Assembly (NCBI GenBank): GCA_026182355.1
Contig: JAPFBL010000034.1
Coordinates: 744,001-808,000 of the forward strand
Origin: Hermatobates lingyangjiaoensis
Lineage: Eukaryota > Arthropoda > Insecta > Hemiptera > Hermatobatidae
Length of the DNA: 64,000 nucleotides
Direction: 5' to 3'
Positions 1 through 64,000 of this stretch are shown here, piece after piece. Both the position numbers and the translations under genes were made by a program. Each line of letters starts with the position of its first letter. The first letter of the stretch is position 1. A model generated the notes under the pieces. The model saw only the letters and a program-made list of their open reading frames with translations. It was not told the DNA's origin and searched no databases.

Positions 1-120
1 TATATGATCCGAATAGATTCAGAAAAGACGTTTCTAACACCCTTGAGTTCAGTTTTAGCATTTTTTCACAGTGTCAAGTTCGACTGGATTTCAGTGTTTA
101 TAAATTTTTCAAAGTGTAAT
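1..120. repeat. Fragment of a dispersed repeat (copy 1)
   Basis: The stretch around GATTCAGAAAAGACGTTT recurs near 1985-2060 with the same flanking text (ATCCGAAT before it, CAGTTTTAG and ACAGTGTCA after it). The copy at 1985 runs on into a family B element 3' half, so this is probably a diverged or alternative part of that repeat. It has no coding capacity. Confidence 0.5.
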
Positions 121-374
121 AGATCATATTTTCTATTGAATATAATGAAAATATAAGTATATTTATATCTTAGATATGAAAGAACTGTATTGGTTCAGCT
201 AGAGTTTTTGCTCTCTGAAGAGGTCTGCTTGTTTCCCACTTAAACTTGCAGTTATTGATTCAGAATCAATAACTATAACTAAAGTTAAATAATTAATTAA
301 CATCTACTGAAAATAAATAAATAAGATAAATATTGTATTTAAACTTATTGTTATATGATAATATATTATCAAAC

Positions 375-545
375 CACAATATGAAATGGGAAAACAAGAC
401 TAAATTAATATTATTTATCAGTTGGGTTTTTGACTCTGACGAAGACTGCTTGTTATGGTTGAAAGATCTTAGTCTTGTTTTCCCATTTCATATTGTGGTT
501 TGATAATTGATTGCTATTTCACGTGTTTATGTGAAATCTTTTTAA
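375..545 (+). mobile_element. Penelope-like terminal foldback, AGAUCU family
   Basis: Inverted arms (CAATATGAAATGGGAAAACA on the left, its complement on the right) flank a hammerhead-like core. The right arm continues into a motif ending near CACGTGTTTATGTGAAATC, which is shared by the copies at 22045, 27635, 29030, 37785 and 44245. The left arm has lost its own ribozyme core. PLE assignment rests on the hammerhead association and on the linked PLE ORFs elsewhere in the window. Confidence 0.65.
436..470 (+). ncRNA. Hammerhead ribozyme-like motif (AGAUCU family)
   Basis: CUGACGA, then one A, a helix II (GACU/GGUU, weakened by G-U pairs), GAA, the self-complementary helix III AGAUCU, and U as the predicted cleavage-site H17. 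Helix I AGUC after the site pairs with GACU before the core. Activity has not been shown. Confidence 0.6.
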
Positions 546-571
546 TGATAATATATAAACACGTTCATATA

Positions 572-1022
572 CAGGTATTCCTCGTTTAACGACAATTCGG
601 AATAACAACGGGCCTTCCAACTGGGCAATATTCGTTTACTATAATTCTCACGGACTACATGAACGAAATTATTCAGTACGATAAGTTTTTAAACAATAAA
701 ACTAAAAGAAAATACAGAACAGTACATAGCTGAAGGGTAGCTGGGAGTTACTGAATTGTTTGGTACTAAAGTACTGCTAAGTATGTTGAGTCCAGTATTG
801 AACCTAAAACAGCCAAGGTTTTTAAAATTTTAAAATCAATGAAATTAATAAACAAAACTAATATAAATTTATTGATTATTTGAAAAAAAAAAAAAGAAAA
901 AAATAGTGTAGGGTATGCGAACTAACAGCTTCTTGACTGATACATGTACATTCGTTTAGCGACGATTTCGCTTAATGATGCGTCATTGGTCCGAATTAGT
1001 GTCGTTAAACGAGGAGTGCCTG
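572..1022. mobile_element. pogo/Tigger-type MITE
   Basis: A 451-bp non-autonomous DNA transposon with 22-bp terminal inverted repeats that differ at two positions (left CAGGTATTCCTCG..., right CAGGCACTCCTCG... read inward), each continuing CGTTTAACGAC. TA dinucleotides flank both ends (570-571 and 1023-1024), the Tc1/mariner/pogo target duplication. A CAGG start followed by CCTCGTTTAA is typical of Tigger-like ends. There is no transposase ORF. Bases 885-905 hold a poly-A run. Confidence 0.85.
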
Positions 1023-1194
1023 TATGTATTTTTCATATTAAGAGGTAAGTAAACCGTTATTCTTCGTGCTCTGGTGTTGGAATCAGTCGCTCGATCACTT
1101 TTACACGATCTAACACCAGTATACCAGTATGAAAGGGCGGTTAATTCATCTCTTAATACAGCTTACACAATCCAATGTGGTACTAACAATATAT

Positions 1195-1345
1195 ATATAT
1201 ATATAGTTCAAGGTACATAAAGAAACATAGCGAAATTGAAAACACAAACTTACAGTTACTAATTTTCGGTTTGAACCGTCTTCAGGAGAGATAAGAGTGG
1301 GAAAAAACCAAGCGCACTGGTACAGAGACGGTTGGAGACCCAATG
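1195..1345 (-). mobile_element. Penelope-like terminal fragment, AAUU family
   Basis: A solo arm in minus orientation with a hammerhead core at 1260-1285, preceded by the family's TCTCTTTTCTC-like pyrimidine run and followed by GTAAGTTTGTG. It abuts a (TA)n tract at 1191-1204. The ORF crossing it is a by-product of the repeat. Confidence 0.6.
1260..1285 (-). ncRNA. Hammerhead ribozyme-like motif (AAUU family)
   Basis: Minus strand: CUGAAGA, C, helix II GGUU/AACC (GGUUCAAACC), GAA, helix III AAUU, H17 = A. Helix I is weak here, with a G-C pair next to the site. Confidence 0.6.
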
Positions 1346-1734
1346 TTTTGAATCATATTCAAATTTGAAAATGTACCGGTAAATTCGCAAATTATTAAAT
1401 CCTCATATTAATGTTGATATATTTATGTATAACTTGAATGCATGATTTCATTAAAATAAGCAAAGACTGAGGTGTCAGTTATATTCCGATATGCTTGAAT
1501 GTGGCAGAGAAGCGCACGTGACTGAGATTCCTTCACAAATGGCCAACTAGTCTACCCAGCACATAGTCAGGAATGCGTAAGGATTCTGAAAGCTTTCTCA
1601 GCTTCAGCCAAAACAAAAAAAAATTACGCGTTCTTTATTTATTCTTAGGTTACATAACATCATTGTGTAGAGCTCTTGATAAAACATCTCCATTTCCTAC
1701 CTTCATATAAAAGAAGCTCATTTTTCATCCGGCA

Positions 1735-1865
1735 CCAATATAAATCACGGCTAAGCTACAGCCTTGGTCACCCATCCATGTGGCAACCACGCCCAATCTT
1801 CCTTCACTCTTATGTCTATATTCGCCGGTGTGTTCAAGATAACTTCAGCCACTGACCAATGTAAC
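1735..1865 (-). mobile_element. SINE-like repeat, copy 1
   Basis: Shares TGGCAACCACGCC (1781-1793) and the surrounding text (CACC-ATCCA before it, CCGGTGT and AAGATAACTTCAGCC after it) with 6440-6650. The minus-strand GGATGGGTGACC resembles the 5S rRNA box C region, so a 5S-derived SINE is possible but unproven. Confidence 0.4.
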
Positions 1866-1984
1866 TTATACTTCTTGTAATGATTCATATTCAAATTTAA
1901 ATAATTTGGATAAATTAAAGGATAATTTCTTAGATAAATTTACATATTAGCCAAAAATCTAGTAAAATATAGATAAAAATATTA

Positions 1985-2290
1985 TATTTGATCCGAATCG
2001 ATTCAGAAAAGACGTTTTGAACTCGAGTTCAGTTTTAGAAATTTTTGACAGTGTCATGTCAATTCCACCGCTCTCAAACTATATAGCACATCTACACTAT
2101 GAGATCCATTTTTTTGTGCAATATAAATTTGATCCATCAAAGATTCTGGACTGTAACATCTATACAAACTTTTGGGTACATACACACTCACTCACTCGCC
2201 CATTCACACAGATACACATACATCATTGAAAAAATATCATAAAATGACATTGGGAACCTCTAAATATGTATTTCCGTCAAAATCTTAACA
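1985..2290 (+). mobile_element. Family B 3' half, truncated
   Basis: From about 2075 it matches the family B copies at 4020, 15030 and 61330: GATCCATCAAAGATTCTGGA, a (CACT/CACA) run, then TGTATTTCCGTCAAAATCT. The terminal hairpin TTTACTTATAGTAAAGT is missing, so this is a truncated copy. Confidence 0.6.
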
Positions 2291-3060
2291 AAGCTAAGAA
2301 TATATTCATTTTTTTTTAAACATCATTGTACAATACAAGTATATTGTACGTACAATACTATTGCTTCATTGTTACGCACAACCTCTAATTAAAATATCAA
2401 TTGTACATTGTACAATATTTTTACTGTAAAGAACGATTCAAAAAAAAAACACAATATACTGAAAAGGCTAAAAAGAAATATAAGTAAACATATATAAATA
2501 TAAGTGTGCAAAAAAAAATAATATTACCTTTAAAAGTTGTAAAAAAATATTTTGAAGTATTGTGACAGATGAAAAAAATGGAATAACAACAATGATTATG
2601 GTCACAATGTTTATTATTGCTCAAAATATTATTATAGTTATAATATCACTATAACTGATTTTTTTAAATGAGTTTCTTGATTTGTTAACAAAAATATTAT
2701 TATACTTCATTATTTAAAAGTGTGAATGATCCCGGGATGCGTAGTTAAAAGAATAACGCTTAATAAAAAGACGTTATTTTTCTTAAATTTGTTCAAGGAG
2801 AAATTAAAATCAATCTATATTACTATTCATTCAGTCAAATGATATTCTCCTGTTTGCACATGAAATTAAATTTAGTTACTCCTTTTAGTTACTATATTAA
2901 CAGATGGTGTAAAGATTTCGCAAGAATTTTCTTTGAAGGATTATTTCAGTAATTAATATTATTTTATAAAATATATAGTGATGAATAATGTATTCTATAA
3001 ATAGATGTTTGTTTAGTAATGTATGCCCTTTTGTCGATGTATGTTTCTTGAGCTTTGTTT
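2290..3060. other. AT-rich spacer
   Basis: About 20% G+C, with poly-A and poly-T runs. Bases 2320-2420 hold short repeats of TTGTACAATA. No ORF or family match was recognised. Confidence 0.4.
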
Positions 3061-3100
3061 GTGGTCAGTACTGCTATTCCACAGTTGTCGCAGATTAAAG

Positions 3101-3215
3101 GCACAGCCGACATGATTAGCTGGGTTTATCTAAAGCTGGCACGGCCGACTTGATTAACTGGGTTTATCTAAAGGTGGCACAGCCGACTTGATTAGCTGGG
3201 TTTATCTAAAGGTGA
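3101..3215. repeat. 38-bp tandem repeat, 3 units
   Basis: Three units starting at 3101, 3139 and 3177 with core GATTAGCTGGGTTTATCTAA and GCACAGCCGAC. They differ at a few positions each. GC-rich sequence adjoins them on the right. Confidence 0.8.
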
Positions 3216-3221
3216 CAGACA

Positions 3222-3368
3222 CTAAGTGGGCGCAAGGTCGTCTAGTTTCTTCAGGACCCCCATTTGAAGAATGCCACTACAGCTGGGCGCCATGCTCAAG
3301 CGACATCCTGGCACGTTGGCAAACACCACCGCTTTCTCACCCTCCTTAGAAACTTGAACTTTTGACTA
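3222..3368 (-). CDS. Unrecognised short reading frame in a GC-rich patch
   Basis: The minus strand is open for about 48 codons in a GC-rich island inside AT-rich DNA and ends in TAG at 3224-3222. The translation includes KAVVFANVPG and GVLKKLDDLAPT, with no obvious low-complexity bias. There is no ATG near the left limit, so it would be an internal or last exon, or a fragment of a retroelement ORF. I recognise no family. The adjacent 38-bp tandem repeat makes a repeat origin quite possible. Confidence 0.2.
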
Positions 3369-3654
3369 TAATAACATCACCTTTATAGTAAATCATCAAA
3401 TCCGAGATTAATACATTATTTTAATATACCTAAAATAGTTATTCCAATTATAATAAAATTAAAGAAAATGTAACCATCCTACACAACCAACTAATAAGCA
3501 TTCCACTTATTTTTAATATGTAATATCCTACATATGTTTGTCAGTTTAATATCTAATTTAAATTATAGAGTAATATACCTACATATAGTAGAGCGTACGT
3601 ATATAAAGAACTGAAATCTTCAGATTTTATGTGTATAGCTAATAAAATAATTCC

Positions 3655-3716
3655 ATCAAAATCTCGAGATCGAATTTTTTCACGATCACTATACTTTACT
3701 TATAATAAAGTAAAAA
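3655..3716 (+). mobile_element. Family B 3' terminus (solo)
   Basis: TCTCGAGATCGAATTTTTTC followed by CACGATCACTATACTTTACT and a degenerate terminal hairpin, directly joined to the 5' end of the next family B copy. It is the tail of one copy abutting the head of another. Confidence 0.65.
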
Positions 3717-4290
3717 AAACTGGACTGGCCTACACTCAGCTTTGTTATAAGTAAACAAAATATTTAACTTCTGTAGTCAAACGGCTTGTATCACTCTCTC
3801 AGATCCACTAAGTCAAAATTTTTACATTTTTTTTAAAAAAAAATATTTCCAGTTGTTTTAAAAATCTGAGGAGTTTTTCAGGTATTGTTTCTGTAGCCTC
3901 AAAGATAATGCAAAAATTTCAAGCCTCTAGAATTAGTCGTTTAGGAGGAAAAAAGTTTTAAAAACACATTTTGACAAAAAAAAAAGTGACTTTCCCATCA
4001 TGCATAACTGCTGCAAAACTATATAGCACATCTACACTATGAGATCCATTTTTGTGTAAAATATAAATTTGATCCATCAAAGATTCTGGACTGTAACAAC
4101 TATACAAACATTTGGGTGCATACACACTCACTCACTCGCCCATTCACACAGACAGATACATAGACATCATTGAAAAAATATCATTAAATAACTTTGGGAA
4201 CCTCTAAACATGTATTTCCGTCAAAATCTCCTGATCGAATTGTTTCACAATCACAAATGAACTATTTACTTTACTTATAGTAATGTAAAA
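3713..4290 (+). mobile_element. Family B element, short complete copy
   Basis: It starts CTGGACTGGCCTACACTC and ends with the hairpin TTTACTTATAGTAA. Compared with the copies at 13643 and 60306 it has a large internal deletion. It has no ORF. The ends are inverted with respect to each other (ACTTTACTATAAGTAAA type), which makes it a non-autonomous TIR element. Superfamily not recognised. Confidence 0.6.
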
Positions 4291-4975
4291 ATCATTACTT
4301 CACAGCATAAGCATCACAAAGTTATTTAATTTAAATATATTATGGGAATAAAAATCAATTGAATTTATAGGGCCAAGTTCACCATTTTGGCTAGCCTCTG
4401 TCAGCAGTTCTAGGAATTTTAAGTAAGTTCATTTAAAACATTGTTTCTCTGCACAGGAGTTGTATTTGGTATATTTTTGAAATTATTTGGATTTAGAAAA
4501 GCTTGGGAGTTGAAATATTTAATAGATCCTGTTTTCGAAATTTTTTTTTTCTTTCAATAAATGGCTTGTTAGGAAGTGAAGAAGAAAATGGTTGGTCCTT
4601 CAAACGGTCGTAGAAGTGGGACCTGCCCCGTTGACTAGATAAGATATGTGCTTACGCGTATTGGCAGACAAGCCTATCTGAGCAACCGCTATCGTACGCA
4701 TGCGATAAACTGCTAACACCTCCCCCGAGCAATCACTCACAACGTCCCTTGTTAAGTCCATGAAACCACAAGCTAAGACTGTTAGTACAATTCAATGCAC
4801 ATTGCAACTGACAACAGTCACTGACAAACTTCTCAATAAAGGAATTCTTATGAAACAGTGGATCTGAAAAAACCCGTGAACTCCAGGATCAAAATGTACA
4901 CTTAAAGAAAACTGTATATCACTAGATTATAATTTCGGGGTATAACGTTATTGAGATGAATAACACAATGTAGTT
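4290..4975. other. Spacer with a GC-richer patch
   Basis: Bases 4600-4760 are clearly richer in G+C and CpG (CGTACGCATGCG at about 4693) than the flanks. I find no convincing ORF. It may be a fragment of an exon, promoter or element. Confidence 0.3.
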
Positions 4976-5119
4976 CATGCAGCCAAAAAACAGCACACTG
5001 TCAAAAACAAAGTAATAATACGAACACATATGAAAAATGGTTGAATATCTACTCCTACAGCAGAGATTTTGCTGTTTATACGACAGTGTATTATTCGTAT
5101 GATGTCATCATTTGCAAAT

Positions 5120-5460
5120 ATTAGGGTAAAACAAAGGCTATGTAAAACATATGTCTTAATCATCAATTCTGTTCGGATGATCAGCATCATTCTAGTGTAC
5201 AACAAAGTTGTATAAAACACATGCCATAAACAACAAGTTTGGAAACAAAGGCTGTGTAAAACATATGTCTTAATCATCAATTCTGTTCGGATGATCAGCA
5301 CCATCCTAATGAACAACAAAGGTTGTATAAAACACACGCCATAGGCATCAATTTTTGAAACAAAGCTGTGTAAAACACATGTCTTAATCATCAATTCTTT
5401 TCGTATAATCAGCACCATCCTAATGTACAACAAAGTTTGTATAAAACACACGCCATAAAC
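5120..5460. repeat. About 117-bp tandem repeat, 3 units
   Basis: Units share GTGTAAAACATATGTCTTAA, TCATCAATTCTGTTCGGATG and GTATAAAACACACGCCATA. The repeat keeps one minus-strand frame open for 158 codons, giving a repetitive hydrophobic translation. This is a repeat artefact, not a gene. Confidence 0.85.
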
Positions 5461-6420
5461 ATCAAGTTGGTCCTATCTGCTAGATCATTGCAATATACTG
5501 CAAAGGATATATAAAAATCAGGAGCTATAACAAAAACATCTTACACTTCAATGATTTTTTTTTCACTGATTCCAAATTCCTAAAATTCATCAAAAAGTTT
5601 ATTCAGTATTTAGCAAACAATATTGAGTTTATTGAACCCTTCAACAGATTAATTTTAGTCACGATATATTCTGAATTTGATCTATAACTATTTCGGCTTT
5701 CATCGCTAAGTTGGAAAGGATCATGTTAGGACTTGATATTTTACGATCACTGTCCTACAAACAATTAATTAGCTTGTTTAACCTATTGAATAATTTACAT
5801 TTGTTATCAATATTTGATCTCGGGAACTCATAGCCAGAGAATATATATATATAAGCAAAGCTAAATTATTAGAAACATAAAATGTCATAATTAAGGGAGT
5901 GAAGATGTACGAAAAGGCAAATATGGAAACAAAAAGCAAATATTCAAGTTGACAAAGAGCTGTACCACAGAAAAATACAGTAACACCTTCCGCAGTTCAT
6001 TCCTAAATTCTAGATCTGAGATAAAACCGGTTTTCTTTCTTTAGAAATAAAAGAGATATATTGGAGACGGTAAGAGGATTGAAAGAATCAATGGAGGAAA
6101 TATAATTCAATTTCAGTATAAATGGCTATTTTATTTCCCTTAGGACGCCATTGCTCCAACAGTCTTAGCCACAATTGAATTTATATTTCTCTGCTTAAAT
6201 TTCGATAAATATCTCCTCATATTTATAAATATATAAATCGTAGGCGAAATTCTAAAATGGCATTAACTGCTGGCTTTTAGGTAACACTTTTCTGTCACCA
6301 AAAGAATGACAGTTTCTGAATGTTACTAGTCAAAGGATTTCAGTCCCGTTTTTTTGGGTTTATGTGGCTTATACAGTTAATGTTATATCAAATAGTTTTA
6401 ACAGGTTCCGCAACCATGTC
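5460..6420. other. AT-rich spacer
   Basis: No ORF, inverted repeat or known element was recognised. There is a short (TA)n run near 5841. Confidence 0.35.
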
Positions 6421-6439
6421 TATAATTATTAACACCATA

Positions 6440-6650
6440 CACATACGTTAGGCATACAACCAGAGGTTAAGGGATTCGGACCCACGTCAATATGGCTGGG
6501 ATGGAAGAGCGACATTTCTAGGGGGAGGAGGGTAACAACACCTGTTGTCACCAATCCAAATGGCAACCACGCCAAATGGTGCCTTAACTTGGGTCATTTA
6601 GTGGGTACCGGTGTATTGAACAAGGCTATAGCCGTTGACTCGAGATAGAT
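6440..6650 (-). mobile_element. SINE-like repeat, copy 2
   Basis: Contains TGGCAACCACGCC at 6561-6573 and matches 1735-1865 on both sides of it. It ends close to the head of the tRNA-like SINE at 6691. Class uncertain. Confidence 0.4.
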
Positions 6651-6690
6651 GGTAAACAAGGAGGTTCCCGCTAGTGCGGGCTATACCAAT

Positions 6691-6895
6691 GGGGACAGGT
6701 TAGCTCAGTGGCAACGTGCTCTGAACTAGTTGGTCCGGGGTTCGATACGCACTTTGGTCTCGATTTATTGACGTGGGAGGTGAGTAGATCTGAGCACGTT
6801 GTCTCTTGTCGAGGACGTTAACCATCAATGGTAGATGCAATACTACCTCCAAGAATCAGCCCTCTGACTTTGTCAGCCTGCTACAAGGAGAAAAA
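6691..6895 (+). mobile_element. tRNA-derived SINE, copy 1
   Basis: The head carries a pol III A box (TTAGCTCAGTGG, 6700-6711) and B box (GGGGTTCGATACG, 6737-6749) at tRNA-like spacing, without a foldable full tRNA. The body (GGAGGTGAGTAGATCTGAG, then GAGGACGTTAACC) matches the minus-strand copy at 24536-24864. It ends near a poly-A run at 6889. Confidence 0.75.
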
Positions 6896-6899
6896 AAAG

Positions 6900-8050
6900 T
6901 AACCACCTAGTAGTTTATTTTATATTAAACAAAGTCACTTTTAGATTTTTAAACGAATTCCTCAGATGATTCTAAATATGATAATAGTAACTACAAGTTG
7001 TTATTTACCTTGATTTCAACAAGAGGTTTTAAACAGAAGAATAAATATAAATTTATATTTATATCACCTGATTTGGTTGTCATTCAATGATAAAATTCCC
7101 TAAACTGTTAACATTTTTAAGTACATCGAGTCTACTTCATTGGAGGGGATGACTGTCTAATTTTAGACATTCGACCAGGGACCGTTCAAAGTTTTTTTCA
7201 CAAAGGTCCACATATAGAAAAATATCCTGCAGTACAGCCCACGAATACCTATCTATATGATGTTTTCAATGAAAGGACATAATACCTGAAAATTATAAAT
7301 TATATATATTGAATTCATCTCTAGCTAAACAACACACAATGTTATTAAATAAAACTTGTAGAAAAAAATTATAACAAAGATTCAAAACTTTTGATAGTGT
7401 AATACTACGAAAAGGAAGTGTAGGAAAAGGAAAACGATGCCTTCATAAATCCTAAGGTAAGAGGAAGTCTGGGCGAGGCTTTGTCTAAATTAACTCACAA
7501 TAATCTAATAAACTTGTTTAAATAAATTATCATTATTTCAACTTTTTTTAAACATTAATTGATGATTTCTTGTTCTCAATGGATTTGTTTTAAAAAACTT
7601 CCTTACATAATCCTCCTTTCCCATAATATTTTGTAATTCATTAATTGAATATTTATTTGATAATAATAATTAATTAACTAAATTAAATATATGCCCAAAT
7701 AAATAAATAAACTCGATAGAAATCTAATTCCAAGTTATACAAGTCGATTGAATATGTAAGTTTTCAATTGGGTGAGATATGTGTATTTTTAATATACTTA
7801 TAACATTTAGATTAGATAACAGTGGAATCATAAAACACGAAGAGAGATCATACACACATAAATATCCTGCATTACATGAATCAAAAGTAATAAAACAATG
7901 ATATCACAACAAGACACGTGATATAATTATCGCTTCTCTATCTTGTAATAAAAGAAAAAGGTGAATGGCCCTCACAAGATATGTATGAAAAAAAAAATGC
8001 ATTATATTTCCAGAATTCAAAAGAAATTTAAATAACCACCTTCTTTGATT
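6900..8050. other. AT-rich spacer
   Basis: No supported gene or recognised element. It contains TAATTAATTA-type low-complexity sequence and a short poly-A. Confidence 0.35.
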
Positions 8051-8235
8051 TACAAATATATATGTGTTTCCTGCCGTTGTGTTTCCGGCGTGCTTGGTCG
8101 CCCATTCTCTTTTCTCCTGAAGACGGATCAACCGAAAATTTGAGTCTGTAAGTTTGTTTCTATACTTTCTGTGTTACTCGTCTTGAATTTTGAACTGGTA
8201 TTGTGTCCAGTTTGGATTGTGTTTCGTTTTATTAA
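8050..8235 (+). mobile_element. Penelope-like terminal fragment, AAUU family
   Basis: CCGGCGTGCTTGGTCGCCCA, then the pyrimidine run TTCTCTTTTCTC, the ribozyme core, and the conserved downstream text GTTACTCGTCTTGAATTTTG. The same order is seen at 22255 and in the inverted arms at 19291 and 21690. Confidence 0.7.
8117..8141 (+). ncRNA. Hammerhead ribozyme-like motif (AAUU family)
   Basis: CUGAAGA, C, helix II GG/CC with loop AUCAA (or CGG/CCG if the C pairs with G12), GAA, helix III AAUU, H17 = U. Helix I GAG (8142-8144) pairs with CUC (8114-8116). Confidence 0.7.
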
Positions 8236-8239
8236 GTGA

Positions 8240-8460
8240 AGATATATATATATACTCTCTCTGTAGTTAGTAGCTTACCTAGGGCGGCCGGCAAGTGCGT
8301 GCGTGTTCGTCGCATTCGACCTACCACTCAGTTAGCTTCAGCTACTCAAAGGGACTACTTCTGCTCGATGACGACGACTGTCGAAATATCGTTGTGAGTA
8401 TTTTGTGTGTGTCCTTATTTGTTTTTCTCTTTCCTGTGTGAACTATATATATATATATAT
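8240..8460 (+). mobile_element. Penelope-like terminal fragment, CCGAUGA variant family
   Basis: TTAGTAGCTTACCTAGG, GGCCGGC, TACCACTCAGTTAGCTTCAG and the hammerhead-like stretch at 8365-8390. Here the core reads UCGAUGA, helix II GAC/GUC and helix III AUAU with H17 = C. It ends in (TA)n at 8444-8461. The same text lies just 3' of the GIY-YIG ORF at 36923, which identifies the family as PLE. Confidence 0.7.
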
Positions 8461-8564
8461 AAAGAGAAGTTTGGTGATAAAATGCATTTACACGGAGTGT
8501 TGTACGGACTCCCAGCCGGAGCCAGTCTACCAACTGAAAGATGATCCAAATTGGAGCAACACAA

Positions 8565-8667
8565 AGAGCAAATAAACAAACTTAATATTTCAAATTTTCG
8601 GCGAATTCGACTTCAGGAGAAAAGAGAAAAAGAGACCAACACGTTTTAGGCACAACGGCAAGTAACA

Positions 8668-8722
<55 letters not shown>

Positions 8723-8860
8723 TCAAAATTCGAAAAAAAACGATCCAAACTGGATGCATCAGGACTCTTATGTCCTGAAGTCGGATTCTCTGCAAGTTTG
8801 AGTTAATAAGTGTGTTTCTTTACTCTGTCTGTTAATTTTCTTTCGATTTAGAACTTATGT
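8565..8860. mobile_element. Two opposed AAUU-family PLE arms around (TA)n
   Basis: The left arm (minus) has a decayed core at 8592-8616 (CUGAAGU: A9 changed to U). The right arm (plus, 8740-8850) has CCTGAAGTCGGATTC with a disrupted GAA. Between them lies a long (TA)n at 8660-8720. Both arms are likely inactive. Confidence 0.6.
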
Positions 8861-8984
8861 ATACTTTTACATATACATAAACTAACGTATAAATTCACAG
8901 TAAGAAGTCCGTCCCTTTTCTGAAGTTCTTACTATGGGTGAACATTTATTTAGACATAAATAGATATATTCTATTTTATACATA

Positions 8985-9195
8985 TATTCACTAAAAATCG
9001 GATACCAATACAAGTTCAAAATCGAAGAAAAGTGACACACTGAGCAAAGAAACACACTTACAAACTCAAATTTTCCGGAACCAAATTTGACTCCCTTTCT
9101 CTTTCCTCCTGAAGACAGATTCCCCGAAAAGTTGAATTTCTAAGTGCGCTTCTTTAGTCTGTATGTTACTCTTCTTCAATTTTGAACTCATATTT
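8985..9195. mobile_element. AAUU-family PLE foldback, decayed
   Basis: The left arm (minus, to 9082) and right arm (plus, from 9090) share the family's CTTACAAACTCAAATTTTCC and complementary text. The right-arm core at 9109 is CUGAAGA but helix II is broken (AG opposite CC) and helix III reads AAGU. Confidence 0.6.
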
Positions 9196-9646
9196 TATAC
9201 ATATATTATCATTGCTTACATTATACACTAACTACGCGCTCCTCACTATTTAAATATAAGAATGAAAGGTCTTGAACTCTCTGTCGACCTAAAAGTCATT
9301 CACATGACCTAATAGTACTTACTTATACTGAAAAGCGCGGAAGATACTGAATGACTCCAGAGGATTGGCCTTAATTAATAACTATTTAAGCTGGTATCAT
9401 GACTACATTCTATGGTTTGGAGTTGGACCTGTGAAAGGTTTGTATACCAATAGAGTCAGTTTCCTTGAAATCACAGCTCCATGGGATGATTCAGAAGTTT
9501 TCAGTATTTCTCTGAATTACAATCTGTTTAAAGCCAGAAATATGTTTTTTACACGAGTAAAGTCAGAGACAAGAGTCCCATATTAAGTTAACAAAATCAA
9601 TAAAAACGAAGGTAGCACACAGATAGACAAAAGAATAACTCACTTC

Positions 9647-9672
9647 TATATTTCGACGATCGTCGTCATCAG
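9647..9672 (-). ncRNA. Hammerhead ribozyme-like motif (AUAU family)
   Basis: Minus strand: CUGAUGA, C, helix II GAC-GAUC-GUC, GAA, helix III AUAU, H17 = A. Helix I GAAG(U) pairs with (G)CUUC directly at the core. All three helices are present. Confidence 0.75.
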
Positions 9673-9737
9673 GAAGCCAAGAGTCCCACAGGACTCTTGC
9701 AGGCGCCGCCCTGCCTTCCTGCGGGACTCTTCGACTC

Positions 9738-9763
9738 CTGATGATGACGATCGTCGAAATATA
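9738..9763 (+). ncRNA. Hammerhead ribozyme-like motif (AUAU family)
   Basis: CUGAUGA, U, helix II GAC-GAUC-GUC, GAA, AUAU, H17 = A. The bases next to the core do not pair well in helix I. Only a more distal ACUC/GAGU match exists, so this arm is structurally poorer than its partner. Confidence 0.65.
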
Positions 9764-9829
9764 AAAGTGAGTTATTCCTTTATCTATCTGGGTGCTACCT
9801 TCGTATTAATTTGTTTTTATTTATAGTCC

Positions 9830-10560
9830 GCTGGACCGTTCCATTAAATTACTTTTAACAAATTAAAAGTTATTTTAAAGTACATAATTACTTTTTTAAT
9901 ATCTGATTACATTTTTTCTGGACATCCATGAAAGGTTGGGGAAACCTAGAGTTAACAATGGCACAAAGGTTAGAGAAAGCTAACAAAGGCTGGCAAACAA
10001 TGGTATACAAAAGAGGACTATACAGCCAAAACTAAAATATTTAATCATCAATAAAACAGATTATTCCATGTAGGATCCACCAGACGATTCTACACATTCA
10101 TTAAAGAAGTCATTTTGGAGCAGACATTCAAAGCTCAATATAATCTCGCGAAATTCATTAATCCCATATTACACGGATCAAAGGGCAATTCATGACACGT
10201 AATTAATCAGCAGAAATTTACCGCTAGCAATTTATCGCCAAGACATAACGTATAATCATTTACATTTACTTTATTAATATACCTGAATACTTTATTTATG
10301 TCTCTGCATTATTACGTGAAAAACTTCGTAGTCTTAACAGTTTGGGTTCTAACTTATTTTAGTAGTACTCCTATATGTACAATTTGCTTACGAGAAACCG
10401 CAGAAAACGATTTTTCTAAACACAAATTTTCATTGCAAAGGTGATGATAGCCTATAAATTATTAAAAAGAAAACTTTTTTTATAGATGGTAAAGACAGCT
10501 GCTATTAATTTAACAACATTTATTAATACAAGAGGTAAATATTAAACTGTAAATTGCTTT
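9830..10560. other. AT-rich spacer
   Basis: No gene is supported. At 10205-10245, CAGAAATTTACCGCTAGCA and TTTATCGCC resemble the repeat at 10560-10765, suggesting one older element covers part of this stretch. Confidence 0.35.
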
Positions 10561-10765
10561 CAGATTAAATGGTGTGTTGATTCAATGCTACGATGAAATC
10601 AGCTGGCGATGAAATGGTACAGCGGAAAACTGCTAGTGATTAATTGCTACGGCGAAAAACTGCTGATGATTTATTGTTACAGCGGAAAACTGCTAGCAAT
10701 TAATTGCTACAGCAGCAAACTGGCAGTCGTAAATTGCTGGCGGTGAGTAAGTAGCTGGCGATGAA
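10560..10765. repeat. About 31-bp degenerate tandem repeat
   Basis: Recurring units of the form GCTACRGCGAAAAACTGCTAG plus TGATTAATT. Unit variants contain GCTGGCGATGAA and GCTGGCGGTGA. Non-coding. Confidence 0.7.
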
Positions 10766-11590
10766 TTTTCCGAACCGCTTACTTCATACCAAAAAGTCTA
10801 ATTTTTTAGTCAGAAAAAATCTATTGCAGCTCCAAAGCAAAAAGGAAATATCTGCTATTATTTGGCAAAAATAAAAATAAACTTTGTTGCTCAAAAAAAA
10901 AAATTAAAGTGAATTAATTTCCCTTTTAAATTTAAATCAATTAAATTGATGGATTCTATTTCATAGGATAAAAAATTACTTGTTATTTATTTTAGAAATC
11001 ATTTTTGCCATAAAAATGTCCTGCAGTCTAATACAATAACCAACCCTTGAGTAAGCTCAAATGGGAGCCTATTGGCAGACAATGTTTGTCTTTCTTTCGT
11101 TCTAAAATATTCTCTATAATACTGTTTCATCTTTCTTCTTCCCCTTCTTTTGTTTTTTTTGGGGGGGGGGGGGGACATTTAAGCTGATTAGTTTACTTTA
11201 TTTCTAATTATTAGTTTTTATTTTATTTTATTTATTTTATTAGTTTTTCATTTCATTTAACGAAATTTTATGTTGTTTCTATTATTTCAATAACAATAAT
11301 AATAAAGTGGTAGCAATACTCGAAATACCTGGAGTTCATACAATTGTTAGTTTCTATTCGCTACTTCAACTTATCTCAACTTCTCCTGATGAAAAAGGAT
11401 GGCAAAATATTGAATTTTGACATAATAATAAAATATTAAATTTGGGAATTATAATAATTCCCTGATTTCTTTTTCTGGAACTGGATATACATATTCAATC
11501 AAATATGAAACGTTTTACAGGGAGAACAGGTGAAATAACTGAGGAAGGAACACGTACAGCAAAGCACCGACACTCACTGTTTTTCAACAG
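10765..11590. other. AT-rich spacer with poly-T and poly-G
   Basis: Holds T(8)G(13) at about 11153-11174 and TTTTATTTTA runs at 11217-11255. No gene or element was recognised. Confidence 0.35.
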
Positions 11591-11635
11591 CTGTTGTCAT
11601 CAAGAATAGAAGCTACTTCCTAAGAGGTCAGTCAG

Positions 11636-11665
<30 letters not shown>

Positions 11666-11671
<6 letters not shown>

Positions 11672-11821
11672 GTACGATGGCAGCAGGTCTTCCCGTAAGT
11701 ATATGTTATTAAAATAAGCAGCAGCTTCTGCATTTACCAATTTCTTGTTGACACTCTCTAGTTTTCTTATCACTTTGCAGTAAGACTCTGGTAGCTTCCA
11801 CAGAAGGTTATCGAAAGACAT
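11666..11821 (-). CDS. PLE-like ORF, N-terminal fragment
   Basis: The minus-strand ATG (11821-11819) starts MSFDNLLWKLPES, followed by KVIRKLESVNKKLVNAE and YFNNIYLREDLLPSYTN. The pattern of a Lys-rich helix, an aromatic, about ten residues, then LLP is what I associate with the start of Penelope-like polyproteins upstream of the reverse transcriptase. It is truncated by the (TA)n tract, where the frame degenerates to IYIYIY. An upstream in-frame ATG exists at 11833. A hammerhead-like motif lies 108 bp 5' of the start. Family call is from memory of the fold pattern, not a search. Confidence 0.5.
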
Positions 11822-11928
11822 TAACACGCACAATAAACTTGAGGTGAACCACGAAAATACTTGAATAAACCACTTTTTGAAAAAACCGTTTTAATCACTG
11901 AAATAACCATATCTAAAAGAACAATACA

Positions 11929-11960
11929 TACAAGTTTCGGCTGTCATTCGCCATCCTCAG
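11929..11960 (-). ncRNA. Hammerhead ribozyme-like motif 5' of the PLE ORF
   Basis: Minus strand: CUGAGGA, U, helix II GGC/GCC, GAA, helix III ACUUGU (outer A-U and C-G pairs, UU loop or mismatch), H17 = A. It lies between the loop and the PLE-like ORF start. Confidence 0.55.
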
Positions 11961-12352
11961 GTACAAACTAAAATTAATTAAGGCTAATGCACTGAAGTTA
12001 AAATAAAATAAGTGTCTACACAAATACTGTGTGTATTTGTAAAAACACCTGTACTTTAGGAAGTAAAGCTAAGGTAAGAGTGAGGGGAGGGGGTGGTATG
12101 CATAGTGACAGGGTCGGCCAAAACTACCTGTGGTCCATTCACCTCCTCGCTCCCTTACAAGTTTGAAACTATTATCAAAATTCTTAAAACTAGGCACAGA
12201 GTTGAAATCGTTACTTTGGACATTTAGGCTAGGGTTATAATCTTCAATATATAGAGCCTCAAATATATGTAACCTGCTAGGCTCGTGGTTTTTTTAAAAA
12301 GTGGTTTATTCAAGTGTTTTCGTGGTTCACCTAAAGTTTATTGTGCGTGTTA

Positions 12353-12475
12353 ATGTCTTTCGCTAACCTTCTTTGGAAGCTACCAGAGTCTCACCGCAAA
12401 GTGATAAGAAAACTAGAGAGTGTCAACAAGAAATTGGTCAATGCAGAAGCTGCTGCTTATTTTAATAATATATAT
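12353..12475 (+). CDS. PLE-like ORF, N-terminal fragment (second arm)
   Basis: The plus-strand ATG at 12353 gives MSFANLLWKLPESHRKV, then KLESVNKKLVNAEA and YFNNIY. It is the inverted partner of 11666-11821, with three amino-acid differences in the first 15 residues. The frame is kept in both arms and stops at a (TA)n tract. Confidence 0.5.
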
Positions 12476-12559
12476 ATACCATGACAAACGAAAAAGGTGG
12501 CCGGTATGTTTCTTTGTCTACATTGGACTTGATTTGTCTGTTTCGGATCTTATTTCAAC

Positions 12560-12925
12560 GAAAATGTATATATATATATATATATGAAAGGTCCGTGTGG
12601 ACAATAAACACTTTAACACATAGAAAAGAACATAGAAAGACACTAACTAACTGCTGAGTAGCAGTTTGCTTCTCAACGCGAGTACTTCGCACTTCTTCCC
12701 GATGACGACGGATGTCGAAATATCGAACTGAGTTCTGTAGTGTCTTTCTGTGTTCTTTTCTATGTGTTAAAGTGTATATATATATAGTTAATACATTAAA
12801 GAGAAAAAACAAATAAAGATACACACAAAAGACTCACAACGATATTTCGACAGTCGTCGTCATCGGGTAGAAGTAGTCCCTTTGAGTAGCTGAAGCTAAC
12901 TCTCTCTCTCTCTATATATATATAT
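12560..12925. mobile_element. CCGAUGA-variant PLE fragments, two units
   Basis: The first unit (12590-12780) is a foldback with arms CACTTTAACACATAGAAAAG and complement, with a core at 12699-12724 on plus: CCGAUGA, C, GAC-GGAU-GUC, GAA, AUAU, H17 = C. Helix I is GAA/UUC. The second unit (12785-12920, minus) has a core at 12841-12866 with the same CCGAUGA. (TA)n tracts separate the units. Confidence 0.65.
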
Positions 12926-13445
12926 ATAAAGGCTCATCAACCATGCAGACCTAAAACTAAACCAAATAGTGCATTCAAAAAAACTTATGCCGAAATAAGA
13001 AAAGAATAATGGAATTATTTGCTTAAAAGATTGAACATGTATACACTGTGAGCGGAAGGAAATGTCTGTAAAATTACTTCTCTGACTTAAAGTGGGCTAT
13101 CAACTCGTAGATTAAAGTCACCAAAAGGTGATGGATTGTTGTTTGCTTTTCTGATAGCGTAAATAAGAAACTGATATATCGAGGACACTTTGTGTAAACC
13201 CTCTGACGTAGAACCACTTGAACTTTGATTAGGATTTAAAAATATTCTTCTAGATTAATATGAGGAACATGTGTGATCATACTAAGATACTCTAGCTAAA
13301 AAGAAAAGATAATGCTTACACCGTATGCTCTGAGGATGACGTCCGTATCACTTACTATGGTAAGAAGAATCACTATTGAATTCACCACAGAATTACCAGT
13401 CATAAAAACTAACTTCAGAGTAGGAGAATAAATTCATATCATTCA
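12925..13445. other. Spacer
   Basis: Moderately AT-rich sequence left of the hAT target site. No ORF or repeat was recognised. Confidence 0.35.
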
Positions 13446-13642
13446 TTCTAGAGCAGTGTTTCCCAACCTTTCTTAGGCCATGCCCCACTTTTTTAATTTT
13501 TAAAATCACTATGTCCTCGCATGCAAAATTTAAATGTAAAAAATTTGATTTCTCTATGTTGTGATATGTCCTGTGAGTTTAGAAGAAATTACTGCGAAAT
13601 TATTATCAAAACAAAGAAATAATTCAAACATATAAAAAAAAA

Positions 13643-15292
13643 ATCTGGAGTGGCCTACACTCTACTTTACTATAAGTAACTTAATGTCAAATTTCTTGAG
13701 TATATAAAATATAACGTCTCATTTAAGCATAACGTAAACATCTAAATGGGATATAATTATTAGCCTTTCATTCCTGAGGTAGTACAGATAGTGATTGAAG
13801 GACATATCAATTTATAAGCTTATTTTTGTACATCACAAATAATTTATTATTTGCAAATAATTTCATTAGTAAACTACAGCAGTAATAACATTTTTGAAAA
13901 ACCAAAGTGAACATTTCTTGAAACGATTTATTCTCCTAGAAGAGAATGGCTTTCGTTCAGCCAGTGGATTTCTTACATCGTTTACTTGACATCCTTCTAC
14001 ATTGAATATTAAAGTAAAATTTTAAAATTTAAAACAGGAAAGTACCCTTTTTTTCTCTGAAAAACATCTTTAACAGTGAAGAAAATGTTATTTTAAGGTG
14101 CTTTGTTAATTAAAGATGTACGATAATTACATTTATTAATCTCTAAACGAAAGATTCCAATTATGAATTATCATTTACATTTTTGGTCTTTTATAGAATT
14201 ATTATACTGGGAATTTTAATCTTTAAAATAATAATAATAATAATAAGCTTTTTAGTATTTAAATAAATAACATATATACGAATTTTTTTTTACTGAGTGT
14301 TTTATCATTTACCTGCACAATATTATTCCTCGTACATCTCTTATAAGTCAATAATATATTTTCATTTTTCCATTAGAAACATCAATTTTATCTCAGTGGA
14401 TTCGCTCAAAAAATTTCTAAGTCAATGTAAACAATGTAAAAAAATACAAAAAATTCGACAAGTATAGCAGGTGATCTCTTAGTCTAGGATAAACAAAGAG
14501 TTTTTATATCGTTATTGCTCTTTCCCGTCATTGAAACTTCATGATTTTTTTTTTTATGAATTGCTAATTCTTTGTTCCATTTTTGGTCAAATTTTCATTA
14601 TTTTTTAACGAGCCGTTTAGCGTCAAAAAAACATTTTCTGAAAACACAAATCGTACTGTAACGCCCCTTTAGCGAATGTAATTTTAGAAAATAATATCTC
14701 TTTCTCATTCTCCATATAATGTTCTATTTATAGGCATAGTTTCATATTTGTCCGTCAAACAGTATGGCTTGTATCGCTCTCAACAAGGTTTGAGATTGAA
14801 TTATAAGTCAAAATTTTTACATTTTATTGAACAAAAATATTTCCTGTTGTTTGAAAATTCTGAATATATTTTTCGTTTGTTCCATTTGTAACCTCAAAGA
14901 AAATATGAAAATTTCAAAACTCTAGGGTTATCAGAGATATTATATATTTATATTTAAGAGAAATAAATGTTTTAAAAAAAACTGTTTTTGGTAAAAAAAG
15001 TGACTTTCCCATCATGCATAATTCTTCCCAAACAATAGGGATCTGCGTCTTTATGAGGCCCATTTTTGTGTAAAATATCAACTTGATCCATCAAAGATTC
15101 TGGACCGTAGCGTGGTAACAAGCAATGCTAACACACGCACCCACCCACGCACCCACCCACCCACACACACACAGACATTATCGTAAAAACGTCATAAAAC
15201 GACTTCTGGGACCTCAAAACATGTAATTCCGTCAAAATCTCGAGATCGAATTTTTTCACGATCACTATACTTTACTTATAGTAAAGTAAAAA
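13643..15292 (+). mobile_element. Family B element, long copy nested in hAT
   Basis: It starts TCTGGAGTGGCCTACACTC with ACTTTACTATAAGTAA and ends CACGATCACTATACTTTACT TATAGTAAAGT. The 60306-61570 copy matches along most of its length, for example AACGAGCCGTTTAGCG, CAGTATGGCTTGTATCGCTC and GATCCATCAAAGATTCTGGA. It has a (CCCA/CA)n run at 15130-15170 and no conserved ORF. Confidence 0.7.
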
Positions 15293-15501
15293 CTGTAATT
15301 CGAAAAAAAAACTAGTAAAACAAAACTTTCAAAATTAATTGAATATGATCCTTGCGCTTTATGCTTAGTAGTCAGAGATTTTATATTCGGTTCCAGCTTT
15401 GTAAGCTTCAATCTCAAATCTCCACGTTGCATTATGTCCAGACGATTTCTTTTCTTAATTAGTATTCATTAACAGCACTAAAGTCACATTCAATTATATT
15501 A

Positions 15502-15631
15502 GAAATAGGTAAAACCGTCATACCTCGTAAGATGATCCTGGAGTTGGAGCGCTTTCGGACGTTGTCCATCTTAGATCACAACAAACCTACTCCAGGATCA
15601 TCTTACGAGGTATGACGGTTTTACCTATTTC
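15502..15631. repeat. Foldback element nested in hAT
   Basis: A 130-bp near-palindrome with arms of more than 40 bp (GAAATAGGTAAAACCGTCAT... and complement) and a roughly 45-bp centre. It sits in the hAT sequence left of the transposase fragment. No hammerhead core was found. Probably a small MITE. Confidence 0.75.
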
Positions 15632-15660
15632 TGATATAAATCTTACTAACCTCAGTGGTA

Positions 15661-15981
15661 TTAACAATATGCATGTATTTCATATTCAATTAGATATGAG
15701 GATGGAAACGGTAGTAGAAGTTTCCTTACACGTTTAGTAGTATTTGAATATTTGGCCTCGGTTTCATCACAAAGCCATGCCATCGCTCCTTTTATATTAA
15801 ATAAAGCCTTAACTGACTCGTCATTTTGCAATATCGAGAGTTCTTCTTGATATTGCACATTATTTATATCAGCCAAATCCGCTAATACATGCTGCATCAT
15901 CCATGTTGGAAAATCAATTTCATTTAAAATCAGAAAATCTTTCTTATTTTCTAATTTACAAATTTCCCCCGTTGGGGACAA
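15661..15981 (-). pseudogene. hAT transposase, C-terminal fragment
   Basis: A 106-codon minus frame with the hAT dimerisation-domain hallmark near its end: LLPFPSSYLIEYEIHAY, cf. the usual FP-S-YL-E--FS. Upstream it has DFPTWMMQHVLADLADINN and KALFNIKGAMAWLCD, the helical segment of ZBED5/Charlie-like transposases. Catalytic N-terminal parts are absent. The C-terminus lies 21 bp from the end of the frame-bearing region and close to the terminal repeat, as expected for hAT. Confidence 0.85.
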
Positions 15982-16009
15982 CGAACACGTTGGGAAACAC
16001 TGTTCTAGA

Positions 16010-16700
16010 GTATATGATGTTCATATGACTATTCCTAAGCAGAAGGTGTTTTCAAGATTTCTTCTAAACTATATTATCTTCATTGGGAGCACTTCATATG
16101 ATTTAATCTTACATGGAATGATTTTCATGAGAATTTTTTTCTGGAAAGGAGATGAAGAGTCTTTACGAGAAGACAGCTTAAAATTTCTCAAATAAAAAAA
16201 ATTGTGTACGTTTAATTTACATTTTTACTTATTACCAAAAAGAACATTTAAAAATAAATATTTGAATATGGTCTACACTGTTCTATTCCCTTTTGTATTA
16301 TATTAATACATTAATTTTTTCTTTATAAAATATTTAACGTATATTATGTAAATATATAACCAAAGGTGTTGCAGGCGAAATCATAGCGTACAAGAAGTGC
16401 ATTTCACTGGATATCTGTTTCAATGTTTGTCGCAATTTAATTTAATGTTCCGAGAATCCAAAACGACAAAAGTAAATGATTAACTTATCTAAATATGAAG
16501 CCTAATACATGGTACATTATTATAAAAGGAAAAACATGGCTTGAGAATATATGTCAGGGTTGTTATGACTTGTGTGAGTAAAGAAGGTTGTTTGCAAAGT
16601 GCACAATAACAAAAACCGTTAGGGATGAGAAGATGAAAGGGCAAGTAGGTGGCCTGAACAGAGAGTATTGTGTTGAAGAATCTGGGGTCATCAGCCCCGA
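16010..16700. other. AT-rich spacer
   Basis: No gene or element was recognised between the hAT target site and the satellite. Confidence 0.35.
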
Positions 16701-16716
16701 GCGAGCAAGTCCCGCG

Positions 16717-17295
16717 GTCACTCGACACATGTCACTTGATCAGCCCTCGCACGTCCTCCCTACCACTCCTATATACACTTAGTCTTGTTCTGTCAAACCT
16801 GCCGGCCAGTCTTAACACGTCACGTCATTAGCTCTCCCACGTCCTACCTGCCACTCCACTGTGTACTTCAGTCCTTTTTCTATGTAGACAACACCTTCTG
16901 CTGCTCATATTCCGCCATCACTCGACACATATCACTTGATCAGCCCTCGCACGTCCTCCCTACCACTCCTACATACACTTAGTCTTGTTCTGCCAAACCT
17001 GCCGGCCAGTCTTAACACGTCACGTCATTAGCTCTCCCACGTCCTACCTGCCACTCCACTGTGTACTTCAGTCCTTTTTCTATGTAGACAACACATTCTG
17101 CTGCTCATATTCCGCCATCACTCGACACATATCACTTGATCAGCCCTCGCACGTCCTCCCTACCACTCCTACATACACTTAGTCTTGTTCTGTCAAACCT
17201 ATCGGCCAGTCTTAACACGTCACGTCATTATCTCTCCCACGTCCTCTTGCACTTCCTCCCTAAAACTACAATATACAGTTAGCCGTGTCCTGAGC
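16717..17295. repeat. 200-bp satellite, about 2.9 units
   Basis: Units at 16717, 16917 and 17117 are almost identical (CACTTGATCAGCCCTCGCAC, GCCGGCCAGTCTTAACACG, TTCTATGTAGACAACAC). The third is truncated. The period is exactly 200 bp, seen as identical 65-codon frames 200 bp apart. Those frames are repeat by-products. Confidence 0.9.
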
Positions 17296-17309
17296 TATCA
17301 TTAATATCA

Positions 17310-17835
17310 CGCGGTCACTCGAGACATGTCACTTGATTAGCCTTACACTCCCTCCCTTCACTTCTGCATACAGCCAGCTTTGTTCTACCAGTCATTCAAT
17401 TCTAATTCTCCTATCTAGCGGTCACTTGACACGTGTTACTTGATTAGCCTTGCATTTCCTCCCTATCAGTTTTGCATACAGTTCAGCCAAGTCATTAACA
17501 TCACGCAGGTCCCTCGACACGTGTTACATTATTATCTTTGTATCTTACCTACTACTTCTACAACAGTTAGCCATGTTCTACCCAGTCATTAATATCACGC
17601 GGTCACTCGACACGTGTTACTTGATTAACCTTGCATTTCCTCCTTACTATTTCTACATACAGTTCACCGTGTTCTACCCAGTCATTAATATCATGCGGTC
17701 ACTTGACACGTGTTACTTGTTTGGTCTCGTATCCTTCCTACTACTTCTACAACAGTTAGGCGTGTTCTGCCCAATCATTAATATCGCTTGGTCAATCGAC
17801 ACGTGTTACTTGTTTAGCCTTGTATGCTACCTACT
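17310..17835. repeat. About 95-bp satellite units with CACGTG boxes
   Basis: Six diverged units related to the 200-bp satellite, each with GGTCACTCGACACGTGTTAC or a variant and CCCAGTCATTAATATC. Spacing is 88-107 bp. The E-box CACGTG is kept in five units. The 135-codon frame across it is a repeat artefact. Confidence 0.85.
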
Positions 17836-17879
17836 AGTAGTAATTAGTTACATATAAGAAATTACAATAGACATTTTGA

Positions 17880-19195
17880 CAATAGGTAAGTAAGAGAACT
17901 TAAAGCAGTTTTTGAATATAACATAATTGTAATAAAACATGTTAAACAAATTGACTATGATATGGGGCTTATATTTTAATCATTATGTTTGAAAAATCCA
18001 ACCGTCGGCTCGCTATATTATTAGTTATGCTATCCTTATATGCGCATAAAAACTTAACATGGAACACTAAAAATGCTATATTTCCTCGTGGGACCCTGGG
18101 GGGTCCATGTGGACCGCGTTGGGTACCACTGGGCTATACCATCCAATTAGCTCAGCTTTTCTTAAAAACCTTATTTGTTAAACGTTGTAATTTTACTAGA
18201 AATCAATATTTATAGTGAAAACTATAAATGCTAAACAAAGGAGATTCCCAAGTTATTTAGAGTTGATGATTACTGCAAGCTTAACAATTGTAGATCAAAA
18301 AATAATATTAAATTTGAATGGCAATTATATAACTCGAACCCAACTAGCAGGTCAATGGAGAAATGTGAAACTGTCATCCAATTTGAATTGAAGATGAACA
18401 TCTCCGGTAGATGAAAGGGCCTTGGCAACTCTCGAGGGGTGAGGAATAGCAAGTAACGTGAATTAACAAGGTTTGGGCTAGCTGCCACCCTGCCCGCCCA
18501 ATGTCACGGGGGCTTTACCACCCTAATTTGGAACTCACTGTCTTCAACGCCTTTCTTAGCAATTCGATATTACAGCAACCAATCAATTAGGCAATCACTT
18601 ATTACATATTCTTCCAGAAAAATAAATCTATTTTGTTCTAAACACAATTTTACAATAAGTACACCCATTAAAAACACATTACAACAATACGGTAATGAAA
18701 ACGTAATTATCTTGTCCAAAGCGCATACGTAATCACGTATACATAATATGTTAAAATGTACGCCTCCCATTAGTAAATTAGTAATTTAAATTAGTAAATT
18801 AGTATTCATTTAATACCGTTAAATATGTCGTTCTCTCTACGAATCAAAATAACTAATACAAACAGAGCACAGCTAAAGTTTTTCTAAAAAAAATTAATGA
18901 ATCCGTATAAACTGATTTGGACGAAAAATTTTAAAATCATAAAGAAATTTAACAATTAAGAACAGTTGGGGATTATTTTAAGGTAAGTTTTACTTTTAGA
19001 GCTATATTACCTCTTCTACAACATTTTCGGGTTAATTTAAAAAAATTAAAGTTTAATTTAAAATAATCCAAGAGTCATTAATAATAATCCAAGCTTAAAT
19101 TAAATTAGTTTAATTTAATCCAAGCTTAATTAGTTTAATTTAATATTGTTCAAATTTTAAATATTTATATTTAAATATATATTTATTTATATATT
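17880..19195. other. Spacer with a hAT end remnant and GC-richer patch
   Basis: At 18085-18135, GGACCGCGTTGGGTACCACTG looks like a lone hAT 3' end. No matching left end was found. Bases 18420-18540 are GC-richer (GGCTAGCTGCCACCCTGCCC) and may be a LINE or SINE fragment. The rest is AT-rich with TTTAATTTAAT-type repeats at 19050-19180. Confidence 0.35.
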
Positions 19196-19370
19196 CACTT
19201 AAAATTCGAAAAAACGATCCAAACTGGACGCAAATCAGTTCATAGACGAAGAAAAGCAACACACAGAGAAAGAGACACACTTACAAACTCAAATTTTCGG
19301 GTGTTCCGTCTTCAGGAGAAAAGAGAGAATGGGCGACCAAGCACGCCGGAAACACAACGGCAGGAATATA
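19195..19370 (-). mobile_element. Penelope-like terminal fragment, AAUU family
   Basis: A solo minus arm bounded by (TA)n on both sides. Family text includes CGATCCAAACTGGACGCAA and CCAAGCACGCCGGAAACACA. Confidence 0.7.
19291..19315 (-). ncRNA. Hammerhead ribozyme-like motif (AAUU family)
   Basis: Minus: CUGAAGA, C, GG-AACAC-CC, GAA, AAUU, H17 = U. Helix I GAG/CUC is intact. Confidence 0.7.
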
Positions 19371-19404
19371 TATATATATATATATATATATTTATTTATT
19401 TATA

Positions 19405-19725
19405 TATATATAGTTAACACATGAAAGAGAAAAAACAAATAAAGATACACACAAAAAACTCACAACGATATTTCGACAGTCGTCGTCATCGGGTAGAAGT
19501 AGTCCCTTTGAGTAGCTGAAGCTAACTGAGTGGTAGGCCGAATGCAAACGAACACGCACGCACTCTGCCGGCCGCCCTAGGTAAGCTACTAACTACAGAG
19601 AGTACTCAAAGGGACTACTTCTACCCGATGACGACGACTGTCGAAATATCGTTGTGAGTCTTTTGTGTGTATCTTTATTTGTTTTTTCTCTTTCATGTGT
19701 TAACTAGTAGTCCTGTTGGACCATT
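19405..19725. mobile_element. CCGAUGA-variant PLE foldback
   Basis: Inverted arms start at AACACATGAAAGAGAAAAAA and its complement. The hammerhead-like cores are at 19467-19492 (minus) and 19625-19650 (plus). Both read CCGAUGA, C, GAC-GACU-GUC, GAA, AUAU, H17 = C, with helix I GUUG/CUAC (one U-U mismatch). The centre holds GCCGGCCGCCCTAGGTAAGC. Confidence 0.75.
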
Positions 19726-20250
19726 TCAAGTTTTGATTTATATATATATAATTAAATATATATTTAAAACAGTATGTCAACTTCAAAATACATATATACT
19801 ACACTGAAGTTTAAATTAAACTTAGATTATTTTCAATTAACCCGAAAAGGTAATAGTAGCCCATAAACTTGAACTTTTATCAAAAACATACTAATGTTTG
19901 TTTTATATCTAACATTTCATAGATAGTAGTCTTGGGGAAAAAATGATTCTACATTCATAAAATGTACTTTTCTAAGATAGGATTTTTATCACAAAACTAT
20001 AAGAGATTGTTTCATGTCGGTTTCTGATTAAATTATTGTCATGGTCCCCTACATTTTTCATAAGGGAGGAGATGAAATTTTTTTGCGAATTGAATAATAC
20101 TTCCTTAAGTATAAACCCAATGAGCTTAAAATATCTCGAGCGATATTTAGCAGAAATTTGTAAATGTTTAGTGTGAACAATGGATTATATTTTTTGTCTA
20201 TATTAACACAATTGATTCGTTAAATGGATTGTAGCTTTAATTTTTTTTGT
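19725..20250. other. AT-rich spacer
   Basis: Nothing recognisable beyond short (TA)n and TATTTAAA runs. Confidence 0.35.
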
Positions 20251-20320
20251 TTTATTTTTAAATTCTTTATTGAAACATGCTCCACACAAGGTATTACGTG
20301 TGTAGCTTAAAGTAAAAGCT
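20250..20320 (-). mobile_element. LINE/SINE 3' tail
   Basis: Minus: GTGTGGAGCATGTTTCAATAAAGAATTTAAAAA. It has an AATAAA signal near an A-rich end. The GTGTGG...GGAGCATG text recurs at 23190-23225, so both are tails of one family. Confidence 0.45.
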
Positions 20321-20449
20321 TTTGCTAGATACATCTACATCAGTGTATTTACAAGATACCGAAATCGACTACATCTTTAATATTCCGAATTTAAAGGGTT
20401 ACATTTCTGTAACTGTATTTATGACAAAATTCTGCTATATGGATAAGAG

Positions 20450-20947
20450 GCATAGGTGGGCAATTATTTTGACTCGCGGGCCACATGAACTTTAAAATTT
20501 GACAGGTGGGCCACATAATTTAAAAATTGGACAGGTGGGCCATGTCAGCGCAAGATACAATATAAAAAATAGCATTAGTTAACAATACGTATTAAACAAA
20601 AACAAAAAAAAAGTCATTGAGTATAAACATACTCTTTTAATGAGAACAGTGTTGTTGATCACAAATTTTAAATATAGCATTGAAGTCTGGGGCAATTCTC
20701 AGAACAGATCTGAGATATTCATCACCCATCTGGGATCTTTAGGTTTTTTGTTAGTATTTATCACACTTAAATAATCTGACCAGCAAAAGAAGAACGAAAG
20801 CTCAAAGTGTTGTTCTGCACCACCTGATGTTGAAATGCACTCATTGCGAGTCAAAATAATAATACAATCATTTACATCAAACCTAAATCATGTACCAATC
20901 TTCGGTGGGCCGGAAGTAGCCCGCGGGCCATAGTTTGTCCACCCCTG
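20450..20947. mobile_element. hAT (Charlie-like) MITE
   Basis: The left end GGTGGGCAA... CGCGGGCCACATG and the right end GCCCGCGGGCCATAGTTTGT CCACCCCTG are inverted relatives of the common hAT terminus CAGGGGTGGGCAAAC. The internal direct repeat AATTTGACAGGTGGGCCAC occurs near the left end. No transposase. Flanking 8-mers match at only 6 of 8 positions. Confidence 0.75.
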
Positions 20948-20949
20948 GA

Positions 20950-21525
20950 TTAGACTTAAAATTCCCAATTTAAAATGATTCATTGAATGTATATAGTGTA
21001 GAAATTTGTTTAAAAGCATTGTATGACTAAAGTAACACATTTATTTGTCGTTAGTTTTATTTGATCACTGGCCAAGTAAATTAAATAGAAACTTATAACC
21101 CCTCACCCGGTATATTCAAAATAAACCCATACGATAATAAGTACAAATATTCATACTAGAATTATTTTAGAGAAAATAAAGAATCCTTTCCCCAAAAATT
21201 GTGATAAATATTCCAATTGTCCTAAAAATATTCCATTGGTCAGGTTTTTAAATAAATTATGATAAAAATTAATTAAATGGAATATAACGGTATGTGTATT
21301 ACAGTTATATAATCTTATTTGTTAAAATTATTCTATTCATACATTCTAATATTTTTTAAATATCATTGTGATTCATCAAAACCAAAATTACATTTTTCAG
21401 AACATCCAATGATGTCAAAATTTCCTCAAATCATCATTTAAAATTAATTATAATTAGTCGATTGACATCATTTGCGACCCTGAGGGAAGTGAAGCAGCCT
21501 ACTAATTACAAAGGTACTGGAGTAA
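20950..21525. other. AT-rich spacer
   Basis: No gene or family was recognised. Confidence 0.35.
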
Positions 21526-21645
21526 AGGTACTGACGAGGACGAAGACCGCTTGTTACGGTTGAAATATCTTAGTATTTTTTCCCTTTTTCATTTTCTAGT
21601 TTGATCATTAATTGTTATTTTACTTGTTTTTGTGATATTTTGTTA
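21525..21645 (+). mobile_element. AGAUCU-family PLE fragment, decayed
   Basis: GACGAAGACCGCTTGTTACG then GTTGAAATATCTTAG. The first two core bases (C3, U4) are replaced by GG and helix III is AUAUCU. It runs into (TA)n at 21648. Confidence 0.6.
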
Positions 21646-21648
21646 CCG

Positions 21649-21688
<40 letters not shown>

Positions 21689-21797
21689 TATATATAAAGT
21701 TCACTTGATAAACGAAAGACCATCCAAACAGGACACAATAACAGTTCAAAATTGAAGATAGATAGCAAACAAAGCAAAGAAACACACTTACAAACTC

Positions 21798-21822
21798 AAA
21801 TTTTCGGGAAATCCGTCTTCAG
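21798..21822 (-). ncRNA. Hammerhead ribozyme-like motif (AAUU family)
   Basis: Minus: CUGAAGA, C, GG-AUUUC-CC, GAA, AAUU, H17 = U. Helix I GAG/CUC. Confidence 0.7.
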
Positions 21823-21908
21823 GAGAAAAGAGAAAGGGACACCAAGCACATTGTAATTTGCTTGGAGATTGTGTGCACAACGTGCTTGGTCTCTCTTTCT
21901 CTTTTCTC

Positions 21909-21933
21909 CTGAAGACGGATTGCCCGAAAATTT
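21909..21933 (+). ncRNA. Hammerhead ribozyme-like motif (AAUU family)
   Basis: Plus: CUGAAGA, C, GG-AUUGC-CC, GAA, AAUU, H17 = U. Helix I GAG/CUC. Confidence 0.7.
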
Positions 21934-22044
21934 GAGTTTGTAAGTGTATTTCTTTACTTTTTGTGCTACCTATCTTCAATTTTGAACTGTTATATATATA
22001 TAAGAACAGACTGAGTCCCGATAAACTTTAGTTTTGTCCATATA

Positions 22045-22230
22045 TATATATAATCAAACCACAATATGAAATGGGAAAACAAGACTAAGATCTTTCAAAC
22101 GTAACAAGCGGTCTTCGTCAGAGTCAAAAACCCAATTGGATCTTAGATTATAGTATTGTTTCCCTATTTCATATTGTGCTTTGATCATTGATTGTTATTT
22201 CAGTGTTTATGTGAAAGCTTTATATATATA
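22045..22230 (-). mobile_element. AGAUCU-family PLE foldback
   Basis: The left arm (minus) is intact. The right arm (22140-22225) keeps the outer text but has lost the ribozyme core. (TA)n lies on both sides. Confidence 0.7.
22087..22121 (-). ncRNA. Hammerhead ribozyme-like motif (AGAUCU family)
   Basis: Minus: CUGACGA, A, helix II GACCG/CGUUU region, GAA, helix III AGAUCU, H17 = U. Helix I AGUC/GACU is perfect. Confidence 0.7.
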
Positions 22231-22254
22231 TATATATGCTATCATATATTTTTG

Positions 22255-22385
22255 AAACGGCAGGGTTTCCGGCGTGCTTGGTCGCCCATTCTCTTTTCTC
22301 CTGAAGACGGATCATCCGAAAATTTAAGTTTGTAAGTGTGTCTCTTTCTCTGTGTGTTGCTTTTCTTCATTTTAAACTGATATAT
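22255..22385 (+). mobile_element. AAUU-family PLE arm
   Basis: CCGGCGTGCTTGGTCGCCCA, the pyrimidine run and core as at 8050. It ends at (TA)n. Confidence 0.65.
22301..22325 (+). ncRNA. Hammerhead ribozyme-like motif (AAUU family)
   Basis: CUGAAGA, C, GG-AUCAU-CC, GAA, AAUU, H17 = U. Helix I has AAG instead of GAG, so the pair next to the site is lost. Confidence 0.65.
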
Positions 22386-23160
22386 ATATATATGTAAAAC
22401 TTATAAGAAGTTATATATATATATATATATATATATAAGAAATTACTTTTTGTCGGAGGTTTATCAAACCTTGAAAGTTTCTTACAATCCACAATAGAAC
22501 TCTGAACTGTGGAGATGCTTGATGTATCCAGTTTATACACGGTTAGAGGAGTCAAGGAGCCTCATTTCACAAGTAACTGGATGTTTAAAAAGGATATATT
22601 TAAAAATTCATAAAGAGTAAGTTATACGATATTATAAAAAAAACAAAATCTATAGAAAATGGGACAGCATTAAGGTACAGAGCGAGAAGGCAGGCTATCA
22701 TCTGTAAATGGAAACATTTGAGCGTTATTATGTAATTGGGAAGCATCTCCTATAAGAGATCTGTTTGTTTGTTTGTTTGCTTTTAACACCCACAGTTATA
22801 AAATCATTTGCCTTCACTACTACTCTATTGGAGGATAGTGTAACTCATTTGTTTTTTCTAATTGCCATCTATATTCATTCCACAGGAATGAATTCTTCTT
22901 TATTACAATAGTGTCTACCAGTATAAAACTCTGAGCAAAAGGCTTTCCGTTCTTTGTTCCGTAGTTTTTATCTTCTAACAGGACAGCTCTACCATAATGA
23001 GTTTCCGAAGCTCTTTTACTAGATGCCATTACTCTATCCATTATTGGCATCAATTCTCCAGCTTCCGTGTTTCCTTTTAAATGCTTTTTATTTATTATTG
23101 TATGTAACAGTATATGGATACTATAACACTATAATATACACAATACTTACATAATACATA
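22385..23160. other. Spacer
   Basis: (TA)n at 22410-22437, then unique AT-rich sequence. A 77-codon minus frame at 22820-23053 resembles no family I know. Confidence 0.35.
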
Positions 23161-23169
23161 GTAGTTTTT

Positions 23170-23470
23170 TTTTTTTTTTTATTGTTAGAGAACAGCATGC
23201 TCCACCCGAAGGCACCACACGCATCAAAATCTTCAATGCTACACAACAATCTCCATCATGCTATGGCAAATACAGCTTAAATATATAATGACTAACAACA
23301 ACAAAATAACCACAATGACAACAGAGCAATTGCCATCAGAGCACACAGATAATACAGGCTATCATAATCAACTCAGTAAATTAAAATATTTGTTAACCAC
23401 TTCCCCGAAGGCACCGACTAGGCCCTACTCCAACAAAGTTGCAAGCTGCGGGGGCCACGCACCTCCGGCA
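23170..23470 (-). mobile_element. LINE/SINE 3' region
   Basis: The minus strand ends ...GGGTGGAGCATGCTGTTCTC, AACAAT and poly-A (23167-23180). GC-richer blocks contain two copies of CCGAAGGCACC (23207, 23404) in the plus sense. It is related to the tail at 20250. No ORF. Confidence 0.4.
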
Positions 23471-23734
23471 GTCACCACTTTTCTCAATATATATATAATA
23501 TTAATATATATAATATATTATATATATAATATATCAATATATAATACATAGTAGTATTATAATTACACATATAATAATAGTATAATTACGATACTAATAC
23601 TACAAACCTATATCAAACTTCTTAACTATTGTAAAAGATTTCCAAAAATCATTGTAAATTTTATAGTTCCATATTATTCTTTCAATAAGGTATTGTTTTC
23701 TTGACTACAATTTACTAATAAACAATTTTTCTTC

Positions 23735-23900
23735 TTCTTGGAGTTTGGTCAGGGTTAATATATGGAATCATCTTTTCGCCATCAACAAATGTCCATTGTT
23801 TTTTGTCAGTTTATAGCCCTGAGAATATCTTAAAATAAAGACGAAACGTTGGCGAAAAGGTGATTCCGTATATTAACCCTAACCAAACTACAAGAAGAAG
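23735..23900. mobile_element. ACGU-family PLE foldback
   Basis: The inverted outer arms TTCTTCTTCTTGGAGTTTGG and complement hold a core at 23819-23850 (plus): CUGAGAA (G8 changed to A), helix II UCUU/AAGA, GAA, ACGU, H17 = U. Helix I GGC/GCC is perfect. Confidence 0.65.
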
Positions 23901-24534
23901 AAAAAGTGTATATTCTTTCAACACAAAAACACAACTTTATATCTAAACATTGAATAACAACAAATTATTTGTTAATTCAGAACAAAATATATGAATCCCA
24001 CGGAATCTCAGCTGTGATAAGCGGACGTAATAAATGAAATAGACCAAAAGAAGAAGTAAAAGTTCTATTCGCTGAAATAATTACAGGCCACCAGGATGTG
24101 TTCTTAGGTAATCTGGGATATTTAAGTTCGACTGATAATTTTGACCAGGGCTAGAGAGAGTTGTTTAAATAGTAGATAATCAAATGTAGTTATGACGGTG
24201 AACGATTATTAGAAACAGGTTTATCAACATATCGTCATCAGTACTGTATTTTCATTTATACTGTTCTCTAAGTTTATGTGAATTATTACACTTTAAAGTA
24301 TATTTAAACTACATTAGAAATGTTATTTATTTATAAACGCTACATATAAATTAGAGGTAACTTGTAATACTAATCCTTGATATCATACTTATTATGTTCA
24401 CATACTAAATCACATATAAGTATCATTTATATTATATATAATATCGACAGAATACCCATAAATAAAGTATCACAGTATGCTATTTTATTTCTTTATCGAT
24501 GTTTGGTCTAGCTTCACACAGTAAAACAACTTTA

Positions 24535-24864
24535 AGCTAGGTTAGGTTAGGTTGCAGTGGCAGTTCTCACAATGGAACACACGTATAGGTCGACCATTGG
24601 CCCTTTGCGATACCACACAATGCAGATTGATTCTACAGTGGGAGTCCTAAAGTTTACCTAACTCAAGTGTATTTAGAGTAGGGATCTTTAACGAGTACCT
24701 GACATCGTACAGGCTCGGGACCGACGGTTTAACGTCCTTCTCCGAGGGACGACGTACTCAGAATTATTCACCTCCTGCATGAATAAATCCAGGGGCAGGT
24801 GAGTATCGAACCCCGGTCCTATCAGTTCAGAGGCAAGGACGTTAACCACTGAGCTCACCTGGCC
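24535..24864 (-). mobile_element. tRNA-derived SINE, full-length copy with TTAGG-like tail
   Basis: The minus-strand head GCCAGGTGAGCTCAGTGG (A box) is followed by GGGGTTCGATAC (B box, 24814-24803). The body matches 6691-6895. The 3' end is a short tandem of the pentamer AACCT (plus strand GGTTAGGTTAGGTTGC, 24539-24554). It is about 330 bp long and looks complete. Confidence 0.85.
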
Positions 24865-24879
24865 TATAGTGAGGTAATA

Positions 24880-25245
24880 GTGAATAGTGAGCTAACTTTA
24901 AGCTAACGTTTCGTCTCTATTTGTAGACATCTTCAGGGCGACATAAATAGATAAATTAATTACAAAAACATGAAAAAAACTTTATACTTACATTATTTAT
25001 ACGAATACACATAATTACCTTCGTATTTTTTTGTTACAACAAACATTTACAAGACCATAGTTTCTTTGCAATAAGAAAATACCAAGGTAATTATGTATAT
25101 TCATATAAATAATACAACCTTTAATTTTTTTTCATGTTACTGTAATTAATTTATGTATTGATGTAGTCTTCAAGATATCTACAAATATAGACGAAACTTT
25201 GGCTTAAAGGTATTTTACAGTTTAACGCTAGAACAAACTTTGATA
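24880..25245. mobile_element. ACGU-family PLE foldback with long arms
   Basis: Arms of about 130-150 bp are inverted around 25060 (for example TTATACGAATACACATAATT against AATTATGTATATTCATATAA). The left arm has an intact core. The right core (about 25163-25195) is decayed (CUUCAAGA, helix II UCUA/UAGA, GAA, ACUU). Confidence 0.7.
24905..24936 (-). ncRNA. Hammerhead ribozyme-like motif (ACGU family)
   Basis: Minus: CUGAAGA, U, helix II GUCU/AGAC (4 bp), GAA, ACGU, H17 = U. Helix I keeps two of three GGC/GCC pairs. Confidence 0.7.
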
Positions 25246-25496
25246 TAGAAAGAAAAATGGTGTTGAATATATGTAGTAGAGATCAGAAAACTTTGTATCA
25301 CATTATACAATTATATTTATTTAATAATAGACATTAGCAATTTTTTCTTATTGGTTCTTGTTAAAACAAGTATTTGAGCTCTTTGGATAAATATTTGTTA
25401 GTTTACTTTTTATTTTACGAATAAAATAATCAAGAAACTATTTGAGATTTGGGATTTGGAATCAAAGTTTGGAGTCTTTAAATACTTTTGAATCTG

Positions 25497-25905
25497 AGTG
25501 AGGAAAAAAAGGCCCTAGGAGTGGGAGTAGGATAAAAAAAGACCCTAGGAGTGGGAGTAGGATAAAAAAATGACCCTAGGAGTGGGAGTAGGGTAAAAAA
25601 ATGACCCTAGGAGTGGGAGTAGGATAAAAAAATGACCCTAGGAGTGGGAGAAGGATAAAAAATGACCCTAGGAGTGGGAGTAGGATAAAAAAATGACCCT
25701 AGGAGTGGGAGTAGGATAAAAAAATGACCCTAGGAGTGGGAGTAGGATAAAAAAGGAACCTAGCAGTGGGAGTAGGATAAAAAAATGACCCTAGGAGTGG
25801 GAGTAGGATAAAAAAATTACCCTAGGAGTGGGAGTAGGATAAAAAATGACCCTAGGAGTGGGAGTAGGATAAAAAAATGACCCTAGGAGTCGGTATACGA
25901 TTAAA
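25497..25905. repeat. 31-bp minisatellite, about 13 units
   Basis: Unit GACCCTAGGAGTGGGAGTAGG plus ATAAAAAAAT. Unit length is 30-31 bp, with one to three changes per unit and the last unit more diverged. The repeats are contiguous without spacers. Confidence 0.95.
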
Positions 25906-27635
25906 AAAGAAACCTACCAGCAGAGTGGGGCAATTATCATCAGACTGTGCATTTTGTGACATTGGTGTTTTTTCAAAGTATCACAACTCGTACCACAATT
26001 TTTTTGTCTCATTTTGTATGATAAAATCAATTACTTCAGGAAAAGAAGTACACTTCTCAGATAATCGCAATTACAGTATAGCTGTTGAACAACACTACTT
26101 CAATGAACAACTTCAGCAAAACAACTTCCCAAAATTTACATATAATTGATTTTCATATAATTTTTTTTTTATAAAGAAAACGAAAAGATTTTAATTTGAG
26201 CTTGACAAAATATTTTAGCAATCCAAAAAGAAAACGAATTAAACATGCAACCAAATTGTAGCAAGAATAGAAAGGACTGAACAAATATGAGAATCCAGAT
26301 TAAGGAAGATCGTCTTCAGTGGTAGAATTCAAATATAAATGAATTAGCTCTACTAATGTCAACCATAAAAATATCTTCTAGTCTCTCATTCTGTCACAAG
26401 AAAGAAAATGTGCATACTTAAACGGAATATTTACACCTAAAAAGAAGCAGATTACATCGTAAAACCTTTTGTATGAATACATCGTATACATACTTTTGTT
26501 CTCCCTTAAAATCTTAAGTTTTCTGTTTGGAATATTATCATTTTTTAATTATAAACGTTTATTATTATTTTAATGTTTTTATGTCAATTGAAAATACCTA
26601 ATACATTCCTCAGATATCTTCTATTATTGATTGTTTTCAAAAGACTTGGAATAAACCCCATACTAATTGTTTATCATTTTTTTTTTGTTAAATTAACAGA
26701 AAAAGATTTCGTTGTATCAGTTCGATATTTTGTGGTCCAAACAGTTTTTTTTTTTTTTCAATAAGGCAAACAAGATTGCAGTAAACGTTCAGATTTATCA
26801 TAAGTAAGATTTTCCGAACTTTTAAATAGGAATCTACAATATGTATAATTATTTACAGCTCGATTGACATTACTGTATAAATTCCTTTATAAATATTAAA
26901 AAGTTCGGTTATGGTATCGGTATGGGCAGTAGAGGTCAGTATCGGACAGGTTATCGGTGCGAGCGTGAAAAAGAAATGCACAGCTGATATTTATAAATCC
27001 ACGTCAAAATACTATGTATCAGTTATTAAAAGTCATTCACTGATAATCAACCTTTATTAATGAGTAAAATTAGAATGAATGAACAGAGCTAGATGTAAAC
27101 ACTTTGATCCGTGTTAATATCCTGTGAAAGTTAGCTGATTTGTATTATTGTTCAAAGAGATCAAAGAGTTCTAAATAATCGCAGCTTTAATACCCTTTCG
27201 TGCTTTATCTTTGTACATTAAACCCGATTCATTCCCTTCGAATACGTTGACAGCTTTTGTTAAGTCCTTGATTTGAACGAAAGTCAAGAAAAATACGTAT
27301 TAATAGATCAGTCAACTTTTGACTGTTGTTAGCGCTATCTCAAGTCAGCCGTATAATATTTGGACAACACAAACAAGTTAGAGTTAGGGATAGGGACTTT
27401 GGACTTTAAACAAAACTTGAAGTATTTAATCTACATTCTTGAAGCAAAGAAAGCAACCAGACCGGTAAAGCAAGCCTTGCTTAGCCCAAGCACCCCTCTC
27501 ACCATTCGTTACAATGCCTTTCCCCAGCGTATTCTAAATAATAAGCGAAACAAATTAGTGTGAGGCACCACACAATGAATATACACTTCACAGAAATGAA
27601 ATCATATTTATTAGAAAAATAGAATAAATTATTGT
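25905..27635. other. Spacer
   Basis: AT-rich, with no supported gene. A 90-codon frame starting in the minisatellite continues to 26149 without recognisable similarity. Confidence 0.35.
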
Positions 27636-27716
27636 ATCTATATATAAAAATTTCACATAAACGCGCGAAATAACAATCAATGATCAAAGCACAATATGAA
27701 ATGGGAAAACAAGACT

Positions 27717-27751
27717 AAGATCTTTCAATCGTAACAAGCGGTCTTCGTCAG
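27717..27751 (-). ncRNA. Hammerhead ribozyme-like motif (AGAUCU family)
   Basis: Minus: CUGACGA, A, helix II GACCG/CGAUU, GAA, AGAUCU, H17 = U. Helix I AGUC/GACU. Confidence 0.7.
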
Positions 27752-27811
27752 AGTCAAAAATCCAACTGGTTGACTTCGTCAGAGTCAAAACAAACTCAGT
27801 TGGGTTTTTAA

Positions 27812-27846
27812 CTGACGAAGACCGTTTGTTATGGTTGAAAGATCTT
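27812..27846 (+). ncRNA. Hammerhead ribozyme-like motif (AGAUCU family)
   Basis: Plus: CUGACGA, A, GACCG/UGGUU, GAA, AGAUCU, H17 = U. The 5' side of helix I is changed (UUUAA before the core), so helix I is weak. Confidence 0.6.
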
Positions 27847-27864
27847 AGTCTTAATAATAAAGTA

Positions 27865-28285
27865 TTGTTTAATCTGAGTATACATCTGTTCATAAATTCT
27901 ATAGACAGATTACTGAAAAATCCCAAAAAAACGAATTTCTCATAAAAAGTATCCCTACAAAAAGTAATTTTATGTGTCAATACTACTGTTTTATCTCAGA
28001 GCTAGGAATAAATCAAATATGTAATCTGGTAACTATAATGCTTTTGTTTTTGAGATATCCTGCGCACACGCGCACATACACACACACAAAGAATTTCTAA
28101 ATACACATTTTGAAGGGACCCTGAAAGATGAATTTCAGTTGAAAACTTGATATAGAAATTTTGAGCAAATGCAAAATTTCTTTATTATCCTTTATTTTAT
28201 ACATAAAGAGTAAGTTACATAAAAAGAATAAAGGGATCGGTAATGAGTTTAATTTATTGAGTGAAATACGCAAGACATCTACTTG
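27865..28285. other. AT-rich sequence left of candidate exon
   Basis: Includes (CA)n at 28063-28089. No element was recognised. It could include the promoter of the exon that follows. Confidence 0.3.
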
Positions 28286-28419
28286 AGTGGTTTTATTGAA
28301 GGCAGTTGGACCGGAAACGGACACATCGTCGCCAAACAGATCGTCACTGCCTACTTGGCACCACGACACTTGGCGCCCTACAGCTACCACCAAAAGACAC
28401 TTCATTACGAGTGTTACGT

Positions 28420-28580
28420 ATGTGTGTCAAAGTCGTTTTCTCTTTAGCATGCCTTTTACTACTACAGCCGGCTCGAGGTTCCGTCAACTCACGTAGCCTC
28501 GCGGTGACTCAGGGAAAAAAATCTGAATCTAGCAAAGGAAGCGGTATTGCATTTTTACAAAATGCTTTACTCAATCATAA
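28420..28580 (+). CDS. Candidate first coding exon of a secreted protein
   Basis: The ATG at 28420 opens MCVKVVFSLACLLLLQPARG, a textbook signal peptide (short basic n-region, Leu-rich core, small residues at the cleavage site), followed by a polar, Lys/Ser-rich segment (SVNSRSLAVTQGKKSES...) and AFLQNALLNHK. A possible splice donor AA|GTAAAG at 28581 lies just before the in-frame TAA (28582-28584). The exon would be 161 nt, ending in phase 2. The sequence and its 5' flank (28290-28420) are GC- and CpG-richer than the surroundings. An upstream in-frame ATG (28306) exists but would bury the signal peptide. No family recognised. The next exon is not certain. Confidence 0.4.
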
Positions 28581-28584
28581 GTAA

Positions 28585-29030
28585 AGAATTATCAACATAT
28601 GGATTGAAAATATGCAAACACATTTAGTAAATAGTTGTATCTTACATTAATTTAACTTATAAACCATAGAAAGAAATCAGAAATGTCACTAAGATCTTTC
28701 AACCAAAATAAATTCTTCATATTCCTTCATACTGCTATCTTTACAATGAAATCTTGTTATTAAATTAATTTATAAAAATTAATACAAATTTATATTAATC
28801 TTAACGATGAAGGTAGTGTAAATTTGCCTCTGCGATGTCTACCTTGGGTACATTATAGACTGTCTCGAATTCCTTATTTGGTCTCTCGTGAGTAGCGAAA
28901 GGGCTACACGTTAAAACATCAACCGGATTTGGTTTATATGGTGTGATCGAAAGGCTAACCAACATGAGTAAATCACAACATGATACCAGGCACGACTACA
29001 AACATACCAGGTTGTACTACATGGATGACA
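28585..29030. other. AT-rich spacer
   Basis: No element was recognised. It could be the first intron of the candidate gene. Confidence 0.3.
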
Positions 29031-29220
29031 TAAAAAGATTTCACGTAAACACGTGAATTAAGAATCAATGATGAAACCACAATATGAAATGAGAAAACAA
29101 GACTAAGATCTTTCAACCGTAACAAGCAGTCTTCGTTAGAGTCAAAAACCCAACTATTTTGCTCCCAACTTCAAAAATCTTAGTCTTGTTTTTCCATTTC
29201 ATATTGTGGTTTGATCATGG
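29030..29220 (-). mobile_element. AGAUCU-family PLE foldback, decayed
   Basis: The minus core at 29105-29139 reads CUAACGA (G5 changed to A), which should abolish catalysis. Helix III AGAUCU is still intact. The right arm lacks the core. Confidence 0.65.
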
Positions 29221-29835
29221 ATGAAATGTATAATTCAATTATTATTAGCAGAAAATGTACCTAAAAAAAGACTCATTTAAAAATTCTCATATAATTTTTT
29301 TTTTAGAAAAAAAAGACTCGTGCTTCACAATTTAGCCTTATTGAAGTTGATGTATGATGGAGAAGTTTGAGAGACTGAAGCACAGAATTGAGGATATCTC
29401 CAAGAAAAGGGCCGCAGACCACTACAGTCCTTGTGCATTCTACTCTGCAAACTAAGTTACCTTTCTGAGGTAAAATAGATACCTCAGAATGAGTAAATGC
29501 CACACAATTACGGATTGCACAGCAAATGATTTAGTTACTTTTATTCATTACTAGAAGAAGTTTAATGTCGAAATATTTGCCTCTCTATGTCCATTTTTGA
29601 TACTTAAGTTGCTCAAAAACTAACAAAAACCTTCTGAGTTGATCTTCTCTGAAAGGCTTAGTTTTCATGTTCATCAACGCAAAGATGACGAAACAAGTTA
29701 TTACTTTTCATCCAATAAATAAACTGTTTTCAGGTTTCCATTTTAATTAAATCAACTTATTTCACACTGTATCTTTCCAACAATCCATACTGGGTCGTGA
29801 AAATATACGTAACTAGAAGAGTTCAACGTTGCGGA
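29220..29835. other. Spacer with an ACGCGU-family PLE end
   Basis: Bases 29453-29523 (CTCAGAATGAGTAAATGCCA, CACAATTACGGATTGCACA) match the outer end of the PLE family at 39480 and 50225. The rest was not recognised. Confidence 0.45.
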
Positions 29836-30020
29836 AGGGTAACTCAAAATAAAGAAACACTTACGAATTCAAATTTTCAGACAATCCGTCTTTAGGAGAA
29901 AAGAGAGAGACAAGGGGATTGCTAAAAAATTTGAGTTTGTCTGTTTCTCTATTTTGTGTTTCTCTTCTACCATTTTGAACTCGTATTGTTTCCAGTTTGG
30001 ATCGTCTTTCTGATTTTAAA
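29835..30020. mobile_element. AAUU-family PLE foldback, decayed
   Basis: Compact inverted arms. The minus core is CUAAAGA (G5 changed) and the plus arm has lost its CUGANGA. TTTTGAACTCGTATTGTTTC and CCAGTTTGGATCGTC are family text. Confidence 0.6.
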
Positions 30021-30456
30021 GTGCATATGGAAGTTTAATCAAAATACGGTCAACAAACAAAATGTGTCTCCCCAGCTTACCAACAAGAGGTAAAATATTA
30101 GGAATTTCTTCTTCAAAAAACAGGAATAACTTTAAAAATAATTCATTCCTCAAATTATGCTCTGCGTAGTAGAATCATTTTAGCTTCAATAAATATAACA
30201 ATTTAATCGGTACATCATTATACGAGGACAATATCCACGAATTGAATAAACCTCTAAGGACATCATAAGGTCATCACAATTAATACTTAAGCATATTATT
30301 CTGTTTCACTTGTCGCATTTTGAGTTACCTTGTTAACAGAGTCTCGTTCAATACATGTTTGTAATGCTGGAAACTCCTATATCACTTTTGTTAATGCATA
30401 TTGGAAAATTCAAAACTAAAATGTAAAAAAAAAGATTCAAACAATAAACTCAGATA

Positions 30457-30690
30457 ATGGTTAGATTAATGAAGTGGTTTACAATAATAAATATGATCAT
30501 TCTGATATTACAGAATCAGTTGAAATTAAATTATAGGGGAAAAACCAACAAAAAACAGAAATCCATACAAAAAAGAACTATTAAGAATCAAGAGGGGTTG
30601 GTCCTTGTTGCTAAGAAGGGAAAAAAATACAGTGGATTCAGCAGAACTTTCTCACGGTCCTCTTCTACTGACACACACATATGTAGCTAA
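30457..30690 (+). CDS. Unrecognised basic ORF, possible downstream exon
   Basis: 77 codons with a Lys-rich C-terminal half (GKTNKKQKSIQKRTIKNQ, then EGLVLVAKKGKKYSGFSR). If spliced from ATTATAG| at about 30536 it would be in phase with the candidate exon ending at 28580, but the polypyrimidine tract there is poor. Chance ORFs of this size are common in this window. Confidence 0.15.
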   Translation: MVRLMKWFTIINMIILILQNQLKLNYRGKTNKKQKSIQKRTIKNQEGLVLVAKKGKKYSGFSRTFSRSSSTDTHICS

Positions 30691-31440
30691 CCACGAAATA
30701 AACTTAAAAGAATTCAGGAGGCACAAGGAATTAAAGAAGAAACTATAAGTAAAATACAAACTACGAAATAAACTTCAAGAATTCAGGAGCCACAAGAAAC
30801 TAAAAGTAAAACACTGGAGTAATAATTAATGAAAATACAACTATGAAATAAACTTAAAGAATTTAGAAGCCACAAGAAATTAAAGAAGAAACTAAAAGAA
30901 AAACACTGAGCAAATTTTTAATGAAAATACAAACTACGAAATAAACTTATTGAATTCAAGAGCCACAAGAAACTAAAAAAGAAACTAAAAGTAAAACACT
31001 GGAGCAACTTTTTAATGAAAATACAAACCACGAAATAAACTTATAGAATTCAAGAGCCACAAGAAATTAAAGAAGAAACTAAAAGCAAAACACTGGAGCA
31101 ACTTTTTAATGAAAATTCAAACCACGAAATAAAATTAAAGAATTCAGAAGCCACAAGAAATTAAAGAAGAAACTAAAAGAAAAACACTGAGCAAATTTTT
31201 AATGAAAATACAAACTACGAAATAAACTTATAGAATTCAGGAGCCACAAGAAACTAAAAAAGAAACTAAAAGTAAAACACTGGAGCAACTTTTTAATGAA
31301 AATACAAACTACGAAATAAACTTCAAGAATTCAGGAGTCACAACAAACTAAAAGTAAAACACTGGAGCAACAATTAATGAAAATACAAAACTTAAATACT
31401 GGAGTAACAATCAGCTGAAGAATAAACCAAAGAAAATCTC
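30670..31440. repeat. About 95-115-bp tandem repeat, about 7 units
   Basis: Units run CTACGAAATAAACTTA(A), GAATTCAGGAGCCACAAGAA, ACTAAAAGTAAAACACTGGA and GCAACTTTTTAATGAAAATA. Some units lack the AAGAAGAAACTAAAA or TTTTTAATG block. Very A-rich on plus. Not coding. Confidence 0.9.
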
Positions 31441-33500
31441 AGGAGCAAGAAACAACCGCGATGAATAAATCCAAGTCACCTATCAAAACGTAAACGAGTA
31501 TCTAAATTAATTCTAAAAAGTTTTATTGATATGGAATAGTATTTAAGAAGTAAATATAATTCAATTATCATTATATTTGGATAAGCCGATATATATTATC
31601 AATAAATATATTTATAATTATCAATTATATTGGAAGAAATATCGAGGACTTGGTGAAGTAGGACTAATAAATAATAATTTAAGCTAGGAGTATTTATTTA
31701 TTTGTATTTATTTATTATTTGTACATAGTATATTTTTATATTATTTGTACAGCATTTACTTTTTTATTTATATTCATTATAATCACTGCACTCACCAAAA
31801 TAAGAAAATAAAATTAATTATGTTATTAAGAGAAATATATTATTGAAGTATTTAAGTTAAATGTAACATAAATAGCATATTTATGATTAACCGAAATAAA
31901 AATATGTATGTACTTAATAATTAAAAATTAACCGTCTACTGTATATGTACTATATTCGAACTCGTTTATTAACAAATTTATCCTGTATTTAGAATTGAAT
32001 GGAATAAATAAATAAACGATTTTTTTTATATTTCTTGAATATAAGAAAATTTATTATCATCAGTTCAAAATTTTTGAGATAAAAATATACAATATTCGTT
32101 TTTGTGAAGATATTAAAGCTAGTAATTATTATATTATTAGCCAAAGTTAAACTGACTTGTGAGAAATAAATATTAACAGTGGGTGTTTATAAGAGTGAGA
32201 AATGATCTGAGAGGTAAAGGAATGAAGTGTATGGAGAGTTAATTTAAAGCAAAGAGTCGGAAATGTTTTTCTTAGATGAAAGTTTAAAACAGTTTATTTA
32301 GGATTTCAATACATTCCATGTAAAGAATGAGTCAATGGATTGAATGAACGAGCGTTGAACGTCACACTGGGATAATACAGACAACGGTATCTTTTCATAG
32401 TGACCTTCCTTCTTATATCAGAAAAAAAAACAATGGATATTAATCGAAGCTAGTAGAAGAGAAAAAATAAAATACGTTATTTCAATAAACTTGCTTTTTT
32501 TTTAAAAAAAAAAAGTTTGATTCAGGGATTTTGTTTAATTTATTCCAGGTTGGCAGAACATATGTCACCTAAATAAATAGCTGGCAATTAAAATGAATGA
32601 AGCTCAATTTAACGATGGCTTTGTGAAACACAGAGCAATCATTTTGTGCTCGACTGTTTGGGGGAAAATAAAGTACAAGTAATTCTGTTTCAAAGTGTTA
32701 TATATTACACCTATTTTCATTTAAAAAAAAAAAAAAATTGAACATATCCATTCAAAATGGTTTAAGGATGCAATAAAACACATCTTCAAAACAAAAACAA
32801 CTCCACTCACTAGATTACAGTCGAAATAAATATAGAAAGCTGGAAACGTAGGCAGATTTGAAGAAGATCAACAGTTGCACAACTTAAAAATAACTTCAAT
32901 GGAAACGTAACAATTTTCAGGTCTTACCGAATTCCCGTGTTGAGTATTAGATAACAGTGGATGTTAATCGATAGTATTGGGTTTCAATGATTTAGGATTG
33001 ATATCAGGAGAACAATTCTGAACATCACAAGGGTTTAAAATTTATGGTCGAAGTTATCAATGGTAGTTGAGAAATGTGAGTTTAAAGATTATTTTTACAA
33101 TTTAAAATCATAGAAACAGCTTATAAATTTACGGTTTGGAAAAGAGATGAGCGTATTTTGAACTTGCCAATCATGATTGTATGTATCACATGGGTGATAG
33201 TGACTAGGAATTGTGGAACAATTAAAGAGTGACTGATTCCATGGTACAAAGCCATTACCGGCCTTCCGATGGTATTGTAATCAAGCGAAAGACAAAATAA
33301 ACTAATTGAAATCGTTACAGAGCTCTGTTACAGTTATCAATGAAAGGAAGTCGAGACAGACTGGGTAGGAGGGTTTCTTGGCAGACTGCCAGGGGCAAAA
33401 TAGAACCGAATAAAATTCAAACTGAAAATAAAGATTCACTGTTGGGAACTTTCAAAAAGCAGCAACAAAATAAAAAAAAAATTAGCTTGTTTAAAGAAGA
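31440..33500. other. Low-repeat AT-rich region
   Basis: No transposon ends, satellites or ORFs were recognised apart from poly-A/T. It is one of the longest stretches in the window without an obvious mobile element. It precedes the CpG-rich patch, so it could contain host non-coding sequence. Confidence 0.3.
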
Positions 33501-33845
33501 TTAGGCTTGGAAATGAGGAAGTGTACCTGTAGAATTAAAGGTGTAAGCGAAGAATAGGTCAGAAGGTTGAAGAAATAAAGGCGACTTGAAAAGAAAGTCC
33601 CATGACAAAGGAAGAAAATGCCGGGCAGACGAACTGGGCGAGAGAATAGAAGGGTAAGCAGTGAGCACAAACACAAGGAAGAAGGCTCGGCAACCGACTG
33701 AGTTCAGTTGGAAGCGCGTGGCAGCCCCCCACCTCGATATTGATCCCCCGCCAACGGCCGTCCCGGGTACCGGCAGCCTAAAGATGCGTCCGTAGGCATA
33801 CGGCACACACCGCCTTCGTCTTTGACCACTCCGGAGTGACATCAC
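33501..33845 (-). CDS. Unrecognised frame across a CpG-rich patch
   Basis: A 114-codon minus frame starts MMSLRSGQRRRRCVPYAYG. The 5' half (33690-33845) is the most GC- and CpG-rich DNA in the window, while the 3' half is ordinary and hydrophobic. It may be a first exon that should be spliced near residue 55, a 5' UTR, or an unmethylated promoter with a chance ORF. No family match. Confidence 0.2.
   Translation of the reverse strand: MMSLRSGQRRRRCVPYAYGRIFRLPVPGTAVGGGSISRWGAATRFQLNSVGCRAFFLVFVLTAYPSILSPSSSARHFLPLSWDFLFKSPLFLQPSDLFFAYTFNSTGTLPHFQA
33690..33845. promoter_or_regulatory. CpG-rich patch, possible promoter
   Basis: About 17 CpG dinucleotides in roughly 150 bp, including CGGCCGTCCCGGGTACCGGC, against a background where CpG is scarce. 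No transposon end was identified. Direction of transcription unknown. Confidence 0.35.
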
Positions 33846-34334
33846 ACACTTGTATCTTCATTAAATGCAATCACTTCCTCATATCACGCTTCCCGCCACT
33901 GTCTCATTCCAGACTCCCTCTATCCATTTAAAAGCCATCTAGTCATAAGAAACGAATTTCCTGTAATATATGAACACCCTATGATCTCACACTTAAACAA
34001 AATTTACAAAGTATCTGTGCTTTTACTCTGTTCCAAGTCATATAAATCGTATTTCATAACAAATGGCAACAAGAAAAACCAGTACAAATTCATGTTATAC
34101 ATTATACAAATATTAGTTTTGTAAAAAAATACTGCATGAAATAACCACTGTTATAGTAATTACAGTAATCTGACACAGTGTATTATAAAATATAAAACCA
34201 CTATAAGTGCTCTATAAACCGTATACTCATGCTGCTTGTGATTATTCGCAGGTTTCAAAACTATTAAAAAATCCAGTCTGATTGTCATCGTACTACGAGA
34301 TTCTGAATTGCCTAACTACTCTGGACCTCTAAAA

Positions 34335-34560
34335 TACTGGAATGGAATGGAAAATTCTTTATTAGGTGATTAGTCCCAATTTACAAATTTCAGGGGTAGC
34401 CATATGGGGGACACTTAGTGTCCCCCACCGGGCTTTTCCCCCTAAAATACAGTGTATCTTACAAACTAATAACTTAATCGTAAGTCTTATGCTTACAATG
34501 TGACTAATATACTTAAAAATTGAAACCTAATATATAAAATGTATTTTTTTTTTAATAAAA
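34335..34560 (-). mobile_element. LINE 3' end with (CATTC)n-like tail
   Basis: The minus strand reads ...hairpin GGGGGACACTAAGTGTCCCCC minus the last base, then AATTGGGACTAATCACC, TAATAAAGAATTTT and the tail CCATTCCATTCCA. A stem-loop followed by a short microsatellite tail is typical of CR1/L2-like and related LINEs. 5'-truncated, no ORF. Confidence 0.6.
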
Positions 34561-34699
34561 ATAACGTTTACCATATGTGGAGAAACTAGCCTAAGATGTA
34601 CCATATAGAAATGGCTCTGAATCCGAGTCAGAGGGTTTGCCAAAGCCGGAACTTTCTTCTTCATATTACGCTTACCTATTTTCCAATACTTTTGGATGG

Positions 34700-34910
34700 C
34701 TTGACAGGTTAGGCTAGGTTGCTGGGACTGTGATACGAGAGAAACACGTAGGCCACAGGTTGGCCCCTTGTGTTACAACTAAATGAACACTCTACATTGG
34801 GAGTCCCTCAATTTGCTTCAGTACTCAAGTATTTACAGTGGGGGTCTTTAACGACTACAGGCTCGGAACCAATGGCTTAACGTCCTCTGTGTTCAGGACG
34901 ACGTCATAAT
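34700..34910 (-). mobile_element. tRNA-derived SINE, 5'-truncated copy
   Basis: Matches the 3' two-thirds of the SINE at 24535-24864 (GGCCAACCTGTGGCCTACG, ACTCCCAATGTAGAGTG, and so on on the minus strand) and ends with the degenerate tail CAACCTAGCCTAACCTG. The tRNA head is missing. Confidence 0.75.
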
Positions 34911-35265
34911 AATAGTAATAAATACTATTATTCTGGTGTGTTAAGTTAAACATTGTTGATAGCTGAAAAATTCTATTAGTGTCTCTTTGGTTGTCTCGGG
35001 AAATTTGGTTACCTTACTTGGTTATTTCAGTTCAGTATCACGTGTTCATTCAGACTACACTTGTTGTTTAAATCCACATCTATTTTTCTTTGTAAAATAA
35101 TTTGTAATGTAATACTTAGTTTTCTGTTTCACAATTTATACTTCTGTATGTTTTCTCACTATCCTATAGTCAAAATTTCTATCGTAATTTCTTAATTATA
35201 ATTAATTGCACTTTTATGTATGTTTGATTTTTAAATTATTGTATTATTTCTAATATTTCCTCTAT
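34910..35265. other. AT-rich spacer
   Basis: Nothing recognised. Confidence 0.3.
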
Positions 35266-35645
35266 TTGTAGGCCTATGAAACAGGTTTTTAAATAAAGAC
35301 CGAAGCGTTGGCAATGAGAGTTTAATTTGAACCTGAAGAACTGACCGAGTTCCGATAAACTTTAGTTTTCTATATACACATATACTTAAAATAAACTGTG
35401 ACACATAGAAAGAAACATAACAAACACTCACTTATCAATATTTCGACCGTTATGGCGGTCGTTCTCAGGAGAAGAAGTGAATTTAAGGAGGGACGACAGT
35501 CAACTCATATTTATATATATATATATATAAAAGTAAGAACTTATTATATATGTATATATAAAATTGATAAAAGTATCGACCGTGGAATAGAAACAAAACT
35601 ATAGTTTATCGGAACTCGGTCAGTCCCGATAAACTATAGTTTTGT
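35265..35645. mobile_element. Mixed PLE fragments (ACGU and AUAU families)
   Basis: 35270-35330: ACGU-family motif with decayed core (UAUGAAA, helix II GGUUU/AGACC, GAA, GCGU, helix I GGC/GCC). 35437-35468 (minus): CUGAGAA (G8 to A), C, perfect helix II GACCG/CGGUC, GAA, AUAU, H17 = U. 35340-35365 and 35590-35640 share CCGATAAACTATAGTTTTGT, the latter as a perfect inverted pair around CTCGGTCAG. Confidence 0.6.
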
Positions 35646-35650
35646 ATGTA

Positions 35651-35687
<37 letters not shown>

Positions 35688-35689
35688 CT

Positions 35690-35935
35690 TTAAATTACAC
35701 AAAGCACGACACAGAAAAGAGAATGCAAAGAAAACTTACAGAATTCAATATTTCGAACTGTTGTTCGTCATCAGGAGAGTAGACTAGTAGAGAGGACGAA
35801 GTGAGAGAGATCTCCCCACGTCGAAGAACGGAGCGCGAATGAAGAAATAAAGAGTCAACCGAAGAGAGCAGCACTAGCGTAAAAAAGGAGCTAGGCACTA
35901 AACGTCGGATAACGGAGAAAGCAAAAACAATAGAT
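35690..35935 (-). mobile_element. AUAU-family PLE arm (GAAC/GUUC type)
   Basis: Minus arm with TCCTCTCTACTAGTCTACTC, the intact core and GAATTCTGTAAG. It matches both arms at 50735-51040. It starts at (TA)n (35655-35685). Confidence 0.7.
35747..35774 (-). ncRNA. Hammerhead ribozyme-like motif (AUAU family)
   Basis: Minus: CUGAUGA, C, helix II GAAC-AACA-GUUC, GAA, AUAU, H17 = U. Two helix I pairs (GA/UC) next to the site. Confidence 0.7.
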
Positions 35936-36295
35936 AAAATTATAAAATTAAAAATTATAAATTAAAAATTATAAAAAAGGAAATAATAAAATAAATAAAT
36001 AAATAAATAAAATAAAAAATATATATATAATAAAAAAAGGAAAAAAATAGTAAAATAAAAAAATATATATATGAATATATAAGTTAAAAATAAAAGGAAA
36101 AACAAATAAAAGTTAACGCTTCTGATTTAAACCGGGATCTGATCGGGCCCCTAATAACCATATGTGGGCCTCCTCAGACGCTCTTAATGTCAAACTACGG
36201 TCATCAGTGGTCACTAGCTTAATGATTTGAACAGAAAAGCAGTCATTAAAAGAAAGGTTATGTATATAAATATGTATATATATATATATATATAT

Positions 36296-36345
<50 letters not shown>

Positions 36346-36590
36346 TAAAAATTGTAAATTAATGTAAGTATTATAAAATGTAACTTGTAAATTAATAACA
36401 AGTATTAGATAAAAAGAGAAGTTAGTGTACAAATATGCGGAATACAAATACCACAAAGAAATCAATCAGAAAACTGGAAAATCTTTCCAAAAAATTAACA
36501 AAAGGGAAATAGGTGAGAAATTCTGACACCTATACTATTCAGACACACACACACACACACACACACAATATATATATATATATATAAGTT
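35935..36590. repeat. A-rich and (TA)n low-complexity region
   Basis: AAATAAATAAATA- and ATAAAAAAT-type runs at 35940-36110, (TA)n at 36270-36350 and (CA)n at 36541-36568. A GC-richer block at 36115-36235 may be a PLE remnant. No gene. Confidence 0.6.
36270..36350. repeat. (TA)n microsatellite
   Basis: An interrupted (TA)n of about 80 bp, one of the longest in the window. Others are at 8660-8720, 11638-11666, 21648-21697, 37213-37240 and 57470-57511. Confidence 0.95.
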
Positions 36591-36785
36591 AACACATGAA
36601 AGAGAAAAAACAAATAAAGATACACACAAAAGACTCACAACGATATTTCGCCAGTCGTCGTCATCGGGTAGAAGTAGTCCCTTTGAGTAGCTGAAGCTAA
36701 CTGAGTGGTAGGCCGAATGCAAACGAACACGCACGCACTCTGCCGGCCGACCTAGGTAAGCTACTAACTACAGAGAGAAAAATAA
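36590..36785 (-). mobile_element. PLE 3' terminal repeat, CCGAUGA variant
   Basis: The minus strand follows the GIY-YIG ORF. It contains TTAGTAGCTTACCTAGG, GCCGGC, CTACCACTCAGTTAGC and a hammerhead-like core at 36642-36667 (CCGAUGA, C, helix II GAC/GGC with one mismatch, GAA, AUAU, H17 = C). This is the key link between this family and PLE coding sequence. Confidence 0.75.
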
Positions 36786-36922
36786 CTAAAAAGAACAAAT
36801 AAAAGCAAATAAAAATAACAGAAGGAGAAGAATAGTAAATGAAGCAATAAACAATTTAAAAAAAAATAAATAAATAAATAAAAACTAAAATAAAATAATA
36901 AAAATAAAAAAAAATAATTAAA

Positions 36923-37213
36923 TTAACGGTACAAGTTAAGGCCAGGAGGAGAGCGAGCTTTGAGAAGACAGATAATTGCCTCCTCTGAAGCTCTTAAAGT
37001 AACCCGAGAAGACGGAACAGGAATATGATTAAGGACTTGGACCCGGAAGCAGTGATTAAAATCCAGTCCATGGGAATTAGAGTGGATAGCAATAGGGAGG
37101 CTTTTGCGTTGACCAACGGAAGCCCTGTGACCATTCATACGTAAGTTGAGCTGCGTAGAGGCCATACCAACGTAGAATGCATCACACTGGGTGCAGTCCA
37201 AACGGTAAACGCA
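36923..37213 (-). pseudogene. Penelope-like GIY-YIG endonuclease, C-terminal fragment
   Basis: The minus frame reads VYRLDCTQCDAFYVGMAST (GIY-YIG motif as VYR...FYVG, with the PLE-type Cys pair), then LNLRMNGHRAS (catalytic Arg), SHGLDFNHCFRVQVLNH, ASEEAIICLLKARSPPGLNL and a stop. The ...E--I--L...P-GLN ending is the usual PLE C-terminus; the Glu would be the metal ligand. The reverse transcriptase part is missing because the frame is cut by (TA)n at 37215. A ribozyme-like terminal repeat follows 3'. Confidence 0.85.
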
Positions 37214-37239
37214 ATATATATATATATATATATATATAT

Positions 37240-37580
37240 GAAAAAAGACAACAAATAGAAAAAGCGAGAAAACTTACTGAAATTCGTCGTCAGGGAGTAG
37301 AAGGGAAGAATAAGAGGTGCGTGCGTTCACTTGTACCGGCAGAGAGCGACTAGCGACTATATATATATACCATATATATATCAAAAACACAAAGAAATAC
37401 AAAAGCAAAGGAATTATGCTACGACTCACTTTCAAAATGTCGATTCTCTTGAGGTCGTCAGGAAAGGGAAATGGTACCGTATGAAGACGACAGTCAACTG
37501 TAGGGGTTTTGAAGAAGAGTTTTGTAGACCGGTGCAGGTTAGCTACAATCAAAACGTAAAACGTATTAGGAAAGGTTAAA
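37240..37580 (-). mobile_element. Two further PLE terminal fragments, decayed
   Basis: 37240-37355: minus arm with CTACTCCCTGACGACGAATT, core CUGACGA but helix II and GAA lost. 37380-37575: minus CCTGACGACCTCAAGAGAAT then GAAAGTGAGTCG, also decayed. (TA)n lies between. Confidence 0.5.
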
Positions 37581-37644
37581 TAAGAAGAAAATGAAATAAT
37601 GATAATAATTAAATCAAATAAACAACAAATAAAAATTAAATAAC

Positions 37645-37765
37645 TAATTAAGAAGCACACTTTCCAACTCAAATTTTCGGAAAACCCGTCTTCAGAAGAA
37701 AGTTTGTGTTGGTAGGTGTGTTTCATTACTCGGTGTGATACGCGTCTTCGATTTTGAATGTGTAT
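37645..37765 (-). mobile_element. AAUU-family PLE foldback remnant
   Basis: The minus arm is intact at the core. The right arm (37700-37765) keeps only the outer text (GTGTTTCATTACTCGGTGTG). Confidence 0.65.
37671..37695 (-). ncRNA. Hammerhead ribozyme-like motif (AAUU family)
   Basis: Minus: CUGAAGA, C, GG-GUUUU-CC, GAA, AAUU, H17 = U. Helix I GAG pairs with CUU (one G-U). Confidence 0.65.
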
Positions 37766-37852
37766 ATGCATATACATGTATACAAGATTTGACGTAAACA
37801 CGTGAAATAACAATTAATGATCAAACTACAATATCAAATAGGAAAAAAGAGT

Positions 37853-37887
37853 AAGATCTTTCAATCGTAACAAGCAGTCTTCGTCAG
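37853..37887 (-). ncRNA. Hammerhead ribozyme-like motif (AGAUCU family)
   Basis: Minus: CUGACGA, A, GACUG/CGAUU, GAA, AGAUCU, H17 = U. Helix II is weaker than in sister copies. Confidence 0.6.
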
Positions 37888-37903
37888 AGTTAGATTTTTG
37901 ACG

Positions 37904-37938
37904 CTGACGAAGACCGCTAGTTACGGTTGAAATATCTT
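37904..37938 (+). ncRNA. Hammerhead ribozyme-like motif (AGAUCU family)
   Basis: Plus: CUGACGA, A, GACCG/CGGUU, GAA, AUAUCU (one change breaks the palindrome), H17 = U. Confidence 0.55.
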
Positions 37939-38139
37939 AGTTTCATTTTTTTTTCTCATTTCATATTGTGGTTTGATCATAAATATATATATATATATAT
38001 ATATATATTTAATTCTACTTCTTTTATAGAAAAAATTCTAAAAAAAAAAACTGGACTAAAAATAGTCATATGATTCAATTAAACATGTTTCAATGATAGT
38101 CTTCTTCCAAAATATATGTATTTATTATATATCATTCAA

Positions 38140-38240
38140 ATGTTTGAGTTCGAAGTACAACTAAGAAACACAAATAAAAGGAAAACACATACAGTCTAAT
38201 TTTCGGTTTCAACCGTCTTCAAGTGGGGAACAAACACGAA
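38140..38240 (-). mobile_element. AAUU-family PLE arm, decayed core
   Basis: The minus core at 38197-38222 is UUGAAGA (C3 to U), C, GGUU/AACC-type helix II, GAA, AAUU, H17 = A. Same subfamily as 1260. Confidence 0.55.
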
Positions 38241-38635
38241 GTGTGACGATATTCACGCTGTTTGGCTTTCAGAAGCTAGCATACGACTTCTAGTAGGACT
38301 CATGTTAGGTTAGAACAGAATCAATCACACTGGTATCTTTGCTAATTCTATCAAGCTTTGTTCGAACTATTGTTTCCCTATGCAAATCTTTAAACCGATC
38401 TTTGTTATTATAATACCCTCAACCATTAGCAGTTCACCGTATGCTCGAACACTCGCGGGATTTGATCTCATAAGTTTTTTTTCATAATTTCGGCAATTAC
38501 ACGAATTTAGTAGGCCATTTTTTTTAGTAGAAATACCCTCAGATTCAACCTAACTGGTAAATAATTTTAAAATAACAATGTTAATTAACATAAAGTAAAA
38601 AGTTTAGAAAAGCGTGATGATACAGTATAACTGGT
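38240..38635. other. Spacer
   Basis: No recognised element or ORF. Confidence 0.3.
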
Positions 38636-38639
38636 CACC

Positions 38640-38815
38640 ACAGAGGCAGGTACTTTGGGGACACTCAACAAAACCATAGAAGAGCTTTTACCGTTGGACC
38701 CAGCAAATGTGCTGAGCTTCTTGGAGGCGTTGAAGCTAACTGGGGTACTATAGTACAGAATGGGGGAAAGTACAATAGTTCTTAGGACGCTGTACTACAA
38801 TCATTCTCAACAAAT
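38640..38815 (+). mobile_element. 5'-truncated copy of the LINE-derived family
   Basis: GGGACACTCAACAAAACCAT, GTTGGACCCAGCAAATG, TTCTTGGAGGCGTTGAAGC and CAATAGTTCTTAGGACGC match the 3' ends at 42430-43340 and 47035-47690. The final tail is short (CAACAAATAAGTAAAT). Confidence 0.8.
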
Positions 38816-39125
38816 AAGTAAATCATCCTCATCGTAAGGTATAGCAAATATCACTATCACCATTCATTATTGTTGAATACAATAGAATGAACGTATTTTT
38901 AATTCATTATTACTACATATTCCTTACGCTCTTAACTACATTATCAGTTATTATGTGTTTAGGAAGCACATTTTGTAGTGTATGATATCACTGATTTTCA
39001 GGGTTCGTAAGCCCAGAGAAAGCGATGTTACTTTGGAACCTGAGAGAGGCTGCTGTACATTCTCAAAACTCAAAAGTTGATCAACTGATAGACTAAAATG
39101 CTACGGTACTCTTTAGTTTTAATTA
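38815..39125. other. Spacer
   Basis: Nothing recognised. Confidence 0.3.
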
Positions 39126-39530
39126 ATTTTTGAATTCTAACGTAGTGCAATCAGTTAGCCAATACGAATCTAATGAAATAGTCGCCACATATAGAAATTT
39201 ATATATGTGGAGACTATTTCATTAGTGAAAAAGCTTGTTTTTGAATACTATCTTTGTTACAATTTATTTGTTAGTTGTTCATTTTTCTGAACAAACTAAT
39301 GGACAATGGATAAAATGGATAAACAAACAAAACGAAATTCTCCACACAAATAAAGTTTTAATCAACAGCAACGCGTTTCGAACACTCTGTGTTCATCATC
39401 AGGAAACACCAAGGAGGTAGTGCTGAAGGGTTGGTCCATTGAAAACAACTCACTTTTGTTTGTTTCTCCATTTTACCTCAGAATGTGTAAATACCACACA
39501 ATTACGGATTGCACAACTAATTTGTTCATT
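39125..39530 (-). mobile_element. ACGCGU-family PLE
   Basis: Contains a foldback CTAATGAAATAGTCGCCACA with its complement (39170-39230), the ribozyme-like core, and the outer end CAGAATGTGTAAATACCACA CAATTACGGATTGCAC. The same end occurs at 29480, 39890, 50230 and (inverted) 60045. Confidence 0.65.
39370..39402 (-). ncRNA. Hammerhead ribozyme-like motif (ACGCGU family)
   Basis: Minus: CUGAUGA, U, perfect 6-bp helix II GAACAC-AGA-GUGUUC, GAA, 6-nt palindrome ACGCGU, H17 = U. Helix I is weak next to the core. Confidence 0.65.
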
Positions 39531-39795
39531 TTTTATTTCCTTCATTAAAAAAAATTATATTTAAGTTGTTGGAGAAATGTATGGGCACTTTTTTACATAA
39601 TAAAAAATAAAAAGTAATTTATAAATAGTTATGCAGTCTTTGACTACGTGGCACTTGCCTTAAATTGAATTTTAAACAAAAGTTTCCACAAATATCCAAG
39701 TTTTCAGATTTATCTGCTTATGTTATAGTGAAGAAATTAAAAAAAGGTATCATATTACATCATAAATATCATTTCTACATCATTGTAGGGTAAAA
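39530..39795. other. Spacer between PLE copies
   Basis: AT-rich, nothing recognised. Confidence 0.3.
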
Positions 39796-39935
39796 AGCTA
39801 ATGAAATCGTCTCCACATATAAAAATTTAATCGTATAAACAACGCGTTTCGAACACGTTGTGTTCTTCTTCATTTCATCCTTCCTTTTTACCCCGCAATG
39901 AATAAATACCACATAATAACTGATTGCACTACGTT
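39795..39935 (-). mobile_element. ACGCGU-family PLE, decayed copy
   Basis: The minus core at 39841-39873 reads AUGAAGA (C3 to A), A, GAACACAACGUGUUC, GAA, ACGCGU, H17 = U. Flanked by AAGCTAATGAAATCGTCTCC and ATGAATAAATACCACA. Confidence 0.65.
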
Positions 39936-41040
39936 AGAATCATTTCTACGTTTTTAATACACGAAAGTAAACCTGCAGACAAACATTTTGCAGTCTACAA
40001 TATATTTTTTATACTCTGAAACTTTTTCTATAATTTCTTTACTGACTCTTTAAAGAAAAAGTGAAAAATAAAACTATATTTTGTACGATAAACCAAACCA
40101 GATAATAAATATGATTCTTCCAACAAATAAATACAAAAAGTTTTGATTTCTTTTTCATTTTCAATTACTAAAAAAAAAATTAAGAAAATTAAAGAGTCAA
40201 CTATAAAATTTCTGTTCATAAAAGAAAGTTTTTGATGCCTCTAAATCTGTTATTAAAAAGTTTTTCAACGAATACTTTTAAATTAAAATGCAATTTAAAC
40301 TAAAAATATAATCATTAATGTTATCGTTAAAAATAAAACACATCCTTACAATTGTATATAAGTCATTTGCATAAAGCTGAGTCACTGAGTCGATAGGATG
40401 AATAGCTATAATTAGATTTCCATCAAACTAAAGCAGATTATTGGAAAGTCGCATTAATCCTGGCGCTTTTTTTTCATCTCAATTTCCAATTTTCTTAATT
40501 TAAGACAACTTTCCACTGAGTTAACATTTTAATAATCACCTTTCAGAAAATTCAGGTATTTTTTTTTATAGGAAAAAGTTTGGAGATTTATTTTCATCAG
40601 AGCTCCTCACTGTTTCCTTGAAATGTAAAACTTTAATTATTTTAAATGCATATAGAGTAAAATAGTAGTGTTTTATGTGTTGAAGAGTTTAAATTTCCTG
40701 TCATTGTTTAATATATTTCAGGTAACAATTGAAGTTTTAAGACTATTTAATATGCTTAAAGTTTTATAAACATTTTCAATCAAGAGATAAAAATAATAAT
40801 ACATTTTTAATAAACCATTAATTTAAAGTCTTAATTTGGTCATTTAATTTTTGAGATAGGTCAAATTGACCTAAACATTGAAAACTCTGCTGTATAGTAA
40901 TATGGAAACGTAAAATAAGTGAAAGTTATCTCTAGGTCAAAAGAAAGTGCATCATAATAAATATGCATTCTGTAAGGTAAAAATTAAAAAAAAAAGATTA
41001 TACTGCTCAGTACGTTTTACTGTGACATGCTTTTAAGAAT
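39935..41040. other. AT-rich spacer
   Basis: No gene or transposon end was recognised. Confidence 0.3.
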
Positions 41041-41059
41041 GTTTGCACTTCTATATTGA

Positions 41060-41725
41060 GAGGTCAATGCTGAATAACTCCGGCCGGAGTTGGAGCTTTC
41101 GAAATCTGTGCGTCGGAGCCAATGGAAAGAATTTCGACGGAAAGATAACTGCAGGATACCTTGGAGCAGAAAAGCTTCCTCCCACTAGCTTATCTGACTG
41201 TCTACCGTCTTTTTTCGAAAATAAGACACTGTCTTACTTTATTTTTAATCAAAATCCGTGCTAGGGCTTTTTTTGGGGGGGAGGGAGGGCATCAAGTACA
41301 TTAAGTAGATTTACATATTTTTGTTTAATATTTATTTTTACACAGAAATTTAAATTTATTCGATTACAGTCATGTCATCTTCTGGAACATCGTCATAAAT
41401 AATCAAAATTTTGTCTGAATCTCTCATGTCTTGCAATATAGCTATCGTTAAATGAATACTTCTTGTCTATGTAGCCTCCTTGAAACGAACTTTAGAGGTA
41501 AACAAGGAATTTCTTGGAACATTTATTTCCAAAGAATTCTCTGAAATATTACGGCAGCTAGATACCTACTGCATTCAACAGCAATTTTTTTAACGAATTA
41601 TATATTTTACATTATTTTAACTAGGGCCTATTTTCAGGGGAGGGCTTATAGTCTAAAACGTCCCGAAAATCACGCTAGGGCTTATTCTCAGGGATATCGT
41701 ATTTTCGCAAAAAGACGGTAACTAC
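41060..41725. mobile_element. DNA-transposon relic, class uncertain
   Basis: Left part: palindrome AACTCCGGCCGGAGTT (about 41074) and GAAAATAAGACACTGTCTTA (41217). Right part: CTAGGGCTTATTCTCAGGGA and AGGGCTTATAGTCTAAAACG. These GAAAATAAG/GGGCTTATTTTC motifs are typical of an old, widespread non-autonomous DNA element. I cannot name the superfamily. The 73-codon frame at 41043 is incidental. Confidence 0.4.
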
Positions 41726-41779
41726 CATTGTAGCTACAGCTGATAACACGATCGTACAGTTAAAAGATCCTTCTCTTTT

Positions 41780-42327
41780 CAGTGGCGTAGCAATGTGAGG
41801 GGGGGGGGGTATTTTGAAGGGTAAACATAAAATAATAAAAAGCTAACAAAAAATTTGAAAGTTTATACCAAAATGCGTTTTTAAAGTTGTAATTGTTTTT
41901 ATGTTTTATTTGTGTAATAATGTTTTCAAGCGGATTTCAACTGTATATTTGCAAATAAAAATAAATTTATAATAAATTTTTCTAAACTAATTTTTTAAAA
42001 GGTTTAAAAGTTTATTATATTTATTTGCATAGACAGTTAGTTTAATTTTTGTTAACAATTTTTTCATGATTTGACTTATACGTTTTTATTTTGAAAAATC
42101 TTTGGTTTTCTTTTAAGACGACTGTATGTAAATGTATACGAGTAATAAGTAATCATATCACTGTAATAAACGTACGTCCGGGAGCAATGACAGCGCAGTC
42201 TAAAATGAGATCCTTGATTGTAATTCAATGAAAATAAATATAAATTTTGACGGTTAACGGGAGGAGGGGGGGGGGGGAGCAAATCTCACAACCACCCCGG
42301 GAGGCAAAAACACTTGCTAAGCCACTG
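41780..42327. mobile_element. hAT-like MITE with poly-G flanks
   Basis: The ends CAGTGGCGTAGCAATG and CTTGCTAAGCCACTG are inverted. Poly-G runs occur inside both ends (41798-41808 and 42264-42279). Flanking 8-mers do not match, so the insertion is old or a composite. Confidence 0.6.
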
Positions 42328-42429
42328 AATATATTTTGAATATTAAGAAGAGATATTTTTGAATTTAGGTTTGTTCTGCCTATCGAGTATTCATTTTGTC
42401 TTTAAGCCAGAAGGTGTTTAAAACAGTGA

Positions 42430-43340
42430 TAGTAAACCTGACCTCACAGCAGCAGTAACTCACGGAAGTTCTGTTGTACCCTGAATGATTTCTTGCCTAT
42501 CATGTGAGGGGTAGTAATGGAGTGATTAAGCGTCTCTAATAGCCTCTAACACTCAACTCCGACTTTCGGCCTTACGAGGCAACCCTGTTCACCTGCTATA
42601 TGCAGGGACAGACGAAAGAGGAGGAAAAGGTTATCAGGGGCTGGGCCTGACCACCTTCGTTTCACATCCTTCCTAATCCTCAAATCCCCTCCTTTCATGT
42701 CAGCCCCAATCTAAGGTGTTTGCGATCCGTGCCGAAGGATGGATGATACAGGGGTTACTGTATTATGAACGGAGCCTCAAAGGTATCAGGCGACCCCCTT
42801 GAGTAAATAGCCATACCATACTCCGTTATGTGGTGCTCTGCCGGAGTGGACAAAATACCACCGATAGAGCTTCAGGACTTTTCCCTGATACTAAAGAAAA
42901 GGAAGTCCGGAGACCATCCTCCGGAAGCGCAGAAGGTCCAAAAGCGCTAACTAGTGGGAGCCAACCTCCCACAAGTGTACCTAAGGGCCCGAAGAAGACC
43001 ATACTGAAGAAGGAAAAAGGAAGTTACTTTCTTCTGAAACGTAGGGAGCCTGAATGGATTATCAATGATGATTTATGCAGATTCTGCAAAGAAGAGGAAG
43101 AAACACCGTTGTACCTGCTGACTGACTGTAAGACAACTTTGCTACACAGATATATGTGCTTCGGGACACTCAACAAAACCACAGAAAAACTTATACCGCT
43201 GGAACCAGCAAAAATGCTGATCTTTTTGGAGGCGTTGAAGCTAAGTGCTGGGGTACTTTAGTACAGAAGAGGGGAAGTACAATAGTTTTTTTTTAAGACG
43301 CAGTGCTATAGTTACACTCAAATAATAATAATAATACCTA
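42430..43340 (+). mobile_element. Non-autonomous LINE-derived element, copy 1
   Basis: A 5' part with GGGGTTACTGTATTATGA and TCAGGCGACCCCCTTGAGTA is joined directly to a LINE 3' end with a zinc-knuckle coding segment, 3' UTR and (AAT)n tail (43321-43336). The inverted copy at 47035-47690 has the same internal join, so the deletion predates both insertions. The 5' limit is approximate. Confidence 0.75.
42830..43261 (+). CDS. Deleted LINE ORF with C-terminal zinc knuckle
   Basis: 143 codons, intact. The N-terminal half is low in structure (RRPSSGSAEGPKALTSGSQP, PKGPKKTILKKEKG). The C-terminal half reads LCRFCKEEEETPLYLLTDCK, matching the CX2C-X8-H-X4-C knuckle found after the reverse transcriptase of R1/Jockey/I-like LINEs, except that His is Tyr here (the other copy keeps His). 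It then has LEPAKMLIFLEALKLSAGVL. All enzymatic domains are missing. Confidence 0.65.
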   Translation: MVLCRSGQNTTDRASGLFPDTKEKEVRRPSSGSAEGPKALTSGSQPPTSVPKGPKKTILKKEKGSYFLLKRREPEWIINDDLCRFCKEEEETPLYLLTDCKTTLLHRYMCFGTLNKTTEKLIPLEPAKMLIFLEALKLSAGVL

Positions 43341-43344
43341 TGAC

Positions 43345-43950
43345 GTGACAACTGGTTAGTGCATCTTCAATGGATCCTAGGTCGTATCGCTATCAAGAAG
43401 AACGAGAGAGCAGAGCAGCTTAACAGAAAAAAAACAGAGTCCTCATGTAGCCGACATCTCATTGAGTCTGACCTCCACCAAAAAGCATTCATCAAAAAAT
43501 TGTTAAAAAATTCATGAAGAGGGTAGCAAGGAAAACAGTCGTTATCTATCATAAAAAGAGACTCAGGTCCTTCGTCCCACCGAAAGATCCGCTGTTGTTG
43601 CCAAGTTCAGACTCCTGACTGAGAACGACTCCCTACAGTCATAATGAATGATAAATATAACTTCACAACTAGATAAAGATTTGTTTACCAGCCTTTTGGT
43701 AAAACGATACACTTGAGTTATAATTCCGATACTCAATGTAATCGGTAAACTTCACAGGAGATGTATTTCTTCAAAAATCAATATACACAATAATTGTAGA
43801 ACACATATTAGTAAATTTTTTGTAGGATGTTGATAGAAGTGTTGATAAGATTATTTACAGTGACCAAAGCAAAGTCTAAATTAAATAAACCTCAAAAAAA
43901 AGATTCCTTCATAAAATTTTACCTAAAATGTGCAAAGCCTCTGAAGGTCT
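43345..43950. other. Spacer
   Basis: No recognised element between the LINE tail and the hAT MITE. Confidence 0.3.
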
Positions 43951-44244
43951 AGGACAGGCATGGGCAATCTGCTGCCCGCGGGCCACATGTGGCCCAACAC
44001 GTGTATTTATGCAGCCCTGGGAGATTATCTGGAATTCTATCTTAATATTAAAAACTCTTTTGCTTTTTTCCTTCTTAACAAAAATAACGTATGACGCAAT
44101 AACATTTTGGAGTGACGCAATGACATTGTGTTGTTATAATTGTTTACCATAATGAAATATGATATGAATAAGAATTTTCATTATAAGGACAATAAAAAGT
44201 TAATTAATTATTGACACGTTAATATAGCACACAGTATGTATTTC

Positions 44245-44465
44245 TATAAAAGATTTCAGATAAACACGTGAAATAACAATCAAACCACAATAAGAAATGG
44301 GAAAAGAAGACTAAGATCTTTCAACCGTAACAAACGGTCTTCGTCAGAGTCAAAAACCCAACTGATGATTACGGTTGAAAGATCTTAGTCTTGTTTTCCC
44401 ATTTCATATTGTGGTTTGATCATTGATTGTTATTTCACGTGTTTATGTGAAATCTTTCTATATAT
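44245..44465. mobile_element. AGAUCU-family PLE foldback nested in hAT
   Basis: Arms from AAGATTTCAGATAAACACGT to CACGTGTTTATGTGAAATCT. The minus core is intact. The plus arm has lost the 5' side of helix II (CTGATGATTACGGTTGAAAG), apparently by recombination between arms. Confidence 0.75.
44313..44347 (-). ncRNA. Hammerhead ribozyme-like motif (AGAUCU family)
   Basis: Minus: CUGACGA, A, GACCG/CGGUU (5 bp with one G-U), GAA, AGAUCU, H17 = U. Helix I AGUC/GACU. Confidence 0.75.
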
Positions 44466-44599
44466 ATATAGAAATACATTATATATATATAAGCTGTATG
44501 TATCGAAATACCACAATAATTATCATGCGGCTCGCGGTCACTTAGAAATTAAATAATGCGGCCCCCAGTTCACAAAAGGTTGAACAAGCCTCGTGTAGG

Positions 44600-46070
44600 A
44601 GAAAAAAAATATAACTTGAACTTTTCTTTCTTTCTATTAAAAATGATTTTAACCGTTTTAGAAAATAACCTGTGAAAAAAATAATACGGATCTATTATTT
44701 ATAAAGTTCACTTTTCAGGATCTCTGATAAACTGTTGATTCTATAAGGAAGCAGGGAATGGAAAAAATGTTGGAGGTCCTGGGGACGTGACGAAGTGGAG
44801 AAGTACTGGCCAACATTATCAGCTCCACCGCTTGGTTTAGCTGACTCCACCAATCTGTCAGTGTCCACAACACGTATTAGTTACACCTCCATGCGCCTTC
44901 CTTATCAACTCTTATCTATTTCAAAATAATTAAAATAAACTCCAAACAATGTTTTATCGAACATACAACCTCCATGTATGAATAAGTCATCTATGAAAAT
45001 CAACACGTGGAATTAACACCTGTTCACAAAAAACCCCTAGTAGAAAACTGATACAAGCTTAATAATAATTAATACAACTTTTAAAGTACAAGTTATTAAT
45101 AAAAATTATAAGATATTTAATACTTCTTTCTAGATAAATATTAAATATAAACTAAATGTTTTTTTTTTCTAAACTTTCCACTAATTTATAATTAACTAAC
45201 AACGGCCATAATTTTATTCAAAGTTAAAATAAAAAAAAAAACTGCATTCCTGTTATTAAAAAGTTTAAATCAAATTTATCGATGAAATTTACTAAGATAT
45301 TATAAAAAGTTGAATTTATTAAGCTGAAATTAAGTTACTTGATAAAACTCTGCAAAGAGGAATAATGAACCACCATTCACAAAATATTCCTCATTTTTAC
45401 CTTACTTCAATCTAAATATAATATAATATTAACATAATATAATAATAATTTAATATTATTATTATCAGTAGTAGTATTGTTATTAGTAATATTACAAATC
45501 CATAGAGAGAAAGGTTATATATACGTCAGTCAAAATTATAACTATTTTTCAGAGACCATAGAATGTTCTCTATTTATTATAATGTACATTTCCTTCCAGT
45601 TTTCAAATCGTAGGTAAGAACACCGTGAAAATGTCGGTTACTTTTTTGACTTAAAAGACCATTAACTTTCTCATACTGTCTTTAGTGGATAGGTAAAATA
45701 TCTTGTCTGTCTCAAGTTTACGTCATTTAATGTTTTCCTAAATTCTTTTTCCCCCCCTAATTAAAATCTAGGAAAGCATAATTCAGACGTAGCATGGAAA
45801 ACCAATCCGGTAACATTATCAACCTACGAATTAATATATGTCATCTTGAAATGAATACTTAGATTCATTAACAGTTGGAAGATATTAAGGTTTCTAGCAT
45901 ATGTGTAGAAAATAATACTTTTAAGTAATATTATTTTAAAAAATTGCAAAAAAAAACCTGTTTTGAGATGATGGATTTATACGTTCAGATTTTAGCTGAG
46001 TACAGTTTTACTGTTTTTAAGGTGGTGTTTGGATGGGTAAAGATTAGGGTTTATACAAAAACCAACATTT
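44600..46070. other. Spacer with a GC-richer patch
   Basis: Bases 44745-44890 are GC-richer (GGTCCTGGGGACGTGACG, CCACCGCTTGGTTTAGCTGA) but have no convincing frame. They could be a promoter, UTR or repeat fragment. The remainder is AT-rich. Confidence 0.3.
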
Positions 46071-46074
46071 CAGA

Positions 46075-46690
46075 AAACCAGTATTCGAATAGTAATTTTT
46101 TTCAGAAAACCGGTTTTAACCGGTTTCGAATTTTTATAAAAAAAATTTTTTGCTAGAATATTCTGTAATTCGAACAAAAAATTTTAACAGAAAATTTAGA
46201 GTGATTAAAAGCAGTTTTTGACTGAAATTATTTACTGTTCAATTTTATTTATAGTAAAAAATGTTTATGCAATTTAGTAGAACAATGAAATAATAGTTGA
46301 CCAGGATTAAATAACTTCAAAAATTCGTTCATTGTAGGGTAAAAAGTTACAATTATTAGTTGTTAATGCATAATTTTCACATATAAAGATGTAAATATTT
46401 TTATAATAGTGAAACGAGTTATTCAGCAAAGGGTTCGAATAAATAAAAAAAATATATTTTCATATTTGTACAATAACCATATTATTAAATCGGACCGATA
46501 TGATTCCAAGAACCAAACCGCTTGGAACAAACAGTGTTTTTATCAATCTGGTATATTTGGCTACATTTGTCATTTTCAATTTTTTTTTAAGTGTTATCCA
46601 TACATTGAAAACTGATATTTTCTATTAAAAACCCGGTTTTCGAATTTTATAATTTTCTCCAAAAAACTGGTTTTGAAAAACCGACAAAAT
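46075..46690. repeat. Repeat with AACCGGTT motifs
   Basis: AAAACCGGTTTTAACCGGTT at about 46106 and AAACCCGGTTTTCGAATTTT plus AAACTGGTTTTGAAAAACCG at 46629-46684 look like opposing ends of one AT-rich element of about 600 bp. No ORF of note. Assignment tentative. Confidence 0.35.
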
Positions 46691-47030
46691 GTAGTAAAGA
46701 TGCATAAAAAATTTTGTAATGATTCTACAAGGAAGACCTTTGATGGATCTTAATAAAATTTGTCATTTGAGCAGAAATAAAGTCTGTTGTTGGAAATATT
46801 GCTTCATGCAAAAGGTAACGTAATTTTACTTTATATCAAAAAAAGTATGGTCGAGAGATTTGGACTAATATTCATTCCTAGACGGCTTTTAAAACGTCTC
46901 TGCTTGTTAATTTTCTTCTGTGGACCAACAGGGGTGGAACGTTAAAGAGACTGGAAGAGGTCACATTAGAGATTTTATTTAAATTAACACCATTTAACTT
47001 TTATTCAGGTGATTATAAATAAATGCATTA
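46690..47030. other. Spacer
   Basis: Nothing recognised. Confidence 0.3.
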
Positions 47031-47034
47031 TATA

Positions 47035-47690
47035 TTATTACTATTATTATTATTTGAGGGTGACTATAGCACTTCGTCTTAAAAAAAAAACTATTTTACT
47101 TCCCATCTTTTGCACTAAAGTACCCCAGCAGTTAGCTTCAACGCCTCCAATAAGCTCAGTGCTTTTGCTGGTTCCAGCGGTAAAAGTTTTTCTGTGGTTT
47201 TGTTAAGTGTCCCGAAGCACCTATATCTGTGTAGCAAAGTTGCCTTGCAGTCGGTCAGCATGTGCAACGGTGTCTCTTCCTTTTCTTTGCAGAATCTGCA
47301 TAAACTATCATTGATAATGTCCATTCAGGCTCCCTATGTTTCAAGAGAAAGTAATTTCCTTTCTCCTTCTTCGGGAGGGTCTTCTTCAGGTCCCTTATGT
47401 GCACTTGTGGGAGGTTGGCTCCCACTAGTTAGTGCTTTTGGACACCCTGCGCTTCCGGAGGATGGTCTCTGGACTTCCTTCTTCTTATTATCATATAGGG
47501 GAAAATCCCTGTATCTCTATCGGTGGTATCTGTCCGCCCCGACAGAGCACCGCATACCGGAGTATGGTTATTTACTCAAGGGGGTCGCCTGATACCCTTG
47601 AGGCTCCGATCATAATACAGTAACCCCTGTATCATCCATCGTTCGGCACGGATCGCATAAAACCTTAGATTGGGGATTATCAAAATAAAA
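47035..47690 (-). mobile_element. Non-autonomous LINE-derived element, copy 2
   Basis: Inverted relative to 42430-43340 with the same internal structure. The tail is (AAT)n at 47037-47055. It is 5'-truncated near 47690 (CCCCAATCTAAGG). Confidence 0.8.
47115..47324 (-). pseudogene. LINE C-terminal zinc-knuckle segment
   Basis: SLCRFCKEKEETPLHMLTDC keeps the full CX2C-X8-H-X4-C knuckle. It is followed by LLHRYRCFGTLNKTTEKLLP and LEALKLTAGVL, and is about 85% like copy 1 over the shared part. The frame upstream is shifted relative to copy 1. Confidence 0.7.
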
Positions 47691-48050
47691 TGCTAAAAAT
47701 TAACAGAAGAAAACATTGGACCTTCAATAAACCTTTAATTTCAGTTTAACCCTAGAACTTCTAAATGAAACAGTACTACTAAAACCAAGTTTTAGAATAA
47801 TTTCCTTATAGAAGTTATTTACTTTTATATCTAAGACTTTAATAAATTATGTTAAATAAATCTTGCTATAGTACTAATGGCTGCAGCTGGAATTAGTTAT
47901 CTTTTTAAGTATTACAGTGCTCCTTGGAATAATCCATAATTATTATTATGGACTAGACTAGACCTAGTCTAGTCTAGTCGAAGATTTTGTCCGGTTAACA
48001 TTATTGTTCCTTTAAATAATGTAAATTTCATTTTCTTAGTTAAAAAATTC
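47690..48050. other. Spacer with a perfect short palindrome
   Basis: At about 47949-47978, GACTAGACTAGAC is followed by its near complement CTAGTCTAGTCTAGTC. Otherwise AT-rich. Confidence 0.5.
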
Positions 48051-48175
48051 TTACTTCTGCCAATGAAAAAGGTTTTAAATAAAACCGAAACGTTGGCAAC
48101 GAGAGTTTGATTTTTTATCCTGGAAAATTGACCTAACCCCGATTAGATATATATATATATATATATATTGTTGAA
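48050..48175 (+). mobile_element. ACGU-family PLE fragment, decayed core
   Basis: Helix II GGUUUU/AAAACC, GAA, ACGU, U and helix I GGC/GCC are perfect, but the CUGANGA segment is AAUGAAA. Paralogous to 35270. It ends at (TA)n (48147-48168). Confidence 0.6.
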
Positions 48176-49434
48176 TGACCTTTGTACTGTGGCGTGAATA
48201 AATTTCATTGTCCATCTTTCAAGTTTTCTCACCTTTGTTTTAAATCTTTCAACAAAGGTCGTTCAACAAAACATGAATAAAAGAAGGATTGCTCTCCAAA
48301 TTTACAAATCTATATATATGACAAAAATGAACAAATACGGAGAATCTATAACTAAATTGAACAAAAACTAACTTGGGAATAAAACTGAAACTGATTAAAT
48401 AAGAATCTATCTAGCTTCTTTACAGATAGCTAACCATGCCTTAAAGAAAGGCCATTGAAATTACTGTGCAGAGTGAAAATATTTTAATAGTGATGTTGAA
48501 AGTAAGAGGTAGAGCATACCAATGAAACACCCCATGAAAGATCGTTCAGATTGCAGCGAGGAGGTAATAAGAACATGTAAAAAGTATCCCAAGACACTCT
48601 TTAGATAAGAACAGCACGACCGGTAAAGATAGTAACGGTTGCGAAGGCATTTGAGTTATAACATGAAAACAATTGTGACAGTATTCATTTCTATATTCAT
48701 ATCTACTTTGCTTGTGTCATGAGGTTCAAGCACTGTTGTCGTATAATTAGCGAATTATGTACTTTGACTGACTTATTGTATAAAAAACTGACAAATGAGA
48801 GATTTAGTTCATCTTGTCAGAAAGATAAGGTAGTGTTGGCAGCACTGCTGTAATACACACTGTCTAATACACACGATCATTTAAAAAACTTTACGAATAC
48901 ATCTTTTGAAGCAGTTAGCATCATACTTTGTTAAATCGGAAGTACAAACTGATAGGGTACCTGAACTTGGTTCATATCACGAAAAAATGAATCATAATCA
49001 AATGCATCAAAGAAAATCCATGTTACCCAACAAGTGGTAAACTAATAAAATTTGCTCAGATTGAAATAGTTTGCAACACATGGCCGGCCAGTACCTAGTG
49101 CAGATCTCCTCAAAGAGTGCGCCCTGGAATGCAGCCAGGACCATCCCAAGATAACGGAAGATTAAATTTATATAACACATTTATTTTTTAAGAAATTGCA
49201 TAATGTCCCTTTATTTTAGAAACACCATGTATGATGTCGTTTTCAAGTCTGAGTCAAGTCTCCGCCAAAGATAGTTTAAACTGCAAGGTTCATTTCTTTA
49301 ATATTTAAACAGCTTTGAATAATACTTTCTCTTTTCCTGTCTTTGGGATTAAAATCATTTGTTACTGACCTCTCTCCCTCACTCTCTCTCTTTCCTCTCT
49401 CTCACTCTTATTCTAATTCTTTCTCTGACACACA

Positions 49435-49469
<35 letters not shown>

Positions 49470-49925
49470 CCTATTAATTCGTTTTCATTTTAGTGTCTAA
49501 TTCTAACAAATCCTATTTATTTGTAGATGATTGATGAAGATACTAAACAGTACAGACGCAAAAAAACATGTATACTATTTTAAACCAATAAAAAACTAAT
49601 TAAATAACACCACATCTAAAATAATCATGCCAATTTATTACAGTTATAAAGACCTGTTAAATATATTATTATTTGTTCACTCGTAACAAATTAGGGCGGG
49701 TATCTAGTGTTTAGGAATGCAGAAGAGGTATAAAAGATCGTTGCGAATACCAGAACAATAGAAATGAGGCATTCTTGCAGTAAACCTGCTTATTGATGAG
49801 TGCTAAATACAATAATACTTTGATTCTGTCCATCATTCTCACAATTATAATGATCATTACAACTTGCCATGAAGTCGGAACCTTTCTTCAGTTTTCCTTC
49901 TTCTCCCCGATGTCTAAAAAGGACT
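48175..49925. other. Spacer
   Basis: 48170-48260 holds a short inverted pair (TTGAATGACCTTTGT / ACAAAGGTCGTTCAA). A (CT)n(CA)n microsatellite lies at 49370-49470. No gene was recognised. Confidence 0.35.
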
Positions 49926-49999
49926 AAGACAGTGGTTCTCAGAGCATGGTACAGACGGCTCACTAGGGAGGGATATTATTAAGGGGCCCATGGGCACGC

Positions 50000-50275
50000 A
50001 GTTATCATGCATACCAGAGGTCCATCACAATGTCAATCGCGATCTACCAGTCGAACACCAAGGTATCACTGGTATTGAAAAAACCCTTGAGTGTTTTCAC
50101 TGGACCAACCCTTCAGCACCACATCCTTGGTGTCTTCCTGATGATGAACACAGAGTGTTCGAAACGCGTTGTTGTTGTTGAATAAAACTTCATTTGTGTG
50201 GAGACTTTTGTTTGTTTATCCATTCTACTTCAGAATGAGTAAATACCACACAATTACGGATTGCACAACTAATGA
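50000..50275 (+). mobile_element. ACGCGU-family PLE nested in hAT
   Basis: Contains CACTGGACCAACCCTTCAG, the ribozyme-like core, ATTTGTGTGGAGAC and the outer end CAGAATGAGTAAATACCACA CAATTACGGATTGCAC. Confidence 0.7.
50138..50170 (+). ncRNA. Hammerhead ribozyme-like motif (ACGCGU family)
   Basis: CUGAUGA, U, GAACAC-AGA-GUGUUC, GAA, ACGCGU, H17 = U. Helices II and III are perfect; helix I has one pair next to the site. Confidence 0.65.
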
Positions 50276-50818
50276 TTTAATGTGATATCAGTTTAATGTC
50301 CCATGCATTCTGTCTTTAATACTGATCGATAGCGTAGCGAGTTGACCATTAAAAATTTTTAATTTATTGAAGTTTGATTTTTTTATAATTTGTTTGAAAA
50401 GAAATTATAAAATATTGATAAAGAAAGTATTTTACAAAAAGGAAAAAACATTTTGTATTCTAATTCATGGAGTAAATGTAAAGTTATTCAACAGTTACAT
50501 TTATTAACTAAAAAGAAATATTTTTTTTTGAAAATTAACACAAGTCATAGAGTGGTTGCGAGGGGGTCATAGATGATAAGGAAAGTTCTCAGGGGTCCCT
50601 GAGAAAAAAGTTTTCAGGCTGAGATCCCTTACTGAGAGTTTCCGTCAATTCTACCGTTTTCTTTAGAACTAAAGCCATGTTTGCGTTCGACTGATTTCAT
50701 TTTCTTTCACTAAATTTAAGAAACGGTCCGCAAGGACTATAACACTTTAAATTACACAAAGAAAGAAAAAGAAAAAGGAATAAAAAGCACACTTATAGAG
50801 AATAAATATTGAATTCTC

Positions 50819-50846
50819 AATATTTCGAACTGTTGTTCGTCATCAG
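50819..50846 (-). ncRNA. Hammerhead ribozyme-like motif (AUAU family)
   Basis: Minus: CUGAUGA, C, GAAC-AACA-GUUC, GAA, AUAU, H17 = U. Helix I GAG/CUC is perfect. Confidence 0.75.
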
Positions 50847-50959
50847 GAGTAGACTAGAAGAGAGGATGAATTGAGAGAGATCACCCCACGTCGTGATTCG
50901 CGCTCCGTCCTTCGACGTGGAGAGATTTCTCTCACTTCATCCTCTCTTCTAGTCTACTC

Positions 50960-50987
50960 CTGATGACGAACAACGGTTCGAAATATC
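50960..50987 (+). ncRNA. Hammerhead ribozyme-like motif (AUAU family)
   Basis: Plus: CUGAUGA, C, GAAC-AACG-GUUC, GAA, AUAU, H17 = C. Helix I GAG/CUC is perfect. Confidence 0.75.
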
Positions 50988-51280
50988 GAGAATTCTGTAA
51001 GTGTACTTTTTATTCCTTTTTCTGTGTCATGCTTTTATGTAATTTTAAGTTCATTTTCTTTCTATCAAAGTAAACCTTGATTTCTAAAATGAAATGTTTA
51101 CAAAAAGAAAGAAACAATCTTGTTTAAACAATAAAAAAAAATTAAGATAAAAAAACCTTTTAGATTGCTGGTCATCCATGTAATAAATTGTCAATTTGAA
51201 CGGTCACTTATCGTCGATCACTATCAAAAAGGAAAGGCGAACTAAAAAAAGACTGATAAGCGGCTGGAGAAGACGACAAT

Positions 51281-51341
51281 ATGGCCTACTTTGACTATGT
51301 TCCGGGTGTCGACACAGCTCTGCTGACCTGGCCTTTCCCCA
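51281..51341 (+). CDS. Candidate short first coding exon
   Basis: ATG at 51281 in good context (GACAATATGG) opens MAYFDYVPGVDTALLTWPFP with GC-rich third positions (GTT CCG GGT GTC GAC), unlike its AT-rich flanks. A usable donor A|GTCAGT follows at 51342. Without splicing the frame ends at 51365 after 28 codons. The minus strand is also open here (51204-51392), so direction is not certain. No family recognised. Confidence 0.3.
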
Positions 51342-51399
51342 GTCAGTATTACTTCTTCCTTCCTTAACAGTCTCAACATTCACGGCCACCATAATGCCT

Positions 51400-52755
51400 T
51401 AATTAACTTCCATGTAGTTCAGTGAGTACCAAAAATTCTCTGAAAAATTACCTTAATTATTATCTGTGAAAGAGGCTTCTTCATATAAGCTTGCAAAAAT
51501 ATCAATAAATAATATAATCTTATTTGTTGTTACCTATACTAACAAAGTGATTTGTTGAAATAACTCAAGTTAAATTTTACGAAAAACAATAGAATAGAAA
51601 TTCTTATAGAACTCAAATTTATGTTCAGTAATTATATCAAGATTCTATAAAAAATTAAAGAATAAAGTGTTAAAACATCTATATATTAGCGAAATTTGGC
51701 TAATTATTTCCTATTTAAAATTTAAATAGACATGATATAAGATTAAATTTAATGTAAACAATTTTAAAACCAAATTTCACAGATTATAGTTAAACAAATA
51801 GTTTTTATATGATGGTGTTCACATTTTTTTTAATTATGAACATTTCATAATGTCAGAATTACAAATATGACCACATATAGAAACTACAGTTTCAAAATAT
51901 GAATAATTTTCAATGAATTTAACAGCCATTTGATAACAGAGAATGAACCAAAAGTAAGTTTACAGTTACCCAACTCTTTTCTTTGCAAGACAATGATTTC
52001 AATTTGTAAATCATAAAATAATAAAACAATGAAACAGGTAACACAGATAAAAGAAATGGATGTTAAATTAATATTGGAAGGTGGAAAATAATAAACTTGT
52101 TCTATGAGCAAGGTTAACTGTGGCAATACTTTTAGTCCTGTATATGTGTTCATATTTTTCCCAAATCATTTTTAATCAACATAATTTTACAGTATATGAT
52201 TATAAAGAATGTATTTCACTCATTGATTAAAACAATATGTTACTAATTAGTGAAATGTTTAATGTTAAATGGAACATTATTACATTGTAAACCCAAACTA
52301 ATACTCATAACTGAATTAAAATAGTCAATTATATTAAATATGAAACAACTATAATTATAAAAACAGTTATAAATATTATTGAATTCAAATTGTAAGAGTT
52401 ATAATAAAATTAGAAAGTAATATATTCCATTAAACTTCCATAAACTAAAATGAAATTCTAATTATTTAAATATTTTATTTCTGGTAGGACATTTCTTTGA
52501 TATTTTGATAAATAACAAGCAAATTATTATGTATTTTAAATTAATTTGTCATGTTATATTTAAATATAGGTTTGTATTATTAAATGTAAGATAGTTTTAT
52601 TGCAAAAAGGACGCTAACCTAAACTTGAAGTGGCTATATTGGTTAAACATAATAACTGATAAATTCCCATCTAATTGTTTGTTTAAATAATTATTATTCA
52701 ACTAATTAATTATTAAAAACTTATGTACTACAAATAGTTGCAAAAGCATTTGTAC
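51400..52755. other. Low-repeat AT-rich region
   Basis: About 22% G+C, with no transposon ends or satellites seen. It lies between two candidate host-gene signals. Confidence 0.3.
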
Positions 52756-52757
52756 TT

Positions 52758-52925
52758 ACCATTTGATGAAATATCCATTAATATTGGTCTTTTCAGAGAA
52801 TAATATTTCATATTATGGAGGGATATAGCATTAGAACGCTTCCGAGCCGTGTTCTCGACTGACGAATGAGAGAGCAGTGACTTGCATATGACGTCACTCT
52901 AGCAATATCATTTCAATTACGTCAT
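52758..52925 (-). promoter_or_regulatory. Candidate promoter and non-coding first exon
   Basis: The minus strand has TTACGTCA-type and TGACGTCA (CRE) sites at 52917-52924 and 52889-52896, then a GC- and CpG-richer stretch (GTCGAGAACACGGCTCGG) and, 130 bp on, a strong splice donor ATG|GTAAGTAC at 52759. This order suggests transcription leftwards. No transposon signature was seen. Confidence 0.3.
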
Positions 52926-52929
52926 TTAT

Positions 52930-55640
52930 AGGTTGTTCACTTTTCTTTATAAAACACTATTTTACTTGTTTTCTTTAAGGAAATAAATGGAATGGATCGT
53001 ACATTACTATACATAACAAGACTTTCCGTGACCCGTTAGGTCATAAAGTCTCAACAATTAGCAAATATGTCTGTTGACTTCTAATTTTTATGACTAGGCT
53101 GATAGTTATAATCTATCAGCTGTTATTATTGAAAAAATAATAACAATGAGTGACTTAAAAATTCAAGATATTTTATTAATAAAACTGATAGCATACGCAT
53201 AGACAGAATCGTCATAATATTTTCGTAGCAATCGATGTTACTTGACTATACCCGAATATTAATTTTTAAGATAAACAGTACCAGCAGTCGGTTATCTACA
53301 ACTTTTGCGACCTAAGAAGGTCCCAACTCCTGATTTTTTAATTCAATCAAAAGTATAACTGGTTAAAGATTACTAAATTGATACAAAATAAAATCTAGTG
53401 ATTTATAATTAGAATTAATTAACCTACAAATAGAAGTATTTTTATGTTCAATTAATTTAATCAATAATTTAAAAAAAGTTTACTGTGGTGTTTCTAAATT
53501 TAACCACAAACATGAGACGAACAATTTCTACTCTAAAACCCTACCTAAAACTGTTTTTGCAAATAAGAAATTCCACAGTAATATCTTAATCGAAATATGT
53601 ACCTTCTAGTGAAGAATATTGCCTTCTAAAAACCAAATGACAAGTTGGAAAAAAAATACACTTAAGTAATATACTTCCTTTCTTTCAGAGAGACTTGACT
53701 TTGTAGTAACGCTTTCTATTACGTTATCAATAAGCAGATAGGCTTCATTATTACAGTGTTACCATCTATATAAAAGAATACACTAAAATGAATAGACTTT
53801 CCTTCAATCCTAGATGCTTCATTTTCAGGAATCATTTGATTTTACATTCATGATGTAATGTAATTAAATCTACTTAATAGAATAATTATCTTAGGTAATA
53901 ACAATTAATACTACTCAATAATGTAATTAATTTTATCTCTAATTCAAATTTTGATAGTCAGACCTAATCTAAACCTAGAAGATAATCAGGCACCATCCTA
54001 TCCCTTATTACCTATTAAAATAACAACCTCCAATTTGCAGCCCGTGCTTAGCTATAGATTTATCTATTCATAGATAGCAGCCTGTACAAGACTAAGAGAT
54101 AGGCAATATCCTGCGTCCTGATAGCCCACTCTATAGAATAAAACTCACCAAAATAGGTAAACTGTTCCAGGCAAGAACTTACACTAGTCAACGAAATAAT
54201 CAGGTATTACACTTGTGTGACTAGAAGATAGTCAGGCCTCATCCTGTTTGTGCCTATGGGTCAGAACCTATAGGTTAACCTGTCTCTGGATGGCAGCCTG
54301 TACAATCCTATAAAATAGTCTGTACATAAAATTTTAATAGTCCGTTATACTTTTCTATAACGGATTTCACCTCGTATGCAGTATAAGCTTCTCTAAGTGA
54401 TAATCACTCGAGGTTATACTATAAACCTGTTATACTATATTCTCAGGCCTTAGCTGCAGGCTACATGTACAAATATCAAGATAATGAGGTCTCAAGTCTT
54501 ATCCTTCATGATATACTTGCAGATATGATTATCCTGCCCCAAACTGTAACCTCTATAGTCTATGGTCATAACAATAACACTTTTTTTTTTAATATTCTTT
54601 GGATAAAGATGTAAAATATTTCTTTGTGGAATCAAAATATTTACAGAAGTCTACTAGTTAAAGCCATAGAAAACGCAGTTAATCAAACAATACAATACAA
54701 GAGTGATTGGGAAGAAGCCAAAAAAGTATTGTATCATCTAAGGAAAGAGATTCTTTTAATGCATTGTGATCACCTCTACTTACTGTTCAGTGTTTTTTAA
54801 TTCATTTGTTTGTATTGTATTCGCGTCTCATTATTGATTAAATTGATATGTTAAATAATAAGATTTGACTTTTTTTGGCAATGACTTGAAAATAGCAAGT
54901 CTGACTTTGCAGAATCACAAGGCACTGAAATATGAATGAGTTATGAAAAGTCATCATTGAATTTTTCTGCTGAATTAAAGTGGCAGATATAAACGAAAGA
55001 GTTGGCACTGTCTGAAAACCGAGGATGAAATCCGTATATCACTTGTCTACAATCATGAAAGATTCGGAAACTGCTGGATCTAACCAAAGAAGTTACAACA
55101 GTGGCTAGCGGTAATTCTGGCAGCGTCTGTGAAGCTTTTAAAATTTCCCCAGCCTTCCAAAGTCTCAATGGCAGCTTTAAAAGGTAACTCGAATAATAAC
55201 TTAACATAGTTACATCGAATGAAACTCTGCAGTAAACTATTCAATCACTTTCAAAAAAAAAAAAAATGTAAATCAATATATAAAAATTACTAAGCCATGA
55301 AAAGATAGTTGGAAATCAAGGTACTGCTACAAAAACCTTTATTGCCTGCAACAGTCACCTCTGACAAAGCTTTAATTCCAAAGGGAATCCTGTTGACGTC
55401 TCCTATAACTCACTTGTTACCAATTGAGCTATCAATCTAAGGTTTTTTTTTTCGGCAGTGAGATGTGATATTGTTTTATTTGACTTTTGATCAAGCAACA
55501 CACTTGCATAACAACCACTTTCTCCCATCATCTGAATTCACTCTGTTCGGAAATAAGACTCTAAATACGGGCTATCTCATAACATGTATAGCTTCAACTC
55601 ATGGCCATCCATACTGAGATGAATATGATGCGGAAGCTGT
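52930..55640. other. Spacer, mostly unrecognised
   Basis: 53990-54560 contains loosely repeated phrases (AGCCTGTACAA, AAGATAGTCAGGC/AGATAATCAGGC, TATAGATTTATCTATTCATAG), suggesting an old tandem or dispersed repeat. 55020-55200 is less AT-rich with short open frames on both strands but no recognisable product. Confidence 0.3.
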
Positions 55641-57474
55641 CACCTCTACTGGTAATATGTCCTAAACGAACGAGGCTGAGATTCGCACATATCAACATGT
55701 TTCACTGTCTTACAGACCTTAATGAAATATAACGGATAAATTCTTTTTGGTTTTGAGATATACCCAATTGTTTTTTTGTTTTTTTTTTGGATACTTCGAC
55801 TACAATTTCATGTATTTAGAAGTAATTTTTGATTTCAGGGTTACTTCTTTAGCTTTTCGATTATGTAGCGGAAATCAGGTGGACACCCATTGGTGGCACT
55901 CATGTTCAAGCTTTATGACGACAGAAAGTCACGTGGCCTTTGCCGTTTTAATAGTCTTTGGGGGTTTGTGAGGATTACTAGTTGGGAAAGATTTTGAGCA
56001 AGTGGGTTTGAATGAATTGAGAGTTTACTGTGGAATTCCAATTGTTATGGGGAATTTTAAACCAATGTAAAAATAAGGATATCAGAAATACTTAAAGGTA
56101 CCAAATGTTGACCACACGGTTAATAATTCTAGCAATTTGTTATTTGATAATTAAAATTGTAACAAAATGAAAATAGAAGATAAAAATTACGTTAACATTT
56201 TTTTTACACATATAATAAGAAAAGATTATATTTGAATAAAATACCAATTTTGAATTTGCATACCAAAAAGAAAAAAAATATAAATATTATAGCAAATATA
56301 ATACAACAAAATAAAAAAAATACCTTATATGAGAGGCTTTTTTTGAGAAATAATCTTTAAAATTAATTAATATCAGTATATAATCAAGTAGTTTTCCACA
56401 ACCATTCACATAATTTAAGATAAAATGTACTCTATATATTCATATGATGTAATAATAATAATGAATAATGAATAATAATAATAATCAAAGATAATTTATC
56501 ATGAATCACTGAGTGTAAATAACCTGATGACGGTTAAATCAAAAATTAAGAATGCAAGTATGTTTTCCTATTTACTGGGTACTTATACTTTATACTGAGA
56601 CATTTTTTGTCTTTTGCAAATCTCTTTCTTCATGATAATAAATATATTAGATGATGCCTAGACGAATGAGGGTGGGAGTATATTCACACATTTTTACACA
56701 CAGTTTTACGGACCTTAATGAAATGTTGAAGATAAATTCTTTTTGCTTGACATGTACTCAATTGTTTTGGAAAATTTTAAACCACAATAAAAGTATTCCA
56801 TCTCTACTTTATAACAAAAAATGGTACCAAATTTTGCCCACACTATTAATAACCCTAGAAATTTCTAATGTGATAATTAAAATTGTTACAAAATAAAAAT
56901 TGAAGATAAAAATTACATTGAAAATCAAATATAAAAATTACATTAAATATTTTTTACATAAATAATATTAAAATATTATATTTAAATAAAGTATTATATT
57001 TTATAGTAAAAATAAAAAATTATAAATATTTATAGCAGATATAAAACAAACTAAAAAGAAAAATGGAAACAAAAATATGTTAAATCAGAGAATTTTTTTA
57101 GAAGAAATTGTTTTTAAATTATTAAATAATTAAATAATTTTAAATAATTAATATAAGTATACAATCAAGTAGTTTTCCATACCCATTAATATAATTTAAA
57201 ATCAAATGTACTCTATATATTCATATGATGTAATATTAACAATAATCAAAGATAATTTATGGTGAATAGCTGAGAATAACTAACCAGATAACGATTAAAT
57301 AAGAAATTATAGAATGCAAGTGTGTTTTTCTATATACTGGGTACCCATAGTGTATGGGTACTGTAGTTTACCCATAGTATAGGTTTATAGTATAGTTTAT
57401 AAACATATTATAGGTTTATAGTTCACACTCAGACGTTTGTTTTCCTTTGTAGATCGTTTCTTGATGATAATATA

Positions 57475-57512
<38 letters not shown>

Positions 57513-59320
57513 TAAAGAAATTTTTTATTTGATAACTAAGTTGTAACAGAATGAAAATTGAAGATAAAAATTACATTCAATTTTTCCCCATATAATATTA
57601 AGATATTATATTTGAATAAATCTTAATTTTACACTAAAAATAAAAAATATTAAATTATAGCATATATAATATAGAAAAAGAAACACAAGTTTGTTAAATA
57701 AGAGGCTTTTTTTAGAAGTAATCTTTCTTTTTAAATTAAAATAATTAATATCAGTATATAATGAAGGAGTTTTCCATAAAAATTAACTTCATTTAAAATA
57801 AAATGTACTATATATATACATACGATGCAATATTAATAATAATTAAAGATAATTTATCACTGATCACTAAGAGTAAATAACCTGCTGAGGTTAGATCCAA
57901 ATTAGAGACTGCAATTATGTTTTTCTATACTGGTTACCCATAGTTTACTCTGAGACGTTTGTTTCTTTTGTAGATCGATTTTTTGATGAGAATATATATA
58001 TTTTATGATAACTAAACGAATGTGAGTGGGATTAGATTAGCACATTGTAACATATTACACTGTCTTACAGGCCTTAATGAAATATAAAAGATAAATTCTT
58101 TTTGGTTTTGAGATATACCCAATTGTTTTTGGAAATGTTAAACCAATGTAAAAGTATACCATCGTACTTTATATCAAAAAAGGTACCAAATGTTGACCAC
58201 ACTATTAATAATTCTAGAAATTTGTCATTTGATAATTAAAATTGCAATTAAATGAAAACAGAAGATAAAAATTACGTTATTTTTTTTAGACATAATATTA
58301 AAATATTATATTTTATACTAAAAATAAAAAATTACAAATATTATAGGAAATATAAAACAAAGTACCAAAATATGAACAAAAATTTGTTAAATAAGGTGCT
58401 TTTTTTTAGAAGTAATTTTTCTTTTTAAATGAAAATAATCCTTAAAAAAAATCAATATTAGTATATAACCCAGTAGATTTCCATAACCATTAACGCAATT
58501 TAAAATAAAATGTACTCTATATATTCATATGATGTAATAATAATAATCAAAGATAATTTATCATGAACCGCTGAGGGTAAAAAACCTGATGACGGTTAAA
58601 TTAAAAATTTGAGACTGCTAGTATGTTTTTCTATTTACTGGGCATCAATAGTTTACTTTGAGACGTTTGTTGTTTTTTTTTTGTAGATAGTTTTCTTGAT
58701 GAGAATATATATATTTTATGATGCCTAACGTATGAGCTGTTTGTAGATTCTCACATTTTGAAAATAATACAATATATTAAACTGTTTTACAGACCTGAAT
58801 GAAATGTAAAATGTAAATTCGTTTTGGTTTGGACATATTCCCAATTGTTTTGAAATATTGTAAACCACGTTAAAACACTGCCATCGTTATTCATATCAAA
58901 AGAGTTACCAAATTTTTCACACACAATTAATTATTCTAGAAAATTGTTATTTCATAATTATAATTGTAACAAAATGAAAATAGACGATAAAAATTATATT
59001 AACTTTTTTTTATACTTATTAAAGTATTATATTTGATTAAGAAATTATATTTTATACTCAAAGAAAAATATTAAAGCAAATATAATACAACAAAATACAA
59101 AATTAAAAAACAATTAATATGTTAAATAAGAGACTTTTTAAGAAATAATTTTTCCTTTTTATATAAATTATCTTTAAAAATAATTTATATAAGTATATAA
59201 TCAAGTAGTTTTCCAAACCATTAACATAATTTAAAATAAAATGTACTCTATATATTCATATGATGTAATATTAATAATAATCAAAGATAATTTATCATGA
59301 ATAACTGAATTTCTTTTTCA
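55640..59320. repeat. About 0.7-kb satellite, 5 units with hammerhead-like relics
   Basis: Landmark TATATTCATATGATGTAAT recurs at about 56435, 57215, 57815 (variant), 58517 and 59248, and CTTAATGAAATAT..TAAATTC recurs at about 55722, 56714, 58074 and 58798 (variant). Units span 580-800 bp because of indels. In four units CCTGATGACGGTTAAATC or a variant precedes AAAAATT, GAGACTGCAAGTATG: a decayed relative of the AAUU-family hammerhead. The ORFs are incidental. Confidence 0.8.
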
Positions 59321-60030
59321 CATGTATTATTCTCAGATTAAAACTAATAGTCTCTATTTATATTACATTTCTTGATATTTACTTTCATGTGTCCAAGAAA
59401 AATTGGAAATAATCTACATGATGACACTTACACAGTAATTGAATTAATAAATTTTCAATTTATTTATAAAAAGAAAAGCTGGACTCACTTGTTGAAAGTG
59501 AGTGGGCCACACTAAATGTTACTATAGGTAAGTAAGCCCATTATCAAAAATAATGAATAATCCATTAACTAACCGATTTAATATGGAAACTTTATTTTGC
59601 CATTTATAAAGAAAATGTAGTTTAAAGTTTTCTTTGAACAACTGGTGAACGCTTAGAAGGTGTGAATGAAGCTTAAGAAGTATGCCCTTCAATAACTAAC
59701 AGGTACTATTAGCATCAGTTTAATCTAAGCAAATCAAACATCGAATAATAACATCAGTCAATAAATCATAACAAATAAGTTAGATTTTTCACAACTCATT
59801 GAATTATATTATTAATTAAAATACTAAATGTTATTGAAAAATTATCGAAATCTTCTCATGAGGTATTAATGAATTGATTATATAGTCAATTTATTTTGAT
59901 TATAATTTAAAATAAATTATAAACACATAATAAATAAACTGCAAACATTATAAATATTTAATTTATTTCATAAAGTAAATAAAATATTTTAGATATTAAA
60001 TTAATATATAAAATATGAGTTATTTCTCTC
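59320..60030. other. Spacer with a family B 5' end remnant
   Basis: 59468-59535: GCTGGACTCAC..., GTGGGCCACACT, ACTATAGGTAAGTAA resembles the family B start with an insertion. The rest is AT-rich. Confidence 0.35.
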
Positions 60031-60130
60031 ATTAGTTGTGCAGTGTACAATTGTGTGGTATTTACTCATACTGGGGGGAAAACGAAAAGAAGCTCTTTTG
60101 TGTGGAGACTTTCAATTATCGTTTCCCAGG
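60030..60130. mobile_element. ACGCGU-family PLE outer end
   Basis: TTAGTTGTGCAGTGTACAAT, GTGTGGTATTTACTCATA (inverted relative to 50230), then TTGTGTGGAGACTTTC. It lacks a ribozyme core. Confidence 0.5.
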
Positions 60131-60305
60131 GTACGAATTACTTAATTGTTTCCCCAATTAAAATTACTTAATTACTTATTCTGAAATATAAAATTGTTTC
60201 TAATAAATTACTTATATTGAACAGAATGTTATAAGATTAATGTAAACAAAGCCGTCAAATGAATACTGTTGGAACTTGATAATAGTCAGTGTGCTATATA
60301 AAAAA

Positions 60306-61570
60306 AAATCGGGAGTAGCCTGCACTCAACTTTACTATAAGTAAACTTAATATCAATGTTCTTGGGTATATAATATATAATGTCCCATTTAAGAATAATG
60401 TAAACATTTAAATGGGAGATGCTTATTAGTCTTTCATTTCTGAGGTAGTACAGATAGTGATTGATGGACTTATCAATATATAAGCTTATTTTTGAACATC
60501 CCACAGCTGATCCAAATAACCTCATTGGTATAACTACAGCAGTAATAACATTAACATAAAACCTAAGTGAAAATTTATTGATACGAAATAATCTCCTACA
60601 AGAGAACATGGCGTTTGTTCAAGTAGTTAGTGGATTTCTTATATCAGTTACATTTATAGTTGGGAGCTTCTAAATTTTGAAAAGAATAAATATGAACTAT
60701 TTGACTAGAATAGTCTAATTTTATCTCAGTGGTTTTGCTCAAAAAATTTCTAAGTCAATGTAAACATTGTAAAATAATATCAAAAATTCGACAAGTATAA
60801 CAGGTGATCCTTTAGTCTAGAATAAACAAACAGTTTCTATAGCTTTATTGCTCTTTCCCGTAATTGAAACTTCATGAATATTTTTTGTTCCATTCATGGT
60901 CAAATTTTCATGAGTTTTTAATGAGCCGTTTAGCGTCAAAAAAACATTTTTTGAAAACAGAAATCGTACTTTAACGCCCCTTTGGTGGATATAATTTTGA
61001 AAAAAATATCTCAACTCATTCTCCACATAATGTTCTATTTGTAGGCATAGTTTCATTTTGATCCGTCAAACAGTATGGCTTGTATCGCTCTTACAAGGTT
61101 TGAGATTGAATTATAAGTCAAAATTTTTACATTTTATTGAAAAAAAAAATATATCCTGTTGTTTTAAAATTCTGAAAATATTTTTCGTTTGTTCCATTTG
61201 TAACCTCAAAGATAATGTCAAAATTTCAAAACTCTAGGGTTATCAGTTTAAGAGAAATAAATGTTTTAAAAAAAACGGTTTTTGGCAAAAAAAGTGACTT
61301 TCCCATCATGCATAATTCTTCTCAAACAATAGGGATCTTCTTCCCTATGAGGCCCATTTTTGTGTAAAATATCAACTTGATCTATCAAAGATTCTGGACC
61401 GTAGCAAGCAATGCTAACACACTCACCCACCCACCCACACACACACACACACAGACATCATCGAGAAAACTTCATAAAACGACTTCAGGGACCTCAAAAC
61501 ATGTAATTCTGTCAAAATCTCGAGATCGAATTTTTTCACGATCACTATACTTTACTTATAGTAAAATAAA
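60306..61570 (+). mobile_element. Family B element, 1.26-kb copy
   Basis: It starts CGGGAGTAGCCTGCACTCAA with ACTTTACTATAAGTAAA (60329-60345) and ends TTTACTTATAGTAAAAT (61551-61567). The two ends are inverted. It is colinear with 13643-15292, with some segments missing. (CA)n at 61436-61453. No conserved ORF. Confidence 0.7.
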
Positions 61571-61639
61571 AAATACTAATACAAAATTTGACATTTTTAT
61601 AGTATATTATTGATTAATTATTTTGATTAATGATGGGAA

Positions 61640-61885
61640 ATTTCCAAAATTACGTCTCTACATAAAAAAGAGCTTTATTTCAAAACTAACCATGCATTTT
61701 GAACACTTAATGTTCTTCTTCAGGTTTACCTCTGTACTGTCAAAGATGTCATCGCAACAGGGACCGTTGTGATAAATGCAGGCCCTGTTGCGATAACACC
61801 CTCAACAGTAAAGATGTGAACCTGAAGAAGAACACTAAGTGTTCGAAACCGTTGTCTCCTAAAGTCTCTATAGGAGGTGATGAGA
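61640..61885. mobile_element. ACGCGU-related PLE foldback
   Basis: Inverted arms around 61770 (GGGACCGTTGTGATAAATGC... CCCTGTTGCGATAACACC). The minus core at 61691-61723 is CUGAAGA, A, GAACAUUAAGUGUUC, AAA (G12 lost), AUGCAU, G. The plus core is better kept. Confidence 0.65.
61822..61853 (+). ncRNA. Hammerhead ribozyme-like motif (ACGCGU-related)
   Basis: CUGAAGA, A, perfect helix II GAACAC-UAA-GUGUUC, GAA, then ACCGU, U: one base lost from the usual palindrome. Confidence 0.55.
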
Positions 61886-62520
61886 GAAAATCAATAAACT
61901 ATTAGTTATTATTACTATAAATAATTATATTAAATACTTTAAATTATCAGTAATAATAATATCTATTGGATATATGGCTTAAATTGAATTAAATTAATTC
62001 TATGATTAAATTTATCCATTTAATAGCAGAATGATTTGACGTGTCCAAAACTAAGTCAGCAAACATGTGGGATCAGTCATTTCAGAAGATACATAAAGAC
62101 TTATATACATACTTTTCTTTTTTATGAATTAAATAATAAATACATGTAAACTCTCTGTATTCTTGATGTGTTTGTGCGTTATTAATCTTCAAAAAATGTT
62201 GCATATTAATTTTGACTGATCCTGGGAAGGTTTTTGGAAGGTTATGTTGATTTGAGGTTAAAAGGTAACGTCACAGTGAAAGTGTAGTAAGTAATCTTTT
62301 GTTTTTTCAAATTGTATATTTACATTTTAGTTCTGACCTGTCAGAAAATAGAAGTTTTTTGACAAAAATAATTATGGAGTAAATTCATTCAAAAAACAAA
62401 TATTTGTACTGTTTTTCTCTATCTTCTAAATCTCTAGAAATATATGTTATGATATTTAAAAATACCTCTCCCTTCCCCCTCGGACATCAAAAAAAGGAAA
62501 GCTATTGGGAAACGATTTTC
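61885..62520. other. AT-rich spacer
   Basis: No element was recognised. Confidence 0.3.
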
Positions 62521-62526
62521 TAATTA

Positions 62527-64000
62527 AAAAATCTGGAGTGGCCTACACTCAACTTTACTAGAAGTAAACTTAATATAAAACTTCTTGGGTATATAATTTA
62601 TAATGTCTCATTTAGGCATAATATAAATGTGTAAATGGAAAAGGTTTATTAGTCTTTCAATCTTGTAGGTAGTACTGATAGTGACTTATCCACTTATCAA
62701 TATACACACTTGCTTTTATATATCACAATAACAACCGCCGTAATAACATTTTTGAAAAGCGAAATTGAAGATTTTGTGTTACAAAATAATCTCTTACAGG
62801 AGAACATGTCTGCTGTTTCAATAGCCATTGGATCACTAGCATAATTTATGTGATCTTCTTCTACACTGAAAATTTAAGTCAAAGTTTCCCATTTAAAACA
62901 TAAAAATATTCCTATTTTCAAAATCATTGTAAATAAATGAAAAAAGAATCTGGCAAATATAGCTGGTGATCCATTAGTCCAGGATGAAAATCCCCTTATT
63001 TTGTTTTAATCCGAGTTATACTTTAAATGCTGTTATTTTATGAAATGTTATTTTCGAAGGTTAATTTCATGAAATGATTTTCAAAACATTCTTGTAATAA
63101 TAGGTTTAAAATGATGTTCAGTGAGAATGTGTTTGAGTTTTATTAGTGATAATTTTCTTTGAACTTCAAAAATAATTCCATTGAAAATAAATTTCAAATG
63201 AATTACCATGTCCTCTATTCGACAGCAAAGTGAATTTGAGAGCATAAAAGTTCCAGAACTCAGTAGATCAATTTATCATGTCACAAAGAGGATGGTTTAT
63301 TCAATTACTATGCTTTTAAAGAACCACCCACATGACGCAGCTTCATGTAGAAAGTTTTGCACTCAACTATGCTATAAGTAAATATATTCTCAAACTTCTT
63401 TGGTGTATAATTTCCCATTTAAACATAATATAAATGTCTATAGGGCAATGAGTAATAATATTTCATACATCTGGAGACTGTACAGATACTGATTCACCCA
63501 GTTATCAATATTTATACTCGTATTTGATTATGCATTGATATTTGACAAATGATACATATAATGTTCTTAATATTACTACAGAAATAACATTTTGGCAAAG
63601 TCAAAGCAAAAAAACCTATTACCAAATAATCGCTTAGAGGAGAATATGACGTTTGCTACCACAGCCAGTGGATCTCATACATGGCCATCTATAGCACTAT
63701 AGTGCCAGTGAATCTGTTACATTTAATGCTGTTTACCTGATCTTCTTCTATATTAAAGGTTTATTTAAGTCAATTCACTGAAAAAGTCTGGAGTGGCCTA
63801 CAGTTATCTTCACCATATTACTAACTTAAACACCATATCAATCTTCTTGGGTATATAATATATAATGTCCCATTTAGACATAATTAAAATGTCTAGTTGG
63901 AACAGGTTTATTAGTTTTTCATTCCTGGAGGTAGTACTGATAGTGATTTATCCACTTATCAATATACTCGCTTAGTTTTGTGTATCACACCACTGATTAG
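62527..64000 (+). mobile_element. Tandem family B 5' ends, three units
   Basis: Starts at 62530 (TCTGGAGTGGCCTACACTC), about 63350 (TTGCACTCAACTATGCTATA) and 63788 (GTCTGGAGTGGCCTACAG). Each is followed by CTTCTTGGGTATATAAT and a TCCCATTTA-type block, then GTAGTACTGATAGTGA-type text. The 3' terminal block with GATCCATCAAAG is absent, so the units are 5' fragments. The last runs off the window. Confidence 0.6.

What the first reader, a model, noticed from the sequence alone, without database searches (positions are those of the whole stretch)
436..61853. About two dozen hammerhead ribozyme-like motifs with intact cores in one 64-kb window
Twenty-four sites have CUGANGA, a hairpin, GAA, a short A...U helix III and H17, in at least six unrelated sequence families. 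The independent recurrence of the same order, with different helices, is hard to explain by chance. Hammerheads in Penelope-like elements are established in the literature; the density and diversity here are what stands out.
Basis: partly seen in the sequence, partly recalled or inferred. Interest (0 to 1): 0.9.

Follow-up and report, generated by a model that had tools for sequence, protein, structure and literature searches.

The report
Minimal hammerhead ribozymes in Penelope repeats
This stretch of eukaryotic DNA holds about two dozen small motifs that look like self-cleaving RNAs (hammerhead ribozymes), most likely leftover ends of Penelope-like jumping genes, where such ribozymes are already known to occur.

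Summary
CTGANGA..GAAA occurs 35 times against 4.0 expected. A descriptor with exact core, stem II, self-complementary helix III and H17 finds 19 sites against 0.02 per shuffle; with stem I of at least 3 bp, 8 against 0 in 60 shuffles. Of 32 core matches 26 fall into seven repeat families, and helix III is a perfect palindrome at 25 of 32 (background 12.6%). Stem I pairs better within than between families (with unselected copies the excess is weaker). Rfam's hammerhead models do not detect them.

The motifs sit in short repeats, often as head-to-head inverted pairs. A further family (G, damaged core) lies between two remnants of a GIY-YIG-like endonuclease on the same strand. That is the published anatomy of pseudo-LTRs of Penelope-like elements, whose minimal type I, probably dimeric, hammerheads are known. 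"Unrelated" and "intact" are overstated: B and G are homologous, and contiguous stem I survives at 8 exact-core sites. Two side observations deserve follow-up: a splice-donor-like GTRAGT 3-9 nt after the predicted cut in five families, and a U4C core change in all copies of the youngest family. Activity is untested.

The parts
424..482 (+). Family E hammerhead-like motif (C3 at 436), complete by the strict descriptor
22075..22133 (-). Family E motif (C3 at 22121), complete
44301..44359 (-). Family E motif (C3 at 44347), complete; single-strand fold contains stem I, outer GGG/CCC and stem II
27705..27763 (-). Family E motif (C3 at 27751), stem I intact, stem II weakened
27800..27858 (+). Family E motif (C3 at 27812), stem I lost
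29093..29151 (-). Family E motif with G5 to A core change (CTAACGA)
37841..37899 (-). Family E motif (C3 at 37887), weakened stems
37892..37950 (+). Family E motif (C3 at 37904)
21519..21575 (+). Family E motif, diverged (C3 at 21531)
44350..44398 (+). Family E arm with core but shortened stem II (C3 at 44362)
21790..21830 (-). Family A motif (C3 at 21822), complete
37663..37703 (-). Family A motif (C3 at 37695), complete
8109..8149 (+). Family A motif (C3 at 8117)
9101..9141 (+). Family A motif (C3 at 9109), helix III not palindromic
1252..1293 (-). Family A motif (C3 at 1285)
19283..19323 (-). Family A motif (C3 at 19315)
21901..21941 (+). Family A motif (C3 at 21909)
22293..22333 (+). Family A motif (C3 at 22301)
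9640..9680 (-). Family B motif (C3 at 9672), complete, stem I 5 bp
9730..9771 (+). Family B motif (C3 at 9738), stem I lost
50812..50854 (-). Family D motif (C3 at 50846), complete
50952..50995 (+). Family D motif (C3 at 50960), complete
35740..35782 (-). Family D motif (C3 at 35774), stem I 2 bp
39362..39410 (-). Family C motif (C3 at 39402), helix III ACGCGT
50130..50178 (+). Family C motif (C3 at 50138)
24898..24944 (-). Family I motif (C3 at 24936), helix III ACGT, no stem I found
61814..61862 (+). Family F motif (C3 at 61822), helix III not palindromic
12691..12733 (+). Family G motif, diverged subfamily, core CCGATGA (U4 to C)
12832..12874 (-). Family G motif, core CCGATGA
19458..19500 (-). 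Family G motif, core CCGATGA
19617..19659 (+). Family G motif, core CCGATGA
36633..36675 (-). Family G motif (first core base 36667), core CCGATGA, between two endonuclease remnants
8357..8399 (+). Family G motif, core TCGATGA (two core changes)
35432..35476 (-). Family H motif, core CTGAGAA (G8 to A)
9593..9817 (.). Head-to-head palindrome of family B
21738..21993 (.). Head-to-head palindrome of family A
50744..51050 (.). Head-to-head palindrome of family D
44239..44468 (.). Head-to-head palindrome of family E
27711..27852 (.). Head-to-head pair of family E
37813..37984 (.). Head-to-head pair of family E
19411..19706 (.). Head-to-head pair of family G, arms 99% alike
61697..61848 (.). Palindrome of family F, one arm with exact motif
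24893..25212 (.). Palindrome of family I, second arm decayed
36926..37216 (-). GIY-YIG-like endonuclease remnant ending in a stop
   Evidence: Pfam GIY-YIG 16.1 bits, E 0.014, below cut-off 22.6
36116..36256 (-). C-terminal endonuclease remnant, alike to the former (54% over 56 aa, 36116-36283)
36575..36775 (-). G-family pseudo-LTR-like repeat between the two endonuclease remnants

Best explanation
The motifs are minimal type I hammerhead ribozymes, intact or decayed, carried in the pseudo-LTRs of several Penelope-like retroelement families in a eukaryotic (probably animal) genome. Each complete copy has stem I - CUGANGA - usually one extra nucleotide - stem II - GAA - a self-complementary helix III of 4 or 6 nt - H17 - stem I'. 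Helix III is a palindrome too short to close its own loop well, so two copies, in one transcript or in two, would share helix III and cleave after H17 as a double hammerhead. Penelope insertions often carry an inverted, variably truncated pseudo-LTR at the 5' end; this gives the head-to-head palindromes and doubles the motif count per insertion. Shown: the pattern, its excess over chance, stem I and II pairing in the complete copies, helix III palindromy, the head-to-head pairs, endonuclease remnants beside a G repeat. Inferred: cleavage and dimerisation, the retrotransposition route, Penelope origin of families other than G.
For: Excess over shuffles. Helix III palindrome at 25 of 32 core matches against 12.6% of GAAA sites, and in six of seven families. 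Stem I pairing within against between nine families: 27 of 36 against 19.1, P 0.0027 (best copy chosen for some families); with a random copy per family 23.9 of 36 against 17.5, swapped at least as good in 2.2%. E44347 folds on its own with stem I and stem II. Seven head-to-head pairs within 150 nt. Two GIY-YIG-like remnants flank a G repeat on one strand. Published: minimal type I hammerheads without helix III in Penelope-like elements, dispersed or in pseudo-LTRs, possibly dimeric (passages in PMC7761336, PMC7229834, PMC6155905, PMC6466107); inverted head-to-head pseudo-LTRs with palindromic junctions and AT-rich targets (PMC3846280).
Against: No Rfam hammerhead hit. The endonuclease remnant is below Pfam's cut-off and no homologue was found. 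No reverse transcriptase was seen, though only 14 stretches were put to Pfam. Only family G, whose core is damaged, is physically beside the endonuclease remnants with its own copy; A, E and others are merely nearby. Families C and I show little or no stem I. Most complete copies carry an extra nucleotide at the foot of stem II, whose effect is unknown to me. The palindromes would fold as long hairpins that bury the ribozyme.
Confidence: 0.82

Rival explanations
1. The repeats are palindromic MITE-type DNA transposons or foldback elements, and the hammerhead-like motif is a passenger or a by-product of their inverted repeats.
For: Short non-coding repeats, strong palindromes, TA-rich insertion sites. 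E copies align better with the corresponding stretch of other loci (83.7-87.6% in four comparisons) than arm with arm inside 44239-44468 (79.0%), so some palindromes may move as a unit.
Against: Inverted arms end at different points in different E loci; solo single-arm A repeats exist; a G repeat sits in ORF-then-pseudo-LTR order beside endonuclease remnants; palindromy does not explain a hammerhead core, stem pairing and H17 in several families.
Confidence: 0.1
2. The motifs are now mostly dead: relics that no longer cleave, kept only as old repeats.
For: 26 of 32 core matches are in families but only 8 keep exact core, stem II, palindromic helix III and stem I of 3 bp; all six G copies, H and two further copies have core changes; long hairpins would compete.
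Against: Eight copies in four families keep all parts tested. This rival concerns present activity and is compatible with the main explanation.
Confidence: 0.45
3. The conservation is that of a coding exon (Pro-Asp/Glu-Asp/Glu...), not of an RNA structure.
For: Many copies read as PDDDD.. or PEDG.. and are followed by a splice-donor-like GTRAGT.
Against: The distance from CTGANGA to GAAA is 10, 11, 13, 16, 17 or 18 nt in different families, so GAAA falls in different frames; helix III palindromy and stem pairing are not expected from coding.
Confidence: 0.04
4. Chance in an AT-rich, repeat-rich sequence.
For: Short motif; copies in a family are not independent.
Against: the pattern recurs in at least six families with different letters in helix III and stems.
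Confidence: 0.01

Closest known systems
Minimal type I hammerheads of Penelope-like elements (Cervera and de la Pena 2014; Lunse, Weinberg and Breaker 2017; primary papers not held, known here through passages of citing papers and recall)
   Same: CUGANGA..GAA core, type I order, diminished helix III suited to dimers, in dispersed repeats and pseudo-LTRs
   Different: Nothing shown to differ; the extra base at the foot of stem II could not be compared with their consensus. The splice-donor-like GTRAGT after the cut is not mentioned in the passages that I read
Poseidon element of Anolis carolinensis and its hammerhead (PMC11167929, passages read)
   Same: Hammerhead at the junction of pseudo-LTR and ORF; [quoted passage not shown]
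   Different: That one was tested and cuts only with the element's protein; here nothing was tested and no ORF survives
Penelope elements of the rotifer Adineta vaga (PMC3846280, passages and the Discussion read)
   Same: Inverted, shorter pseudo-LTR at the 5' end, head-to-head palindromic junctions, solo pseudo-LTRs, AT-rich targets
   Different: Sequences unrelated as far as I know; target-site duplications not tested here; that paper does not contain the word hammerhead (listing)
Animal retrozymes (PMC7229834, passages read)
   Same: Short non-autonomous repeats with type I hammerheads; amphibian forms with weak helix III and a palindromic tetraloop
   Different: Retrozymes are tandem repeats with canonical loop contacts; no tandem array overlaps a family motif here

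Membership tests
Hammerhead ribozyme, minimal type I as in Penelope-like elements | Core CUGANGA and GAA with H17 not G | tested here: met
   26 family sites with exact CTGANGA..GAAA; families G and H have a core change
Hammerhead ribozyme, minimal type I as in Penelope-like elements | Stem II hairpin between the two core strands | tested here: met
   Part of the strict descriptor: 19 sites against 0.02; usually with one extra 5' nucleotide
Hammerhead ribozyme, minimal type I as in Penelope-like elements | Stem I closing the motif | tested here: met
   8 exact-core sites with 3 bp or more; within-family excess; not seen in families C and I
Hammerhead ribozyme, minimal type I as in Penelope-like elements | Diminished, self-complementary helix III | tested here: met
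   25 of 32 against 12.6% background
Hammerhead ribozyme, minimal type I as in Penelope-like elements | Self-cleavage after H17, as dimer | not testable with these tools
   Needs in vitro cleavage
Rfam hammerhead families | Score at or above gathering threshold | tested here: not met
Penelope-like element | GIY-YIG endonuclease | tested here: inconclusive
   Two alike remnants; Pfam GIY-YIG 16.1 bits against cut-off 22.6
Penelope-like element | Penelope-type reverse transcriptase ORF | tested here: inconclusive
   None seen; 14 stretches put to Pfam and a crude motif search; not a full search
Penelope-like element | Pseudo-LTRs, direct and inverted, head-to-head | tested here: met
   Seven head-to-head pairs; ORF end followed by a G repeat in the same orientation
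Penelope-like element | Target-site duplications | not tested
   Ends lie in TA repeats, which makes them hard to define
Metazoan retrozyme | Tandem repeats of about 170-400 bp with type I hammerhead | tested here: not met
   No row overlaps a family motif

The most novel reading that the evidence does not exclude
In these Penelope families hammerhead and 5' splice site are overlaid: the predicted cut lies 3-9 nt upstream of GTRAGT, so ribozyme folding and U1 pairing exclude each other and the element chooses between cutting its transcript and splicing it. In the most recently spread family (G) the catalytic core was lost (U4C in all six copies) while the donor stayed in five of six, which would mean that catalysis is not needed for mobility.
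Probability: 0.12. Interest if true: 0.6.

Novelty: new member of a known kind. Interest (0 to 1): 0.32.

Why it matters
It is a TE-rich eukaryotic region in which several Penelope-type hammerhead families can be compared within 64 kb. A review calls the role of these minimal hammerheads in the elements still a mystery (PMC7761336, passage). Two observations make that more testable: the fixed offset between the predicted cut and a splice-donor-like GTRAGT within families, and a core substitution shared by all copies of the youngest family, which speaks against a strict need for catalysis in mobility.

Tried and rejected
Tried without result: Rfam at gathering and at E<=10 and on four short stretches; one protein search with the endonuclease remnant (1 candidate, none at E<=0.001); exact-pattern scans of three family motifs in viral contigs (each) and of one in prokaryote genome contigs. 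So no relatives from elsewhere were obtained and the host is unidentified. A MAFFT alignment of 20 motifs misaligned stem II across families, so I built no covariance model and counted pairs by script.

Considered and rejected: chance; retrozyme-like tandem array; coding constraint (spacing differs between families); microRNA genes (the low-scoring miRNA rows over 21828-21903, 50843-50964 and 61703-61842 are the palindromes). Left open: whether each palindrome is made afresh. In family G the two arms are no more alike (99.0%) than the truncated arm is to the copy at 36667 (99.0%); the E comparison is given under the first rival.

Full report
WHAT WAS CHECKED. The core pattern CTGANGA..GAAA is strongly over-represented: 35 matches on both strands against 4.00 expected, at most 9 in 100 shuffles. 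With a spacer limit of 24 there are 32 matches. From the sequences, self-comparison and the inverted-repeat search I assign 26 of 32 to seven families: A (8 sites), B (2), C (2), D (3), E (9), F (1), I (1); F and I are single palindromes. Six of 32 are unassigned. Two more families with one core change, G and H, came out of the relaxed scan and the translations.

STRUCTURE. Read by eye and then by script, the sites have stem I, CUGANGA, usually one extra nucleotide, stem II, GAA, a helix III from A15.1 to U16.1, H17, and stem I'. A scan that asks for exact core, stem II of at least 3 bp, a perfectly self-complementary helix III of 4, 6 or 8 nt and H17 other than G finds 19 sites against a mean of 0.02 in 60 dinucleotide shuffles (max 1); with stem I of at least 3 contiguous pairs 8 sites against none (an earlier form also gave 8, against 0.025 in 40 shuffles). 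One of the 19 (43004) is not in any family and looks like chance. The 8 are 436, 22121, 44347 (E), 9672 (B), 21822 and 37695 (A), 50846 and 50960 (D). The descriptor was written after seeing the sites. Helix III palindromy was tested without selecting for it: 25 of 32 core matches against 143 of 1135 GAAA sites; copies in a family are related, so the fairer count is six of seven families (all but F). Stem I: with one representative for each of nine families, 27 of 36 positions pair within a family against 19.1 when strands are swapped between families, P 0.0027, contiguous runs P 0.0088. For some families I had taken the better copy; with a random copy per family it is 23.9 of 36 against 17.5, and swapping did at least as well in 2.2% of draws. 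Over 34 copies, 90 of 136 positions pair. The minimum-energy fold of E44347 alone contains stem I, an outer extension and stem II; the folds of single B9672, D50960 and A21822 stretches do not show the full hammerhead, and the computed homodimers do not show the double hammerhead either.

RFAM. Rfam has no hit at gathering threshold, no hammerhead family among 24 rows at E<=10, and nothing relevant in four short stretches holding good copies (the one Hammerhead_3 row, 11.4 bits against 48.5, is a neighbouring hairpin). I give the shuffle and pairing tests more weight, but the result stands as told.

ARRANGEMENT. Seven pairs of motifs lie head-to-head within 150 nt: 9672/9738, 19492/19625, 21822/21909, 27751/27812, 37887/37904, 44347/44362, 50846/50960. 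I noted one tail-to-tail pair, 12699/12866, 167 nt apart; I did not count such pairs systematically. Five palindromes folded as whole transcripts give long hairpins of -83 to -163 kcal/mol, which would bury the ribozyme; this also explains microRNA rows. In family E the inverted arm ends at different points in different loci, while homology among the direct copies starts about 15 nt before the core in five of six loci (by eye). Solo A repeats (8117, 19315, 22301) share sequence upstream and lie in TA-rich DNA.

WHAT CARRIES THEM. There are 6 stretches of 120 aa or more between stops and no Pfam hit at its cut-off in 14 distinct stretches tested. On the minus strand at 36926-37216 lies a peptide with a C..C...YVG pattern that I recognise, from recall, as a Penelope GIY-YIG endonuclease; Pfam GIY-YIG gives 16.1 bits, E 0.014, below its cut-off of 22.6. 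A second C-terminal remnant at 36116-36283 is 54% identical over 56 aa, E 3e-13. Between them, in the same orientation, is a G-family repeat (36575-36775) with its motif at 36667. Endonuclease end, then repeat, is the order ORF then pseudo-LTR of Penelope-like elements. No reverse transcriptase was seen; the search for it was shallow.

COMPARISON WITH WHAT IS KNOWN. Passages read in PMC7761336, PMC7229834 and PMC6155905 say that Penelope-like elements and Terminons carry minimal type I hammerheads lacking helix III, that thousands lie dispersed in non-coding DNA, that some map to pseudo-LTRs, and that they may act as dimers; PMC6466107 (passages) cites Lunse et al. for double hammerheads in Penelope-like retrotransposons. 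The two primary papers are not held, so I could not compare the extra base at the foot of stem II with their consensus. PMC3846280 (passages and the whole Discussion) describes inverted, shorter 5' pseudo-LTRs, head-to-head palindromic junctions, solo pseudo-LTRs and AT-rich targets. PMC11167929 (passages) shows a Penelope-type hammerhead that cuts only with the element's protein in vitro and whose mutants still insert. The window fits that picture, so I file it as a new member of a known kind.

The families are not shown to be independent. B and G share 76-78% identity around the motif, and A, B, D, G and H share a motif followed by GTRAGT. Intact holds for 8 sites by the stem I criterion. 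Density is partly an effect of head-to-head doubling.

OPEN POINTS WORTH A LOOK. First, GTRAGT occurs within 30 nt after GAAA at 11 of 32 sites against 28 of 1135 GAAA in general: offset 10 in six of eight A sites, 7 in both B sites, 11 and 13 in two of three D sites, and 0 at the unassigned 37461; none in C, E, F, I. In G (offset 7, five of six copies) and H (offset 9) I read it. The predicted cut is 3-9 nt upstream, and in B9672 the fourth and fifth pairs of stem I use the first two bases of GTGAGT. I found no acceptor and have no transcript data; relatedness of these families may explain the shared feature. The listings showed no paper on such an overlap, but most primary literature on these ribozymes is not held. 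That some Penelope elements have an intron near the 5' end is recalled. Second, family G is the youngest here: four copies are 97-99% alike, one is at 92-94%, one is a subfamily at 77-78%, against 78-88% for most A, D and E comparisons (up to 94% for one E pair). All six have C instead of U at core position 4, one also a changed C3. That U4 changes impair hammerheads is recalled, not tested. If so, the lineage kept spreading without an active ribozyme, in line with the insertion result of PMC11167929.

VERDICT. Observation confirmed; interpretation partly supported; ordinary in kind, with two side observations that merit a genome-wide test.

Noticed in passing
families A, B, D, G, H, e.g. 21790-21830 (-), 9640-9680 (-), 50952-50995 (+): Splice-donor-like GTRAGT 3-9 nt after the predicted cut, partly inside stem I.
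   Followed up: partly
8365 (+), 12699 (+), 12866 (-), 19492 (-), 19625 (+), 36667 (-): All six copies of the youngest family G carry C at core position 4.
   Followed up: partly
42803-43258 (+) and 47119-47592 (+): Possible LINE C-terminal remnant: zf-RVT at 12.9 bits, below cut-off, in the first; the second ORF reads like the same element on the other strand, by eye.
   Followed up: no
49918-50178 (+): By eye the translation resembles a retroviral-type integrase zinc-binding end, just upstream of the family C motif at 50138; Pfam found nothing.
   Followed up: no
11695-11887 and 12287-12479: Long inverted repeat, arms 193 nt, 94% complementary, 399 nt apart: another MITE-like element.
   Followed up: no
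16718-17245, 25504-25908, 30794-31353, 5129-5468: Tandem arrays with periods of about 200, 31, 94 and 114 bp.
   Followed up: no
56001-60000: GC drops to 21.6% against about 30-35% elsewhere.
   Followed up: no
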